Below are positions 1 to 64,000 of a stretch of DNA of 64,000 nucleotides, piece after piece (the first letter of the stretch is position 1; each line of letters opens with the position of its first letter). The notes below the pieces were generated by a model, which ran no database searches, was not told where the DNA came from, and was given only the letters and a program-made list of their open reading frames with translations. Made by a program: the position numbers and the translations under genes. Source of the stretch: Morchella semilibera (taxonomy: Eukaryota; Ascomycota; Pezizomycetes; Pezizales; Morchellaceae); NCBI GenBank assembly GCA_009192285.1, contig WBVU01000008.1, forward strand, positions 2,242,370-2,306,369, given 5' to 3'.

Positions 1-176
1 CCGGCTGTAATTCGCACGTTAGTGACCCCAATTCTATCATGAAAAAAGGCGTTTTTTTTGCCATGAGCGAATTGGACAACGTACCGACTGTGATTTTGGA
101 CATTTTGAATCAGTCTTCCAAGCGAAAAATTACGTTTGGTGAGGAATTTGCGTGGTGGTTGTTGAGGTTTGATTAA
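1..176 (+). CDS. 3' end of an unidentified gene, cut by the window edge
   Basis: A reading frame is open from base 3 to a TAA at 174-176, giving about 57 residues. The peptide has a plausible protein composition (for example ILDILNQSSKRKITF and then FAWWLLRFD at the C-terminus). Its 5' part lies outside the window. It could be a last exon or only a chance open frame. I do not recognise the family. An in-frame ATG at 63 would give a 37-residue peptide, but the frame is open upstream of it, so a longer protein is more likely. Confidence 0.4.
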   Translation, partial: GCNSHVSDPNSIMKKGVFFAMSELDNVPTVILDILNQSSKRKITFGEEFAWWLLRFD

Positions 177-529
177 TCTGGATTGAGCGTGGCGATATTA
201 GGGAAGAATCGTTCAGGTTTGTGTGCGAAGTCTTGGAACACTTGGCGTAGGAGACAGAGTTGACAGTCACGCTGACTAAGCCCTCGGGTGATGGTCGTCA
301 TGGATTATCACCACTCCTGCCATCGAGTGATTTTCTATGGGGAAGAAAGATCAGTTAGTATCAATGTTAATTCAATTCAAAGGCTCACTAATACTGACTT
401 TTGAGCATATAAATAGAATGGCAAGAAATATATATATACACAAGTATGAACAATGCTCAGACAAATATTGCTCTAATCTTCAACCTATTGATACACTGCC
501 ACTACCTTTACTTCCAGCGCCTATGGCGC
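177..529. other. spacer between convergent genes
   Basis: This stretch lies downstream of the edge gene and of the minus-strand mS26 gene. It is AT-rich around 380-480. It holds no convincing gene and probably carries both 3' untranslated regions. Confidence 0.5.
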
Positions 530-1420
530 CTAGAAGTTCCGGTTAATTATCGAACCATCGTCGTAATCAGCTCCAAACGCACTTGTATCCCTTGATCCCC
601 TCTTCTCCGGCACCAACTTTGCTCCTGTAAGCTCTCCAGCGATCTCCATCATCTTAGGGTTCTTAGCAAATTCGCTATGAATGTTGGAGACCTGGAGCAG
701 CATATCCTCTACTGTTGGTGGCAATGACTTGTAGAGGTGATCCATTGGCCCGAATTCCTTCTCGATTGCCTCCTCCAGCTGCTTCTCCGTTATAATGAAG
801 TCCTTGGCGTTGAGGTACAGATTGTGGAAGTTCTCGATCCTAGCCGCTGTCTTGGCCGCCTCCTTTGACTCCCTGAGAGCCCTCTTCTCAGCCAACCTCT
901 CCGGGGTGATCCTTTCCATCTTAGACCCATCATCAAGACGCAGGGTTGACAGCACAGACGGCAGTGTGAGCTTCACATCCTCCCGCATCTTCGCGTTCAA
1001 TTTCTCCTCACGCTCCTCAGTCCTCTTCTTGAGTACCTTTGCGCGGTGGGCCGCCTGGTTTTTCTGGCGTAGCTGGAGCTCTGCGACACCCTCGCGCAGA
1101 TTGCGACGACGGCTCTCGGCAAGGTCGCTCTTCCATTTGATGTATGCCTTAGTCTCTTCATCGACACCTTCAATAGGCCTCTGGGGCTGCCGGGAGGGCT
1201 CTGGTGTGGCGGGGGTAGCATCGAGGTCCAATGGGAGGGATTTTGGGTGTGGGAGTTTTCCCTTTTTACGGGGAGGCTGGATTGAGCGAATTTGTGGTGG
1301 GCGAGGGATCTCAATGTAGGCAGGGGACTCTGGGGATATGTTGAGCGCCCGTGGGGTGGTTGAGAAGGCTCTGCGGCTTGTGCAGGAAAGCCCGGTTCGG
1401 AGGGGGGCGAGAGGCATCAT
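530..1420 (-). CDS. PET123: mitochondrial small-subunit ribosomal protein mS26 (Pet123 family)
   Basis: A single exon encodes 296 residues. The N-terminus is a typical mitochondrial presequence: Arg- and Ser-rich, no acidic residues, with an RRAFSTTPRALN-like cleavage region. The segment YIEIPRPPQIRSIQPPRKKGKLPHP sits just after it in two shorter blocks (YIEIPRPPQ, PPRKKGKLPHP) as in fungal mS26. A long Arg/Lys/Glu-rich helix follows (about residues 95-200), then a conserved C-terminal part ending in DYDDGSIINRNF. In yeast, Pet123 is a structural protein of the mitoribosomal small subunit. The gene is head-to-head with ATP synthase subunit d, so two nuclear genes for mitochondrial proteins share the 344-bp spacer. 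The family call rests on domain-level resemblance and presequence. Low-complexity helical proteins can mislead. Confidence 0.75.
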   Translation of the reverse strand: MMPLAPLRTGLSCTSRRAFSTTPRALNISPESPAYIEIPRPPQIRSIQPPRKKGKLPHPKSLPLDLDATPATPEPSRQPQRPIEGVDEETKAYIKWKSDLAESRRRNLREGVAELQLRQKNQAAHRAKVLKKRTEEREEKLNAKMREDVKLTLPSVLSTLRLDDGSKMERITPERLAEKRALRESKEAAKTAARIENFHNLYLNAKDFIITEKQLEEAIEKEFGPMDHLYKSLPPTVEDMLLQVSNIHSEFAKNPKMMEIAGELTGAKLVPEKRGSRDTSAFGADYDDGSIINRNF

Positions 1421-1764
1421 GCTGGTGTAATTGAGGGGGCTACCCTTCCTTCCTTCCTTCCTTCCGTCCTCGTAGCTGTTTTAGATCTCGTGGGATTGGG
1501 ATCGGTTTGATATTCGGCGGTCCGAAACTGCTTGACGTTGGGGAAATTTCACTCCAGCAGACCTCCAAAAAAGCTTGGCGGCAATACCCCACGAAACCGC
1601 CCTGCTGACTAAGGGGTCGGCTGCTGCTTTTCGTTTCATCCCGGGTGGTTTTCAGACCTCCATCATCGCCCGGTATCAAGAAAGAAGTCCTTCAATCATC
1701 ACTGCACTCCCGAATACCCGCTCCTCCGCGTATCAATCCTTCTCCTCTCACCCCCAAAGTCACC
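1421..1764. promoter_or_regulatory. shared bidirectional promoter region, mS26 / ATP7
   Basis: These 344 bp separate the divergent starts of two genes for mitochondrial proteins. A short CTTC repeat ((cttc)5-like, 1444-1463) lies next to the mS26 start and a CT-rich stretch lies before the ATP7 start. No specific binding site could be assigned. Confidence 0.55.
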
Positions 1765-2614
1765 ATGTCCGCTCCCGCAGTAAGTAGACCTCCCAATCAT
1801 CAAATCTCACCTCCAAATCATCAATGGTCTAACACCCCACCCCGCAGAGAAGCGCCGCTCTCAAGATTGAGTGGGCCAAGATCACCTCCTCCCTCGGCCT
1901 AAAGGGTCAAACCGTCGCCTCTCTCCAGGCCTTCAAGAAGCGCAACGAGGAGGCCCGCCGCAAGGTCGCCGTTCTCAGTGCCCTGCCCCAGGAGTTGGAT
2001 ATCGCTCACTACCGCGCTATCCTCAAGAACCAGGCCGTCGTTGATGAGATTGAGAGGGCCTACAGGAGTTTCAAGCCCGTCACTGTCGATGTCGCCAAGC
2101 AGTTGAAGACTATCGAGGCTTTCGAATCCCAGGCCGTCCTGAATGCCGAGGCCACCAAGGGCAAGGTTGATGCGGAGCTTGCGGACCTGCAGAAGACCTT
2201 GAGGAACATCGAGGAGGCCAGGCCATTCGAGGACCTGACTGTGGTATGTATACGGATGCTGGGGATTGGATAGGGTGTTGTTGAAGGGATATGATGGGAG
2301 GGGTTGGAGGAGGATTGGTCTACGGAGCTATATCCTTTTACCCGACCCTCCCAGATATATGTTATCTTCAATTACACTCTTCTATACAACAAATTTCTAG
2401 GGGTATAGCTGATCATATATTCCCTATAGGACGACATTGCCAAGGCTCGCCCCGACATCGATGCCCGCACCGAACAGATGGTATCAAAGGGCCGATGGAT
2501 GGTGCCTGGTTACAGGGTACGAGCTCACTCCCTACCTTACAATTCTATTATTTCCCGACCTTTGATCGCTGACACCCTCCGCAGGAGAAATTCGGAGACC
2601 TCGCTCTCATGTAA
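1765..2614 (+). CDS. ATP7: mitochondrial ATP synthase subunit d
   Basis: Four exons: 1765-1779, 1848-2243, 2430-2516 and 2585-2614. All splice sites are GT..AG and phases match, giving 175 residues, the normal length for fungal subunit d. The first exon encodes only MSAPA. Conserved blocks are [33 protein letters not shown], IDFxxYR-like [12 protein letters not shown] and the C-terminal KFGDLALM. Subunit d is part of the peripheral stalk of F1Fo-ATP synthase in the inner mitochondrial membrane. It links the catalytic head to the membrane part so that rotation is resisted. The intron boundaries were set by matching the family sequence across the joins. The second intron (186 bp) is the longest. 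Confidence 0.95.
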
Positions 2615-3499
2615 ACGACCAGACCGACAAAACCCTAAAATCATTTGTAGTGCCTTATATCGTAGTTTGTTGATAGGATTGGGGGGAAGCAGAAGCAGGT
2701 GGGAATATTTTTTTTTTAGAATTAAAGTCGTGCATTAAATTGTAACAATGTGACCTATCAATGCATGCGGTGGGGGGGGAGGCCCATTCTTTATTGAAAC
2801 ATTCCTGCCCTGAGGACATGGCCGCCTGAGATAGAATTGGGGTTATGTCTCTGCAGCAGCTGTCAAAACTGGTCACATTCCCTACCTACTCTAGCTGTGA
2901 TTAAGAATTGATGTCTCACGAATCAACAAGCTACATACTTATCACCTGTAACGCGTTTTTCTATTCGCCCATATGATTGTCACGTCTCTTCCTCTTCTTT
3001 GATCGCATCTTTCTCTCGTCGGAGAGCCAAGACTGGTCGTGTGCACGAACGGTGCCAAGACCTCTCTCATTCACTCTGAAGAGACCTCACTCACTCACTC
3101 ACTCTGTCACTCTCGGGCCTGCATGGGCCAAACGGCAAAAAAGTAAATATGAAAAGTAAACATGACTTCACACACACACCATAAACTTCAACCAACCCCC
3201 ACCGCTCCTCCCCCCCCCCCCCTCCTCCCCCCCCCCCCTCAAAAACCAAAACCAAAACATTCTCCAACAACAATAACAATAGCCACACGGTCCACACCAC
3301 CCTGTCTACTCTCCGTCCCCCATATAACGTGCACATATAGCCCCCCCCCTCTCCCCTTTAATTTCCCAAATCCCTCCCCCTACATACCCTACCTACCACT
3401 CCTCGACCCCCGTTTCACAACCAACATTTTCACAACCATCAACTGTAGTGGTAGTTAGTGGAAGTTAGTGGTAGAATCCCCCCCCAACCTTTTCCACCA
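2615..3499. promoter_or_regulatory. spacer and promoter of the Rsm1-like gene
   Basis: This gene-free stretch of 885 bp becomes strongly pyrimidine-rich from about 3160. It includes two runs of ten or more C at 3210-3240 and CT-rich sequence up to the start codon at 3500. Such CT tracts are common in promoters of highly expressed fungal genes. The part just after 2614 is the ATP7 3' region. A reading frame beginning with GTG at 3458 is not used as the start because a normal ATG lies at 3500. Confidence 0.5.
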
Positions 3500-4907
3500 A
3501 TGCTCTACTCTACGAAGCGCAAACTGCACAACCTCATAAATGGGCCTCCTCCTCCTCCGCCGGCCGCTCCTCCCACACCTCCGGTAGAACAACCCAGCGT
3601 CCCCCTTCCGGAGTCTCTCTCGGACCTCGCAGACGCGCACAAGAAGCGCAAGATTGGCCTCCCGAACCGTTCCCGTCCAAGCATCCGCGCCGTCAGCCCC
3701 GGGGGATCTGTGAAGAGCACAGTAACAGCTAGCTCAGCGCTCGTGGGCTCGCCACTCAAGAACACTCACACCCATGGCAATCTTAACGAGCCATTGCAGA
3801 CTCCTGCTTATGCGCCGTGGGACAGAGCGGCGTTCTTGGAGCGCCTGAGAAGTTACAGTGTCGATAAGTGGAGTGCGAAACCGGGATCTGTCAATGAGGT
3901 CGTGTGGGCAAAGAGAGGATGGGTTTGCACGGAGAAGAATAGGGTTAGGTGCACTGTGTGTAAAAAGGAAATAGTGGTCAAGGTAGAGGTAGACGAAGAG
4001 GCAGATTTCGATACGGGTGAGTCCGGCCTCGCATGCTTATGGGTCTGGTCTGCTACTGCTATAATACAGCTCTACTAACGCTCTTACAGCTGAAGCAATA
4101 GTCGAACGTTACGAAACCATGATTATTAGCGAGCACGAGGACTCATGTCTATGGAAGAAGCGCGGCTGTGACGAAACAATCTATCGCCTTCAGCTCGCCA
4201 ATCCCACCGTCTCCCGTCCAGCATTCACGGAGCGCTATACCTCACTCCTTCGGGTACGCAACGAGATTCCCCCTTCACTATCGCACCCTGAGATCGACCT
4301 CTGCTCAATCAAGCATTCTCCCGAGGATACGGACAACGGGCCGATATTTGAGTCGGCGGTTATACTAGCGCTCTTTGGATGGCAGAACGAGGACCCGGGC
4401 ATTCCGGACTTGGTTACTTGCTCGGCATGCTTTAGAAGGTTGGGGTTGTGGCTATTTAGGAAGAAGGCTAAAGCGGAGGATATCATGGACGAGGATTCCG
4501 ATGATGGGGAGGAGGAAGCGAGCGTTAGCAGATTGGATGTGATCGGGGAGCACCGTGAGGTAGGTTTTGTAGCTCAATTGGTAGCGAGTGCTTGCTAATG
4601 TGAGTAGTACTGCCCATGGATCAATGCTGTCTCCCAAGGGAAGGAAGAAGGGTGGAAAACACTCCTGCAAGTCTTGCAACAAAGTCCCAAGCCTGCGTCA
4701 AGTGCACTTAGCACTTATAGTACCCTCAACTCCCCACCACAAGAACGAGAGGGTTCCGCAACCCCCGCGGAAAGAGACGCAGAGGACGACAGCAAGCTTA
4801 AAAAGCTACAGAGGCTCAAGTCGTTGTATTTTGGTAAGGGCAAGAAGAAGCCAAAGACCAAGGACATGTTTGTTGGGAAAGAGCGAGAAGAAGCCGATAA
4901 ATCATGA
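3500..4907 (+). CDS. rsm1: C3HC zinc-finger mRNA export factor (Rsm1 / NIPA-ZC3HC1 family)
   Basis: Exons are 3500-4016, 4090-4559 and 4608-4907, all in phase, giving 428 residues. After a Pro-rich basic N-terminus comes the C3HC domain: WDRAAFLERLRSYSVDKW (about residues 98-115), then a segment with CTEKNRVRCTVCKKE, and H-E-D-SCLW with the paired H and C ligands. The second, Rsm1-like half has ALFGWQ, then TCSACFRRLGLW, then H and YCPWIN, the last joined exactly across the third exon boundary. The tail is Lys-rich and probably nuclear. In fission yeast, Rsm1 works in nuclear mRNA export; the animal homologue NIPA/ZC3HC1 sits at the nuclear basket. The second intron is only 48 bp long, with the branch site GCTAATG very near its 3' end. 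Confidence 0.93.
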
Positions 4908-5431
4908 GAGTAGTCATGATAGCTAAAGCGGGTGAGGCACTAAATTTAATGTCTAATCTGTGTGGAACAGTCAAAACATATTGCGGTCCTTTTTTTATTT
5001 ATTACACTTGTCTTTTTTTAGGTTCGAAAAAGGGATGGATGGCGTTGGTGTTTAAGGGGATTGCATAGTTCAGTAGGAGGTGATATCTTTCTTTAAAAAG
5101 AAAGCTTAAATGGTTCTTGTTTCTCTCTTTTTGGTCGGCGGGTTCTGTAAACCCAAGGGGGACGATTTGTGCACGCTTTATTTGTCTGTTTTTTTTTTTA
5201 CATCTATATTATCTGCGTCACGCGTCTCCTTTCCTTTTTTCTTCCTGTTTAAGGTCCTTGCGGCGATAAAATAAATGTTACTTTGTAGCCTGTTCTTGGT
5301 ATCCTCTCTTCTTCGCTCAACACAGCCCTCTTGGCAGCCAAACAAAAACCAAATATCCCACTTTGCCCTCCTCACACGCATTCTAGTTTGTAGAGAAAAG
5401 AAACGAACCGATTCCGTCACATAGGGAGTAT
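4908..5431. other. spacer between convergent genes rsm1-like and ARPC4
   Basis: These 524 bp lie between two 3' ends. They are T-rich on the plus strand (several T runs of 7-9), as expected for overlapping 3' untranslated regions with poly(A) signals. No gene is seen. Confidence 0.5.
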
Positions 5432-6150
5432 TTAATCGAACTACAGTGTATTCGTCAGCACAGGGAGCAGGGGAAGAGGGGGACACAGGGGCCGTACAGG
5501 GGTCAGGAAAGCTTCGGCGACGAAACGGGCTCTAGCATTGAGGAAGAGCTTCATCTCTGAGATCTCCTTATCGACCTCCTCCATAAAGTGGATGATGAAA
5601 TCGACAAGCTTGTGCTTCAACATAGCTTCTGTATGGAAGTTCGTAATCAGGAAGGAGATGTCGTATCCCTATTCCTCGTTAGCCGCGCCTCAATGGATGC
5701 GGGGAGCCCAGAGCATCCCCTTCCCCCCCCTCCCCCCTCTTTCCCCAAATAAGTATATACCTTAACCGGTTTCCTCCTCAGGATGAAGAAGTTCTCCGCC
5801 CTCTGCGTCAGGAACCTCGTGAACTTGTGCACCAGGATATGCTCAATCTCATCCGCCTGCTTGATCTTGATGCTGACACGGATGGAGTTGACACTGGGCT
5901 CAATAAGGACCCTCTCGTTCTCATTACGGGAGATTGTGAGGGGGTTCAGCAGGACCTCCGGGGTCTTTCCGGACTCGACCTCGGGCACATTATGGCGTTC
6001 GGCCGTCTGCGAGGCAAAGTTGGAGAGCGTGATTGCTGCGGTCAGCGACGACCGCACGCACTTGAGGTAGGGCCGTAATGATTGGGACTACGGACGTGAG
6101 TGATGTTAGTTGGGGCGGGCCTGTGATGGAGGAGGGGGGGAACATACCAT
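5432..6150 (-). CDS. ARC19: Arp2/3 complex subunit 4 (p20 / ARPC4)
   Basis: Four exons on the minus strand: 6148-6150 (the ATG alone), 5761-6087, 5498-5668 and 5432-5440 (TTCGATTAA). Together they give 169 residues, the normal length. The joins restore [19 protein letters not shown] at the start, [16 protein letters not shown] in the middle and FLTP-FD at the end, all strongly conserved in this family. ARPC4 forms the structural core of the Arp2/3 complex with ARPC2 and helps nucleate branched actin at endocytic patches. Splice signals support the unusual structure: GTATGT after the first ATG, and branch GCTGAC plus TGTAG before the last exon. Without the last intron the frame would run on into an unconserved Pro/Leu-rich tail. 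Confidence 0.95.
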
Positions 6151-7668
6151 TGTGGGAGTTGGTGCTGTGAGCTGGTGTCGTGGTGAGCTCGAGGTGCGGA
6201 GGACTCGGAGCTTTGCGTGACGTTGGGAGGGGCCTTGGCAACCCTAATCCATGTGTCGCATACCCCACTAGTTGGTTGCGGAGTGCTAAAGCTGAATAGT
6301 AACATTCCCAATCGGTGACACTGAAGCCTTTTAATTCAGGGGATGGGATCTGGAACGGGGCAAGAGAGATGTCCTTTAGAGATTTTGCGTGGGCGTGTTA
6401 GGAATCTACACTTGAGATATCATCCATATTAATCCCTTTAATTAGAATCAATTTCTAGACCATCAGCTTCTCACGTATATATGGCCGGCCGAGATTATTA
6501 TACTAGGTCTGACCGGGAATGATACGGTCCAGAATATCAAGTAAAGAGCAGAGGTTTGTCATGTGGAATAAGGCAAATGTAACTCGCCCCAAGATAACTC
6601 CCGAGCTGATTCATGGTGTTGAAAGCTTGGGTTACTTTACTTTCCAATAACAGCCGGGAAGATGTACCTGATAGGTTTGTAGGTAATTCGTGATATCTAC
6701 TATCAATTCTGAAATGATCTCTATTCCCACCACAAACTTTCTTCCCATCCTCTGGTAGAAAACTATACGAATAGAGGAGCTTAAGATTATAGCGGCGTAT
6801 TGCTGCAGGTTCTGGTTCGATATGTATGTCAGGATATAGTTGTAGTATTTGGTTTTATGGGTCTGATAATATATAGGCAAACTAGAGCCTCTCATTTAGA
6901 AAAGACTATCATTTAATATTATGGTAGACACGTTTCGAGTTTTTGGACCTTTATTATCTGCCGGGCAGTTCTGCTAGCCCAACGAAGGCCTTAGTAGTAG
7001 GATAATTCGATAGTATCTGCCAGCTATTATGACCCTTCGTCTGATATGGTCCACACGAGGGGGTTGGTTCCCTACCGGGTGGTCTGGGGTAACCCAACTA
7101 GCCAGATATATATCCTCACAGACCCAATGGAAAAATACTAAGACCTTAGTATTCTCATTTGCACAGAAAAATGCTTAAACATACTGCGATAGATGTGCCC
7201 CAGACAGCGCTCGGTACTGTATATGCTTCGGATAGTATGGTCCACGGTGATGTTTGGGGCGGCGTTTCAAGGTGCCCTTGGGTTGAACTCTATTCTTGTT
7301 CTTTCCCGAGTCTCCTCGGGGACGATAGGGGGTGGTTTCGTACGAGGCGTGCCCTCCATCTTGAGCTATTCATACCGCTGGGATTATAATCGTAGGGTAT
7401 AATAAGAGTTAATTATAACCAAGCTAGAGTTGTCCTTGAACGGCCCTGGGTAAGATAATGCCCTCGAGGCTCTTTGTCCTTATAGAACAACGTCCTCGTA
7501 GGTCGCACCAATACTGCAATGTAGTTAAACCCAAGAGTATTCCTAATGGTGTTCCACTATAAAGCACACAACCGCCCAATGGCCCCCCTTCTGTTCATCC
7601 CAGTCACGGTACTTCCCCTCGAATACACGAACATGTAGGCTATATACTGCCTAGACATGCATTCATCC
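6151..7668. other. gene-poor spacer
   Basis: I found no gene here. The first 200 bp are upstream of ARPC4 and probably hold its promoter. The remainder is AT-rich and has only short open frames without codon bias. Confidence 0.45.
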
Positions 7669-7770
7669 AAGCTCAGGTAGTGCAGTGGTTAGCATTCCCT
7701 CACCAAAAAAATATATACATAAAAACCTAAAAAATTGCAGGGAGACTTGGGTTTGATCCCCAACTTACAA
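7669..7770 (+). pseudogene. tRNA-like (SINE-type) fragment
   Basis: An A-box-like GGTAGTGCAGTGGTTAG (7676-7692) is followed 56 bp later by a B-box-like GGGTTTGATCCC (7749-7760). These are the two internal RNA polymerase III promoter elements of a tRNA. An A-rich stretch lies between them. The sequence cannot be folded into a normal tRNA. Its A box closely resembles that of the tandem tRNA-like copies at 13818 and 14270. Confidence 0.5.
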
Positions 7771-9026
7771 GAGGCTAGTTGTGATATCATTGTGGTTGGA
7801 AAAACCACTCACCGCATTCAGGCTGCAGTGACCAAACCGTGGGTATGTAAAGAAAGGATATTGGCTACAAGCCATCTTGAGCCCAGCTTTCGTTCTCTAT
7901 ATGAACCACGCCGTGCAGTCCGGGGCAATGGCTGAACGTGCCTCTTTGCAGTATTCGTCCCGGAGCCTGTTGGTATTGCATTTCCTAGTATTTGTTTATC
8001 GTACATCTTGCTTGAGGTGTTAGAATGTCGAAACACCGTTACCTGGCGCCGGCAGGAGGTGTTTGGGCTAGTCATGGTCTGGAGGGGAGATGGATAAGTA
8101 GATGGGACTACATTAGTCCAGCATAGGCCCCCGTTAGTTAAAGCAACTGCGTGTATCAGGACCTAGAGTTGGAGTTGAACTTAGATCCAGAGCAACCCTG
8201 TACTCAATTAGCTTTACGCCAAAGGCATGAGATATCCCTTTAGCCCTGAACCCTCATACAGCCCAAACACACTGACGCTACCTCCACTGTGGTAGAAGAA
8301 AGCCCAACTTCCCGTCTTCTGAGCGTCCTGCGCTGCAAAGGCTGCATATAGCCAACATGTTCAAAATCTCCTTCACCCGGGATGGATACTACAGCAGTCT
8401 ACACCTGCGCAAAGAGGCCCGGTGCGCTGATGTGCAATTGGTGTCCCTCCTGTGTAGGTTTGGGTGGTGTGTTGTGGGGCATATAAACGGGTGCTGCCTA
8501 TATTTCTGGGGCGGGTGGTATGCTGCACGTACACGGTACATCAAGTTTTCGCTTGGGAGGCCTAGGTGGGGGAGAGAACACCCCGCCGGTTCGAACGCTA
8601 GGCCGCGCGGTTTGTGGCTTCCTGGTGCTTGGCATCAGTAAAGATTTTTTGGTTGGCGGCGTTTTGAGATATCACTCGCTCGAGTGATGGATGGTGTCTG
8701 AATATCGACAGAGAAAAATAAGGCGATGATATACGGTGACGTTTAATTTCTAGCTTCGTTGCCGATATTACAACGTCCGACTAGTCAACTACACATGACT
8801 CTCAGCACGGTCAATGATCTATATTCCGGTTTCCTTCAGAGGTTAGAATATCAAATCTCAAAACACTCAAAACAGCACATTTTATTTTTTGGTATACCCC
8901 AGAGCCCAGGAATCTAAACCCCCATTAGAACTAAACTAAAAGAAAAAAAGAAAAAACTAAACCTAAAAAAACCACAAACCCTATCTACAAACGCCCCAGT
9001 AGGTGCAGTGCACCCCCAATCCCACC
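7771..9026. other. gene-poor spacer
   Basis: No gene is supported. A second B-box-like GGTTCGAACGC lies at about 8588-8598 without a clear A box. The sequence before DSC3 (8880-9000) is A-rich on the plus strand. Confidence 0.4.
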
Positions 9027-9892
9027 CTACGACGATATCCTCAACACCGAGAACGCCAAATTCACCAACAGCCCCGCCACGACGGCCATCTGCCTCCTCT
9101 TACTAAACACGCCCTCCTCCCTCATCAGGAAGATGGCCACCGGCCAAAAGAACCCAATTGCCATACCCACAAACATATCCTCGTAGCTTCCCGCAGGACT
9201 CCCATCCGCCAGCTCCTGCCCCTGCCCAGCACTCTCATCGATCCACCGGTCTTCCAACAGTCTCGCATTCTCCTCTTCGTCGCGTGAGTACCCATGTAGA
9301 CGATTAAACTGCATGCGCAGGCTCGCCACATCGGCCTCCGAGAACCCTGCAGACAGTAAGCGGTCGAATCCCAGCGGCTGTGGCAGCGTGGTCCGCGGGG
9401 GCGCAACGGCCGGCGCTGGCGCAGTCATTTTTTCGTTTGCAGCCTCGGCGGCCAGCTCTTCGGGCGTGAGGACATCGCCGACACTGCAGTGGATGTAGAC
9501 GACTGGTAGGGGTAAATCGGCGGGGGCCTTGCCTTTGCCCTTGCTCTTGTCGGTGGTGGTAGTAGGGGGCGCACGGGGGGGCGCGATTTGAGAGGCGAGG
9601 GTCGCGGTGTCGGGGAGGACTTTGCCAGCGTAGATGAGACGGAGACGACGACGAGCGTGATCGGGGGGAGAGTATCTCGGAGCTGCTGCTTGAGGGCCGA
9701 GACGGTAGTCGTAGTAGAGGAGCGAACAAAAAGGGGAGTGTCTGGGAGGGCATTCGTGAAGCGTATAGTGAGGGAGAGAGGGGAGAGGGCTTCCTCCTCC
9801 TCTTCCTCCTCTTCCTCCTCCTCCCCTTTCCTCTCCTTCTTTATATAAGGGAGGGGAGGATCAGAAGATGCAGAGGCAGAAGATTCGCCCAT
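9027..9892 (-). CDS. dsc3: Dsc E3 ubiquitin ligase complex subunit 3, with one apparent frame break
   Basis: The N-terminal half is a ubiquitin-like fold (LTIRFTNALPDTPL, then LRLIYAGKVLPD). The C-terminal half is the DUF2407_C region (GFDRLLSAGFSEADVASLR, QFNRLHG), then an acidic stretch and two hydrophobic segments (MFVGMAIGFFWPVAIFLM and MAVVAGLLVNLAFSVL). Dsc3 belongs to the Golgi/ER Dsc complex that cleaves SREBP in fungi. The two halves lie in different frames. Adding one C to the run of six (plus strand G at 9663-9668) would join RDTLPP to DHARRRLRL without loss and give about 288 residues. The break falls in the middle of a conserved domain, with no splice sites, so a base-call error is the simplest reading. 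Poly-Glu (about residues 24-35) is coded by a GAG/GAA repeat. Confidence 0.85.
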
Positions 9893-10245
9893 AGCTATCT
9901 GTCTGTGTAGCTAGCTAGCTAACTGGTGTAGGTATAGAGAGCTGTATAGAGAGCTATGTCAAGCTGTGTAGGGTACTTAGATCTGTGTAGAATTGATATT
10001 TGCTCCAAGCAGTTAAGCGCTCTCTCGTCTGCAGGTGAAAGGATGGACGATCACGTGAGATATCGCTGAACTACGTAATTGGACATTTGGGTCTCTTTTT
10101 TTTGCCTTATTTTGCTTATTTTGAATTGATTAACGCAACGTCAGCCAGTTCGAGTTTTTGAGTAGTTTCATACAACCTTTTAAAAGCAACATCACCATCA
10201 TCACCACCACCACCACCACCACCACAACCACCACAACCTACCGTC
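9893..10245. promoter_or_regulatory. shared bidirectional promoter region, DSC3 / ALG2
   Basis: These 353 bp separate two divergent genes whose products both act at the ER/Golgi. They contain CTAG repeats (9910-9922) near the DSC3 start and a CAC/CAT trinucleotide tract (10195-10238) directly before the ALG2 start codon. Confidence 0.5.
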
Positions 10246-11684
10246 ATGGCTCAACCACAATCGACTACAAGGCCGCCAAAGAGAATTCTCTTTATTCATC
10301 CAGATCTAGGAATTGGTGGTGCTGAACGCCTGGTAATCGATGCTGCTGTTGGTCTACAGGACAGAGGCCATGAGGTCACAATATACACTTCTCACTGTGA
10401 CCCTCGACACTGCTTCGATGAAGCTCGTAATGGTCTCTAAACCTACCCTCTCTCAATCTCTACAGCTTCTAACAACCTTATAATCATCATAGGCACCCTG
10501 AAAGTTCGTGTCGCTGGAAACTCTCTCTTCCCACCGAACCTCCTCGGCCGCTTTAGCATCCTCTGCGCGATCCTCCGACAACTGCACCTCACATTGCACC
10601 TTTTCCTCACCTCCGAGCTGCAGAACTACGACTACATATTTGTCGACCAACTTAGCGCCTGTATCCCTTTCCTACGGCTCTTCCGCCCCCAAATGCGCAT
10701 CCTCTTCTACTGCCACTTCCCCGATTACCTCCTCGCATCCCGTGCCAGTATCATAAAATCCATTTACCGCATCCCCTTCGACTACCTCGAAGCCCTCACT
10801 ACTGGCCTCGCGCACACAATCGTCGTCAACTCTTCCTTTACAAAGTCCGTTTTCCGCACCGCATTCCCGCACATCACCACCGTACCCCATGTCGTCTACC
10901 CTTGCGTTGACACGGCGCCGCCGCGCCCCCGATCCGGCGGCACAATAGAGCCAGACCCCGAGCTCGGCCTCGGTCTCGACGGTAGAAAGATCATCCTCTC
11001 AATCAACCGCTTCGAGCGCAAGAAGAACATCGCTCTCGCTATCCGCGCATTCGCACTGCTGACCCCCGCCGAGCGTGCGTCCACGCGGCTCGTCCTCGCT
11101 GGTGGCTACGACCCCGCGTCATTGAGAACGTTACCTACCACACAGAACTCGAGTCCCTCTGCGAGTCCCTCGGCCTCAAGACAGCGACATCAAAGAACAT
11201 AATCAGCTCCCTGAGCGTGCCCAAAGACACCGACGTCCTCTTCCTCCTCAGCATCCCGGCAAGCCTCAAGACATACCTTCTCAAGACCGCAACGCTACTC
11301 CTGTACACGCCAGACCGCGAGCACTTCGGGATCGTCCCACTGGAGGCGATGTTAGCGGGGATACCGGTGCTTGCGGTGAACTCGGGCGGGCCCTTGGAGA
11401 CGATCGAGGATGGGGTTACAGGGTGGCTGAGGCCGCAAGATGATGCGGCGTGGGCGGCAGTAGTGAGGAGGGCGCTATTTGGGATGAGGGAAAAGGAGCT
11501 GAGGGATATGGGGAGGAGGGGGAGGGAGAGAGTCATGAGGGAGTTTTCGAAGGAGAGGATGGCTGAGAGGATTGAGGAGGAGTTTGATGGGTGTGCGGAG
11601 GTGGGAGGCGGGTTGTTGTGGCCGTGGGTGATGTTAGGGGTAGTGGGGGTGATAGTGGGATTTACTGTTGCCATAGCGGTGTAA
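10246..11684 (+). CDS. ALG2: ALG2 alpha-1,3/1,6-mannosyltransferase, with one apparent frame break
   Basis: Exons are 10246-10432 and 10493-11684. The intron donor is either GTCTCT at 10433 or GTAATG at 10427. The first keeps the conserved DGTLKVRV-like RNGTLKVRV. The protein is a GT4 glycosyltransferase of about 459 residues: [17 protein letters not shown] near the N-terminus, [22 protein letters not shown], the [13 protein letters not shown] block and the E-x7-E motif in [11 protein letters not shown]. It ends in a hydrophobic membrane segment. It adds the second and third mannoses to the dolichol-linked oligosaccharide on the cytosolic ER face. The frame shifts by one base at a run of four C (11112-11115). 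A fifth C would turn the break into [18 protein letters not shown], in two short pieces GGYDPR and [10 protein letters not shown]. Confidence 0.92.
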
Positions 11685-13725
11685 TGTAGGAGGGTGCTTT
11701 CCTTTGTGTTAGTATGCAGAGAGGATATGGGAGGTTTATTGGCATTGTTTTTGAGTTTGAGATCTGTAGAGTGCAATCGTTAGTATACTCTGGCTGTTGA
11801 GTCTGCAATTACTAGCAATCTTTTTAAGCCTTGAGACCGCCAATAATAGCGTGGGTTCGTATTGAAACATAATTAATTAGTTACAAGAGCAAAGATGTAC
11901 CATACATGTCACCCCTTCAACCCGTCTATCCTCGCCTAGAATACGGTAAGTACTATACAGTAAAGTACCTACTAGGACCTACCGGTGAATGAGGGTGTGG
12001 TGTCGGTGTCAATGATCGTTCTGCAGGAAACCCGGATCAACATGTACATGTAGTTGACTTTAGTTCCAATGCCAATGACTGAACTACATGTAAAAACGCT
12101 GTACTTAAATGTACACTTGGATACATGTACTCTATGTAGGGTGGTGGTGGTGGTGCGGGTTAGGGTAGATGTGGGTTAGGTGGACTTGCCGCTAGATCCC
12201 GTCCTCCAACTCCACAGAAGGAGGGTGTGTACATGTAGTGGGCCGTGGCTAGCCCTGGCTGCGGCGGTAAACCTAACCCATAGAATTGGGGAGGATCTAG
12301 GTTTTCTTCCTCTACTTTGTCACCATCTCTAACGCACCGTCTCTATCCAATCATCCCTACCCCACTAACTCCAGCCCTCCCCCCCCCCCCCCCAGCTTCG
12401 TGTATCTACCCTCACCGGCACTAACACCAACATCGTGAGTGAACCACCACTAGCTACGCCCGCAGAATAGAGTAGGGAAGTATGGTTGCTACCCACACCC
12501 GCCCGCGCTCCACTTTCTTTTAGGATGCACATGTACTACTAACCAAACAACAGAGAGAGAATAATCCCCCAGGGCCCAGAGCTTAATCCCTCTTAAGGCC
12601 TACCCTAATTGGAGGAGGTTTATTAGGAAATTCCTAAGCCTGGCCCGAGAGAAGGCGGTTGAAATTGTGCCTTGAAGCTTGAGGATCTCCCCCCTTCCTA
12701 GAGAACGAAGTGCCTAGCGGCGGACGCGCATTCCCGGATGGCAGTTATATGTTTGATATAAATACTGTGCATAACTCATAGGAGCAGGGATAGGCAAAAC
12801 CCAGGGAGCTAGAGCTAGGTCTTCTAGATATGGGATACCGCGCCATCAAAAGTAGTAGAAAGAAATGGGGTCTTCTTCAAGCCATAGTGTACCAAGAAGC
12901 CCGGCAAAACTTGACATTTCAGGACTGTTATGGCAATCTGGAACTTTGAAGCTGATTTGGCCCACCAATTAAGCCGGCTGGATGAGTCACAAAGGGCCTC
13001 CTGCCTGTGAATTTGTGGGTGCAGGTTTGGCACCTTAAAGCTACCTGCTTAACAAAGGGGTAGATACCTAGAATTCTACTCAAAGAGGCCCCTAAAAATC
13101 AGGTCAATTAAAGAAGCATTTACTTCAGGTGTCTGTCTCAAGCAGAAAGTAATCCCAAAGAACATCGGAGACAACTTCCTAAACTTGCGCTGTATGAGGC
13201 AACTCTAGGTAAACGCAGTCGTAGTACAGTCAGCTCTTTAAAACCATACCAAGCATCCCGCAGAGAGCACTACGAAGGGACCACTGTCACCCGGACAGGC
13301 ATCTACCAAACTGCCATGAGCTATAGCAAAGTGCACAAATAGGTGTTTTACCGCTTATTAGGGGAGCTCTTAGATATTACTGCCAGTACACAGATCAGGA
13401 TATTTAGGTCTTTGAGGCTACTCACAATAATCGGTAGAGAAGACTAAGTACTTCTACATACCTCCGCCGTCTGACGATATGATGTACCTTGCCCAATGTG
13501 AGAATGGGGGGACAATTTTTCAAGCTGCTAAAGCTCCATTTCCTTTTCTGTATAAGAGGAATCGTTTAATTTGTCACGGGGACTATGCGTTATATCCAGG
13601 ATTTCTTGTAGCTCTTCATAAATGTGTCTCGAGGCACACATATGATCCCAGAGCAGATTATCATCCTTATAGTTACCTTTATATCGCCATGGACACGCCC
13701 GACACTTTATTTAGAGACTACAGCG
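11685..13725. other. gene-poor spacer with palindrome cluster
   Basis: No gene is supported. Between 12040 and 12535 there are seven copies of ACATGT, most inside TACATGTA. Interstitial GGGTTAGG-like repeats (about 12158-12181) and a long C run (12371-12394) also lie here. Reading frames at 12824-13033 and 13479-13760 lack codon bias or recognisable domains. Confidence 0.45.
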
Positions 13726-14181
13726 GCTATTATTGTAGGGGGGTAGGTAGGTACCCTTAAGGGAGATTCGGTTGTATCAGTAAACGAGGGATGTGAAACG
13801 ATCAAAAAGAAAAATAATGCCTCGATTGGGATTCGAACCCAAGCTACCCTCACAGCTCTGTGCTTCTACGTGCTGAGTTTCTAGGTGTGTTAACCACTAC
13901 ACTACCGAGGCTTGTCTGCAACAGCGGGACAGGAAATTGTAAGCCTGAGCCTAAAGTCCAAGTTACTACAACAACACGGACTAAAGATGTTTACCTCTTA
14001 AATTAAAGGAGCTAAAAGGACCGAAGCACACTGGACTACTAACCCATCTTTTGATATCTCATGTTCACTATTATATTTGGATTCACATCTTGGCTCATAA
14101 CGGTCTAGTGCTCACCAAATAGCACAGGTGTCCCAAGCCTGCACTCCTAGAGAACAATGCCTGAGTAGTGCCTCAACTATC
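13726..14181. repeat. tandem direct repeat, copy 1 (456 bp)
   Basis: This is the first unit of a head-to-tail duplication. It begins with GCTATTATTGTAGGGG and ends at CTCAACTATC, directly followed by copy 2. The two copies match almost throughout apart from a few substitutions and short indels, which suggests a recent duplication. Each unit carries one minus-strand tRNA-like sequence. Confidence 0.85.
13818..13911 (-). pseudogene. tRNA-like sequence in repeat copy 1
   Basis: Read on the minus strand, 94 bases start GCCTCGG and end TCGAGGCA. The acceptor stem pairs over all seven positions (one G-U). The A box is GGTAGTGTAGTGGTTAAC and the T arm is TTGGG-TTCGAAT-CCCAA. The middle (about 45 bases) does not give a normal anticodon stem with T33, even allowing for an intron next to the anticodon. 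It therefore looks like a tRNA-derived sequence with intact Pol III boxes rather than a working tRNA. An unusual intron-bearing tRNA cannot be excluded. Confidence 0.55.
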
Positions 14182-14621
14182 GCTATTATTGTAGGGGGTA
14201 GGTACCCTTAAGGGAGATTCAGTTGTATCAGTAAACGAGGGATGTGAAGCGATCAAAAAGAAAAAATAATGCCTCGATTGGGATTCGAACCCAAGCTACC
14301 CTCACAGCTCTGTGCTTCTACGTGCTGAGTTTCTAGGTGTGTTAACCACTACACTACCGGGGCTTGTCTGGAACAGCGGGACAGGAAATTGTAAGCCTGA
14401 GCCTAAAGTCCAAGTTACTACAACACGGACTAAAGATGTTTACCTCTTAATTTGTAGGAGCTAAAGCACACTGGACTGGTAACCCATCTTTTGATATCTC
14501 ATGTTTACTATTATATTTGGATTCACATCTTGGCCCATAACGGTCTAGTGCTCACCAAATAGCACAGGAGTCCCAAGCCTGCGCTCCTGGAGAACAATGC
14601 CTGTGTAGTGCCCCAACTATC
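14182..14621. repeat. tandem direct repeat, copy 2 (440 bp)
   Basis: This is the second unit of the duplication, about 16 bp shorter than copy 1 through small indels (for example a missing GTAG near the start and a shortened segment near 14450). It ends at CCCAACTATC. Confidence 0.85.
14270..14363 (-). pseudogene. tRNA-like sequence in repeat copy 2
   Basis: This is the counterpart of 13818-13911. One substitution changes the 5' acceptor strand to GCCCCGG and so breaks one stem pair. The A and B boxes are unchanged. The loss of a pair fits decay without selection. Confidence 0.55.
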
Positions 14622-15386
14622 TCAAACGTTCCTATAGGGAAATAGCAAGAAACAAGTTACCCGGCACCAGATTATTGAGGCTCTCCTCAACACTTGAAAT
14701 CATTAGGCAAAGTCCTTACACTAGACATTCTATGCGCGCCTCCAACGGTGTTCAGCCTACAGGCCGCACCATACACCTCCTAGATCTTAGCACGGCCATC
14801 TCTATATAATTTCTAGTCTTTCGAAACTCAAATCCACACCTCCCCCAGGACAATGCGGTATATATCTCTACCACTGACCCAGCGGTAGCTGGGCTTGCCA
14901 AGCCCCTCGAGTGACCGTCTATGATCTCCCGTCATGTGCTGTCACTCGACACAGCCCACCAACGCAGTCGTCCAGCAGCACCTGGAAAGGACTTTTAGAG
15001 ATATGTACCCCTGCTTTACCATACCAATGCTGCCACCAAGGGAGCGCTCGACACCGCGGCTAACATAGTATAACGGCGATAAAAGAAAGTGAGAAACACA
15101 TATAATCTAGCCACGAACCTACTCCCCACCCGCCACCCTATATAACCATAACGAGACGACCGGTCTAATTGTCTAGTGTCTACTGAAGGCGGGGCGCGGG
15201 TAGTGCGGTAAGTGTAGCTAGTGGCCGTCCGTCCCTAGGCCCTGGATATGGGTTGGTGTTATGTACATGTTTAATTGTATGTAACGAGTGTGAGGTTATG
15301 GCTGGAGGTGTGGGGTGGGGTGTGGGCGGGTATAGATATATGTACACCGCCCCATGCATCAACCCCCCCCTTCTTCCCTCCCAAAG
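14622..15386. other. spacer
   Basis: No gene is supported. A good splice donor (GCG|GTAAGT at 15207-15212) lies upstream of the coding-like stretch at 15387, but no ATG-started exon precedes it. Confidence 0.4.
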
Positions 15387-15511
15387 CCATCTCCGAGGCC
15401 GCTCAAGCTGCCAAGAACGGGACCAAACAGTTTATAGACCTCTACGCGGTCTATGTACCTACGGTGGACAAAAAAAAACACTCTTCAGAAAAAACGGTCG
15501 GGAATCATTGA
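15387..15511 (+). pseudogene. possible NTF2/Nxt1-like exon remnant
   Basis: Just after a CT-rich stretch ending in AAAG, codons give AISEAAQAAKNGTKQFIDLY and then VYVPTVDKKKH, with mostly C or G at third positions. This looks like the first helix of an NTF2-like fold (Nxt1/p15 type). The rest of such a domain does not follow: the frame ends at 15511 and sequence after about 15470 is A-rich and unlike the family. I read it as a gene fragment. It could also be an exon of an unrecognised small gene. Confidence 0.3.
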
Positions 15512-15785
15512 TGGCGCTGCCAATCCAACTACACCAACACTCACTCACGCCATGGTTACAGAGGGAAAAGGAAAAGAAAAAGAAAAACAGAAGCAGATAC
15601 TTCTAACACGACACACGGGAGCCCGCGGTGTGTCCTATGGCTACATGTATCTATATACACCTCCACGCCCCCACGCCTCTACACAGGTACATACGTTTAC
15701 AGGACAGGACAGGACAGACACAAACAGAAAAAACAGAAAGACCGAAAACCAAGACCGGAAGAAAGAAAGAAAGAAAGGAGGAGAA

Positions 15786-16794
15786 CTACACATTAACGTT
15801 CACAAAATCGTCTCTTGGCTGTATCTTTGCGTGCTTGAAGTACTTCATCCCGACCCAAGCGACAACGACCCAGACCCAGGCCATGACGCAGGTGAGGATG
15901 ATGAGGGCGGGATAGTAGCCGTCGATGGGGAAGGCGCCTTCGTGCTGCTCCGGCTGGCCCTTTGCGAACGGGCTCTGCACAGCATAGTTAGCACACAACA
16001 GAACAAAAGACTACTGAAGGAATTAAAGAAATAGTAAAACTCACCCCCGGCACATCCCACGCCCACTCCCACACCCCCAACACACTCCCCATCCCCACCA
16101 CAAACACCACCCACGTCGCCCCCAGCACCACCCACCCCCAGTACGCCGTATCCGCCGCACTATCCATCTCCTCCTGCCTTGTCCGTGCCATGACGACCAC
16201 CACGCTCCCCGACCTCCCGCGCACAGGGTACGCCCTTGGCGCCACCACCCGCGCGGCGAACACCCCGCCCTCACTGTCCTCGGCGCTGTCATAGACGGTG
16301 CCCGCCGTCGAGACCGCCGAAGGTGGCAGCTTCAAACCCGGGGAGGCGCTACGGCGGCTCGCGAGACTCCCGCTCCCACCGCCCCCGCCGCCCCCGCCGC
16401 CAGCGCCGTTCATGACGGGCTGCAGAGAGGGCAAGCCGAGCATGGTGCCGTTTCCGGGGCGGAGAAGTGCGGTTTTTCGGAGACTACGGCCACGGCGGCG
16501 TTGTTTTCTGGCGGCGGCGGTTGTGGTTGTTGTTGTAGTGGTGGATTGCATAGAAGGGGGGGGCGCTGGAGGGGGGGCAGAGAAGATGGGACGCGCAGTG
16601 GAGATGGCACGTTCAGGACTGCCGCTGCTGCTGGAAGAAGAGTCAGACCCGATTGTGAAGCCGCGGCGGCGGAGGCGCGGGGGGGTCGAGCGTTTGGGGA
16701 GTAGTGGTGGTGGTGGTGGTGGTGGTGGTGGTGGTGGTGGTGGGGCTGGTTGTGTTGGGCCGGAGCCACTGCTGGGTTGGTAGAGTGGGTTCAT
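15786..16794 (-). CDS. fungal protein with disordered N-terminus and two membrane segments
   Basis: Exons are 16045-16794 and 15786-15974 (intron GTGAGT...GCTAAC...GCAG, phase 0), giving 312 residues. The first about 210 residues are low-complexity: poly-Pro (about residues 18-30), poly-Thr, poly-Gly and Ser runs. They are followed by YWGWVVLGATWVVFVVGMG (first membrane segment), a short loop that the intron interrupts, and YYPALIILTCVMAWVWVVVA (second membrane segment). The end is a basic tail, KYFKHAKIQPRDDF. The hydrophobic hairpin looks like a conserved domain and I believe I have seen it in other ascomycetes, but I cannot name a function. The opposite strand shows a poly-Gly reading frame that is only its shadow. 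Confidence 0.75.
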
Positions 16795-17942
16795 GCATCA
16801 GCGCACATGGCAGGGGGGGTTCCAATGGAGAGCGGTGGTGGTGGTGGTGGTGGTGGAGTTTTGAGGGAGAATCTGAAGCGGTGGTGGAGAGCTCTCGGAG
16901 GTGCCTTGGATAGGGAGTTGGGGGAGCTGCTATGAGAGGATATATGGGAGGGGGGGATTATGTAGTGTGCTGAGAGGTGAGTACTGATTCCCCTAGACTT
17001 GTCGTGAGAATATATGGGTTTTGGGGGGAGAATTCTAGAAGTTCTTCTTCCTCTCCCTCTTTTTGATATTGAAAGCTGGCAGGAGAACACAAAAGCGACG
17101 CAACAACAGAAGCAGGGTTACACACACCGCATGGGATCGGCGTAAGTTATTTAGGTACGAAAAAGGAGCGCTAAACTAATTATGGTAATTACAGATTGTT
17201 AGCCACGCACCCGGGCGTCTCAGCCACAGTCAGATCACACACCCATACTGTATTATACACACACACGAGCAGAGTGTGGTCTGTTTCGTCTGATGTCTCC
17301 TGTAGGATCGATCAAGAAGTATTGCGAGTTGTCAAAAATAATAATAATGACCAACAAACTCCCAACCATGGCCAGGAAGATGCCACAAACAAAGTAAATA
17401 GTAATAATAAAATACTAGAGACCTGAAAATTATATCAGTATTTTATTAGGTTTATTAGAACTTACGGGGCCGGGTGAGTGTCGTTAAGCCATGTCTCCCC
17501 AGTGCGTCCCATTGTTTTTGGCAACTCGCAATACATATCGAGAGTACGTGCTGCTGTATATACATATATGTAGTAGACAATTAAACAGAAACCCCCTATT
17601 CCAGAGGCCCGTAGACATCAAGCCACTATATATAGGCGGCGAACAAGTACACTCTGATACTTATATTCATACATCTATTCACTCACTTCCTCCCCTCCCC
17701 TGCCTTTCCCGATACCATCACCTCCGGGTAACCTGCGGCTCCAAATACCCGCAGCTTCAATTGTTTGTATCACCAACAACTCTCTCATCCTTGACATCAT
17801 TGCATTGTCATCCTTGTGTCTTAATCCCAGACCACGATCATAAAGGACGGTCCTTATAGAGAACCCCCCCACTCACTTCTATCCAGCAACCATAGGTTCC
17901 TTCCTATCCTCACTCCCAGATCCGGACGATCCGACAGAAGCC
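16795..17942. promoter_or_regulatory. spacer between two divergent genes
   Basis: These 1.15 kb lie between the starts of the two-membrane-segment protein and the Mak32-like gene. A GGT/GGA-rich stretch lies at 16830-16860. I saw no gene and no definite regulatory site. Confidence 0.4.
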
Positions 17943-19407
17943 ATGCAGAACCCTCCTGCAGGCACCCCGTACCAGCAGCACTGGGTGCGTGCGAGAGGTG
18001 CCCTGGTCCAAGGCGCTCCCCAGATTGATTTTACGACCCTGGGAATGTTCATTATTGGTATGCCCATCTTTTTTTTTCTTTCTTTCCTCTTGGTTCTATA
18101 GTGTTTTATTATTATTTGAGCTATTATACACATGCTATCCATGTTTTGGCCCTATTGGCATATATATAGAAACTCCCCAATTCAAATCAGGACTAGGCAC
18201 ACTAACCTCAGAACGTATAGACGACATTGAGTCTGGCCCTCCCGAATCCCGCACCATTGTCCGTGACGTTATCGGCGGTGCCGGCACCTACGGTACTCCC
18301 TTCCACCATCACCACTACTACCACCACCGCCTCCCCCCTCTTTCACAGGCACTAACATCACAATACAGGCATCGTCGGTGCCCGTCTCTTCTCCCCCCCA
18401 CCCATCTCAAAGAAAATTGGTTGGATCGTCGACGCCGGCAGCGACTTCCCCGGCAAGCTGCGCACGCAGCTGCTCGCCCTCGATACGCACCTCAAGCTCC
18501 GCGAGACTCGGGACCGCCTCACCACCCGCGGCTGGAACAGCTACGGTCCCAACGACCACCGCGAGTTTTGCTACAAGACGCCAAAGCGGCGCCTCGAGGC
18601 CGACGACCTCATCTCCACCCGTCTCATCGTCGCAAAGACCATCCATTTCATATGTAGCCCCATCCGTGCGCAGATGGTGGCCTTTGAGATCTGTGGGATC
18701 CTCGATAACCACAGACCAGGCACAGGGACAGCAACGAGATTCATCTGGGAGCCGGTGCCGGACTTGTGTACCCCCGAAAATAGGGTCGCGATGTCTGTAC
18801 CCTTCCCCTCCCCTCCGCCCTCCACGCACCTACTGACAGTAATTACAGGTACAAGACGCTCAAGCTAGTGCACGTTGTCTCCCCCAATCACACCGAACTC
18901 GCCGGCTTCTACGGCATCGAAGACCCACTCGACAACTCCAACCCCTCCACCATCGAGTCCCTCGCCTCCAAGCTCGTCACCGCCGGCATCGGTCCCCACG
19001 ACACCGGCGCCGCCATCATCCGCTGCGGGAAAATGGGCTGTCTTATCGCCTCCCGCGGTCGCGAGAACGTCTGGCTGCCCGCCTACTACAGCACCGATGA
19101 CGACAGCAACCACGAGAAGGTCGTTGACCCCACCGGCGGCGGAAACACCTTCATCGGCGGGCTGAGCATCGGGCTTGTGCGGTATCCGGGCAACTTTGTG
19201 ATGGCTGCGGCGATGGGTACGGTGGCGGCGAGTTTTGCCATTGAGCAGATTGGCATACCGGCGCTGGAGAAAGGGGGAGATGGGGAGGAAGTGGTGGAGA
19301 GGTGGAATGGCGTGAGTGTCTTTGAGAGGTTTGAGGAGTATCGCAGGAGGGTCAAGGCGTTGGGGATAGTGCTGGGGCCTCTGTCGGTGCCGCAGGAGGC
19401 CGCGTGA
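17943..19407 (+). CDS. PfkB-family carbohydrate kinase, Mak32-like
   Basis: Exons are 17943-18057, 18170-18292, 18369-18792 and 18849-19407, all in phase, giving 406 residues. Conserved parts are FTTLGMFII near the N-terminus, VIGGAGTYGIVGARLF, FIWEPVPDLCTPE, VHVVSPNHTELAGFYG and the PfkB signature VDPTGGGNTFIGGL with the usual catalytic position altered (GGGN in place of GAGD). In yeast, Mak32 is needed for maintenance of the L-A killer virus structural complex, but the substrate is unknown. The third donor (AT|GTCTGT at 18793) was chosen because it restores RVAMYKTLKLVHV. The loss of the usual GAGD aspartate is seen in this subfamily and leaves catalysis in doubt. Confidence 0.9.
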
Positions 19408-20255
19408 AGGGGGCACTATTACTATTACTAATACTATTGTAATTGTGTGGACCTTTTTTTTTTTTTTATTTATTTCCCCCGCTGCTGTGTATGTGGGAGC
19501 AGGCTTCTCTCCCCCCCTTTTTTTTTACCCTTTATTTTTTTTACTCCCTTCGATAGGGCATAGATGGGGCTTCTCCGGTGCACGGTACGGTGGGCGGGGC
19601 GCACCTTCCAGTAATACATACACATAGTAGCAGGGGTATCTGGCGCTTTCTTTTTTTCCTCTCTCTCTCTCCTTTATGTCTCTACGATGTAACTTTACTG
19701 CATGTAGTTGAATACTGGGTATTATCACATGGCAATGGCAATGGCAATGGCACTGCAATACAGTCACCCGGAAACTGTGCATGGAGTGACGTGTGTTGGC
19801 TGTTTGTAGGAAAGAAGGGGTGGTGTGGTGTGGGTTGATGGGTCATGGACTATCACTCGCTCATACCACCACCACCACGGCGATGGTTCCTTGATAGGCA
19901 GACACAGAGAGGAAGCAGGGCCTAGGACGAAAGCCATCCTGTATGCAGGTCGGGGCGCGGGGGGAATTCATAATCGATGGATGGGGGGATCGCAACTGGG
20001 AAGCTGTCCGTAGGTAGGGGACGGGTACGGGCTAAGAACTGGGGGTGTCTGCAGGCGCGTGCACGCGGGCGATGGTGACGGATGCTTGACAAGAGATGTA
20101 CCTCATGTACATCTCTAGAAACTGTATAAGGGTAACTGTCACTATATAGGGTTAGTAATTGATGTAGCCTGGGGGGGCTCTACTTACATACATTTACATG
20201 TAGGGCCGCCGGATTATGTAAAACCCGTCTTTTTCCCCCAAGTGTGCGGGTTGCG
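19408..20255. other. spacer with simple repeats
   Basis: There is no gene. T-rich tracts lie at 19450-19470 and 19515-19545, and an (ATGGCA)-like repeat at about 19730-19752. One TACATGTA lies near 20195. Confidence 0.4.
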
Positions 20256-20430
20256 CTTAAAGGGGCGGAGAAGGTGGCTGCCACCATGCGTTGAGAGGCG
20301 GGTTAGTGGTTGTGAGGGATGGAAATGGGGTGGTCGTGGAGGAGAGGTTCCCCAGCCGCGCATGGGGGTGGGTTTGATCCCTGCCCCTGGTGGACTAACA
20401 TTTTATTTTTCTCTATTTTTTTTTCTAGAG
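20256..20430 (+). pseudogene. tRNA-like (SINE-type) fragment with T-rich end
   Basis: An A-box-like GGGTTAGTGGTTGTGAGGG (about 20300-20318) and a B-box-like GGGTTTGATCCC (20370-20381) are followed by a T-rich tail (20399-20427). Spacing is longer than in a tRNA. It fits the head of a short interspersed element. Confidence 0.4.
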
Positions 20431-21723
20431 TATGCGGAAAGGTTGGCGCGAGGGGGGTGGGTTCCTTGGTTCATACAAGTACTTTTGTCGAGTCACCCAG
20501 CTTGACCTGCAGTTACAGTAGTTGTACCAGGAGAGCTCTGCATCTTTAAATAGTGTTTTTGCCTGTGTACATACATGTAGCTTCCCCGGCTGGATGGGTA
20601 GGGTGGGTGGGTACATGTAGTACCGAAACGCAAAGACTAGAGAGAAGCTGACGCCCGCATCCAAACTGCCACCCGCCTGGGGCCCAGCATACTGCGTGCT
20701 CTGTCTGCACTACATACTTGCGGTGAAACTAAGTTAGCCACCAACTAACCCCACCATTCCCATAAGCTCATAAGGCGGGACATGGTTGTTTTTGGGTGTG
20801 AAAATGACTGTGAATTTGATACACTTGGGTTTAGCTAGTGGTTGAGATTCTGTATGGTCTCAAGTCTGGTGGTGGGGTTGGATGGTCAATTGCTAGCACG
20901 ACGGGGACAATGCTTAATTTCACCCCCAAGTGCATACAGTCAGTGAAAAAGCAACGCCCTAACAGGCACGGTGCTGTTACAACGCGAGGCATCGTTTCTG
21001 CCTGTTGTATAGTCTACGGGATATATCCTGGCCTTTTGGCTGGGTTTGGGGCGCTGCATACATGCGGCCCGGTAGTAGGAATATGGGGGGTGTAGGTACA
21101 TGTAGATACATGTACTTCTAGGAGCTCGGCCTGGCCTAGTCTGATCTAGGAGTGGGGTTATGACCGTGCTGCTCACAACTTGGGTAAAGATGGGACTAGT
21201 CGTTGGTTTTTAAGCCGCACCTCTACTAAGAGAACGGTTTAGGACCCAGGCGGCGGAGATTCGAATACCATGGGTGTAACATGGCAAGTAGCCAGGAGCA
21301 TCTATTTAAACCAGGGTTGCACAATCGTTAAAAGGCCCCACCCTCAAAGTGTTTATTCGATATGGCAGTCCAGACCAGCCCAGATAAACATTACACAAGG
21401 TTCTACATCTGAACTGCATGTATCGTATCGGCGACTCTTGCGTTAGATGCATCTTGGCATCCGCCCGCACCAATCAGTCAAGGCCCTTCCGCACCAATCA
21501 GTCATGGCCCTTATGCACGCTAAAGTCTTAGCTTATCGATAAGACGCCGACCGAACGGCGACTCCATGTGAATCCCTGCAGGAAACACAGAACGCCGAAC
21601 AATCCGCGGGGAACAGACATAACCTTAGTAATCTCGTTTGAGAGGATCATAAATACTAGGTCTCATCCCGCCGCATCTCTCTCTCGAAACATCAACCCTG
21701 CATTACTACATACCACTACCATC
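20431..21723. other. spacer and promoter of the small Cys-rich gene
   Basis: Four TACATGTA palindromes lie between 20570 and 21115. Sequence at 21470-21500 contains a short direct repeat (GCACCAATCAGTCA twice, 21469 and 21491). No gene is seen. Confidence 0.4.
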
Positions 21724-21950
21724 ATGTGTAAACCCGCAAAATGCAATGCCTGTGGTGAGTGCTGGCCTTTACTCTTTTGGCCTCTTGGTGTGTGCGAGTA
21801 TTCGCGGTACTGATAAGACCCGTTACAGGCAAGAAGAGCTGGTGGGGCTGCGGCAGCCACATCCCCAACGTCATGGACGCGATCCCAAAGGAGGAATGGT
21901 GCACCTGTGAGAAGCCGGCTGGCAGCGAGTACCCCCCGATTGCTAGTTAG
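21724..21950 (+). CDS. tiny cysteine-rich conserved fungal protein
   Basis: Two exons, 21724-21754 and 21829-21950, encode 50 residues. The pattern is MCKPAKCNACGKKSWWGCG, then HIPNVMDAIPKEEWCTC. The five to six cysteines in C-x-x-C and CTC arrangements suggest a metal site or disulfides. I recognise this as a widespread short ascomycete protein with WWGCG and EWCTC motifs, but no function is known to me. It has no signal peptide. The intron (GTGAGT...GTTACAG) splits the codon after CNAC. The gene would be missed by pipelines that drop proteins under 60 residues. Confidence 0.85.
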
Positions 21951-23102
21951 AGGTAACGCTCAAGCCGAGTAAGAATGTTTTGAAGGCTTTGCTGTATGGA
22001 GTTTGGCGGAGGTCGGTTCGTGTTTTGAGGTGGGATGGGGGGGATTTCGTTTTGCGGTGTTGGAATTTATTTGTAAGCCAAGGGTACCCCGGCCCTTTAA
22101 ATAAAGAATGATATCCTTAGAGCCCATAAGATTATTCCGACCTTTAAATAGGAATTGATTGTAGATGACTGAGCCTATGGGATAGTGCATGAGTAACAAA
22201 TCAGCAACATATACGTTGAGCCACTGTGAGAAGCTTTCGCAGGATCATGTTTAAACATCAAAGACTGTATCCCGTATCGTAGTGCTAGAATACCACCTAT
22301 TAGCCCTAGGTTCTATTGTTGCAAACCTGAACCACAGAGCTCAGATTTGCTGTCAGTTTATATCTCCGCCTTAGAAACGGCTAGGAATTTATCCTCTCAT
22401 GGTTAAAAATAACCAAACTCCCGCACCCAAATACCAAGCTTAATTCTGAAGGACTCGAAAATATCAGGCCGACCTTACTGCAATCGAGCGATCTGGACAA
22501 TCAGCAGTTGTTGAGCGAATAATCACGAGCTTTTGTTTGCCCTGCCATCTTCCTCACATCATCGTTGGTTGGTGAGATATTTGTTGTACTATTATTTGCT
22601 GTAAACTCTGGGATCAAAGGCTAGATGCTGATTGAAAGTGTATGTAGTGGGGGAAGGAGCGGAGGTTGTAGAGGAGAGTAGTACCTAGGCTATCCCCAAA
22701 GGTGCCCAGGTAGACCCCTTACCCAACATACATAAAGACTTCAATCCAAACAACGCCCTGCGCTGTGGTACCCATAACATTGAATACACATATTTAAACA
22801 CCACACATGACGTGTAGCCTCAGTAATCCTTAGGGTGGATAGGATTGGGAAGGATCAAATTTAGGTGCGCGAAGCTCCTACAAAAGCCTAGTTTCAAACC
22901 GCCAACCAAGCCCAAACAAGTGATACCTCCAGCAAGTTTTCTATAGAGGAGCACCAACACGTCTCTAAAATGCAAGTTTTCCAAACTACAGTTAACAGAA
23001 GGTTCTTGGGTCAGTATTGTTGATTATTATTTACTTAATCGGGAAATTGTTATCTTATCGGGAGATAATTATCAGATCATCTCTTATCCTTACTGTGACT
23101 CG
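21951..23102. other. spacer
   Basis: These 1.15 kb are AT-rich and hold no gene. The region near 22700-22900 has short open frames without bias. Confidence 0.4.
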
Positions 23103-23103
23103 C

Positions 23104-23116
23104 ACCCTAGCCCTAA
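23104..23116. promoter_or_regulatory. telomere-like ACCCTAGCCCTAA box upstream of RPS2
   Basis: The box lies about 180 bp before the RPS2 start codon. It matches the CCCTA-type elements seen in ribosomal protein promoters of filamentous fungi and, as TTAGGG, the Tbf1 site. The role here is inferred from position and sequence only. Confidence 0.45.
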
Positions 23117-23293
23117 TTAATATATCAAGGCCCACATGCCAAGCCCACACAAAATTCCACGATGCTCTCTACACCCAGCAAAAATAATCCCCTCAACACC
23201 AAGTAAGCATCACGACGAATCACCCACGGACAGCCCGCCCGATCCAAACTTCCCTAAACAAACCCCTAACACCAAAAACAACAACCAGGAATT

Positions 23294-24287
23294 ATGGCTG
23301 ACGCAGCTCAAGGAGGACGCGGTGGTGGATTCGGAGCCCGTGGTGGTGACCGTGGTGGTGACCGTGGCCGTGGCCGTGGTGGACGCCGTGGACCCCGCAG
23401 AGGTGCTAAGAACGAAGAGAAGGAATGGCAGCCGGTTACCAAGCTTGGACGTTTGGTCAAGCTTGGAAAGATAAAGAGCATGGAGGAGATCTACCTCCAC
23501 TCTCTCCCCATCAAGGAATACCAGATTGTGGACTTCTTCTTGCCCAAGTTGAAGGATGAGGTCATGAAGGTAAGCTTGAATTCCTTCCTGATCTCTGGGT
23601 CGAAGTGGTCTCGAGGACTGGGCGCGGGGGAGCTTTAAACGCAGGAGCGACGGGAATTGAAGGAATTGGGTAAATGGGAGGGTCAATCACTAAACCGCAC
23701 AACTTTCTAGATCAAACCCGTCCAGAAGCAGACCCGTGCCGGTCAGCGCACCCGTTTCAAGGCCATTGTCGTCATCGGTGACTCCGAGGGCCACGTAGGT
23801 CTCGGAATCAAGACCTCCAAGGAAGTCGCGACTGCCATCCGTGCCGCTATCATCATTGCTAAGCTCTCTGTCCTCCCCATCCGTCGTGGATACTGGGGTT
23901 CATCTCTCGGAGAGCCCCACTCTCTTGCTGCTAAGGAGTCTGGAAAGTGTGGTTCCGTTACCGTCAGGGTAAGCTACAAGGTCCTTTAGTTTTCAATGTG
24001 ATAATCTGTAATGCTAAAACGTCAAATAGTTGATCCCTGCTCCCCGTGGTACTGGTTTGGTCGCTTCCCCCGCCGTCAAGCGTCTCCTCCAGCTTGCTGG
24101 TGTCCAAGACGTCTACACCGCCTCTTCTGGTTCCACCAAGACCCTCGAGAACACCCTTAAAGCTACCTTCGCCGCCGTCGGTAACACCTACGCTTTCCTC
24201 ACTCCCAACTTGTGGAAGGAGACCAAGTTGCTGAGAAGTCCTCTGGAGGAGTTCTCCGACGACTTGAGGAGGAAGGAGAGGTATTAG
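23294..24287 (+). CDS. RPS2: 40S ribosomal protein uS5 (S2)
   Basis: Exons are 23294-23569, 23711-23968 and 24030-24287, all in phase 0, giving 263 residues. The N-terminus is the usual RGG-rich tract ([16 protein letters not shown]), target of arginine methylation in other eukaryotes. Then come [36 protein letters not shown] across the first join, the S5 fold with [20 protein letters not shown], and the C-terminal domain [21 protein letters not shown] across the second. It is part of the decoding-site region of the 40S subunit. Codon use is strongly C/T-ending, as expected for a highly expressed gene. Flanked by an upstream telomere-like box. Confidence 0.97.
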
Positions 24288-25245
24288 GCGGTTGTTTTTT
24301 TCCAGGTTAGGGATATTAAAAAAAAAATTAAAAAAGGTGCTTTCTTTTTCTCCAATTCTAGCTAATGATTATCCTGTTCAATGTGCCATGTGATTCCCGA
24401 AGAGGCAAACCCTTTGCTCTTATCAATATGGTGACAATTGTTTTTTCGTGGCTTGACAAGAACCCTTTAGCTTCGAAATACCATTTAGGACAGTAATCAG
24501 AACCTGTGACTAGGTGGTCTTTCGCATGGGGAATCAGTTGCCAATATCAGATGCGGTGTCTCCAGTAATGTTGGCATTTAGGTGGTCGGAATGCTTTTAT
24601 AAACCTTTATTAGCATTTTCGGCATGATAGAGTACTATTCCCGAAAAAAAAATAATAACTTGGTTCTCAAACTAAGCTCATGTATCTCTTTGTACTGTAA
24701 AAGATCCGTTAGTAGGGCTGAAGCACTCCGGGTACTCGCGGTATATGGAATCTACAATCTTGGGTCTAAGCATCAACCCTGATGCTATTTTGTTCAGTCA
24801 TCCTAGCCCTAAGGACATGAGTTATTGAAGCAAGGGCAAGGCCGAAGCTCAAGAAAGTTCTCGGTAAAGAGCTTACCAGGCTAAAGCTCAGGCTTTGTTT
24901 TAATAGAAGCCCACCCCGGCCCCATGCTAAACCGGGGGTTTTACACCCGAGTTTAAGATAAACAGTATTCCTGAGATACGAACATCGCTGCCTCTGCGCT
25001 TTCTCTAATTCAGTACAATCTGCCAACATGCCAGACAAATACCCACCATGCCCTCATTCCGTAACTATTGATTGTGCATGACCGATTTTGGAGTAGCATC
25101 ATGGTATCATCGTAGATATTAGCTATTGTAAATCCTTTTTAACGACTAATGGTACAACAGTTTAGCAATAATTTTTTGGACGTAAAGAGAACAGGAAAAA
25201 AAATCATTTCGAAACCCATCTTAGGAGAAAACACCCACCGGTCTT
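24288..25245. other. spacer between convergent RPS2 and U2AF
   Basis: These 958 bp between two 3' ends hold no supported gene. A CCTAGCCCTAAGG box lies at 24804-24816, the same kind of motif as upstream of RPS2, but here it is downstream of both genes. Confidence 0.4.
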
Positions 25246-26033
25246 TTACTCCCGCCTGCGCCTTCCATCAGCCGGTGAAACGCTCCTGCTGACACTCCTC
25301 TTGTCCCTTCCCCTAGCCCTCAACCATTTCTTCATTCCTAGCTCCAACTCCCTTTCCAAGTCTTTGCTTGGCTCCTTCCTGTGGATGAAATTGCAGAATC
25401 CTCCTCTTACACAGCCTTCTCCGCTATTTAAACGGCAACAAGCCTCCCTAAAATCTGTAACAGGCGACAATTCACAGTATATGGGACGCGCCGCATACCA
25501 TCTCGCATTGAGCGCGTCGCAGGCCGACTGCGCGTCTTCCTCGTATTTAAAGCGAGCATAAACGTTACCGATCAGATCTATGGTACGTTGCGCGCTCAAT
25601 TAGCTTCACATACCGCAAACTCGGCCATAACGTCCCTGGGCGTCAGAAAAGAGAGCAAAAACACATACGATCGTTATTGTTATCACACACGACAACCTCC
25701 TCCACTTCACCGTACTTGCACATTTCGCAGAAGAAATCCTCGTAAAAGGCGTCGAAGTGGTTCTGCAACTGGCTAGGATTCATCTTGTTTTTTGGGTCGA
25801 ATGCTGGGTTCTGGTAGAGGTTTGGGAGGAGAATTGTCTGCGAATATGAGGGCTTGACGTGCTTTCGGGAGCAGCGGTCACCGTGACGGCAGGCACCGAT
25901 TTTGTAGTAAAAGGAGCCTATTGTGCTAAGTTAGTAATGACAGCGAAGGGAGACAGACGTAAGAACAGAGGTGCGACATACAGTTAACCTTATCCTGCTC
26001 GGTACCAAAGATTGAAGCAAGATAGTTGGCCAT
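25246..26033 (-). CDS. U2AF1: U2 snRNP auxiliary factor small subunit (U2AF35/23)
   Basis: Exons are 25982-26033, 25669-25917 and 25246-25577, giving 210 residues. The first zinc finger is C-SFYYKIGACRHGDRCSRKH (CCCH). The U2AF-homology RRM follows (NPSQLQNHFDAFYEDFF, then CKYGEVEEVVVCDNNNDHL and GNVYARFKYEEDAQSA). A second CCCH finger (CCRLNSGEGCVRGGFCNFIH) and a short Arg/Ser tail follow. The protein recognises the AG at the 3' splice site, as a partner of the large U2AF subunit. Length is close to the fission-yeast U2AF23. All joins restore conserved residues. It sits with three other spliceosome genes in this window. Confidence 0.96.
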
Positions 26034-26672
26034 GATTTTGCTGTTCTAGTAGAGATGCTAGGTGTAGAAGATTTCGTGAAGTTGGTGATTTGAGAGGGAG
26101 GCAACGCGTGTGGAAGATGTGGCGATCGTCACAGCTAACGGAGGCTGAAAAGCCAAGCATCTGAGTCAGCCGCACCGCTAATCACTCGATGGAAGACCCT
26201 CAAATACATAAATGTATGCACCGAAACCTCCTCCCACTAAACCTCACTGTATAGCCGGGTCCGTAAAGTTTTAGCCACCTAGTCTCAAAGCTTATGAGTT
26301 CAAATAATGATATAAACAACCGGATAAAAATGACTACAAAGAGAAATTTACAGCCACACACCCCCACACTGCCGTCAATTGTAACGCTTTGTGGTGGGCG
26401 TACTGGCCAAGAACTTCTGAGTTTAAATATTTAGTTCTTGGCGACTGGTTTTTGGTGCGGATAGCCCCGCCAAGAGCTCAAAATCTAAAACCAAAAACTC
26501 GAAAACATGAGCGCGGCCAACACGCTCTAATGTTACCTTTCAAGGAAGCGGATATTTTTATAGGGTGCCTAGGTATGGACTACATGTAGTTATATGCTTG
26601 TACCAGGTTACCCATCTTAAAAGTAGATGCCCAGTCGGTCAGAACATTGAAAATGTCGATTAAAAAATATGA
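26034..26672. other. spacer upstream of U2AF1
   Basis: This stretch holds the U2AF1 promoter and AT-rich sequence. One ACTACATGTAGT palindrome lies at 26579-26590. No gene is seen. Confidence 0.4.
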
Positions 26673-26789
26673 ACGGGCGCCAGTGGCTAACCCCCACATT
26701 AGCATTGGCCGCATGCATCGAGAGTTGAACTCCTTTAAGTAGCATCGTCAATCTAATGTGGAGATTAAACCACTAGGCCATGTGCCCGT
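26673..26789 (-). pseudogene. tRNA-like sequence with inverted ends
   Basis: Read on the minus strand, ACGGGCACATGGCC starts the element, with an A box TGGCCTAGTGGTT and a B-box-like GAGTTCAACTC. The far end is an imperfect inverted copy of the start (ACGGGCGCCAGTGGC on the plus strand). So it combines tRNA-like promoter boxes with terminal inverted repeats of about 30 bp. This fits a tRNA-derived foldback repeat. Confidence 0.5.
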
Positions 26790-26849
26790 TATTATTGAAA
26801 CAGCATTTTTCACATCTTTGACCTGCGACTTCTAAGGGAAATCTCAAGG

Positions 26850-28814
26850 ATCTGATAAGATGGTTTTGCAGCAGCTATATGCACCCCACCCCACCGGTTC
26901 TCCACCCCACCGGTCTCCACCCCCGTACACAAGCACAAGACTTTGCATTTCGGGGAGGTCATAAGTCTCCAACCACATCTCATCCCCATAGGTAATTTTC
27001 ATTGTCAGTACTGCTTGCAAGACACATCTCCCATACCCTATGGAAAAAACCTTGGGAGAATTGAGGATCTGGGGATCCTTTGTCAACAATCGATCCAACG
27101 CGGGTTTTTTTGGCCCCCTCATGATCTCAATGAGCAGCCATGTAAATGCTCGCCCGGGGTGTTTTCTGTTCCAAGGTTCCAGAGATGTATGATCCAAAAG
27201 ATTTATAATATGAATAGGGTCTGATATATATTTCAACAATCTTGTCTTGTGGCTTTAATTCTTCGACAGAGAGAACCTCTTGAATAGACCTGTTTGCCGC
27301 CCAGACTGTGTAAAATCTGGGGCTAATGACGGTAAAGGTAATGTCAGGTAACTTTGTCTCTGCCCCAGCGGATTTAAATGTCTCTCTTTGAGGCAGATTC
27401 CCAATTCCGGCCGAATTGTAGTGTACTATGAGCGGAACTGGATGTTTTTCAATCCTAAGACGAAGGTAGAGTCTAAAATATTTCTCTAATTCACGTGTTA
27501 GAGTATCAAACCACTAATGTCTAGGTCTAATGGTCTCACATCTCCAACGCGGTTGCGTTTCGGCTAATTGTCTTCCCTTTCACCTCTGGTCTAAGATAGA
27601 CTTTTAGTCTCTTCCCTCCAAATAACTTTGTCGCCTCCTATATAATCCTGGGAAACGTTATCAAGCCGCTCCACTCATATTTGATAACGAATATTGTGGA
27701 AGTTATAGCCGACTTCGAAAGCTCCGAAAGAAATACCGGAGGTGCCACAGAGCGGAGACCTGCGATGAGTTTTTATGATTGGAACTATCATATAGAGTTA
27801 TTGTAGTCTTTATAACTCCACCGGAATCCACCTTTTCAGAGAGAGGATCGCGGGTCAGGGCGTTATATTTCCCCGTTCGGTCATTGAAGGCTGAAACATG
27901 AAACTCTTTAGAGAAGTCTTGACTGAGTGTTTGCCTGGATGAGACATTGGAATCCACTAGAGGGGAGCTAGATGGGCGACAAAGGTACATGTGTCTCTCA
28001 TCGAATGTATTGTTCACTTCGAGAATCACTAGAGACAATTCCCCCTCTTTATTTTAAGGTACCTTTATCCCCACATTATCATCAAAACTCTGTTGTAATA
28101 CAACGAAACTACATACCAGAAGCTCACAGGATTAAATCGGTATCCTAGAAATCGCGGAGCTGTAACAAGATAAACCGTGGGGTAATCATCAAGATTCATA
28201 TTCTATCACTCGCTTATTAGTACATTTCGTCCCTAGAGCACTAACCATATACAAACTACCCCTCCCCTGATACATACATTTTCAGCTAGAAAAGCTTTCA
28301 TTTTCTCCTCTAATGTTTCATTCCCACGCCTCAGGTAATCTCTTGAGTCCACCCCGAACAGCGACCATTCTTTATCTTTGTTATACCCGTTACTGAATGG
28401 GAACAAACGCCCTATTGAGCCTTGAAACCTCAGTGGTATTCCACACTGCAGAACGAAGTAGGCGAGTGAATGTCGCTGTGGAAATAAACGAGTGTGGTGC
28501 GTTCTGCAGCGAAAAAGTACTGGCTCTGAATACAGGCGCGTTTCACCCTGACCGGGCAGTTTGATGTCTTCTGAGAGGCTAGTGCAAGAGAGGCCGGCAA
28601 ATGCCGTCAGAGCTGTAGATAATAATGTTGCCGCAATTGTCCAGGACAGAGTTGTGGTTGATATTGGCAAGTCATTACGAAATGAGAATAAGCATAACCC
28701 TGCTATTGAGAGGGCCTCTTTAACTGCGCCAGAACGAGTATCATCGTTTAATTGCAGTACTGAGCTCAAAGATATTGATGCAAGAATTGTTGCGGGAAGC
28801 ACTGTTTGTGGCAT
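26850..28814 (-). pseudogene. decayed DUF1365-family gene
   Basis: The 5' half is well kept: exon 28278-28814 has an N-terminal hydrophobic part, then CRTHHTRLFPQRHSLAYFVL, GIPLRFQGSIG and WSLFGVDSRDYLRRGN. Exon 28117-28202 gives YLVTAPRFLGYRFNPVSFW. Then LSLVILEVNNTFDERHMYL and KEFHVSAFNDRTGKYN follow (about 27760-28040), and RIEKHPVPLIVHYN and ISPRFYTVW further down. This order is that of DUF1365 proteins, often found with cyclopropane-fatty-acid synthases. The frame is broken at least three times. Two breaks fall in homopolymers (G run near 28031, A run near 27770). In-frame TAG codons lie at 27638-27640 (after TFPRII) and 27514-27516. Splice sites of the first introns are still good, so decay is recent, or part of it is sequence error. 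Confidence 0.7.
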
Positions 28815-29502
28815 TGTAGCTGGTGTTAATGATAGGGCGTTATAGTTACTTGTTGAGACAAAGAGCAGTTGCAGGTTGCTCGATATCCCCTTCTCCGCAC
28901 TAAATTAGTGGGGAGGAAGGGGGGGTGTGGTAGACGTACCTTTATGAGTTAGGCTGCCTAGGAGTAAACCCTGATGTATATACATACATACAACTCTCGA
29001 TCCGAATTTGGTTCGTTCTGCATGCAGAGTGATCGGTCATGACTAAGCATGGCCTGTTTCCTTCACAGTACATCACTCGATACGTTGTTTTAAAAGAAAA
29101 GTTGTCTGTATTTAACCATTCACCTTACAGTCTTTTAAAGACGTGGAGTCTCATAGCATTGTTAAGCCTCATATTACAAGAGTAGGATTTATTGATGTCA
29201 GCACATATCCAGCGCGTTGGATAGATGTAGCCCAACGTGCCAAGTATCTTTCTAGCTATAGAGAAATACACATTGCCCTACAATAATAATGCCTTCTGGG
29301 GTAGGTTCTGGTTTTAAATCTAGGCTATGGCCTCAGAACCCAAACATATCCAACCATGAACATCCAATACATACAGGGTTAACACAAAAGGAAGTTACAC
29401 AAACATTCACAGAAGTCATGTACTCAGTCGTTAATTAAAAAGTCGGAATTTTTAGCAAGCTTTTGGTTGCAACGATATCCGACTACTTAGTTGATGCGTG
29501 AG
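28815..29502. other. spacer
   Basis: This stretch is the upstream region of the decayed DUF1365 gene plus AT-rich sequence. No gene is supported. Confidence 0.4.
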
Positions 29503-29616
29503 TACAGCGGTAGGTAATAGGTGATGGAACACAGAGATACCTATTTTGGTAAAACGCCACCAACGTTTGGTGTTTGTACTCTCAGGGTGTTCCATCACTT
29601 ATTATCTGTCGTTGTA
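29503..29616. mobile_element. small foldback element (about 114 bp, 30-bp inverted ends)
   Basis: The left arm 29503-29532 and right arm 29587-29616 match as inverted repeats at about 25 of 30 positions, perfectly over GTGATGGAACAC next to the loop. The five mismatches are all transitions. There is no coding capacity. It could form a long hairpin, like a miniature inverted-repeat element. No target duplication was recognised. Confidence 0.5.
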
Positions 29617-29784
29617 GGCTACATGTACACACCATGTAGTGAGTTCAGTGTGGAAGAAATGGACAGTTGTGGGTGTATTTATGATATAGTCAGTGTTCAT
29701 ATAAGTTATATTTGGTCGATTACGATACATATTATCCAAAAGGGTGCATAAATGTACACACAAACGCCCCCCCCCCGTCTTCAA

Positions 29785-29931
29785 TAGACGACTTCCCTGG
29801 CCACTCGGACACTCCCCCACTCGGACAGTCAATGATGATTGGTAGAGAAGCCACTTAAATTGTTGACCCTCCCTTTTTTACGTTAACTGTCCGAGTGAGG
29901 GGGGTGTCCGGGTGGCCAGGGAAACCGTCTA
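29785..29931. mobile_element. miniature inverted-repeat element (147 bp, about 48-bp inverted ends)
   Basis: The arms begin TAGACG at 29785 and end CGTCTA at 29931. Within each, CCCTGGCCAC, CGGACAC and CACTCGGACAGT are conserved with only a few changes. The centre is a short AT-rich spacer. The element has no reading frame. It looks like a non-autonomous DNA element (MITE). The left end is preceded by a C run (29768-29777). Confidence 0.7.
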
Positions 29932-30348
29932 ACCGCTTAAGATATTCTTTGAGCTGGCTGCGGCGGCACTGACAAAGCCCACTTTATACGCATACATGTA
30001 GTCACACACGGTAGAGTATATATTCTCTTAAGGAAACTACATGTAATCATTCAATCGTTATGGTACAGGGATTTTAAGCAGCTACTCCACGTAAACCGAG
30101 TGAGTAGACATGCATCTCTCGAAAATCCCTGCAGCCCCTGCCAGCCAGCGAGCATCTACACAAAAGATACACTATTTAATAAGAAATATAGAAAAGTAGG
30201 AAAGGACATAGAAATAGTATCGAACCCAAAAAAAAAAAATGAAAGAGAGAAAATGAACCATTCGCGCCTCCGAAATATTTTACATATTCTAAACACCATT
30301 TGCGATTAGGTTAATCGCTGCGCCTAATAATGAACGTAACGCCAGGAA
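29932..30348. other. spacer downstream of GLE1
   Basis: This stretch has two TACATGTA palindromes (about 29994 and 30036) and A-rich sequence (30180-30250). No gene is seen. Confidence 0.4.
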
Positions 30349-32191
30349 TTAGGAATTCTTCCACCAATCCTCCTCTCTCAAGTATTTGCCATATGCTTTG
30401 ACCGCCTGCGCGCCACCGAGACCAAGTTCTACACCTCTCACCGCCCACTCGGTGATACACAGCTCGACGAGCTTCTTGGCTTGGTGTCCATAAACACCAA
30501 CAAGCTTTTTGGCACCGACCTGCAAGAGTGTCTTCATAACGAAAAAATGCGAGTTGGTAAGCAGGTTCATGGGTTGGTTTAGCATGAAAGCGACCGCATG
30601 CCAGAGGTTGAAGATCGGGTAAGGGTTGATCATTTTAGAACCGCCAAAATCCCTGTGATAGAACGTTAGCTACTATGGCGGGCGGGCAGATATGGTGTGT
30701 GTCCTGAGATTCTGGTTGGTTACCTTCCAGCGATAGCAGCGTAACCTGCTGTCAACCCTACGAGAGAGTTGATATGAGCCTCCTCAGCTTCCCATGTACC
30801 GTTTTCGTCCAATTTCCAACCCAGTCGCTTTCTGTCTTTCTCCGTGTCTTCTGGTCCAAGTTCACCTCTCAAAATCGGGTTCTTTTTAAGAAGCCGAGCA
30901 AGGATAATGTCAATGAATGAATTGCCGTTGACAGTTAATCCTTCTCCAGCGAATGTAGAGATAAGGGTGATACCGAGCGGATCGGCTGTTTCGGGTTTAA
31001 TAGAGCATTCGGCTTCGACTTGCTTCACTAGTAGTTTTGCGAGTTCATTGACAGCCCATACAAAAGCGATGGGTATGGGGACATTGCTCTTGTCATTAGG
31101 GGCGAGAAAGAAGTCACTCGCGTTGACTTGCGGCCCGTTTGTATCTTTAAGAAGACCCATGAAAGTGTTTTTATAAAATTCGCGCTATTAAGTCTGTCAG
31201 TGAGGCTTCGAACAAGGGAGGGTAGTTTAGAAAAACTCACAACTGCAACTGTCTGCGTCTTCTCTCCGTTAAGTTGCCCCAACTTTGGGCGCAAATCGCG
31301 GCGTATTCCCATAAGATTTTTGCTCTTCATGAATTGCGATTCGTTGCTGACGTCTTGTCTCACCTTTTTCAAGGCAGTAAGGACCCGGCTGACAGCGATC
31401 GATTCAACACTAATATTTTTCCGTCCGTAGACTGAAGGAACATATTGTTGTTGTGGTTGCGCTTGCTGCTGCTGCTGCTGCTGTTTTTCGGAGTTGGCGG
31501 CTGCCTGTGCGCGATCCCTAGCATCCTTTTCTGCCTGCTGTTGCTTCAGCTGTGCCTCGACTTGGGCCTGCTCTCGTTGCCGCCGTTCGGCTTCGGCCCT
31601 CTGCTTTTCAGCCTCAATACGTGCCGTTTCCTCCTGTCTTCGCCTGCGTTCTAATTCCTCCTGCTCTCGTTGGCGTCTTTGTATCTCCTCCTGTCGAGCC
31701 CTTTCTTCTGCGGCTCGGCGAGCAGCCTCAGCAGCGGCTCTAGCCTGTTTTTCCCGCTCCTCCCGCTCTAACTGCTCTCGCTTGGCCTCCTCTGCCCGTC
31801 TAACCTCGAATATGCATCTGACCTTTTGCTGAAACCTATCTTCAAGTGCAGCAGCCTCCTGCGCATTGAAGCGGTTCTCTTCAAGATACAACAGTTTGAA
31901 TTCATGGTGAACTTTCTTGTCGTTGTTATTGATCCCAGCAATAGTGTATTCATGGGCCTTGAGGTCCAGAGAGCCAAGTCGTTCGGCGGTCGCTTGCGCA
32001 TGGGAGACAGAATTGCTCTTCCCTAAGGTCGTGGAGGCCTGTGACAGCCCATATAAGCTGGGGGTATCGTAGTTGTTGAGATCTTTAAATAGATCATCTT
32101 CGTCTGCAGATTCGGGCTCAGACCACTCGCCGTCGGATTCGGGCAAGGGTAATCTAGCTTCCTCCGGGTTAAAGGAATATGACGATGGCAT
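30349..32191 (-). CDS. GLE1: mRNA export factor GLE1
   Basis: Exons are 31241-32191, 30724-31184 and 30349-30652, giving 571 residues. The N-terminal 110 residues are acidic. A long coiled coil rich in Glu, Arg, Lys, Ala and Gln follows (about residues 118-255, including a Gln run). The C-terminal half is the HEAT-like GLE1 domain with IAFVWAVNELAKLLVKQVEAE, ADPLGITLISTFAGEG and HAVAFMLNQPMNLLTNSHFF in two shorter matches. The second join gives AGR-DFGGSKMINPYPIFNLWHAV in pieces. Gle1 with inositol hexakisphosphate activates the DEAD-box ATPase Dbp5 at the cytoplasmic face of the nuclear pore. The first acceptor (TAATAG before CGCGAATTT) was chosen to join the C-terminal frame at REFYKNTFMG. 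Confidence 0.95.
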
Positions 32192-33573
32192 GAGTGCGGT
32201 TTTAATTCCTGCGTGATCCTAAATCTGGGGGCACTGAGGAAATAAGCACGTCTGGTTGGTTCACGGGGAGGATAAGCGAAGATCAGGCGGTCCGCTGTCG
32301 GAGGAGAAAACGGTAGTAGAGCGGATTGGAGCAGACAGAAGGGAATAGAGGTAAGAGGCAGAGAGATAACTCTTGACTCGATAGTGGGGGAGTGCGAGCA
32401 ACATACCGATTGGGGAACTGACGATTTGTGCGTGTGGAGGTTGTATGATGTCGAGGGGGGGTGGAGGCTGGGATGTGAGCTGCTGTTGGTGATTTAGCTG
32501 CTACACGCGATCACGGGTGTGGCTAAACCCAAATAAATCAGTGCTTGAGAGGCATGGCGTAGGCGCGCTGGTCAGTCAAGAAAATGTGGGCAAATTTATA
32601 ATTCGCATATCACCCAAAGTGGTTTGTGCTTTGCCATGACACATAACTAACAAGTCCCGTTGTCGATCAGCTAAAAAAAAAGAGCTCTTTAGTAGAATTC
32701 AAAATACCAATCTCCTAATATAACCTACATGTGTCTATAACATCTATATAATCTCATATAGTAGCAATACAGGCGCTTGAGACTTTAAATATGACTCATT
32801 GTATATTCTGTAGGCAGCCAGCTGCGAGTGCCACACTACAATCTGCCGTGCTTCAAAATAAAATTTCCTATTTGTCAAGAACTGAGATCCCCGCTATCTA
32901 ACCGGCCGTTTAAACCTATGTACTTGTATGTATCATGTAGTATTATTTCCCATCACAGACAGCAGCAACATGCACCCCCAACACAACTCGTTGAAGGCTT
33001 ATTTCATGGCTAGCGAGCTAGAAAACCCGTCTTATAGACATCGAGTGATAATATATGATCGGGTGACCTCCGCAAGTTGTGGGATATATGAAGTACATAT
33101 ACTTCTACATATATACTTTGTGATTAGATTGTATGCTTTGTTTTTGCGTTATGTAATGGTTATACTGGGGTGGGCTTACTTAGATGCATGTACTTAATAT
33201 TGTGTACTCTATTTTTGTGATTGATAATTACTTACATGTACATACATGTAGTAGTAGGGTTTGAAGTTTTCTTTCGGGATAGTGGTGTTTGGGACCCGAG
33301 CCGCCGCTCAAATTATTGTTTCTGGCCGGGGGGGGGGGGGGGTGCTAGCCTTGGTAAGATCAAACAGCATGCTATTTTTAATATATACACAAACACGAGG
33401 TGCCCCATAAATATAGGCCTGCCTTCTAGGAGTAACACCGATGAACAATACGCACAAGCCCGAAGACACCAATTTGAAGAAAAGATAAATGAAAACCAAA
33501 ATCCATGTAGCTACCCCTCCCCCCCCCAAAAAAAAAACGAAAAAAAAAAAAAAAACACGAACACACATACTCT
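32192..33573. other. GLE1 promoter region and spacer
   Basis: The first 300 bp are the GLE1 promoter. Later sequence is AT-rich, with two overlapping-type palindromes at about 33235 and 33245, a run of 16 G at 33330-33345 and A runs at 33528-33555 close to the SPT3 stop. No gene is supported. Confidence 0.4.
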
Positions 33574-34647
33574 CTAAACGAGCATCAACCTCGACTTGAC
33601 AACACCGCCGGAAAAGTTCCTCATAGCCTTCATCTTCGGCCTTGGAGTCTGCAATCTCCTAAAAGCTTCTTCGACATGTCTGGCCTCAATAGCAGTTCTT
33701 CCTTCTCTGCATGGAAAAGAAACTTCTCCCGCTTCCTCTTGCGGCTCTTTTCCCGACTCTGCATAAGGACCTGATCTTCAGCTTCCTTAACTCTTAATGC
33801 CTCTTCAGTCAATGTCTGCACAATCTCAAAAGTTAAAAATCCCAAGATATCGACAATATCATCGTTAGGCTTTGCCTCTGTCACCGTTCCAAAACCGGCC
33901 CATTCCCTAAAACGTTTGCCCTTTCTGAAGGTGAAGGACGCTTGCCTGCACTCAGACCAATGGACATACTCGTCCCTGGTCATGCCTCTCGTCCTCTCGT
34001 CGGCGTTCTTGAGTCTTTGCAACGTCGCATAGTTTGCCTCAACCTCATCTTCATCTTCGTCCTCTTCGCGTTCTGGGACTTGTTCCGAGAAGTAACTAGC
34101 GACTTCCCATGGGAGACCAATTTTTGCTTTCCGCTGCTTCATCTGCATCGGTCCTCCACTCCCTGCGATCCCCGCTGCTGCATCCTCCAACAGGTCCGCA
34201 GGGTCAGGTGCACCGGCGCCTCCATTGGGGTCTTGTTCCTTGGCAGTTTTGCGGACGTCTTTCCATGAGAGGTAGGTACGTAGCCGGGATACCTTGGCTT
34301 TGTCGTGGCGGATTAGGAATATGAGGTCGTCGGTAGAAATAGACCGGGAGCCACGACGGGCGGCTTGGCTTGTGCACTGGAGGAGCTGAAGAAAACAGTT
34401 TTGTTAGGCAGTTGTTTTTGTCGGGGGAGCTATGGGAAGCTATACCATTTCAATAACTTGACCGCGGACTATTTCTTCGATTATGCCGGTTGTTTCAGCA
34501 TTTGGTTCGCCAGTTTCGCCGGAGACGAACATCATCTAGAAGATCTATAAGCACAGTCGCGTGCGCGCGGGGAGATACAAGGTATGAGGGTACCTGTTGG
34601 ATCTCTACACGATACTTGAACTTGTCTTTATCATTGTTGTTTGCCAT
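33574..34647 (-). CDS. SPT3: SAGA subunit SPT3, with one apparent frame break
   Basis: Exons are 34594-34647, 34446-34535 and 33574-34385. The N-terminal histone fold ([19 protein letters not shown] in two parts, [35 protein letters not shown]) pairs with the C-terminal one. The middle has [14 protein letters not shown] and [12 protein letters not shown], and the protein ends with the invariant-looking [14 protein letters not shown]. About 318 residues once joined. Spt3 binds TBP within SAGA. The frame changes by one base near 33709-33712, between KFLFH and [16 protein letters not shown]. One extra G (CATGGCAGA instead of CATGCAGA) would fix it, giving [16 protein letters not shown]. There are no intron signals there, so a missing base in the assembly is likely. 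Confidence 0.9.
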
Positions 34648-36383
34648 TGTTTATTATGATTTCTAGTAGTAGTGTTGTTGGTTAAAGTCAGTAGATGTCT
34701 ATAGTTGTGCTGGGTGAGCAAGGCTGGCCTAAGTTGGTGATAGCTGTGGGGGGGGGGGGGTGGTGATAGTTGTGACTAAAGGGTTTCGCGTGTATTCTGA
34801 CCATTCCACCAAGGCCGGGTAAGTCGGGTGGATTATGCAGGAGTCTTAGCCTGTCAAGAGTTTTGAGGTCGCGTAGAGATCTAACTAAAATTCCTTCTTT
34901 GGTGTGCATGCATGTCAAAGGTTAGCCCGAACCCTAGCCCTGTTACTTGATCAGCTGCTAGCCAGTAGGGTGCTTTGATTATAATCCTTTTCGGTAGAAC
35001 CGCCAGAGCTCTTTATAACTTGCATAGAAGCTCTATAATACATGTAGTTTTCTTCTAAACTCGTACACAACTCATAGAGATACATACATGTATCATAGTA
35101 TGGAGGTGTGTGTATTCAGGGGGGTCGTTTGTCATATGAGTGCGAAGATACATATATGTATGTACCTACATCATGTCCTACATTGTAATGATTATAATAG
35201 GCCATAAAAGCAGCTATGTAATGTGGAAATACATGTATTAGTAGAGCTGGGTGCAATAGAATATTATTACCTTAGGAGGCATCACGGTGAAGGGATAAAA
35301 CGAGTAAGATATGCCTGCGTACTACTATAGAGCGGATACTCCCGCGTCAAGTTCACTAGGGTGCCTGAGACCAACGAATCGTGCTGTAGGGCAGAAACCT
35401 TAAAAGCAGGCGAGCTAAGGAAGCGATATTCAGGGACCAGACACTGCTGCCCTATGGCGACAGAGGCGTAAATGACTGCATGAAGTTCTATTACCTGCAA
35501 AGAACCCATATCCTATTACCTACATAATTATATAAGCCGAGCCCAAATTATCACAGCCACCTAGCCACAACACCGGCCCATAAGCTACATGTAGATCTGT
35601 AGTATATGTACATACATACATGTATGTATGTATGTCTGTAAACGCTTTGATTCGGCAGCCCTTCTGGTTAAAAGATCGCACTTTTTAAACTTAGGGACTC
35701 AAGTGTTGGGTGCGTTGTGGTGAAGACCCCCGTAGTAAAGCTCTTTTCAGAGACAGAGCCAATGATAGCTGAAAGTAATGCAGTTTTAGTGCCAAGAAAG
35801 CAAGTTATCGGTCCTGCACCGACCGAACAGTAAACCGAGCTCTGGGAAGTGTTGGGTATGATAGCTGTGGGGGCCCCCCCCCCTTACCCTTGCCCCCCCC
35901 CCGTACTCTGGGTGACTCTAGCTCGAAGCTACAGCCTACAGCAGTAGCAGCATAGGTATTAAAATCAGAGGGGTACATGCGCTCTATCCTACATGTACCT
36001 GCCCTGCCAGCTACATTACCATATCATCATCAACACATCTCGCTTTTTCACCCCAAGAGGTGGTGTGTAGTATCTTCCTGTATTTCTTAAGATCTATCCA
36101 CTCGCTGGACGCTAGGTAAGCTGAGCAGTTTATCCCCCCCCCCCCAATCCTCCCACCTCCCACCCACCATCCAAATTTCCATCCAATCCATCATCCACCA
36201 TTACTGCTGCCCAACTCGAAAGAGAGTGGGAAAAAGCAACGAAACATACACCTAGGGAAAAAAAAAGGGCTTACTAAGTGCTCCTAATTTCTAGGGTAGC
36301 TCACGTGCTACACTAACTTCCCTTCTGGGATCGGCACGCATCAATAACGTCGCCGCCCAGGCAGCACGCGACGGAGCTCAGAA
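34648..36383. other. spacer with palindrome cluster and homopolymer runs
   Basis: The 300 bp beyond 34648 are the SPT3 promoter and hold a CCCTAGCCCTG box (34931-34941). Five or six TACATGTA palindromes lie between 35039 and 35996. Long C runs lie at 35873-35883, 35892-35902 and 36137-36147. CT-rich sequence precedes the zinc-finger gene. No gene is seen. Confidence 0.45.
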
Positions 36384-37147
36384 ATGATCAAGAGCACAAC
36401 ATCTAACGTCCCCACTGTTCCCACTGTACATATGCGGCCACGCCGAATAACCGCAGAAACCATGCCAGCAGAAGAAGACTCGCCACCTACCTCCCCCGAC
36501 ACAAAGATCAAGCCGAAAGAACTTGAGTGTCCTATCTCTGAATGTACCAAGCGATTTACCGGCGAAAGGGGCATCAGGGGCCATCTCGCCCTCTACAAGG
36601 AACGCTTTCAGGAGTTCGCGTATAACTCCTCGCTCGACCTAATCTCTATCTCGTCCGGTGTCAACCGTGAAGAGCTCGATAACAAGAGAAAGAAGAAAAG
36701 GAAGAAGGAGAAAGATCCGCCCGAAAGTGGGAAAGAGAGCTTTGAGTATCTCAGTGCGCATTATCAGGAATGGAAATCGCGATATGGTGAGACGTTGATC
36801 CTCTCATTGCAATCGAGTTCTAGTAAAATTTTCTTTTCTATCGATGTAATGTCTTCTGACTTACCCGCTAACGATTACAACCATTTGAATGATAGACGTC
36901 CCCAAAGAAACCCTTTAAAGAGCGGCACCGCGAAGCTGCCACAAAGTACCGCGTCAACAACAAGGACAAAGTTAGGAAAATGGTCAAGCTGAGCAAGTTC
37001 AGAGCCAAAGCGAAAAGGCAGGGACTCAGTGATGAGGACGCTGAAACGAAGGCCCAGGAATGGATCAAAGAATGGGAGAGGAAACAGCCCGACAGGAAGC
37101 CTGCTTCCAAAAGGGAAAGCCCTGAAGATGATCAGGACGAGCCCTGA
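36384..37147 (+). CDS. uncharacterised protein with a degenerate C2H2-type finger; frame join unclear
   Basis: The first exon (36384-36786) carries CPISECTKRFTGERGIRGHL, a C2H2-like finger lacking the second His, then a basic KRKKKRKKEK stretch. A second coding part (36896-37147) is Lys/Arg/Glu-rich and helical (KERHREAATKYRVNNKDKVR, LSKFRAKAKRQGLS, EWIKEWERKQ). An intron 36787-36895 has donor GTGAGA, branch GCTAAC and acceptor GATAG, but the phase is off by one. Losing one A of the AAAG run at about 36904 would give DVPKKPFKERH in frame. It is probably a nuclear, nucleic-acid-binding protein. I do not know the family. Confidence 0.65.
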
Positions 37148-38100
37148 CCGCAGGCTTAGGGAGGCTTTTCGGGGGAATATTTCTTAGGAGTTGGGTTGCA
37201 AGTATTAGGATAACAAATTGTAATGACTGATTGAACGGGATAACTACGGAATTTTAGCTAAAATTTGCGCTTCCCTTATTTCGCGAAGTGGTAATGATAG
37301 AAAATTCACTTGTACTTGGCAGAGGTAATGATTTAAATGTTCCTTTCAGATAACCGATGGCTAGACCGGTTTGAATCAGCCGCCAACTCCCAACCCCCTT
37401 CATTACCTGTACTTTCTTTACATTTACGTGTTATCGCACGATCGCTTTGTCGTTTGGAATAGCTACATATCTTTATTTTATTTTTTAGTATTATAGTTAG
37501 ACTCAGAGCTCTACGTAATATATAATTACATGTAGGGTTAAGAAGAAAAAGAGCTTAATTTCTTGGCCCTATTAACGGTCGCTAAACGCTAAAGCGAAAC
37601 TATTAAGACCAATAACAGGCGATATGTGGCATGTTTTCATCCATGATCTATCCTGAATCTATTCTTTATGCACTCCTAAATTTTCGTCTGCCACTGATTA
37701 AAGGCTGTGCAGAAATATTAGATTCTCTAAAAAAAAAACTTTCCGACTTGCCGTTTTAATTTAGATTTACCAATAACAACTTGTGGTTAGTACGATTTTA
37801 TGGTAACTGTCAAAAATCAGGAAAAGAGGTCATTGACCCAGCTTAGGTAATATGATGGATGTATAATCTCAAGAGCCGATACCGTATCAGAATTAATTTT
37901 GGAGTAATATGCTATGAGAATTAAAGAGCTACACTCCCCTCATATACTAGCTTTTAAACGGAGTATAGAATACGGGTCTGGAATCTCCGCGTTTCACATT
38001 AGATGGCCAAAATAGGCTTCTTCAAGGAAGCTATGATAGAGTACGCCTTCATAATGGAAAGAGGAGGGGGCTACTCCTTCAGAATTTTGATTCATGTACT
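37148..38100. other. spacer between convergent genes
   Basis: These 953 AT-rich bp between two 3' ends hold one TACATGTA at about 37527 and no gene. Confidence 0.45.
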
Positions 38101-39176
38101 CTATTTACCATCACCAGCGTAGTTTTCATCCGGGAAGAAAATCTTTCTCTCCGCACCTCTATCAGTGAGTACAACCATTCGGATGACACCTCCAGAGCTT
38201 CCATCCCACTTGATAGCTTCTGTTAACGCTCCCTTGACGAATTGTATACACTCGCCCTCGGTGAAATCCTCCTTCCATTTGGCATCGCAGTAACCGTAGA
38301 TGTACGTTGAGCCGGAACCACCAATAGCGTAACGCTGCTTGTGAAGTGAACCACCTAGAGGAATGGAATAGACTTCCCCCCCATGACGTTTGTCGTAACC
38401 TGCAATGATGACGCCAGCGCTCAGGTTATCTTTGTTGTCGTAACAGAGCTCTTGGAAAAAAGAAGCTGCGATCCGGGTAGCTGGAGGCTCGCATTTGTTA
38501 CGCTGGGAGTGAAATGTCAGATTTCCATTTATCATCAGAAAGATACCACCGAAGAAAAATGGGGAAAAGCGTACTTATACATCTGTAGGTGGTAGTGGAC
38601 AATATCAGCGATGGCCTGGGTATCAGCAGCTGAACCAGAACTACACAAACAATTAGTAACTAGCCATAAGAGGATGTTTGATGTATATCCGATAAGAACT
38701 AACCGGCAACACCAGATTGTATCGTGGACCTGGGTGAGCTTATCTGTCACTCTGTTCGCAATGTAGGATCCGGTAGTTGTTCGAGAATCGGCACCTGAAA
38801 TCAACCAGTTCTATAAGCTAATTTTTTATATCACCAGCTGAAACAGATAGAATAGCATACCAAGGACAACACCGCCGTCGAAAATTGCTGCCATACTATG
38901 CGTTTCGATCAATATGAAGCTCGGAGTGGAAGGGAAGGTGTGCTTGTTGAATCTCAACCCTGGTGCTTACATGGAAGTTCCCAAACTGAAAAGCGAAGTC
39001 AGCTGTTATGTTCCAAAAGATTCTAGGAGAAGATAGATGAAACTTACTTCACCTCACCCTTCTTGAGATGCTCCATGTCAACATGGACGCCATCTATCTT
39101 GTCAGCATCAGTTCTGTCGCAAGAGAAGGTGTATCAACTGACCTACGCTTAAATTACCGGTGTGTCTCGAATTCAT
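38101..39176 (-). CDS. PRE3: 20S proteasome subunit beta1 (caspase-like)
   Basis: Seven exons in 1.08 kb: 39158-39176, 39048-39093, 38971-38985 (15 bp), 38861-38895, 38704-38794, 38581-38640 (or to 38550) and 38101-38502. The joins give [37 protein letters not shown] in pieces. After propeptide cleavage the catalytic Thr is in GTS. The rest shows [73 protein letters not shown] and [16 protein letters not shown]. The sixth junction is uncertain: the good donor after HLQ-AT is out of phase by one, while a donor at 38549 keeps phase but adds about 11 residues. A missing G at the acceptor is the other reading. Confidence 0.92.
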
Positions 39177-39485
39177 GATGATTCTTGTGTGTGCGTGCAG
39201 CTCTGCGGGGTATTTGGAGATGGATAGATGCGATGTCTGGCCAGGGAACGCGAATACACCAGCTCGGAGGTGAGGTTATTGGTAATTGCGGGCACACACA
39301 TTGGGGTGTTACCCGGAAGTGGAGGGGCTAAGATCTTATCTTGATAATCTGGCCTTTCGCCTGGGTTCGTGGAAGGTGGCTCTTTTGATTGTCCTCGATC
39401 TCCACTGCTCCGTTCAACTCACAACTATAATTCTGTCACCATCCCTTACTACCTGTACTGAAAGCTAAGATTTGAATCATTAAAT
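39177..39485. promoter_or_regulatory. shared bidirectional promoter region, PRE3 / SLY1
   Basis: These 309 bp separate divergent starts. The proteasome promoter motif (PACE-like GGTGGCAAA) was looked for and not found on either strand. Confidence 0.45.
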
Positions 39486-41806
39486 ATGGCTACTACGCGC
39501 CAAACTTTGCGAGATCGTCAAGTCGGTAGGTGTGTACTCTCCGGCCAGCAGCAGCATTAGCTTAGCTCTATGCTTTGCCGAAATCTTACTGACCAATCTT
39601 TCCTCTCTACTTGTAGCCTCCATCGAGAAGATCCTAAACCTAAATCATGATCAAGCGAAGCATGAGCCCGAGGCAAATGGTCTTATTCCATCGTCTACTC
39701 CGATTCTGAACGAAGAAGGAGAGCCCATATGGAAGGTGCTCGTCTTTGACAACCTCGGCCGTGATGTCATTTCGTCTGTCCTTAGAGTTCAGGACCTTCG
39801 GAACTTTGGAGTGACCATACATCTCAATCTGCACACCCCTCGTCACCCTATCCCAGACGTCCCAGTTGTCTACCTGGTCGAACCAACCGCTGAGAATATT
39901 AATGCAATTTCCGCGGATCTTTCTAAGAACTTATATGATACCGCATATGTGAACTTTCTCTCTTCAATTCCCCGTGCTCTTCTCGAGGACTTTGCGGCAA
40001 CAACGGCTCAGAACAATAATTCCGAGAAAATCGCACAAGTGTACGATCAATACCTGAACTTCGTGGTCTCCGAGCCGGACTTATTCAGCTTAAACCTAAA
40101 AGACGTGTACTACACCTTGAACTCTGCGCGGGTAGCCCAAAGCACTATTGAAGAGACTGTTGATAAAGTTGTTGGGGGGTTATTTTCGGTGGCGGTTACA
40201 ATGGGGTCTATCCCTATAATCCGGGCTCCTAAAGGGAATGCTGCAGAGGCCATAGCTCAGAAGCTCGACCGCAAGCTACGTGACCATGTTCTTAATTCTC
40301 GCGACAATAACTTATTCTCGGCCCGTGCGGGCTCTACCGCTACCCCAATGGCCCGTCCGGTCTTGATCATTCTTGACCGTATTATTGATCTTATCCCAAT
40401 GCTATCACATTCGTGGACTTACCAATCTCTGGTTCACGATGTACTAAATATGCGACTGAACCGGATTACGGTGGAGACAATCGATGATAATGGCAAAATT
40501 GGGAAGAAGAGTTATGATCTTAACTCGAATGATTTCTTTTGGGCCAGAAATGCTGGTGTACCGTTTCCACAGGTTGCGGAAGATATTGACGCCGAGCTGA
40601 CGAGATATAAAGACGATGTTGCTGAAATTACAAGGAAGACTGGCACAAGTTCATTGGAAGATCTACAAAGGCAAGTCTATTTCTTTTTTCTTCCCCTTGA
40701 GAGTAGTTTGGCTGATGTTTTAGTAGCGACGTTGGGTCTTCGGCGCAACACCTCAAAGCTGCAATCACTCAATTGCCGGAGTTGCGCGACAGAAAAGCAA
40801 TTCTCGACATGCACATGAACATTGCACATGCACTTCTAAAGGGGATTAAAGAGCGCCAGCTTGACAATTTCTTCCAGATCGAGGAAAACATTACAAGGCA
40901 AACCAAAGTCCAGCTTTTGGAAGTTATCAATGACCCCGAGAGGAAGAATCCCGTAGATAAAATGAGGATGTTTATTATTTGGTATTTGAGCACCGAGAGC
41001 GTTGTTAGTAAAGTTGATATGAATGAGTACGAGGAGGCTCTAAAAAATGCGGGCTGTGATCTAGCTGCCTTGACATACGTCAAGAAGTAAGTAAATTCCC
41101 GCTTGACACCCCCCTACGCAGTTTTTCTCATAATAATTTTAGGGTGCGCGAAATTACGAAGATATCAATGATAACTGCACCATCCCAGCAGCCTGCGCAG
41201 GCCACTAGCGGCACGACCGATATCTTCAAAGGGTTTAGCTCCATTAGCAATAGGGTAAGTTATCCTTCATAATTGCTCTGGTCATGCGTTTCAGTGTACT
41301 AAAATCTACTCTAGTTGAACGAACTCAAAGATGGAGCACTTGGAGGTGGATTCGGAGACTTGATCTCAGGAGTAAAGAACTTTCTTCCCGTCAATAAGGA
41401 TCTTAACGTTACAAAGATCGTGGAGTCCCTCATGGATCCTACCTCAGCATCTACCTCTGCACTTGCAAAAACTGAAAACTATCTCTATTTTGATCCTCGT
41501 TCATCTACTGCACGCGGTACTACCGGTGCTCCAGCTGGAGCCGCCAGACTTGGGCCAGACGGCAAGCCAGTTTCAGGAGGGCCGACCTTTGGGCAACGTC
41601 GTCAAGGGTTTACAGAGGCTGTTGTATTTACAGTCGGGGGCGGTAATATGGAGGAGTATGGAAATTTGCAGGAATGGAGTAGGAGGAATAATGCTGGTGC
41701 TGCTGGGACTGTTGTCAGGCGTAAGGTTGTTTACGGTAGTACTGATTTGATAAGTGCGGAGAGATTTGCAGACGGCGAATTGAAGAGACTTGGAGAAGAG
41801 GGTTAG
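39486..41806 (+). CDS. SLY1: Sec1/Munc18 protein SLY1
   Basis: Exons are 39486-39525, 39617-40670, 40727-41086, 41143-41254 and 41315-41806, giving 685 residues in perfect phase. Typical parts are KVLVFDNLGRDVISSVLRVQDLR in pieces, VTIHLNLHTPRHPIPDVPVVYL, the SM-fold RPVLIILDRIIDLIPMLSH and WTYQSLVHDVL, then MHMNIAHALLKGIKERQLD. The C-terminus has FTEAVVFTVGGGNMEEYGNL. Sly1 binds the syntaxin Sed5 and drives ER-Golgi membrane fusion. The second intron (40671-40726) uses a GC donor, AG|GCAAGT, with branch GCTGATG and acceptor TAGTAG. The join gives LEDLQ-SDVGSSAQHL. Confidence 0.96.
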
Positions 41807-42269
41807 ACTATGGTAGAATAATGTAGCTTCTAGGGGGTTGGTTTATAGGAAAGCCACTGATTGTAATAAGAGTGTTAGCAGAAATATGATTGACTATTTC
41901 TTTTTTTCTTTTCCGGGAGCAAAATGCTATTTGTGTATATCAAATTACGGAGCACTCAGGAGAGTAGCATGCACTTTCGATATTACAAATGACGATTACT
42001 ACATGCAGTCACAAATGATTACTTAGAGGGGCTCGTTAGATCTCAGTGCATAATATCGAGACGCATGATATCGTACTCCGCTAGTAGCCGTGGTTTCTGT
42101 CGGTCCTGGAGAGTTAAAGATACATGTAATACATGTCTTGGCGTACCATGCACCTTGCCCCTTGGCACTTCAGCTCTTGATGTTCGTTTGTCCATGTCCA
42201 GTCTTGTGCATCCTGCCAACGACCTCCTGCATTGATCAACACTATTTACTCCCCACCCCGCGTTCTGTC
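41807..42269. other. spacer, SLY1 end to PRP3 start
   Basis: These 463 bp hold the SLY1 3' region and PRP3 promoter. ACATGT palindromes lie at 42121 and 42130. Confidence 0.45.
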
Positions 42270-44051
42270 ATGGTCTCCACAGTGCAACCATCGCTGAAGC
42301 GACCTTTCGAAGAAGAACAACCTTCAGGAGCTAGCAAAAAACCCAAAATGGCCCCCCCCGACCAGGAAAAGATTCAGCAAATGATAGCGGAAGCTCGAGC
42401 CAGAGCTGCCGCTATCGCTTCAAAGAAGGGAATTACTTCGCAGCAGCAGCAACCCCAGAAAGATGCGTCTGCTACTCCCCCGCCCGCAGCACAAACAGCT
42501 GCAGACCGCTTGGCGGCCATGAGGGCACGCGTTTCTGGCGCGGTCTCAAGATCCGCGAGTATCGCCGCGAGTCTTCCCAACAGACCCCCAGCGACACCTT
42601 TTAATCATAGAAGGGAAGAACAGGAGATGGACGATGGGCCGAAAGCCAGGGGTGGTCTGGACGTTGGACTTCATCCTGCATTGCTGGGAGATGGTGGTGA
42701 TATGGGAGTGCGCAAAGGGGGGAAAGGCGGCCTGGCACCAAAGTTTGCCACTACAATGGCGAACCGACGTCCTGATGCTGTCCAGCGAGGCAAAAATAGA
42801 GGAAAGAAACAGTTAGAGATTGCCGGACCTTCGCCAGACTTGACTGATCCGACAAAGAACCCATACTTTGATCCGAATTTGTCGTCGAAGGCGATTGCGC
42901 CGAGGAGGATAAATAAGGCATTGGTGTTTAATCAGAAGGGAAAATATATTGAGCAAGCCAATGCTTTGCGTCGACAAGCAGCGTTGGAGACTATGAAGAA
43001 GAGGATTGCTGAGGCTGCGCGGAAGGTCGGCATTGATGAGGACATGCATGCCGATAAGGCCTTTTCTGTGAGTACCTAAAGGTTCTTATGCCCTGTTTCT
43101 CTTTTGCTAGAGACTGACTTTGTTTTACAGCGTGAACCACCGCCAGATATCGAGTGGTGGGACCAGGGCCTTACAACTGCGTCGTCCTACCTGTCATTAA
43201 CGCCGGAAACACTCCTTATAGACACTCAAGACTCCATAATTACATCATACATCCAGCACCCAGTACTCCTCGCCCCGCCCCAAGACAATCTAGCGCCAGC
43301 GGCAAAGCCTATGCCTCTCACAAAACGCGAACAAAAGAAGATTCGTCGCCAGCGCCGTGCGGAAGCTCTTAAAGAGAAGCAGGCAAAAGTACGCCTTGGG
43401 CTAGAACCCCCACCTCCTCCGAAGATTAAGAAGAGTAACCTTATGAGAGTTCTTGGAGACGAGGCCGTTAAAGACCCTACCGCAGTCGAGGCAAGGGTCA
43501 ATAGAGAAATCCAAGAAAGATATGAAACACACCTGAAAATGAACGAAGAACGTAAACTCAGCAAAGAACAGCGTCACGAAAAACTCCATGCGAATCAGGA
43601 GAAAGATCAGGCGATGGGAATACGCTGCCTTGTTTTCCGTATCGAAACTCTCGCAAATGGTCGGCATAGATATAAGATTAATATCAATGCGGAACAGCTT
43701 GCACTTACGGGTATCTGTATCTTGAACCCGAAATTTAATCTTGTCATCGTCGAGGGAGGGTCTTACTCAATTACCAAATATAGGAAGCTAATGGTCAACC
43801 GCATTGACTGGAAGGAATCACTTGCTCCCAAGGAAGGAGCTGAGGGAGAGCCGGAAGAAGAAGTTGGAGAAGTTGACATGGAAAAGAACATGTGTACACT
43901 TGTATGGGAGGGAGAGCTGAAGCAGAAGGGCTTCAAGAAGTTTACCACAGAACGATGTCCAACGGACGCATTGGCGAAGGAAAGGCTTGAAAGGGCCAAA
44001 ATGGAATTTATGTGGACTCAGGCTAAGAATGCCGTTACAAAGGAGGTCTAG
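42270..44051 (+). CDS. PRP3: U4/U6 snRNP splicing factor PRP3
   Basis: Two exons, 42270-43067 and 43131-44051, give 572 residues. The N-terminal third is low complexity (Ala, Gln, Pro). The PRP3 domain follows: GGLDVGLHPALLGD, TDPTKNPYFDPNL, then EPPPDIEWWD across the join, SYIQHPVLLAPP, LTKREQKKIRRQRRAEALKEKQ in pieces. The C-terminal ferredoxin-like DUF1115 domain follows (FRIETLANGRHRYKININAEQ, NLVIVEGGSYSITKYRKLM, RIDWKE, MCTLVWEGELKQKGFKKF). Prp3 binds the U4/U6 duplex in the tri-snRNP. Start: the ATG at 42270 gives a family-like start. An upstream GTG frame is ignored. Confidence 0.96.
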
Positions 44052-45129
44052 CGGTGGGAAAAGTTCATTGGTGTTCTTTTAGACTATACTGTATTTATAA
44101 AGTGTATTAGTGACACTGGTGTTTATTCATGAATCATACACAATCACTCGCACCATGATTGTCCCCCCCCCCGAATCCTGAAACTTCGAAGGATCATTAG
44201 TCATGATTTTGCGTAAATGGGGGATTCTAAAAAAAGTCCGCGCTTTAGGAAGAGTTATGGTATTTACTATAATGGGCTGTCTCGATTAGAGTAATGTTCA
44301 TCTAGGTACTTGTGTAGTTTTATTTCTTTATATACCCTAATATGAGGATTGGGAACACCAAATTGTACAAGTAGTAGTGAGATTTGTCCGTCTTGTACTG
44401 TGTGTCCTCCAACCCTCTGGACCTCTCTGTCGTTTAGAGGGTGCCCCTATCAAGGCCAACAAGCCGGTAAATTTGTTTTACCTAGCTTCGTCTAGCCGCT
44501 GTGGATATGAAGAATTTGGAACGAATACATTAACCCTAACTTTAGCAGGCACTAGAGTGACCACCATTATGAAAATAGATATCAAATATTACGTAATGTA
44601 GGCAGCTAGCGGTCGGGTTTTCGGTTGGGGAAATAGCGTGTATACGTATATCCAAGTCCGTCTATTTTCAATGTACATTTACGGATCTCCGCATCCACCG
44701 AGAAACAACAATATTATACACATAGTTATTAAAACCAGTAAAAGCAAAACAAAACCATAAACAAAATAACATATACCTTTTTGACGCGGGGAAATGAGTA
44801 ATTATGAAAGTTTAAACGCCTCAGTAAATGGGGGGAAAGAGAAAAGAAGAAATAGGAATGATATGTATGACCAGGAGGTATTTTAGGTACTCGCTCTATA
44901 AATGATAAAACTCCGGAAAACCCCAAGAAAAACTGTACAAACCCCAACACCGAAACTACCGAAAGAAAGAAATACTACACTACTACAAAACGATTAATGA
45001 TACAAAACAATAGATGATCCGTTTTCGTAACTCTTGTTCCAGACATTAAGTAAGTAAACGGCGGCGGGGCATCCCGATGCGTAAAAGGAAAGTAGTTAAT
45101 GAAATCAAAGAAGGGGGTTTGGCGTCCCG
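44052..45129. other. spacer between convergent PRP3 and DLT1
   Basis: This stretch is AT-rich, with a C run (44162-44171) and no supported gene. A 74-residue frame at 44377-44601 lacks codon bias. Confidence 0.45.
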
Positions 45130-46356
45130 CTATCCAAAAGTACCTGTGCTAACCCTAACACTTATTCTCTGGGCCCTAGCCCTATCTGACTCTGGGGATA
45201 ATGAGACCATCTCGTATCCGCTGCCATCTCTAGTGCTTGCAGATGCTGCACTGCCCAGTGATGACGATGTGCTCGCGCGTTTCATCGGAGCCCTTCCTAG
45301 GCGGCTCTTGATCTTTTGGCGTTCCTGTTCAAGATATAGGTCGTGTTCTTCTTTTGTTTTCGGGTGGCGGTCAAAATATGATTGTTGGCCGCTGGAATAT
45401 GGATCAGAGGTGAAACGTAGTGCCTCATCATCTTCCTCGTCCCCATAGTCTGTGGTCGTTGTTTCGTAGCCCAGACTCATGTATCCGAAGCCTCCAGCAC
45501 CTCTCCTTACACTACCTTCACCCTCAGAGTATCCGTATTCCTCGTCTGCGAGGCCATTATTACCCCCTTGCCTATCGTCGTCATCCTCATCGTGGGTCAT
45601 CCACCCACTCAAATCCTCCTCCTGTGTATGTATCGACGGGGGACCATGGTCCCCCATCGCTCTCAAAAGGCCCGCAGCGACTTTCATCAAGCCCCTGAAC
45701 TCCTCCTCTTCCACGCCTCCACCCCGCGTTCTAAACCTTGCCCTCTCATATCCATCGAGAAACAGGTCTGCCGCACCTCCCTTCACAACCCCAAATACCG
45801 CAAGGTGGCTTAAATACGCCCTCAACGTCATATGCGGCTGCCTCCGAAAGTCCTGCCCTCTAGGCTGCAACGATAAGGCCTTTGCTTCGATTAGGTGCGG
45901 CAGCTCTGCAATTACTGAGAGATAGTGGATTTCGGGAAGATCCACACATGTAGGCGCCGACCACCCTGGATGCGATATCACGCCACCGGTGCCACTCACA
46001 GTCGATGGGTTCGGGCGAGTCTGTACAGCGATTATTGCGCTTCTGCTGAGGTTACTAGTAATGGCCTTATGCACGCGTTTCGGTAAGTCCATCTTCTTTA
46101 TAGGAGCCCAGGATTTGGGGATCTCCTCCATTAGCCGACGGACGGAGTAGATGCGCGATATGTATATCGCAAGGGCAAGGAGTGCGGTGAGGACATAGGT
46201 TCCGGCGATTATGAAGATGTTGTAGAGCTGTTTGTTTCGAAAGTACGCTTGGACTATTGCGTCTGCGGGGGTGATAAGCAGTAGTTGGAACAAGAAGAGG
46301 AATAAGATGGTGAAGGAAGTGCTGTAGAAGAAGCGGTGAAGTCTGTGGAGTGCCAT
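45130..46356 (-). CDS. DLT1: DLT1 (defect at low temperature protein 1)
   Basis: A single exon of 408 residues. The N-terminus has two hydrophobic segments (FYSTSFTILFLFLFQLLLIT and IFIIAGTYVLTALLALAIYI) separated by PADAIVQAYFRNKQLYN. RLMEEIPKSWAPIKK then leads into a cytosolic part with SRSAIIAVQTRP, ISHPGWSAPTCVDLPEIHY and ELPHLIEAKALSL. The C-terminal 150 residues are acidic and disordered. Yeast Dlt1 is a membrane protein needed for growth in the cold; its biochemical role is unknown. The ATG at 46356 is preferred because family members begin with a short M-A-x-H-R-like start. An in-frame ATG at 46431 would add 25 Pro/Ile-rich residues. Confidence 0.93.
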   Translation of the reverse strand: MALHRLHRFFYSTSFTILFLFLFQLLLITPADAIVQAYFRNKQLYNIFIIAGTYVLTALLALAIYISRIYSVRRLMEEIPKSWAPIKKMDLPKRVHKAITSNLSRSAIIAVQTRPNPSTVSGTGGVISHPGWSAPTCVDLPEIHYLSVIAELPHLIEAKALSLQPRGQDFRRQPHMTLRAYLSHLAVFGVVKGGAADLFLDGYERARFRTRGGGVEEEEFRGLMKVAAGLLRAMGDHGPPSIHTQEEDLSGWMTHDEDDDDRQGGNNGLADEEYGYSEGEGSVRRGAGGFGYMSLGYETTTTDYGDEEDDEALRFTSDPYSSGQQSYFDRHPKTKEEHDLYLEQERQKIKSRLGRAPMKRASTSSSLGSAASASTRDGSGYEMVSLSPESDRARAQRISVRVSTGTFG

Positions 46357-46585
46357 GATGATGATGATGACGGCATCTGGAGGGGGGGGAGGGGGGGTGG
46401 TGATTGAGGAGTTATTGGAGGTGGCTGTCACGTTGACATCGCATGTCTGTTTCTCTGTTTTGGGATGTCTATGGATGGGGATGTTTCGGGGATTAGATCA
46501 CTTTTGGCTCTTTGAGGGGTCCAAGGGGCTTTTGTTACCCGGTGAACCGCTGTCTGAGTGTATGAATCTAAAATTTATTTTTAAC
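46357..46585. promoter_or_regulatory. DLT1 upstream region
   Basis: This is the upstream sequence of the minus-strand DLT1 gene, with a G run at 46381-46397. Confidence 0.4.
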
Positions 46586-46670
46586 TGGCATGGGTTCGAT
46601 CCCCCCGAACTGCGGACCTGCAGCCTGCAAGGTACGCGCTCGTTTAGTACTCACTCTACCGACTCACTAC
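46586..46670 (-). pseudogene. tRNA-like fragment
   Basis: On the minus strand, an A-box-like GAGTCGGTAGAGTGAG is followed by CTTGCAGGCTGCAGGTC and a B-box-like GCAGTTCGGGGGGATC. The order resembles a tRNA whose loops have drifted. A TACATGTA palindrome starts right beside it (46668). Confidence 0.4.
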
Positions 46671-48019
46671 ATGTACCTACTTTTAGGCACGTGTAGCTAG
46701 GCCAGGGCCAGTTCATGTCTCGTAGCACACGCCCGACACAGGTACACCATACTCAATTCCACTTCCTACGGTCGATAACATACAAAACCCCATCGTTACC
46801 AGGGGCTCTAGAGATGGTTGCCTCACTCTGGTCTCTAATTCGTGGGTACAGCTTGCATGGTTTTGTTTCCTGGGGTTGACTTCTCGCATCATGCAGCGGT
46901 CCCAAACCGTGGTATCGGCTCTCGCTGGGACGTATGTATGTACATGTATGTAAACCAATCAAATACCGAAGAGGACCCAAGTGGGCTGACTGTACCTACC
47001 CTACTATCGGTTTGAACAAGTCCGTTTAGCAAGAGGAGGGCTCTCTCTCCTCTCCTTGAGATCATCACGAACAGAGGTAATTACAACCGGTCTCTCACCA
47101 CATGTACTACTTCACATTAGAAACTAATTTTCTGGAGTATAGGGGGCGAGACATTCCATTGTGCAAAAAGAATCTAAAGGCTATCGAAAGAGGCCATCAT
47201 ATCCAATGATAAGGAAATGACCTAGTGTATAGAGTCACTAAAATATGAGCATCCCCAGGTAGAGAGAACATGGGTGTGATTATATATGACTTGAATTGGT
47301 TTGCTTGCAAAGGATTTGTCAATGCACGAAACATTCGCGCAGATGCTTCTCGAGAACCGGTTCAAAACACCCAACCAGCAAATCATAAACCGATGAAAGC
47401 ATTAGCTACGGTCCCGGATCTCTTACGGTCTCTAGTGACCCTTTCTAGCCCAGATTTCCTTAGCCAGAATGGTCGCTACATGAGGGCATCTGCGTTTTGT
47501 GGCCGTGTTCCCAGCTAGGTAGCTTTTCAGGTACCAGATTCTTTTGCCGTGCCTGATGTGCTAAAATCCCAGCGCTGTGTTCCCGCCTGCTCGTCTGTCC
47601 TTTTGTAGTTGCGTAATTATACCAACGTACGTGCCACCTACACCATGGGATATAAACTACATGTAGGTGCACAAATAGGGTCATGGGATATCACTCGGAC
47701 ACGGATTTATCGGCCCTAAATACATACATGTAGATAATCAGCTAGCGCACCTTCTCGTAGTTGAGGGGGAAATGTCCCCTGTTTACCCCCCCCCCCCCCC
47801 CATGAGGTAAGCTAGCAAATCGTGATAACAATTTGTCGGGCCCAACGACAGACCACACCTACTTAAATCCAGGTCTTTGGTCGGCCTAGAGCTACAGAGT
47901 GTTACCCTACCATATTAAAGTACTAGTTGGATCCAAACAGCGGACGTATATATATGCCCGTTGTAGTAGTATCAAGGCTTCCTCCAACTCACCCTTAGGT
48001 TTCACAATGAAGTATCTCC
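46671..48019. other. spacer
   Basis: No gene is supported. Palindromes lie at about 46938, 47099, 47657 and 47726, and a C run at 47788-47801. Confidence 0.4.
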
Positions 48020-48448
48020 CTAATCCTTTACATCGGCTGCTCCACAGAGCCCGTCCAGAGCAATCACATACTGCTGCAACTGGTCCACAACATCCACCGG
48101 ATAGTCCTTCCTTTCACTGATACAATACCTCTCAAGCACTCTACACAACATCTCCTCCTCTCTCAGCACCGCCATATACGTAACCTTCTCAGTCGCTGTC
48201 AAAACCTCTCTCAGAAGCTCCACAGCATCTACGAGTGCCTTTCCTGCACGGCGGATGTCATCCTTAGTAGTGAAGATCGAGAAAGATACCTGTAGCGAGT
48301 CAACAGCTTGGGAGACGGTATAGCGGGCGTTATGGAGGGCTTCAGATAGCAGATTTTCGGGACGGTGCCAGACGATGACGCGGGTGTTGGTGGACGGGTG
48401 GAGGGTCTCGCGGCGTTGCCACCCGGCTGTGGTGAGAGAGGGCGTCAT
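48020..48448 (-). CDS. unidentified protein, probably incomplete at its start
   Basis: The frame from ATG at 48448 gives 142 residues with amphipathic helical content (ALHNARYTVSQAVDSLQ, KALVDAVELLREVLTATEK, EEEMLCRVLERYC). The same frame stays open upstream to about 48612 (SQGVRDTLLYLTPHLQLH, EPADR) without an ATG, then meets a TAA. That suggests an internal or last exon whose first exon lies further upstream, or that 48448 is the true start. No known domain was recognised. Confidence 0.5.
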   Translation of the reverse strand: MTPSLTTAGWQRRETLHPSTNTRVIVWHRPENLLSEALHNARYTVSQAVDSLQVSFSIFTTKDDIRRAGKALVDAVELLREVLTATEKVTYMAVLREEEMLCRVLERYCISERKDYPVDVVDQLQQYVIALDGLCGAADVKD

Positions 48449-49821
48449 GCGGTCAGCGGGTTCTGAGGGTGTAGTAGGTGTATGGAGTTGTAGATGAGGA
48501 GTGAGGTATAAAAGAGTATCTCGGACTCCCTGAGAACAATTGAATATCCGTGACCCGTCATGTGTTTGGGAGCAGTCGAGGGAATGGCCGAGCTTGGAGG
48601 ATGTATGCGTTTAAGCATCCATGTTTCGAAAGGGCTCATGGTAAACCAAATCACCGTGGCCACGTAGAGAACGTAACCTTGTGAGTGCACATGTATCCTA
48701 AAGGAGAGTCTACGCGTAAGGGGGGCGCCTGGTACAAACAGTCAGGTTAGCTATAAGACTCCATTGCAATCTGAGTATAGATAATGACCTGCATCACGGC
48801 TATTAATCATTTAGCAATAGCAGCAACAACAATTTGCACTATGACTGCTGGTTCTAGATTGTTAATTCTCCCGGGTGAGGATCTGTGAAGCGGGACTTTC
48901 GAGCCAGTCTTTACAGTGGTGGTTATCACCACTACATGTAGTACACGCCGAGGCTCCATATTGATTTGTCTCCCAATGTACATTGTTATTACAGCTCCTC
49001 TAATCTCCGCACATGCAGTTTGTAGGGACTTAAGCGGCACTACCTATATATATAACCGATTATAAAAATCAGCATTGATACAGGTCAGCTATCATAGATC
49101 CAACGTAGTTCAATTGTTCCCATCCACAGGTTTTTGGCTAATAGAAGCTCAATCACCGGAATGGGAAGTGTAGATGACCGCTCAACCACGGAGCATGCAA
49201 AGGAACATGCAAAGAAATCATTGACTATAGGCAGGGTAAGTCAGGTGAATTTGATTGGGACCTGGCCTAGCGGTGGAACATGTGATCGTGTGGGTGACCT
49301 CACATCATCATGAGCTACTGTGTTTCACATTCAAGTTACATACATGTCTGGCAATGTACAAGCAAGTATATCGTGTATTTCCACCTCAACGCCCCACACG
49401 CCTATATATGTCCTACTCAGTCTAAGATCTGGATCAATTTATCCCTCTGGTCTGGTCCCATTTTTGCTACTACATATAACACCAGCAGCCTCACACAGTA
49501 TACAACAAAACATACACATAATACCCGTATAGGCACTAGACTGTAACGAACAGAACGGAAGAGGACAGAAGGGGACAGGACAGAACAGCCAGTATTGAGC
49601 CCAGTCCCAATCAACCCAGCCATATACACTCTTCCTGCTTTCTAAGAGCACAACAGATAAATATGAAAGCGCCACAATGGTATTTATAAATAAAACAAGC
49701 TGTGTGTTGTGCTGTAGGGCAAGCGGGGGGCTACGTGAACAAAGCGAGACGGAAACAGAAGAACAGAAAAGGAAAAGGGAAGGGAAAGAAAACGGGCGCA
49801 TCTCCGCCTACCGCCACCCAT
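48449..49821. other. spacer
   Basis: The first about 165 bp may be coding (see the preceding gene). The rest holds palindromes at 48688 and 48931 (ACTACATGTAGT), GACAG repeats near 49560-49590 and no supported gene. Confidence 0.4.
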
Positions 49822-50930
49822 CTATCGGCCAAATCGCATCTCCTTCTTTGCATACTTATGCAGGGCCCTCAAAAATACCTGATATCCGACTGCCTCGTTA
49901 TCCGGGACATGGCTACACATGCTCCTATTAGTCCTCATTCACCCTTATACTCAAAGAAAAGAAACTTACAAGATCTCTGTCAGCCTAATCTGCCATGGCG
50001 GGTACCCCCTCAACGTGACATTCGGGCTGAATAAAACCAACAAATCCGGCTCCGGGATGACATTCTCCTTGACCTCCGCATCAATTAACTCGATGCTCAC
50101 ATCCTCAGCCGAAATCTTTCCACGCTGCGCCATATCGCAGAGGGTCTTTGTCAGATCCACCAACGACTCGCGCCCATCCTCCTCGCTAATAATAACGACC
50201 TCAATATCTACGCGGGGGCCGCCCTCTTCCTCGTCAGACTGCTCGGTCGTGAACGCTCCAGACGGCGGCGAGTGCACACGGAGTGTTGGGCGAGATTTGC
50301 CAAAGTAGCTATGAAGGCGCTGTGAGATTGAGCGGTGTGTGGTTGAGATGTAAGATTTCAGAATACCTATTCTGTCAGTATCCACCATCACCATTGGGGC
50401 AATGGAGAGAGCTACATACCAGTCTGTTCATAAACACTCAAATATCGGATTCCCGCGCTGGCACACCAGCATGTGATCTCGGACACTTCATCGACAAGCG
50501 TATCCAGGCCCCCCTTCTCAAACTCGACAATGACACTGACATGTCTGGGGAGCTTCCCAGCCTGTCGTAGATCCTGAACGTCCTGTTGGATGAGCTGGGG
50601 AGTGCGATGATGGTAGTAGAGGATGCTAAAGCCGCGGTTAAGTGCCGTTCGGTAGGTCCAGCGCAGTTTCGCGTATACACTATAGATTAGGTACAGCGTG
50701 AGAAGTACGAGCTTGTAGAAGCGCGTGAAGATGAAGTCACGGATGGGACGGCGCCGCGGTTCGACAGGTGGCAGATGGGGAAGGATAAAACGCTCACGCT
50801 CGAGGGCTTCAGCAGGCTTGGTCGTGGTGGTGGTATGCCGTGGTTGAGCCGTGGGTTTGGAGATGGAGGTGGTTGTTGCGGTGGAGGGGGTGGGGGTGAC
50901 GGGCCGCGCGGGGGATGGAGCGTTGGCCAT
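49822..50930 (-). CDS. NUS1: dehydrodolichyl diphosphate synthase subunit NUS1
   Basis: Exons are 50420-50930, 49970-50366 and 49822-49912, giving 332 residues. After a Pro/Thr-rich N-terminus come a membrane helix (LVLLTLYLIYSVYAKL), LPRHVSVIVEFEKGGLD and CWCASAGIRYLSVYEQTG. The middle has a variable loop, and the end has PDLLVLFSPNVTLRGYPPWQ, RLTEI and then, across the last join, FHVPDNEAVGYQVFLRALHK. It closes with EMRFGR, which contains the R-x-G motif essential for cis-prenyltransferase complexes. Nus1 is the non-catalytic partner of Rer2/Srt1 and makes the dolichol used by ALG2 and GPI14. Without the last exon the protein would stop at LTEIL and lack R-x-G. Confidence 0.95.
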
Positions 50931-52519
50931 CGTGATGGATTAAGGGGGGGGGGGTTTCTTCTAGGTACTGGTTCTATTGAGACCTGTCCTTGTTTGTAGA
51001 AGGAGATCTGAAGCTCAAGGGAGTCCAATATTCAATATAGACGATGTGAGTATAAGTATAGAATAGAGAAGTAGAAGGTGATGTTATTGAGTATTGAGGG
51101 AAAGTGTCAAGATATCCGACGGGTTGTCGTCAGATGCCGGCGGCCGGGGGGGGGCGGGAAAATACATGCATCAGATGCCTGCCTGAACTGTACTGACTGA
51201 CGAGTACGGAGAGTCCCTCCCACGGTGACGCAACAATTGGGTTAATTTTAATACCCGCAGCAGCTCCGCCCAATAATCATCAAGCACATATGATATTTTT
51301 GGCAGTGGTGTTCGTAACTTCTCTATCTATGTAGGCACATAATCTCTCTATCTACCAGCCGAGTGTCTATCTAAACCAAGCACTCGATCCATCGATGCAA
51401 CAAACAAAATCAGGAAACAGGAAACAGGATCGAATTAATTATTTACGCCCCCACCCCCCACGCCAGCCACTCTCGAAATGCGGAATGCGATGGATGTGGT
51501 GGTGGTATGTACCCTACCTACATAACCTACATGTAATGTATGCGAGCTGCAAGGTTGTTTTGTTGATCATGCATGCGTTACAGATGGAACGGTACGGTGA
51601 GGTTAGTTATTAAATCGTGCGCTTTCGGGACCTCAATTAATGGATACAGTTCTAGTATTCGTCGCATATTGGTAATTAATCAATGCCCCAATCTGCTAGG
51701 GTCGCGGTAATTAAATTAAAAGCCGCCATGTGAAGTTAATTAGCTCGGCATCATGGTACAGCACTCGGTTGTGTCCTTGGCAAGTTAATGTCGGCTTGCT
51801 TTTTTTTAATAATTATAATTATTAGGACCCGGTTCACGTCCACTCTTGGAGGCCTAGTAAGCGCGCGTGTGTGAAGCCGTAGCGTATCCGGTAAGTGGAT
51901 ACCAAGTTAAATACATCCTCTATGAAATACTATCGGTCGGAGTCATTGGCCCAGAGATCGATCCGTGGGCTATGGTCAAAAGGCATGCACCCACAGCTCA
52001 ACCATAACCAGATTTATACAACCTTTAGGGTTGGTGGGGTGGGGAGAACGAACTCCTAGACCAACAATTGGTGCTGTAGGTTATTCTTGGGCTGGACATG
52101 GGGTTAGCACATGGGGCCGCACAGTTTCTCACTCGTTCACTCTTCACGATGTTTCACTCGCTTGCGCGCATGGGACGTGGTAACTCTAACGGGAAAGTGC
52201 ACCACAAGCTGAGGGAATAGACATGACATCTCACTCGACACTCACTCTCTATCATCCGGAACTCTAAATGCTTGATGTCCAGAGTTGTAGATAGTATTGC
52301 TACCTTATAATTTAAGAGCAAAAGAAAACAATATTATTGGGGACGCACCACAAGAAAAGGCGAAAACAATAAAGAAAGGTAAGAAAGAAGCAAAAGGCGC
52401 CTCTAATCGCTAAAATCACTATTACACAGTGAGACATATCTATCGGGAGTGGAAAGAAGAGGTCGGTTGTACTAAATGGGAGAAGGGCCCGAAGACCCAG
52501 GTTCACAGGCGGGTTTAAC
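50931..52519. other. NUS1 promoter region and spacer
   Basis: The upstream part is NUS1 promoter with a G run (50944-50952). The rest is AT-rich, including ATTAATTAA-type motifs around 51600-51750 and one TACATGTA at about 51528. No gene is seen. Confidence 0.4.
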
Positions 52520-53383
52520 CTAGGAAGGTGACAGGGCCCTATTAAACCCACCAGGCCGATTCCTACAATAAATCGCCAATTAGTATGCTACAAGCACGCC
52601 TTGAGCAAAAGAAACAAGGAAAGTGGGGAGGGGGGGGGGGCATACATATACTGCCTGTATTTGACCGTCGTATTCTTACTGATGGCACCCACATCATTGC
52701 CTTTCACCTTCTTCTGCTTGGTCGTCCCAAAGCCGCCAATGCCCATCATGGCCTTCATTTGGGCCTCCATGTCATCCTCCTCCTCCTCTTCGGCCGCCAC
52801 AGCCTCTTCTTCCTCATCACCGCCCATCTTTACATCTTGCTGCTGCGGTGGCGGGGGCGCCGGTGACGGAGTCCGACGGCGTGATTTCCGCTCCCTTGAC
52901 CGGCGGTCCCGGGAACGGGAACGGTATCGGCGTGGCTTGGGTTCGTCTTCTCGACTGCGGCCGCCGCGGATGGGATATTCACGGTCTGGAGGGGGGGCAT
53001 CATGGTCTCGAGATGGTAGTGGGGCACGCCGGTGATCTGCTAGTTCACTGTCAGATATTGTAAATGGCTAAATTATAGGGTGGAAGTGGGGTACCTCTGT
53101 CTCTGTCTCTGTCCCTATCTCTGTCTCTGTCTCTGTCCCTATCTCTGTCTCGCTCTCTATCGCGACGGTTGGGACGGCTCTCAGGGCTTCTTGAGCGACT
53201 GCGCTTGCGTGCGTGATAGGGATCTGTGGCCCTACCTCCATATCTGTCCCTGTCCCTGTCCCTATCCCGCTCTCTGTCACGGTCCCGGTCTGTGATGTCC
53301 CTGTCTCTGTCCCTGTCTCTTCCGCCGCCGCCGCCTCTGCGGCCTCCGTGGCCACCGCGGGGACCTCGTGGGGGTGTACCCAT
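52520..53383 (-). CDS. SNRNP27: U4/U6.U5 tri-snRNP 27-kDa protein
   Basis: Exons are 53095-53383, 52646-53039 and 52520-52562, giving 241 residues. The N-terminal half is RGG plus alternating Arg-Asp and Arg-Glu repeats, coded by a (GACAGA/GACAGG) tract that makes a microsatellite-like pattern on the other strand. The C-terminal signature domain is MEAQMKAMMGIGGFGTTK, KKVKGNDVGA and KYRQYMNRPGGFNRALSPS in pieces, where MNRPGGFNRALSPS needs the last 43-bp exon. The human homologue is in the tri-snRNP and influences 5' splice site choice. It is divergently paired with SAD1, another tri-snRNP protein, across 326 bp. Confidence 0.93.
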
Positions 53384-53709
53384 TACTGCTGTTGTTATAG
53401 CGGTAGCAGCAAAGTTGTGTGGAGTATGGAGTATATAGGCGCGAGGGGGGGGGATGTTAGTGGAGTTGTATATAGAGAAGATCGTGAAGTTCGCCCACTG
53501 GCAGACCCGGGCTTGTTGACACGCGCTGGCTCGTGCGCCCAGTATCATTCGCCCTGCAGCCTTTCACCCCAAGTAACCCGGCCATGCCAGCATATTGTAC
53601 TCTAACCAACCCCACAGCTTCCCCCCCCCAATATTCACCCCCCATATGCGCAGTTAGCCTCTACAGGTTGCCCCCCCCTCCTCGTCCCATTGAACATTCT
53701 CCCCCCATA
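53384..53709. promoter_or_regulatory. shared bidirectional promoter region, SNRNP27 / SAD1
   Basis: These 326 bp separate divergent genes for two proteins of the same complex. The SAD1 side is C-rich (53622-53707). A direct test of co-expression would be informative. Confidence 0.55.
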
Positions 53710-55613
53710 ATGTCAAAACGTCCCGCAGACACCGAGTTTGAGCTCGATACAGCTGACGATAGCGCCCCACAAACTCCCAAACGTGTCCGCGTCGACGAGA
53801 TTGAAGACGAATCCTTTAGCATGAACGGTGGTGGTGGTAGCGGGGGAAAGATTCTGGAGGCGTCGCGACCACGGGCACCACCGGAGGATGGGGAGGTAGA
53901 GGATGAAATGGACGACGGCGGCGAGGAGAGCGCGCTCACAGCAGTCGTGCGGGATGTGCAGGCTGGCCCGGCGGAGGGGTTCTCAGACCTATATTTGGAC
54001 ACCGTGAATAGGTGAGAGCTCGTTTTGTCTGAACTTACTGCCAATTGCTGTTGTCATGGAAGAAACTGGGCTGATTGTCGTGGTTTATAGGACGTTACTA
54101 GACTTCGGTATAGATATACATCCTTTTTTTACCTTCGGTATCGTGGGTGGCTTTACACGGTCTGACAGCTGGTGATAGACTTTGAAAAGCTATGCTCAAT
54201 ATCACTATCAAATATAAACGTCTATGCCTGCCTTGTATGTGGTAAATACTTCCAAGGGCGCGGTCGATCATCACACGCCTACACACACTCGCTCGACCAG
54301 GACCACCACGTCTTCATTAACATTGCCTCTCTGCGCGTTTACGTCCTCCCCGAGAGCTACGAGGTCAAGAATAAAACCCTCGACGACATTAAATATGTCG
54401 CGAACCCTACCTACAACAAGGACGATGTCTCAAAACTCGACAAGGAGGTCAAGGTCCGCTGGGACCTTGGCGGCAAGAAATACATCCCCGGTGCGTTTAC
54501 CTAGCTCTACAGCTAGCACGGCTAGTGATGCTGACAGTGGAAACAAATAGGCTTTGTCGGCCTAAACAATATCAAGCAAAACGACTACCTTAATGTTGTC
54601 GTCCACGCACTTGCGCACGTTGCGCCCCTGCGAAACTATTTTATGCTTGAGCCACTCTCGACCCGCCCAGAGCTTGCCCAGCGCTTCAGTATCCTCGTGC
54701 GCAAGATCTGGAATCCGCGCGCTTTCAAGTCCCACGTCTCCCCTCACGAACTCCTCCAAGAGATCTCACTTCGTTCTTCAAAGAAGTTCACGCTCACGAC
54801 ACAGTCAGACCCTGTTGATTTTCTCTCCTGGTTCCTCAACCACCTGCACCTCTCGCTCGGCGGTTCAAAGACCCGCCCAGGGACATCAATCGTTCAAAAG
54901 GTCTTCCAAGGAAAACTTAAAGTGGAATCACAAGCAATTACTGCGCGTGCCGATGCATCGGACCGATTGCGCTTCGAGGAGGCCGCCGAGATTAAGACGG
55001 AGGTGGTACGGTTCATGATGTTGACGCTCGACTTACCCCCTAAACCCATCTTTAAAGACGAGCAAGACAAGAACATCATTCCCCAAGTAAAACCTCTCCG
55101 CCTCTCCCGTCTCCTATATCTCCTGTCTAACAACCCAATCTAGGTACCTCTCACTACAATTCTTAGTAAATACGACGGCCTCCACTCGCAGGAGCTTCTC
55201 GGCCAACGCAAGCGCTACCGTCTCATTGCCCCCCTTCCCCCTTCCTGATATTCCACATCAAGCGCTTCTCGCAGAACAAGTTCGTCTCGGAGCGCAACCC
55301 CACGATTGTCACCTTCCCCACCCGCTCTCTTGACATGTCGCCGTACGTCGAGCGCAGCCCGACCGAAACCGCGACCCTATATGGTACGATCTCGTGGCCA
55401 AACATCACGCACGAGAGCGTCACCACAACGACGGGCAAGAAGGAAGGTGAGATGCGGAGCGTTTATAAGGTCCAGCTGTGTAATCGTGCCAGCGGCGAGT
55501 GGATGCAAATCCAGGATCTATTTGTCGAGGAGGTGGCGAGGGAACTACTGTTTACCAGTGAGAGTTATCTGCAGGTGTGGGAGCGGCGGAGAGGGAAGGG
55601 GAAGGAAGTGTAG
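53710..55613 (+). CDS. SAD1: tri-snRNP protein SAD1 (USP39 family), with one apparent frame break
   Basis: Exons are 53710-54011, 54091-54107 (17 bp), 54179-54490, 54551-55086 and 55144-55613, giving 545 residues. The N-terminus is acidic. The ZnF-UBP domain (DFEKLCSISLSNINVYACLV, CGKYFQGRG, SHAYTHSLDQDHHVFIN) is followed by a ubiquitin-protease fold without catalytic Cys: GFVGLNNIKQNDYLNVVVHA has N-D in place of N-T-C. Sad1 is a scaffold required for tri-snRNP stability. The 17-bp exon supplies RTLLD-F. A frame break lies at a run of five C at 55237-55241. A sixth C would give APLPPFLIFHIKRFSQNKF, the conserved His-box region. No splice signal fits there, so an assembly indel is likely. Confidence 0.93.
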
Positions 55614-57512
55614 TGGGTTGATGGTGGGATTGGGACTGTTTGTATATTAATATTTGGGTGAATGGGGTGCTTTCTTGTCTCTACGGGATTAGTATGGAAT
55701 TGGCCGTGTGTGATGTTGATTCGATTGTGAGGCTGATCATCTTAAGGCCCGATTAATTTAAGGCCTTGATTTGTGTCTGCATATATCTAGATCGCTCTTA
55801 CGCACATATCTTGGTAGAATTATAAGTTAGGATACAGCCTTATTTGCGCAGAACACGCGGTTTTTGACGCTGGTGTAAAATGCGATCGCTGACTTTGTGC
55901 GTCATGTTGTATCACTCGGTATATTTCCGGGTTGGCGTGTTGTAGGGTGCCTAGGTCTGCATATTCTCCAGTACATATGTTACTACCTTGAGGACGCGGT
56001 GTGTTTCACTTGTTGGTGTATAAGACCTGGTCAATCGTACTGTTCAGTCCTCTAGAGTCAGATCTCGGAATGGCGATTGCAGCGTTGTTGTTTTGTTTAA
56101 TTTAACCTTACCAGTGTTAAATTTAAGCAGGTGCGTTGATTCGTTCTCCCCACTACATGTAGTTACACGTATCTACATGTACTCATAATTCCGTCCGGCA
56201 CTTCTAGGTGCCCTGAGCACCCTCAATCGATATTCAATGCTTATCTCTTTATGGTGGATGCGGACTGCACTGTTTCAATGGCTAATTCAGGTCTGACCTC
56301 ATAGATATAAATAAGTCTGTGACCATAAGGAAGTAGAGCTTGAATCAGCGCATATCTCTATGGTTAGCATTTGTAAAAAGAGACATTCACTGCAGAGTAG
56401 TTAGCGAAATTCAGACTTCGAAGCGTTTCGCTGTGGTGCCCATTGTAGTCTACATCTACCATACCAATTAGAGCAATTCAGAAAATTTCTCCTTAATTTA
56501 GGACTTTTTCTTTTTAAAAATGCTAGTTTTCTTGTAGACAACGTCGGGTGCGCAAATGTCAAGTATGACTTTGTAAGTTGATCAGGGCGCAGAACAGAGG
56601 TAAAGAGCCAATGAGAGCACTTAGTAGGACCCAGAGACCTATGGGGTGTGTCCTTGATCATACCTCACCATACGCTGCATAATCAAAAGTCGGCTGTCAA
56701 GGTTTGCAATCGTATCCACACATTCCATCTAGGATCTGGATAATGAATGCTATCGAGATAAGATCAAGTATTCAGAGTGAGGGGTTGATATGATCTTTCC
56801 CTGGTTTATTTTTCCTAGTCCTGTGGTAGTGGGGCCTAGTCTCCTGGCCCTCGGTGGATGACCCGGGTCTCGTGGTTTGTGAGCCTAGCGGGAAAACATT
56901 TCGATTTTCTGGCGATGATATTAGTATATAGGATGGGTTTTCTGGGGTGGTGTCTGGGGTCCCCCTTGGTGGACCAACACAGTTTGTTACCCCAACCAAA
57001 CAATAGGTAGGCCGGTGGGGCTTCATTTTGAGTGTCTAACAGTGCAGTGCCAATGAAAAGTTGCTTGCATCTCCCCGAAAGGATCAAAAAGCTCTAGTTA
57101 ATATTGAGGCTGTACAGACCTAGTCTGTTGATCGAAGAAGGTATCGTTAGGCGGGATTCTCGTCAAAGCCCTTAACATCTGCGGCTAAGCTTCTGGGGTG
57201 GGCGGTGGGGCCTCCTAGGGAGTGTTTGAGCGGGGTAAAGGGCCTTAAACTTAGGATATCTTACTTACATGTACTTGCCCGTGCTCGTTTCGGTGGCATC
57301 GCCTGGGCCGCCTAGGTTAGATGTGAGTTGGCACGACGATGACTTTGGCCAAGGTATGGTGGACTACATGTATGGGATGTACAACTTCACGGTAGGCGAT
57401 AGAGAGCCAAGTAGGGCAAAGACAGCCGTCTCCCCATGTTGGTGGAAGCGTAATTAAATGGAATGTGGGGCTTGGAGAACAGGACATGAATGATAAAAAA
57501 TTAAGCAACATC
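55614..57512. other. long spacer
   Basis: No gene is supported. Palindromes lie at 56152, 56173, 57264 and 57363. Reading frames at 56401-57087 on the minus strand have no recognisable domain. Confidence 0.4.
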
Positions 57513-57680
57513 GCCGAAGCGTGGCCGAGTGGTGATTCACTTGACTACGTACCGAGACACCTATGGTTCAACTCCAGGTGGGAGCGGTGATCAGAATGCC
57601 CAACATGGTAGCGACGCTCTTGAGGGATGACACTGATCACATAAGTCTTTTGTCTTTTTTTTCTTTTTTCTTTTTTCTTC
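57513..57680 (+). pseudogene. tRNA-like (Ser/Leu-type) SINE head with T-rich end
   Basis: The A-box GTGGCCGAGTGGT (57521-57533) matches the tRNA-Ser/Leu type, and the B-box GGTTCAACTCC (57565-57575) follows at a tRNA-like distance. About 70 bp later comes a T-rich tract (57643-57680). No matching acceptor stem was found, so this looks like a SINE rather than a working tRNA. Confidence 0.5.
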
Positions 57681-58518
57681 CTTCCCCTGAACAGGACCCT
57701 TAGGAACGGGGTCTTCGCACGTCAATGGAGATGCTTATATGGTGGCGCATCCAATGCCAAGAAATTTGGAGAAATGCTTGCGTGTGGGTACCTGAATGTC
57801 TACATTTGCTGATAGGATGAATGCGGTGCATGTCAAGTGGAGCAGTCCTTGGGGGCCGCCATTGACACCCAAGGTGGCAGAGGAGTGGGGGCAAGGAGAG
57901 GTGAGGGAATTGGTAGAATAAAAGAAGAGGGAATTCTAAAGAAACGAAGCTAGGCGGTGGCAGGGAGGGTGGTTGGGAAGGTGGCATCACTGATTTCATT
58001 CCAATTATGAATTGTGGGATTACATAAGCTGGAATGATCATTTATGCATGTTTTACAATCAATGCACATATATAGCCGAGAACAGCATACAGTTTTCCTT
58101 TCCTTACTTCATGCATGCCTGTAGGTCAGTAAATCGCTTCCTTATACTCATATAACCCGGGACTCTCGCCGTCATTTCCCTTAATCTGAATCCAAAATCT
58201 ATGGATTTTCCGGCCACTTACCAAAAAGCGTCATAAACCATCACTCGCTTACCAACCTCTACAACGCAGGCTCAAGAATTGCGATTGTCCCGGCCAGCCA
58301 TGAGTTGGGATACCATTGCCATCATTCTGGAACATAGAGGCAGGATGTGCAGAGGCAGGATGGGATTTACAAACAATATAAAAACGGTTACCAGCTACTA
58401 ATTAGCTAAGTGTCTGTTGCTCTCCTCACTATAAGGTATACAGACTAAATGCACCGGCCGCCTTAGTAAATCACCAAAATTAATACAACTATACTTGGTT
58501 TGTTCATAGTTAACCAAG
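57681..58518. other. spacer upstream of the secreted-type gene
   Basis: No gene is supported. The sequence around 57840-57990 is G-rich. The last 100 bp before 58519 are AT-rich and probably the promoter. Confidence 0.4.
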
Positions 58519-59665
58519 ATGCGCATTCTCAGACTCCTCTATATATCTCTTGTCTATGGTCTCTTCACCTCTACCTCCGCTTCACCACTTTCTCCTAAAA
58601 CAACGCCTACCAAAACTATCATCCACAACTAAGCGCATCCTTCCCCTTCCGCGTGAAACTGGAGTCAATAGTAGAGATCTACTAGACGACCTGAACGTTC
58701 CAGATTTCCCAGATTTCCCTCCGGGTTTCCCATTCGACCTTCCTGAATTCCCATTCGACGACGAGTTAGCGCCCCCACCGCCAGAACAAGATCCGGTACA
58801 AGGAGCGAATAACATCCCTGCTGATAATTGCGCGGCCCCAGTAACAATAACACGAGCGGAAGTGCGGGTCATAACAGAAACAGCCACGGTTACCATAACG
58901 ACTGACGACACCTTCCTCGACGGTCTCTTCGAGGGGAAGCAAGAATACATAACATTTGTTGTAACTACTACCGAGACCGAGTATGCACCCGGACAGACGG
59001 TGACCGTCACTGCTGCCGCCCAGGGGGAGAATAGGGATGAGCCAACTGTAACAATAACGATTACAGAAGAGCCGGAGTCTGTGACCCTTACTGTCACAGA
59101 GGTTCAAACAATCACTGCTACAGTGGAGGCAGCAGATAAATGTGAAGAGAATGATCCAGACGAGGGAGAGGATGAAGATATACCCCCTCCGCCCGAACCT
59201 CCAGCTCCTCCTACACCACCTACACCACCAGCTCCTCCTGTTGTCGAAGAGCCAACTCCTCCTGCCCCTGAAGAGCCAGCCCCACCAGCAGAAGGAGGGG
59301 GCCAAGACGAAGGCGAAGAAGACTCGGGTCATCCTGATTTTGTGGACCTTGGGGTTCTAGAGATCAATGGGGGTGCGGGCGGCCTCAGCCCACTGTAATT
59401 ATAGCTGCAGCTACTCCAGCTCATTCAGACTTTCATAGCACTATAGTAGTGCATACCCCTGCCCCTCGTTCGGTGGATCCAACACTATTCCCATCTATGA
59501 GCTCTCCAGGGCTACCTGTAGCTCTTGCACCATCAGCTGATGTTGTGTCATCTGAGTCAAGCGCGACGGGTAGATGAGATCGCTACAGCAACCTTAACTA
59601 GCACAACTACGGTTCTTGTGACTAGTACAAGAACATTTACGCATGTTCGCCCCGACGGCCTTTAA
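58519..59665 (+). CDS. secreted-type Thr/Val/Pro-rich protein with interrupted frame
   Basis: ATG at 58519 begins a signal peptide (MRILRLLYISLVYGLFTSTS). A frame shift in the first 100 bp leads to the main part (58550-59398): DLPEFPFDDELAPPPP, then beta-rich ITETATVTITTDD and TVTVTAA repeats, a lone Cys pair, and Pro/Glu-rich repeats (PPAPPTPPTPPAPP). Further coding-like sequence continues in another frame (TPAHSDFHSTIVVHTPAP at 59410-59470) and then LTSTTTVLVTSTRTFTHV up to TAA at 59665. The composition fits a fungal cell-wall or surface protein with O-mannosylated Thr. Whether this is one gene with base-call indels, one with unusual introns, or a decaying gene cannot be settled from the sequence. 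Confidence 0.55.
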
Positions 59666-60856
59666 GCTACCGGATATTGAGTTCGATGACGAGTAGGGCA
59701 GTGGAATTAACTTATAGCAGGCCTATTATGCCTGACGCTGGTATCCTCAGGGACTATGGCTCCGTTCTTAGTAGGTATTTTGTGACGTCTTTGGGAAGAT
59801 CTTGTTTCAGGGCTTGATTATTTTAATTCATGTATATGTAAGTACATGTACGTACTGGGGAGTTATGATAGGATGATTAACGATGCACATGATATATCGA
59901 TAGTTATGGGGTCAAAATTACATGTAGTTAATAGATACATACATATATATAGATATTCATGTATGTACGTAATTGGAGGTCTTAATGCATTTGAATATTG
60001 TTTTTTTTACTTGATAAGGAATGAAATTATGTCCTTCTAAGAGTAATACTAATACGCTACATGCTATAACTGTGATAGTACATGCTAGCTACATGTGGTA
60101 GCGCATAATACTTGAGAATCGTCAACTTCGACACTTGAATGATACGGGAAGCAAATTTGACACTACATGTACATGTAGTTAAGATTTGAGGGCGTGGTCT
60201 AAATATTATAAACTCTAAGGGATGGGCGAAGTATCAATTGCCAAAGCTGACAACTGTTAAATGCGCTCTAATTTATATACTTACTCTATATGCACGGAGG
60301 ATTGAGCACTGCGGCGGCCATACCAAGTTCCAAAGAAGTATATACGTCAGACCCGAGCAACAACAGCAATTGTTGAAGGGTATCATCTAAATTAAATGCT
60401 CCCGGATTCATCAATAAATATAAAGAGTACATATAACATCCATATCTCGAGCACGTCCGGATCCCTATTAATTGAATTAATATTTTACTAAAGGCCGGCA
60501 ATCGATACTACAATTACAATATATATTGTACTAGTTATATTCAAGTATATAATATGCAGTCTCATACCGTATCATCTCGTTAAATTACATGTAGTTGCGA
60601 GGCAGTACATGCTCATGTACTTTTCTTGACATGTAGGCAGTTATGAAATGGTTACACAAACCTGCCACTAATCCATTTTAGTATGCGGCTCTGGAGCCCC
60701 TGCAGGTGCTCTACAGCTTAGGACACGAAGACCTTCAACACGACAAGGCATTTGAACACAACACTTCTACCGTCGGAAAACTAGTACCTCAAATACCACA
60801 ATAATATTTTAATCCTTTCCACTCGAGAGGGCACTCCCTTTATCCTGGGTAGCACA
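59666..60856. other. spacer, GPI14 upstream region
   Basis: This AT-rich spacer has six palindromes (59843, 59918, 60163, 60169, 60584 and a partial one near 60625). No gene is supported. Confidence 0.45.
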
Positions 60857-62199
60857 ATGTTCAACCTCCGTAATGTTCTCCTGACCTCCGCTGCTCTGAG
60901 AGCAGGAATGCTCTTCTATGGGCTCTATCAGGATGCACATTCGGCACTCAAATATACCGATATCGACTACTATGTCTTTACCGACGCCTCTAGATACGTG
61001 GCAAAGGGTCAATCCCCATACGATAGAGAAACATACCGATACACTCCACTGCTGGCATGGTTGTTATTACCAACAGCTTTTCAGCCACAATGGTTTTGGT
61101 TTTCGTTTGGGAAGGTATTATTTGCGGTTGGGGACCTGATAGCGGGTTGGTTAATATATAGTGTTTTGCGGACTAGTTATGGAGGCATGGATAAAGGGCA
61201 CGCATTAAAACTAGCAAGTATCTGGTTGCTCAATCCTATGGTCGCCACTATATCGACAAGAGGCAGCTCAGAGGGATTGTTAGGGGTTATGATTGTTGGC
61301 TTAGTGTGGGCTGCGATGAAGAAAAAGGCCGTGACGACAGGAATATTGTTGGGACTTGCGGTGCACTTTAAAATTTACCCGGTGATTTACGGGCCCTCGA
61401 TTCTTTGGTGGATGGAAGACGGGAAGGTGGGCCAGAACATGCGCCAGAAAATTTTCGGGTTCTTTACTGTCCCGAGAATAAGGTTCAGTCTTAGTGCATT
61501 GGCTACCTTCGTTGGATTAAACCTTGTAATGTGGAAGATGTCAGTTTCAGAAATCATATCCTCTCGCCGTACGCTGATAATAGTTGGGTAATAGCTATCG
61601 TGATCCATTCGTAATGCACACATACTTACACCATGTTGAGCGCCTCGACCACCGCCATAACTTCTCGCCCTACAACGTCCTCCTCTACCTCACCTCCCCA
61701 CCAAGCATTAACGATCTCTCATTTCCGTATGCCAGTGTTGCGTTCCTTCCACAACTTCTCCTCTCCGGAGTCCTACTTCCACTCGCATTTGCCAAGTGGG
61801 ATCTTCCCAGCACTCTTTTTGCACAGACCTTTACATTCGTTGCATTTAACAAAGTCTGCACCTCACAGGTATGTTCATATAAGCCCACTCAAACCGCTGC
61901 TCTAGCTAACATCGCATTAGTATTTCATGTGGTATATTGTTCTCCTTCCCTTCTACCTCCCAATCTCCTCACTACTCCGGAACTCAAAACTCGGGTTTGC
62001 CGCGCTCGGCGCATGGGTTCTTACGCAAGCTGCATGGCTCCAACAAGGTTACGAGCTCGAATTTTTGGGTAATAGTACTTTTTTCCCGGGGTTGTGGGGA
62101 AGTGCATTAGCGTTTTTTCTTGTAAATTGTTGGTTACTAGGAGTTATTGTGGGAGACATAAAGGATCGAAGAGTGACGAGTGGAAAGAAGTTGAATTAG
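60857..62199 (+). CDS. GPI14: GPI mannosyltransferase 1 (PIG-M)
   Basis: Exons are 60857-61539, 61595-61868 and 61921-62199, in phase, giving 411 residues. There are about ten hydrophobic segments. The luminal D-x-D motif lies in YTDIDYYVFTDASRYV near residue 35. LASIWLLNPMVATISTRGSS and GSSEGLLGVMIV are conserved. The first join gives IYRDPFVMHTYLHH with LDHRHNFSPYN, and the second KVCTSQ-YFMWYIVLLPFYLP. The enzyme adds the first mannose to the GPI precursor on the ER luminal side, using dolichol-phosphate mannose, with Pbn1/PIG-X as partner. It depends on the dolichol made with NUS1, also in this window. Confidence 0.95.
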
Positions 62200-64000
62200 A
62201 ATGGTTTGGTGATACCCGGAGTGAATATTTAGAGGTTAGGAGTTGGCATTGAACAAAATTTGATTGTGATCTAGCTATATCTACTGAATTGTTTTATTAT
62301 ATCGCACCCCTACACCCTTGAGAATCCGCCTCATTAGATTTGTTATTGAGCTAGCCTCGTTCATTGCTACGGCCGTGCCCTCATCAGTTCTAAAAGCTAT
62401 GGAATTACTAAAACGTCCAGGGACTATCTACTTATAACAACACAGGCTCCAGGGGTTTTGAACTTTTGGGAGCGAAAACCCTTTCGGATTGGGATCAACT
62501 TAATACCATATGCTGCATAGATTATCAAACTTTATACTAGAGCGTTTTGACAATGGCCAAAATTGGACCAGAGGCCGGCTGCCAAGAAATACATGTGCAA
62601 CAAGTTCGACCAAAAACCCCAATCCCAATACTTGCTCCTCGACCACAAGTGAAGATATTTAACAGAGAATATATGAGATCTTCTCTGTCTATAACTTCAT
62701 TGCCTTTTAGTCGACTCCTAAGCATTTTCCATACTTCTCCCTGGCGTTAAAATCTGATGACCCAGAAGGCTAATCGTCCTCCTGAGTGGACAGTTGGTAT
62801 CTTATTAATCTGTGCGGTATTTAGACCATTTTATAGAGAATAACAACAGCTTTCCATCTGTCATATCTTGAAACTTTTGCAGAGCTCGTGAAGGGGTGGT
62901 TACATGTATGGTTTGACTCACCGTTAAAAACGGCGGGAACATACACATAAAAGGGGGGGGGGGTTTCCGACGCCGAAAATTCGTCCTGTCGCGATCCCGA
63001 GGTCCCGAAACCAAGGCATATCGTTTCCCCGACGCCTTCAAAAATAGATATAGATTGGCTGTACACTATTAAATGTATGGTAATCGAAACCATGTAGCGT
63101 CACTCACTTGTACTTGGGTTCATAATCAAGGATTTGTCAGATCAGAGTCATTGGAGTCCTTTCGGATAATTCATTACTTAAAGCTTAGGGAAGCATCTGA
63201 AAGGTTTCAAAGGAACCTTGACATGGGAAGTTCGAGTGATATACTATGTCCGAAATTGTATTTTCTCGTCGCCTAAGAAATATATGGACAGGTGTGTAAG
63301 CCTTGGCCTCAACCCACCATCTCAAGAAGGGATTCCCGCGGAAGCCACACCTCGCCTCACACAATGTTAGGGCCTTATATAACGACACTAAACCACAGAC
63401 TACATGTAATTTTATCCCCGAGCCATAGGTCGCCCTTGCCACTCTAGGTCACCTATCTCCACGCGGCAGAAAATTTCAATAGCAGGTGTACCTTTAACGC
63501 GTTGGCTAAAAACTCTATTTCCCTTAATAGTAGGTCCCGAATTATACCTACTCTAATTGATAGTGCGAATACTAAAAGTGCTTATTATAGGAATATAAAG
63601 GACTAAGTCTGGATGGCCAGAAGCACTGTTTGCCACCATGAGCCCCAAGGTCCTACTATTACTAGCTAGCAGGGCGCTCCCGAGGTATATTAAAGTAGGA
63701 GGATGGGCGCACCGAGTTGCCTCTGCCCTACCTTAGGGGCTGCCTTAGTTTATAGCTGCTCACATGAGTCTATACCTCGATTTCATGGTGATGTGAGCTC
63801 GTTAGTACCGGGAGTAAAGCTGGGGGGCTCGTTAGGGTAGTATGTTTGATCGATGTAGCATATACAGTACTGTAGGATTATATTGGCAAGATCTAGATCC
63901 TAAAGATTTGAATTGGCCACCGGTCCCCCACGCTAGATCATCTAAAATTAGAAATAGGAAATGTACTAATTCACATCTTCCTTCATAGTCCCCTTGTAGG
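62200..64000. other. spacer to the window end
   Basis: No gene is supported. Palindromes lie at 62588 (partial), 62902 and 63399, with a G run at 62956-62968. Reading frames here are short and without bias. Confidence 0.4.

Follow-up and report, generated by a model that had tools for sequence, protein, structure and literature searches.

The octamer TACATGTA is strongly over-represented in the fungal DNA analysed here, its copies are concentrated in intergenic regions, and they form an excess of pairs with exactly 10 bp between their starts. These features, as well as the exactness and the clustering of the copies, were observed directly. The numbers, the intergenic location and the pairing at one helix turn suggest that TACATGTA is recognised by an abundant DNA-binding protein. 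With a probability of roughly 0.6, we take it to be the core site of an abundant homodimer that prefers two abutting decamers and is selected in intergenic DNA, similar to a general regulatory factor (GRF).

Copy number and exactness of the octamer

The window, i.e. the whole stretch of 64 kb, contains 41 exact copies, whereas 100 shuffles gave 0.87 on average and never more than 4, and a second-order Markov model predicts 1.3. This agrees with an earlier sequence-only reading of the same DNA, which had claimed about 40 copies versus about one in random sequence. In the whole genome (56.8 Mb), 22,206 copies were found (~0.4 per kb), a number in which some loci are possibly counted twice, because the same hits recur at near-equal offsets in two pairs of contigs. 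The gene content is that of a filamentous ascomycete; ribosomal protein uS5 has its nearest matches in PDB chains 7r81 and 7olc (Neurospora and Chaetomium), and the single 5.8S rRNA hit is a degenerate fragment. The reversed word ATGTACAT, a control that the sequence-only reading had proposed, occurs 3,723 times and is thus ~6 times rarer. One-mismatch neighbours of the octamer reach no more than 2.6-fold enrichment, so that every one of its eight bases counts.

The copies in the window (exact matches, no strand assigned) begin with 12045–12052, 12085–12092, 12122–12129 and 12230–12237, followed by one at 15642–15649, ~140 bp downstream of a predicted CDS on the minus strand, and by three at 20195–20202, 20572–20579 and 20612–20619. 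Further single copies lie at 29620–29627, 29993–30000, 30038–30045, 37527–37534, 46668–46675, 46941–46948, 47658–47665, 47725–47732, 51528–51535, 57266–57273, 57365–57372, 62901–62908 and 63401–63408, and another one at 42121–42128 precedes the predicted start of PRP3 (42270) by ~140 bp. The divergent spacer between the predicted genes 34535 (minus strand) and 36384 (plus strand) harbours six copies, at 35039–35046, 35085–35092, 35230–35237, 35586–35593, 35617–35624 and 35990–35997. The region upstream of the ORF of a PIG-M mannosyltransferase (60785) has copies at 59843–59850, 59919–59926 and 60586–60593. The coordinates listed previously were right to within 0–2 bases, and the stretches described as nearly free of copies are real in the exact-match scan, with gaps at 1–12,044 and 21,115–26,580.

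Two pairs have 10 bp between their starts, i.e. TACATGTA-GA-TACATGTA at 21097–21114 and TACATGTA-CA-TACATGTA at 33233–33250, and the overlapping pair TACATGTACATGTA at 60164–60177 has 6 bp. Among the tandem or overlapping pairs reported before, 21097/21107 and the pair at 60164 hold; 12040/12046 has to be withdrawn, as its left member reads AACATGTA and is not a full copy. Two pairs were absent from that list, 33233/33243 (10 bp) and 56154/56174, in which the copy at 56174–56181 is 20 bp from its neighbour.

Three copies are contained in 12-bp palindromes, at 26579–26590, 48931–48942 and 56152–56163, all of which are, as noted previously, exact instances of ACTACATGTAGT. This 12-mer was found 442 times, fewer than the 513 expected under independent flanks. 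It was therefore rejected as a separate element and merely reflects preferences on each flank taken singly. A cruciform would need a longer palindrome than these loopless 8 bp.

Location in unique intergenic DNA

An unbiased sample of 214 kb with 80 copies was annotated; together with loci centred on hits (60 kb, 43 copies), 123 copies were available. The hit-centred loci were kept out of the density, repeat and spacer counts, but contribute to the flank comparison, the match profile and the totals for CDS and introns. Gene models were produced with a home-made finder, trained first on ~15,000 codons, and the annotation of CDS, introns and spacers was supplemented manually with two genes that Pfam hits had revealed. 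Spacers consisting of at least 30% repeat were placed outside the divergent, tandem and convergent classes, and one sampled piece, partly N, was placed outside the unique-intergenic rate.

In the unbiased sample, 79 of the 80 copies are intergenic. The sampled CDS (59.6 kb) contain a single copy, where codon shuffling gives 0.42 and the intergenic rate would give 36. None was found in the 83 introns of the sample, while 4.1 were expected (P = 0.017). A coding or splice function of the octamer thus has no support. The window gives the same picture, with none of the 41 copies in a predicted CDS or intron, in line with the claim that recognised coding exons are free of it. Repeats make up 33.9 of the 214 kb and hold one of the 80 copies. 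The flanks of all 123 copies were compared and are unrelated, with weak short preferences only. Both results support the view that the copies are not parts of one longer repeat, and a dispersed repeat was rejected as the source; the shared flanks that a transposon end would give were not seen either.

The densities are 1.11 copies per kb in divergent spacers, 1.04 in tandem spacers, and 0.55 in convergent spacers. The difference between promoter-bearing and convergent spacers (41 versus 6 copies) is not significant (one-sided P = 0.08), and five of the six convergent copies fall in one spacer. In a first annotation, the densities near gene starts and gene ends were similar.

Pairs at a spacing of 10 bp

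The spacing of pairs is a new observation beyond the sequence-only reading. Genome-wide, a spacing of exactly 10 bp occurs 606 times, whereas the 20 remaining spacings between 8 and 28 bp have 73 pairs each on average, and those between 29 and 59 bp have 60. The spacer letters of the first 50 listed 10-bp pairs are CC/GG in 16 cases, AG/CT in 12, CA/TG in 11, and others in 11.

The preference extends to degenerate partners. A partner that matches at least five of the eight letters is present at ±10 bp for 39 of the 123 copies (26 of the 80 unbiased ones). For the other 21 offsets, every offset from 9 to 30 being used, the mean is 11.2 of 123 (7.4 of 80), and the maximum is 19 (14), at 16 bp. 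The match profile around TACATGTA in the sample peaks at 10 bp with a z-score of 8.6, and it is flat at 20 and 30 bp, so that longer helical arrays were rejected.

A caution is that other words share this preference. The reversed control ATGTACAT also favours 10 bp, with 37 of its 108 pairs between 8 and 28 bp. Its sample z-score is 2.6 (24 copies), and the signal is gone for the copies away from TACATGTA (z −1.2; 13 copies, i.e. small numbers). TACATACA peaks at 10 bp with a z-score of 9.3, which decreases to 2.5 without the copies within 30 bp of TACATGTA; TACCTACA retains a value of 3.3 without its copies near TACATGTA. Of 290 unrelated frequent words, 24 also peak at 10 bp, some of them being plain repeats. 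Hence, the octamer is not the only word with such a sample z-score at 10 bp.

A proposed paired protein-binding site, rival explanations and known systems

The proposed explanation is that an abundant sequence-specific protein would bind the TACATGTA palindrome as a homodimer. Binding would be strongest for two dimers on adjoining decamers, NTACATGTAN NTACATGTAN, which would place the CATG centres 10 bp apart on the same face of the helix. Selection would keep the sites in unique intergenic DNA, perhaps mainly in promoter-bearing spacers. So many sites would fit a role like that of fungal GRFs, i.e. opening or marking promoter chromatin, better than a pathway-specific switch. The binding of a protein, the dimer-of-dimers form and the action on promoters are what we infer. 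The sequence-only reading had listed a regulator site, a motif tied to chromatin state, an insertion hot spot and mutational bias as possible roles, and had held that sequence could not choose among them. The choice can be narrowed: the 10-bp pairs, the empty sampled introns, the background level in CDS and the scarcity in repeats favour a protein-binding site, and make a hot spot of insertion or a general bias of mutation less likely. Palindromes paired in helical phase would require a protein of defined geometry, which offers a testable physical reading of a very numerous exact word. If the protein is a GRF, the sites would show how promoters are marked in this lineage.

A repair, methylation or mutation process that makes or protects the octamer genome-wide, without a transcription factor, is an unlikely source. 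The transition neighbours, e.g. TGCATGTA and TATATGTA, show a mild enrichment, which is what decay of the octamer would leave. Such a process should reach all parts of the genome, yet the CDS are at background, the 83 introns are empty and the repeats nearly so, with the caveat that young repeats may be too recent to have been reached. Moreover, a 10-bp spacing of separate copies has no place in this model. HIP1 of cyanobacteria, the example of such a word, also occurs in coding sequence, and TACATGTA differs from it in its CDS background and in its preferred spacing. In its exactness and very high copy number, the octamer does resemble HIP1 (GCGATCGC), described in the accessible part of the source as a high-copy, dispersed, exact palindrome (PMC4390886).

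We similarly assign a low probability to a chromatin or architectural site (for an insulator, nucleosome-positioning or origin factor), which would still be protein-bound without being a transcription regulator. The high number, the five copies in one convergent spacer and the first count, in which copies lay near gene starts as well as gene ends, are compatible with it. Nucleosome phasing would give raised matches at 20 and 30 bp, which are lacking in the profile, and the density is higher, if not significantly so, in spacers that bear promoters.

Local sequence rich in TAC/GTA, i.e. degenerate microsatellites or slippage that copies a 10-bp unit, could also give rise to the excess at 10 bp and perhaps even to the octamer; this appears improbable. 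The words TACATACA and GTAGTAGT are indeed enriched as well, and both TACATACA and the reversed control share the preference for 10 bp. Tetranucleotide repeats, however, would favour 8, 12 and 16 bp, and among 97 listed pairs these spacings are represented by 3, 5 and 6 pairs, versus 23 at 10 bp (five of the 97 strings have three copies and were set apart). Slippage would repeat the spacer letters past the second copy, which is seen in one of the four 10-bp pairs of the sample, and the reversed word, which would be made by the same repeats, is six times rarer than the octamer. A transposon footprint is very improbable: TA-CA-TG-TA would be the full footprint of Tc1-like CA...TG ends at a TA target, and the single-dinucleotide form TACATA is ~2-fold enriched, but taCATGta is noted in the accessible text of PMC3520976 as a rare Tc1 excision footprint, while the enrichment of the octamer far exceeds that of TACATA, just one of the 80 sampled copies lies in a repeat, and sampled introns have none.

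With the paired protein-binding site as the preferred reading, candidate factors were inspected in the genome, and none of the Homeobox_KN and CP2 relatives inspected fits TACATGTA. The profile search, which yields first-look candidates only, found one Homeobox_KN gene (C14:782200, two exon hits), which reads NWFINARRR with Ile at position 50. Homeodomains with Ile50 are TGIF/Meis-like and TGACA-specific; if this rule holds here, the WFINARRR reading weakens an Iroquois-type homeodomain as the binder. The Homeodomain profile (PF00046) gave six hits. A CP2 gene is present (C12:218754), seen on two contigs and Grainyhead-like by sequence. A BEN-domain search gave no hit here, but none in any control genome either.

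Several known systems resemble the octamer. The sites of Iroquois (Irx) TALE homeodomains, given as ACATGT or TACATGTA (PMC3520976, PMC4726432, in their accessible parts), have the same core palindrome. The tetramer-bound sites of p53 (RRRCWWGYYY, repeated; PMC2518093) and LSF/CP2 (CTGG-N6-CTGG; PMC3348937), as given in the accessible text, consist of two units whose CNNG centres, if the units abut, lie 10 bp from each other, as in TACATGTA pairs. The octamer has TA...TA flanks, in contrast to the purine and pyrimidine triplets of p53 sites, and the Neurospora counterpart of the CP2 relative binds a AACCGGTT-type site (PMC3348937, accessible text). A bolder version of the proposal would be a p53/LSF-like dimer-of-dimers regulator that organises promoters in general through its ~22,000 core sites. 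Such a protein may be a Grainyhead/CP2 member specific to this lineage or have a DNA-binding fold not described so far, and would have converged on the octamer of Phytophthora; it is a tentative idea that we consider rather doubtful.

No fungal report of TACATGTA as a motif was found among the matches listed in the open-licence literature, and the main text of a paper on Magnaporthe ISW2 with palindromic motifs (PMC11481914), in its accessible part, has no CATG string. The closest match is motif-1 or M93 of Phytophthora, an abundant promoter motif that is identical to TACATGTA. It is found upstream of 12,070 Phytophthora genes, occurs 4,150 times in P. infestans promoters, and was proposed to be a homodimer site; the accessible text of both sources holds no report of a 10-bp spacing (PMC3520976, PMC3597505). 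In the DNA studied here, its sister motif M94 (TACCGGTA) does not rise above background (3 copies, observed/expected 1.0). A shared origin of the two octamers cannot be claimed. The identical octamer is very abundant in upstream regions of Phytophthora, an oomycete, and strongly over-represented in the fungus studied here; if it is the site of a GRF, this would bear on whether fungi and oomycetes reached one octamer independently.

Abundance of the octamer

The palindromic octamer TACATGTA occurs 41 times in the window, whereas 100 dinucleotide shuffles average 0.87 copies and never exceed 4, and a second-order Markov model predicts 1.3. The sequence-only reading had counted about 40, and the positions that it listed were correct within 0–2 bases. 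The left member of one proposed tandem or overlapping pair, 12040/12046, turned out to be AACATGTA, so that this pair does not consist of two full copies.

The genome-wide count with a reverse-palindrome control, which that reading had proposed, yielded 22,206 copies of the octamer in 56,756,124 bases on 23 contigs, of which contig C22 carries the window at 2242370–2306369; the reversed word, likewise palindromic and of identical composition, has 3,723. These counts may not all be independent, because the same homeobox and CP2 matches were found at almost identical offsets on two contigs each (C9/C10 and C12/C13), and parts of the assembly may therefore be present twice, i.e. as two haplotypes or nuclei, or as duplicates.

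The full sample (274,300 bases, 123 copies) comprised the window, 15 further 10-kb pieces picked at round coordinates (39 copies in 150 kb), and loci totalling 60 kb that were mostly fetched around motif matches, are thus biased to the motif and were excluded from densities. The octamer was enriched 24-fold in this sample (123 versus 5.0, second-order Markov), a value inflated by the biased loci, and each one-mismatch neighbour at most 2.6-fold. Seven of the 15 round-coordinate pieces, one of them readable only in part, lack the octamer.

In Phytophthora, TACATGTA is described in passages of two studies as motif-1 or M93, an abundant motif linked to hyphal and infection expression (PMC3520976, PMC3597505); a passage of the latter judges from its abundance that it has a role in general growth. 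No fungal report was found among the matches listed for the open-licence literature.

Genomic location and flanks

Gene models were obtained with a purpose-written gene finder, which missed genes such as PIG-M and a DUF1365 gene; both were included manually when spacers were classified. Window ORFs match the PRP3, Sec1, PIG-M, and PfkB families. The predicted ribosomal protein uS5 is most similar to two ribosome entries of the PDB, from Neurospora and Chaetomium, and the genome is taken to be that of a filamentous ascomycete. According to the gene finder, 79 of the 80 unbiased copies, i.e. those of the window and the round-coordinate pieces (214 kb), are intergenic, as the sequence-only reading had placed those of the window, and one lies in a CDS. 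For this single copy in 59.6 kb of CDS, codon shuffles predict 0.42, and the unique-intergenic rate would give 36. The 83 sampled introns (6.7 kb) contain no copy, versus 4.1 expected (P = 0.017), and one of the 80 copies lies in sample-repeated DNA, which accounts for 33.9 of the 214 kb.

The densities per kb were 1.11 in divergent, 1.04 in tandem, and 0.55 in convergent spacers, a difference of the former two from the latter that is not significant (P = 0.08); five of the six convergent copies stem from a single spacer. Gene starts and ends did not differ clearly in density in the first annotation.

The 123 copies have unrelated flanks, which bears out the earlier claim that the copies are not part of one longer repeat, and these flanks show only weak symmetric preferences: G/T at +1, T at +3 (149 of 246 half-flanks), A at +4, C/T at +5, and A at +6. 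The preferred letters are the opening letters of another copy set 10 bp along. Left and right flanks are near-independent at most positions. All three 12-bp palindromes listed earlier are exact. ACTACATGTAGT occurs 442 times in the genome (2 for the control) versus 513 predicted from independent flanks, so that the 12-mer does not form a separate element.

Several other features were observed. CCCCCCCC is the second most enriched 8-mer in sampled intergenic DNA, behind TACATGTA, and ACCCTAAC is about 4-fold enriched there. A second dispersed intergenic motif, ATCACTCG, occurs 38 times in the sampled 274 kb, with an enrichment of about 8-fold in intergenic DNA; two copies fall within predicted CDS and none within sample repeats. 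Its window positions are 324, 8671, 8681, 19852, 26181, 28205, 29072, 33042, 44143, 47690, 55911, 58240, and 63233. Its flanks extend it to a bipartite site, TCAY-N4-Y-ATCACTCG, the layout of which may resemble that of the yeast Abf1 site, and it looks like a putative further general-factor site. A tandem duplication (13726–14160 and 14182–14600; 404 of 418 aligned bases identical) carries in each copy a 94-base match to a tRNA on the minus strand, probably with an intron; ARAGORN found no tRNA there. The window also contains 27 long poly-C/poly-G runs of 8–16 bases (e.g. 12379, 33328, 47786) and scattered telomere-like TTAGGGT, GGTTAGG, and complements (654, 2632, 6241, 12158, 12174, 22830, and others). 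Two sampled pieces without TACATGTA contain, respectively, Ty3-type retrotransposon ORFs with reverse transcriptase, integrase, and chromodomain (locus L040, 3946–7750) and a long ankyrin-repeat ORF. The sole 5.8S rRNA match reported is a degenerate fragment under the Rfam cut-off (locus L035, about 1501–1672).

Spacing of octamer pairs

Genome-wide, 2,075 pairs have starts 8 to 28 bp apart, and 606 of these are spaced by exactly 10 bp, versus a mean of 73 for each of the other 20 spacings. At 29 to 59 bp, 1,855 pairs are distributed over 31 spacings (mean 60), and uniform scatter would yield 8.7 per spacing. Among 97 listed pair strings, 23 have the 10-bp spacing, and 3, 3, and 2 have spacings of 8, 9, and 11 bp. 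The two letters between copies are variable, so the 10-bp pairs are not one repeat. Overlapping pairs TACATGTACATGTA number 501, versus 90 in the reversed form. Neither the passages of PMC3520976 nor those of PMC3597505 refer to a spacing of 10 bp.

When inexact partners were included, resemblance to the octamer in the sample was highest at 10 bp (z 8.6), slightly raised at the even offsets 12, 14, and 16 (z 2.6, 3.1, and 2.3), and not raised at 20 and 30 bp. A partner with at least five of eight matching letters was found at 10 bp for 39 of 123 copies (mean 11.2 over the remaining 21 offsets between 9 and 30), and for 26 of the 80 unbiased copies (mean 7.4).

Controls weaken this argument. 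The reversed word forms 108 pairs at 8 to 28 bp, including 37 at 10 bp, and 60 at 29–59 bp, and is proportionally as phased at 10 bp as the octamer. The spacers GT and AC, two of those possible in its pairs, would create an internal TACATGTA. Within the sample, leaving out copies near TACATGTA lowered the 10-bp signal of the reversed word from z 2.6 (24 copies) to z −1.2 (13 copies). TACATACA also peaks at 10 bp, with z falling from 9.3 to 2.5 away from TACATGTA, where TACCTACA kept z 3.3 (both in the sample); a weaker 10-bp habit is therefore common to related TAC words. This habit is compatible with degenerate partner sites and also with a local sequence property.

A putative homodimeric protein

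The lack of copies in the sampled introns and their scarcity in repeats argue against an origin of the octamer by mere mutation or insertion. Together with the paired-palindrome layout, this points to a bound protein, and we infer an abundant homodimer that would prefer to bind as a dimer of dimers. A palindrome would suit a symmetric reader, and a pair of palindromes spaced by one helical turn, whatever the letters between them, would place two readers in contact on one DNA face. Judged by the number of sites, the protein would be a general factor of intergenic DNA.

None of the candidate readers (Homeobox_KN, CP2, BEN) is supported. KN homeodomain proteins were proposed for the same octamer in Phytophthora, in a passage of PMC3520976. 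One Homeobox_KN gene was found in the genome, with the recognition helix NWFINARRR. We take this helix to be TGIF/Meis-like, not Iroquois-like. The CP2 gene, present on two contigs, is closest to Grainyhead-like 2 and 1; its Neurospora relative is described, in the passage concerned, as binding a AACCGGTT-type site, and that octamer has 8 copies in the sample, only 2.8-fold enriched. A BEN search of the genome, which had no working control, gave no match.

The layout of the octamer pairs resembles those of p53, with a site of two decamers (passage in PMC2518093), and LSF, with a CTGG-N6-CTGG site bound by a tetramer (passage in PMC3348937), i.e. two units one helical turn apart.
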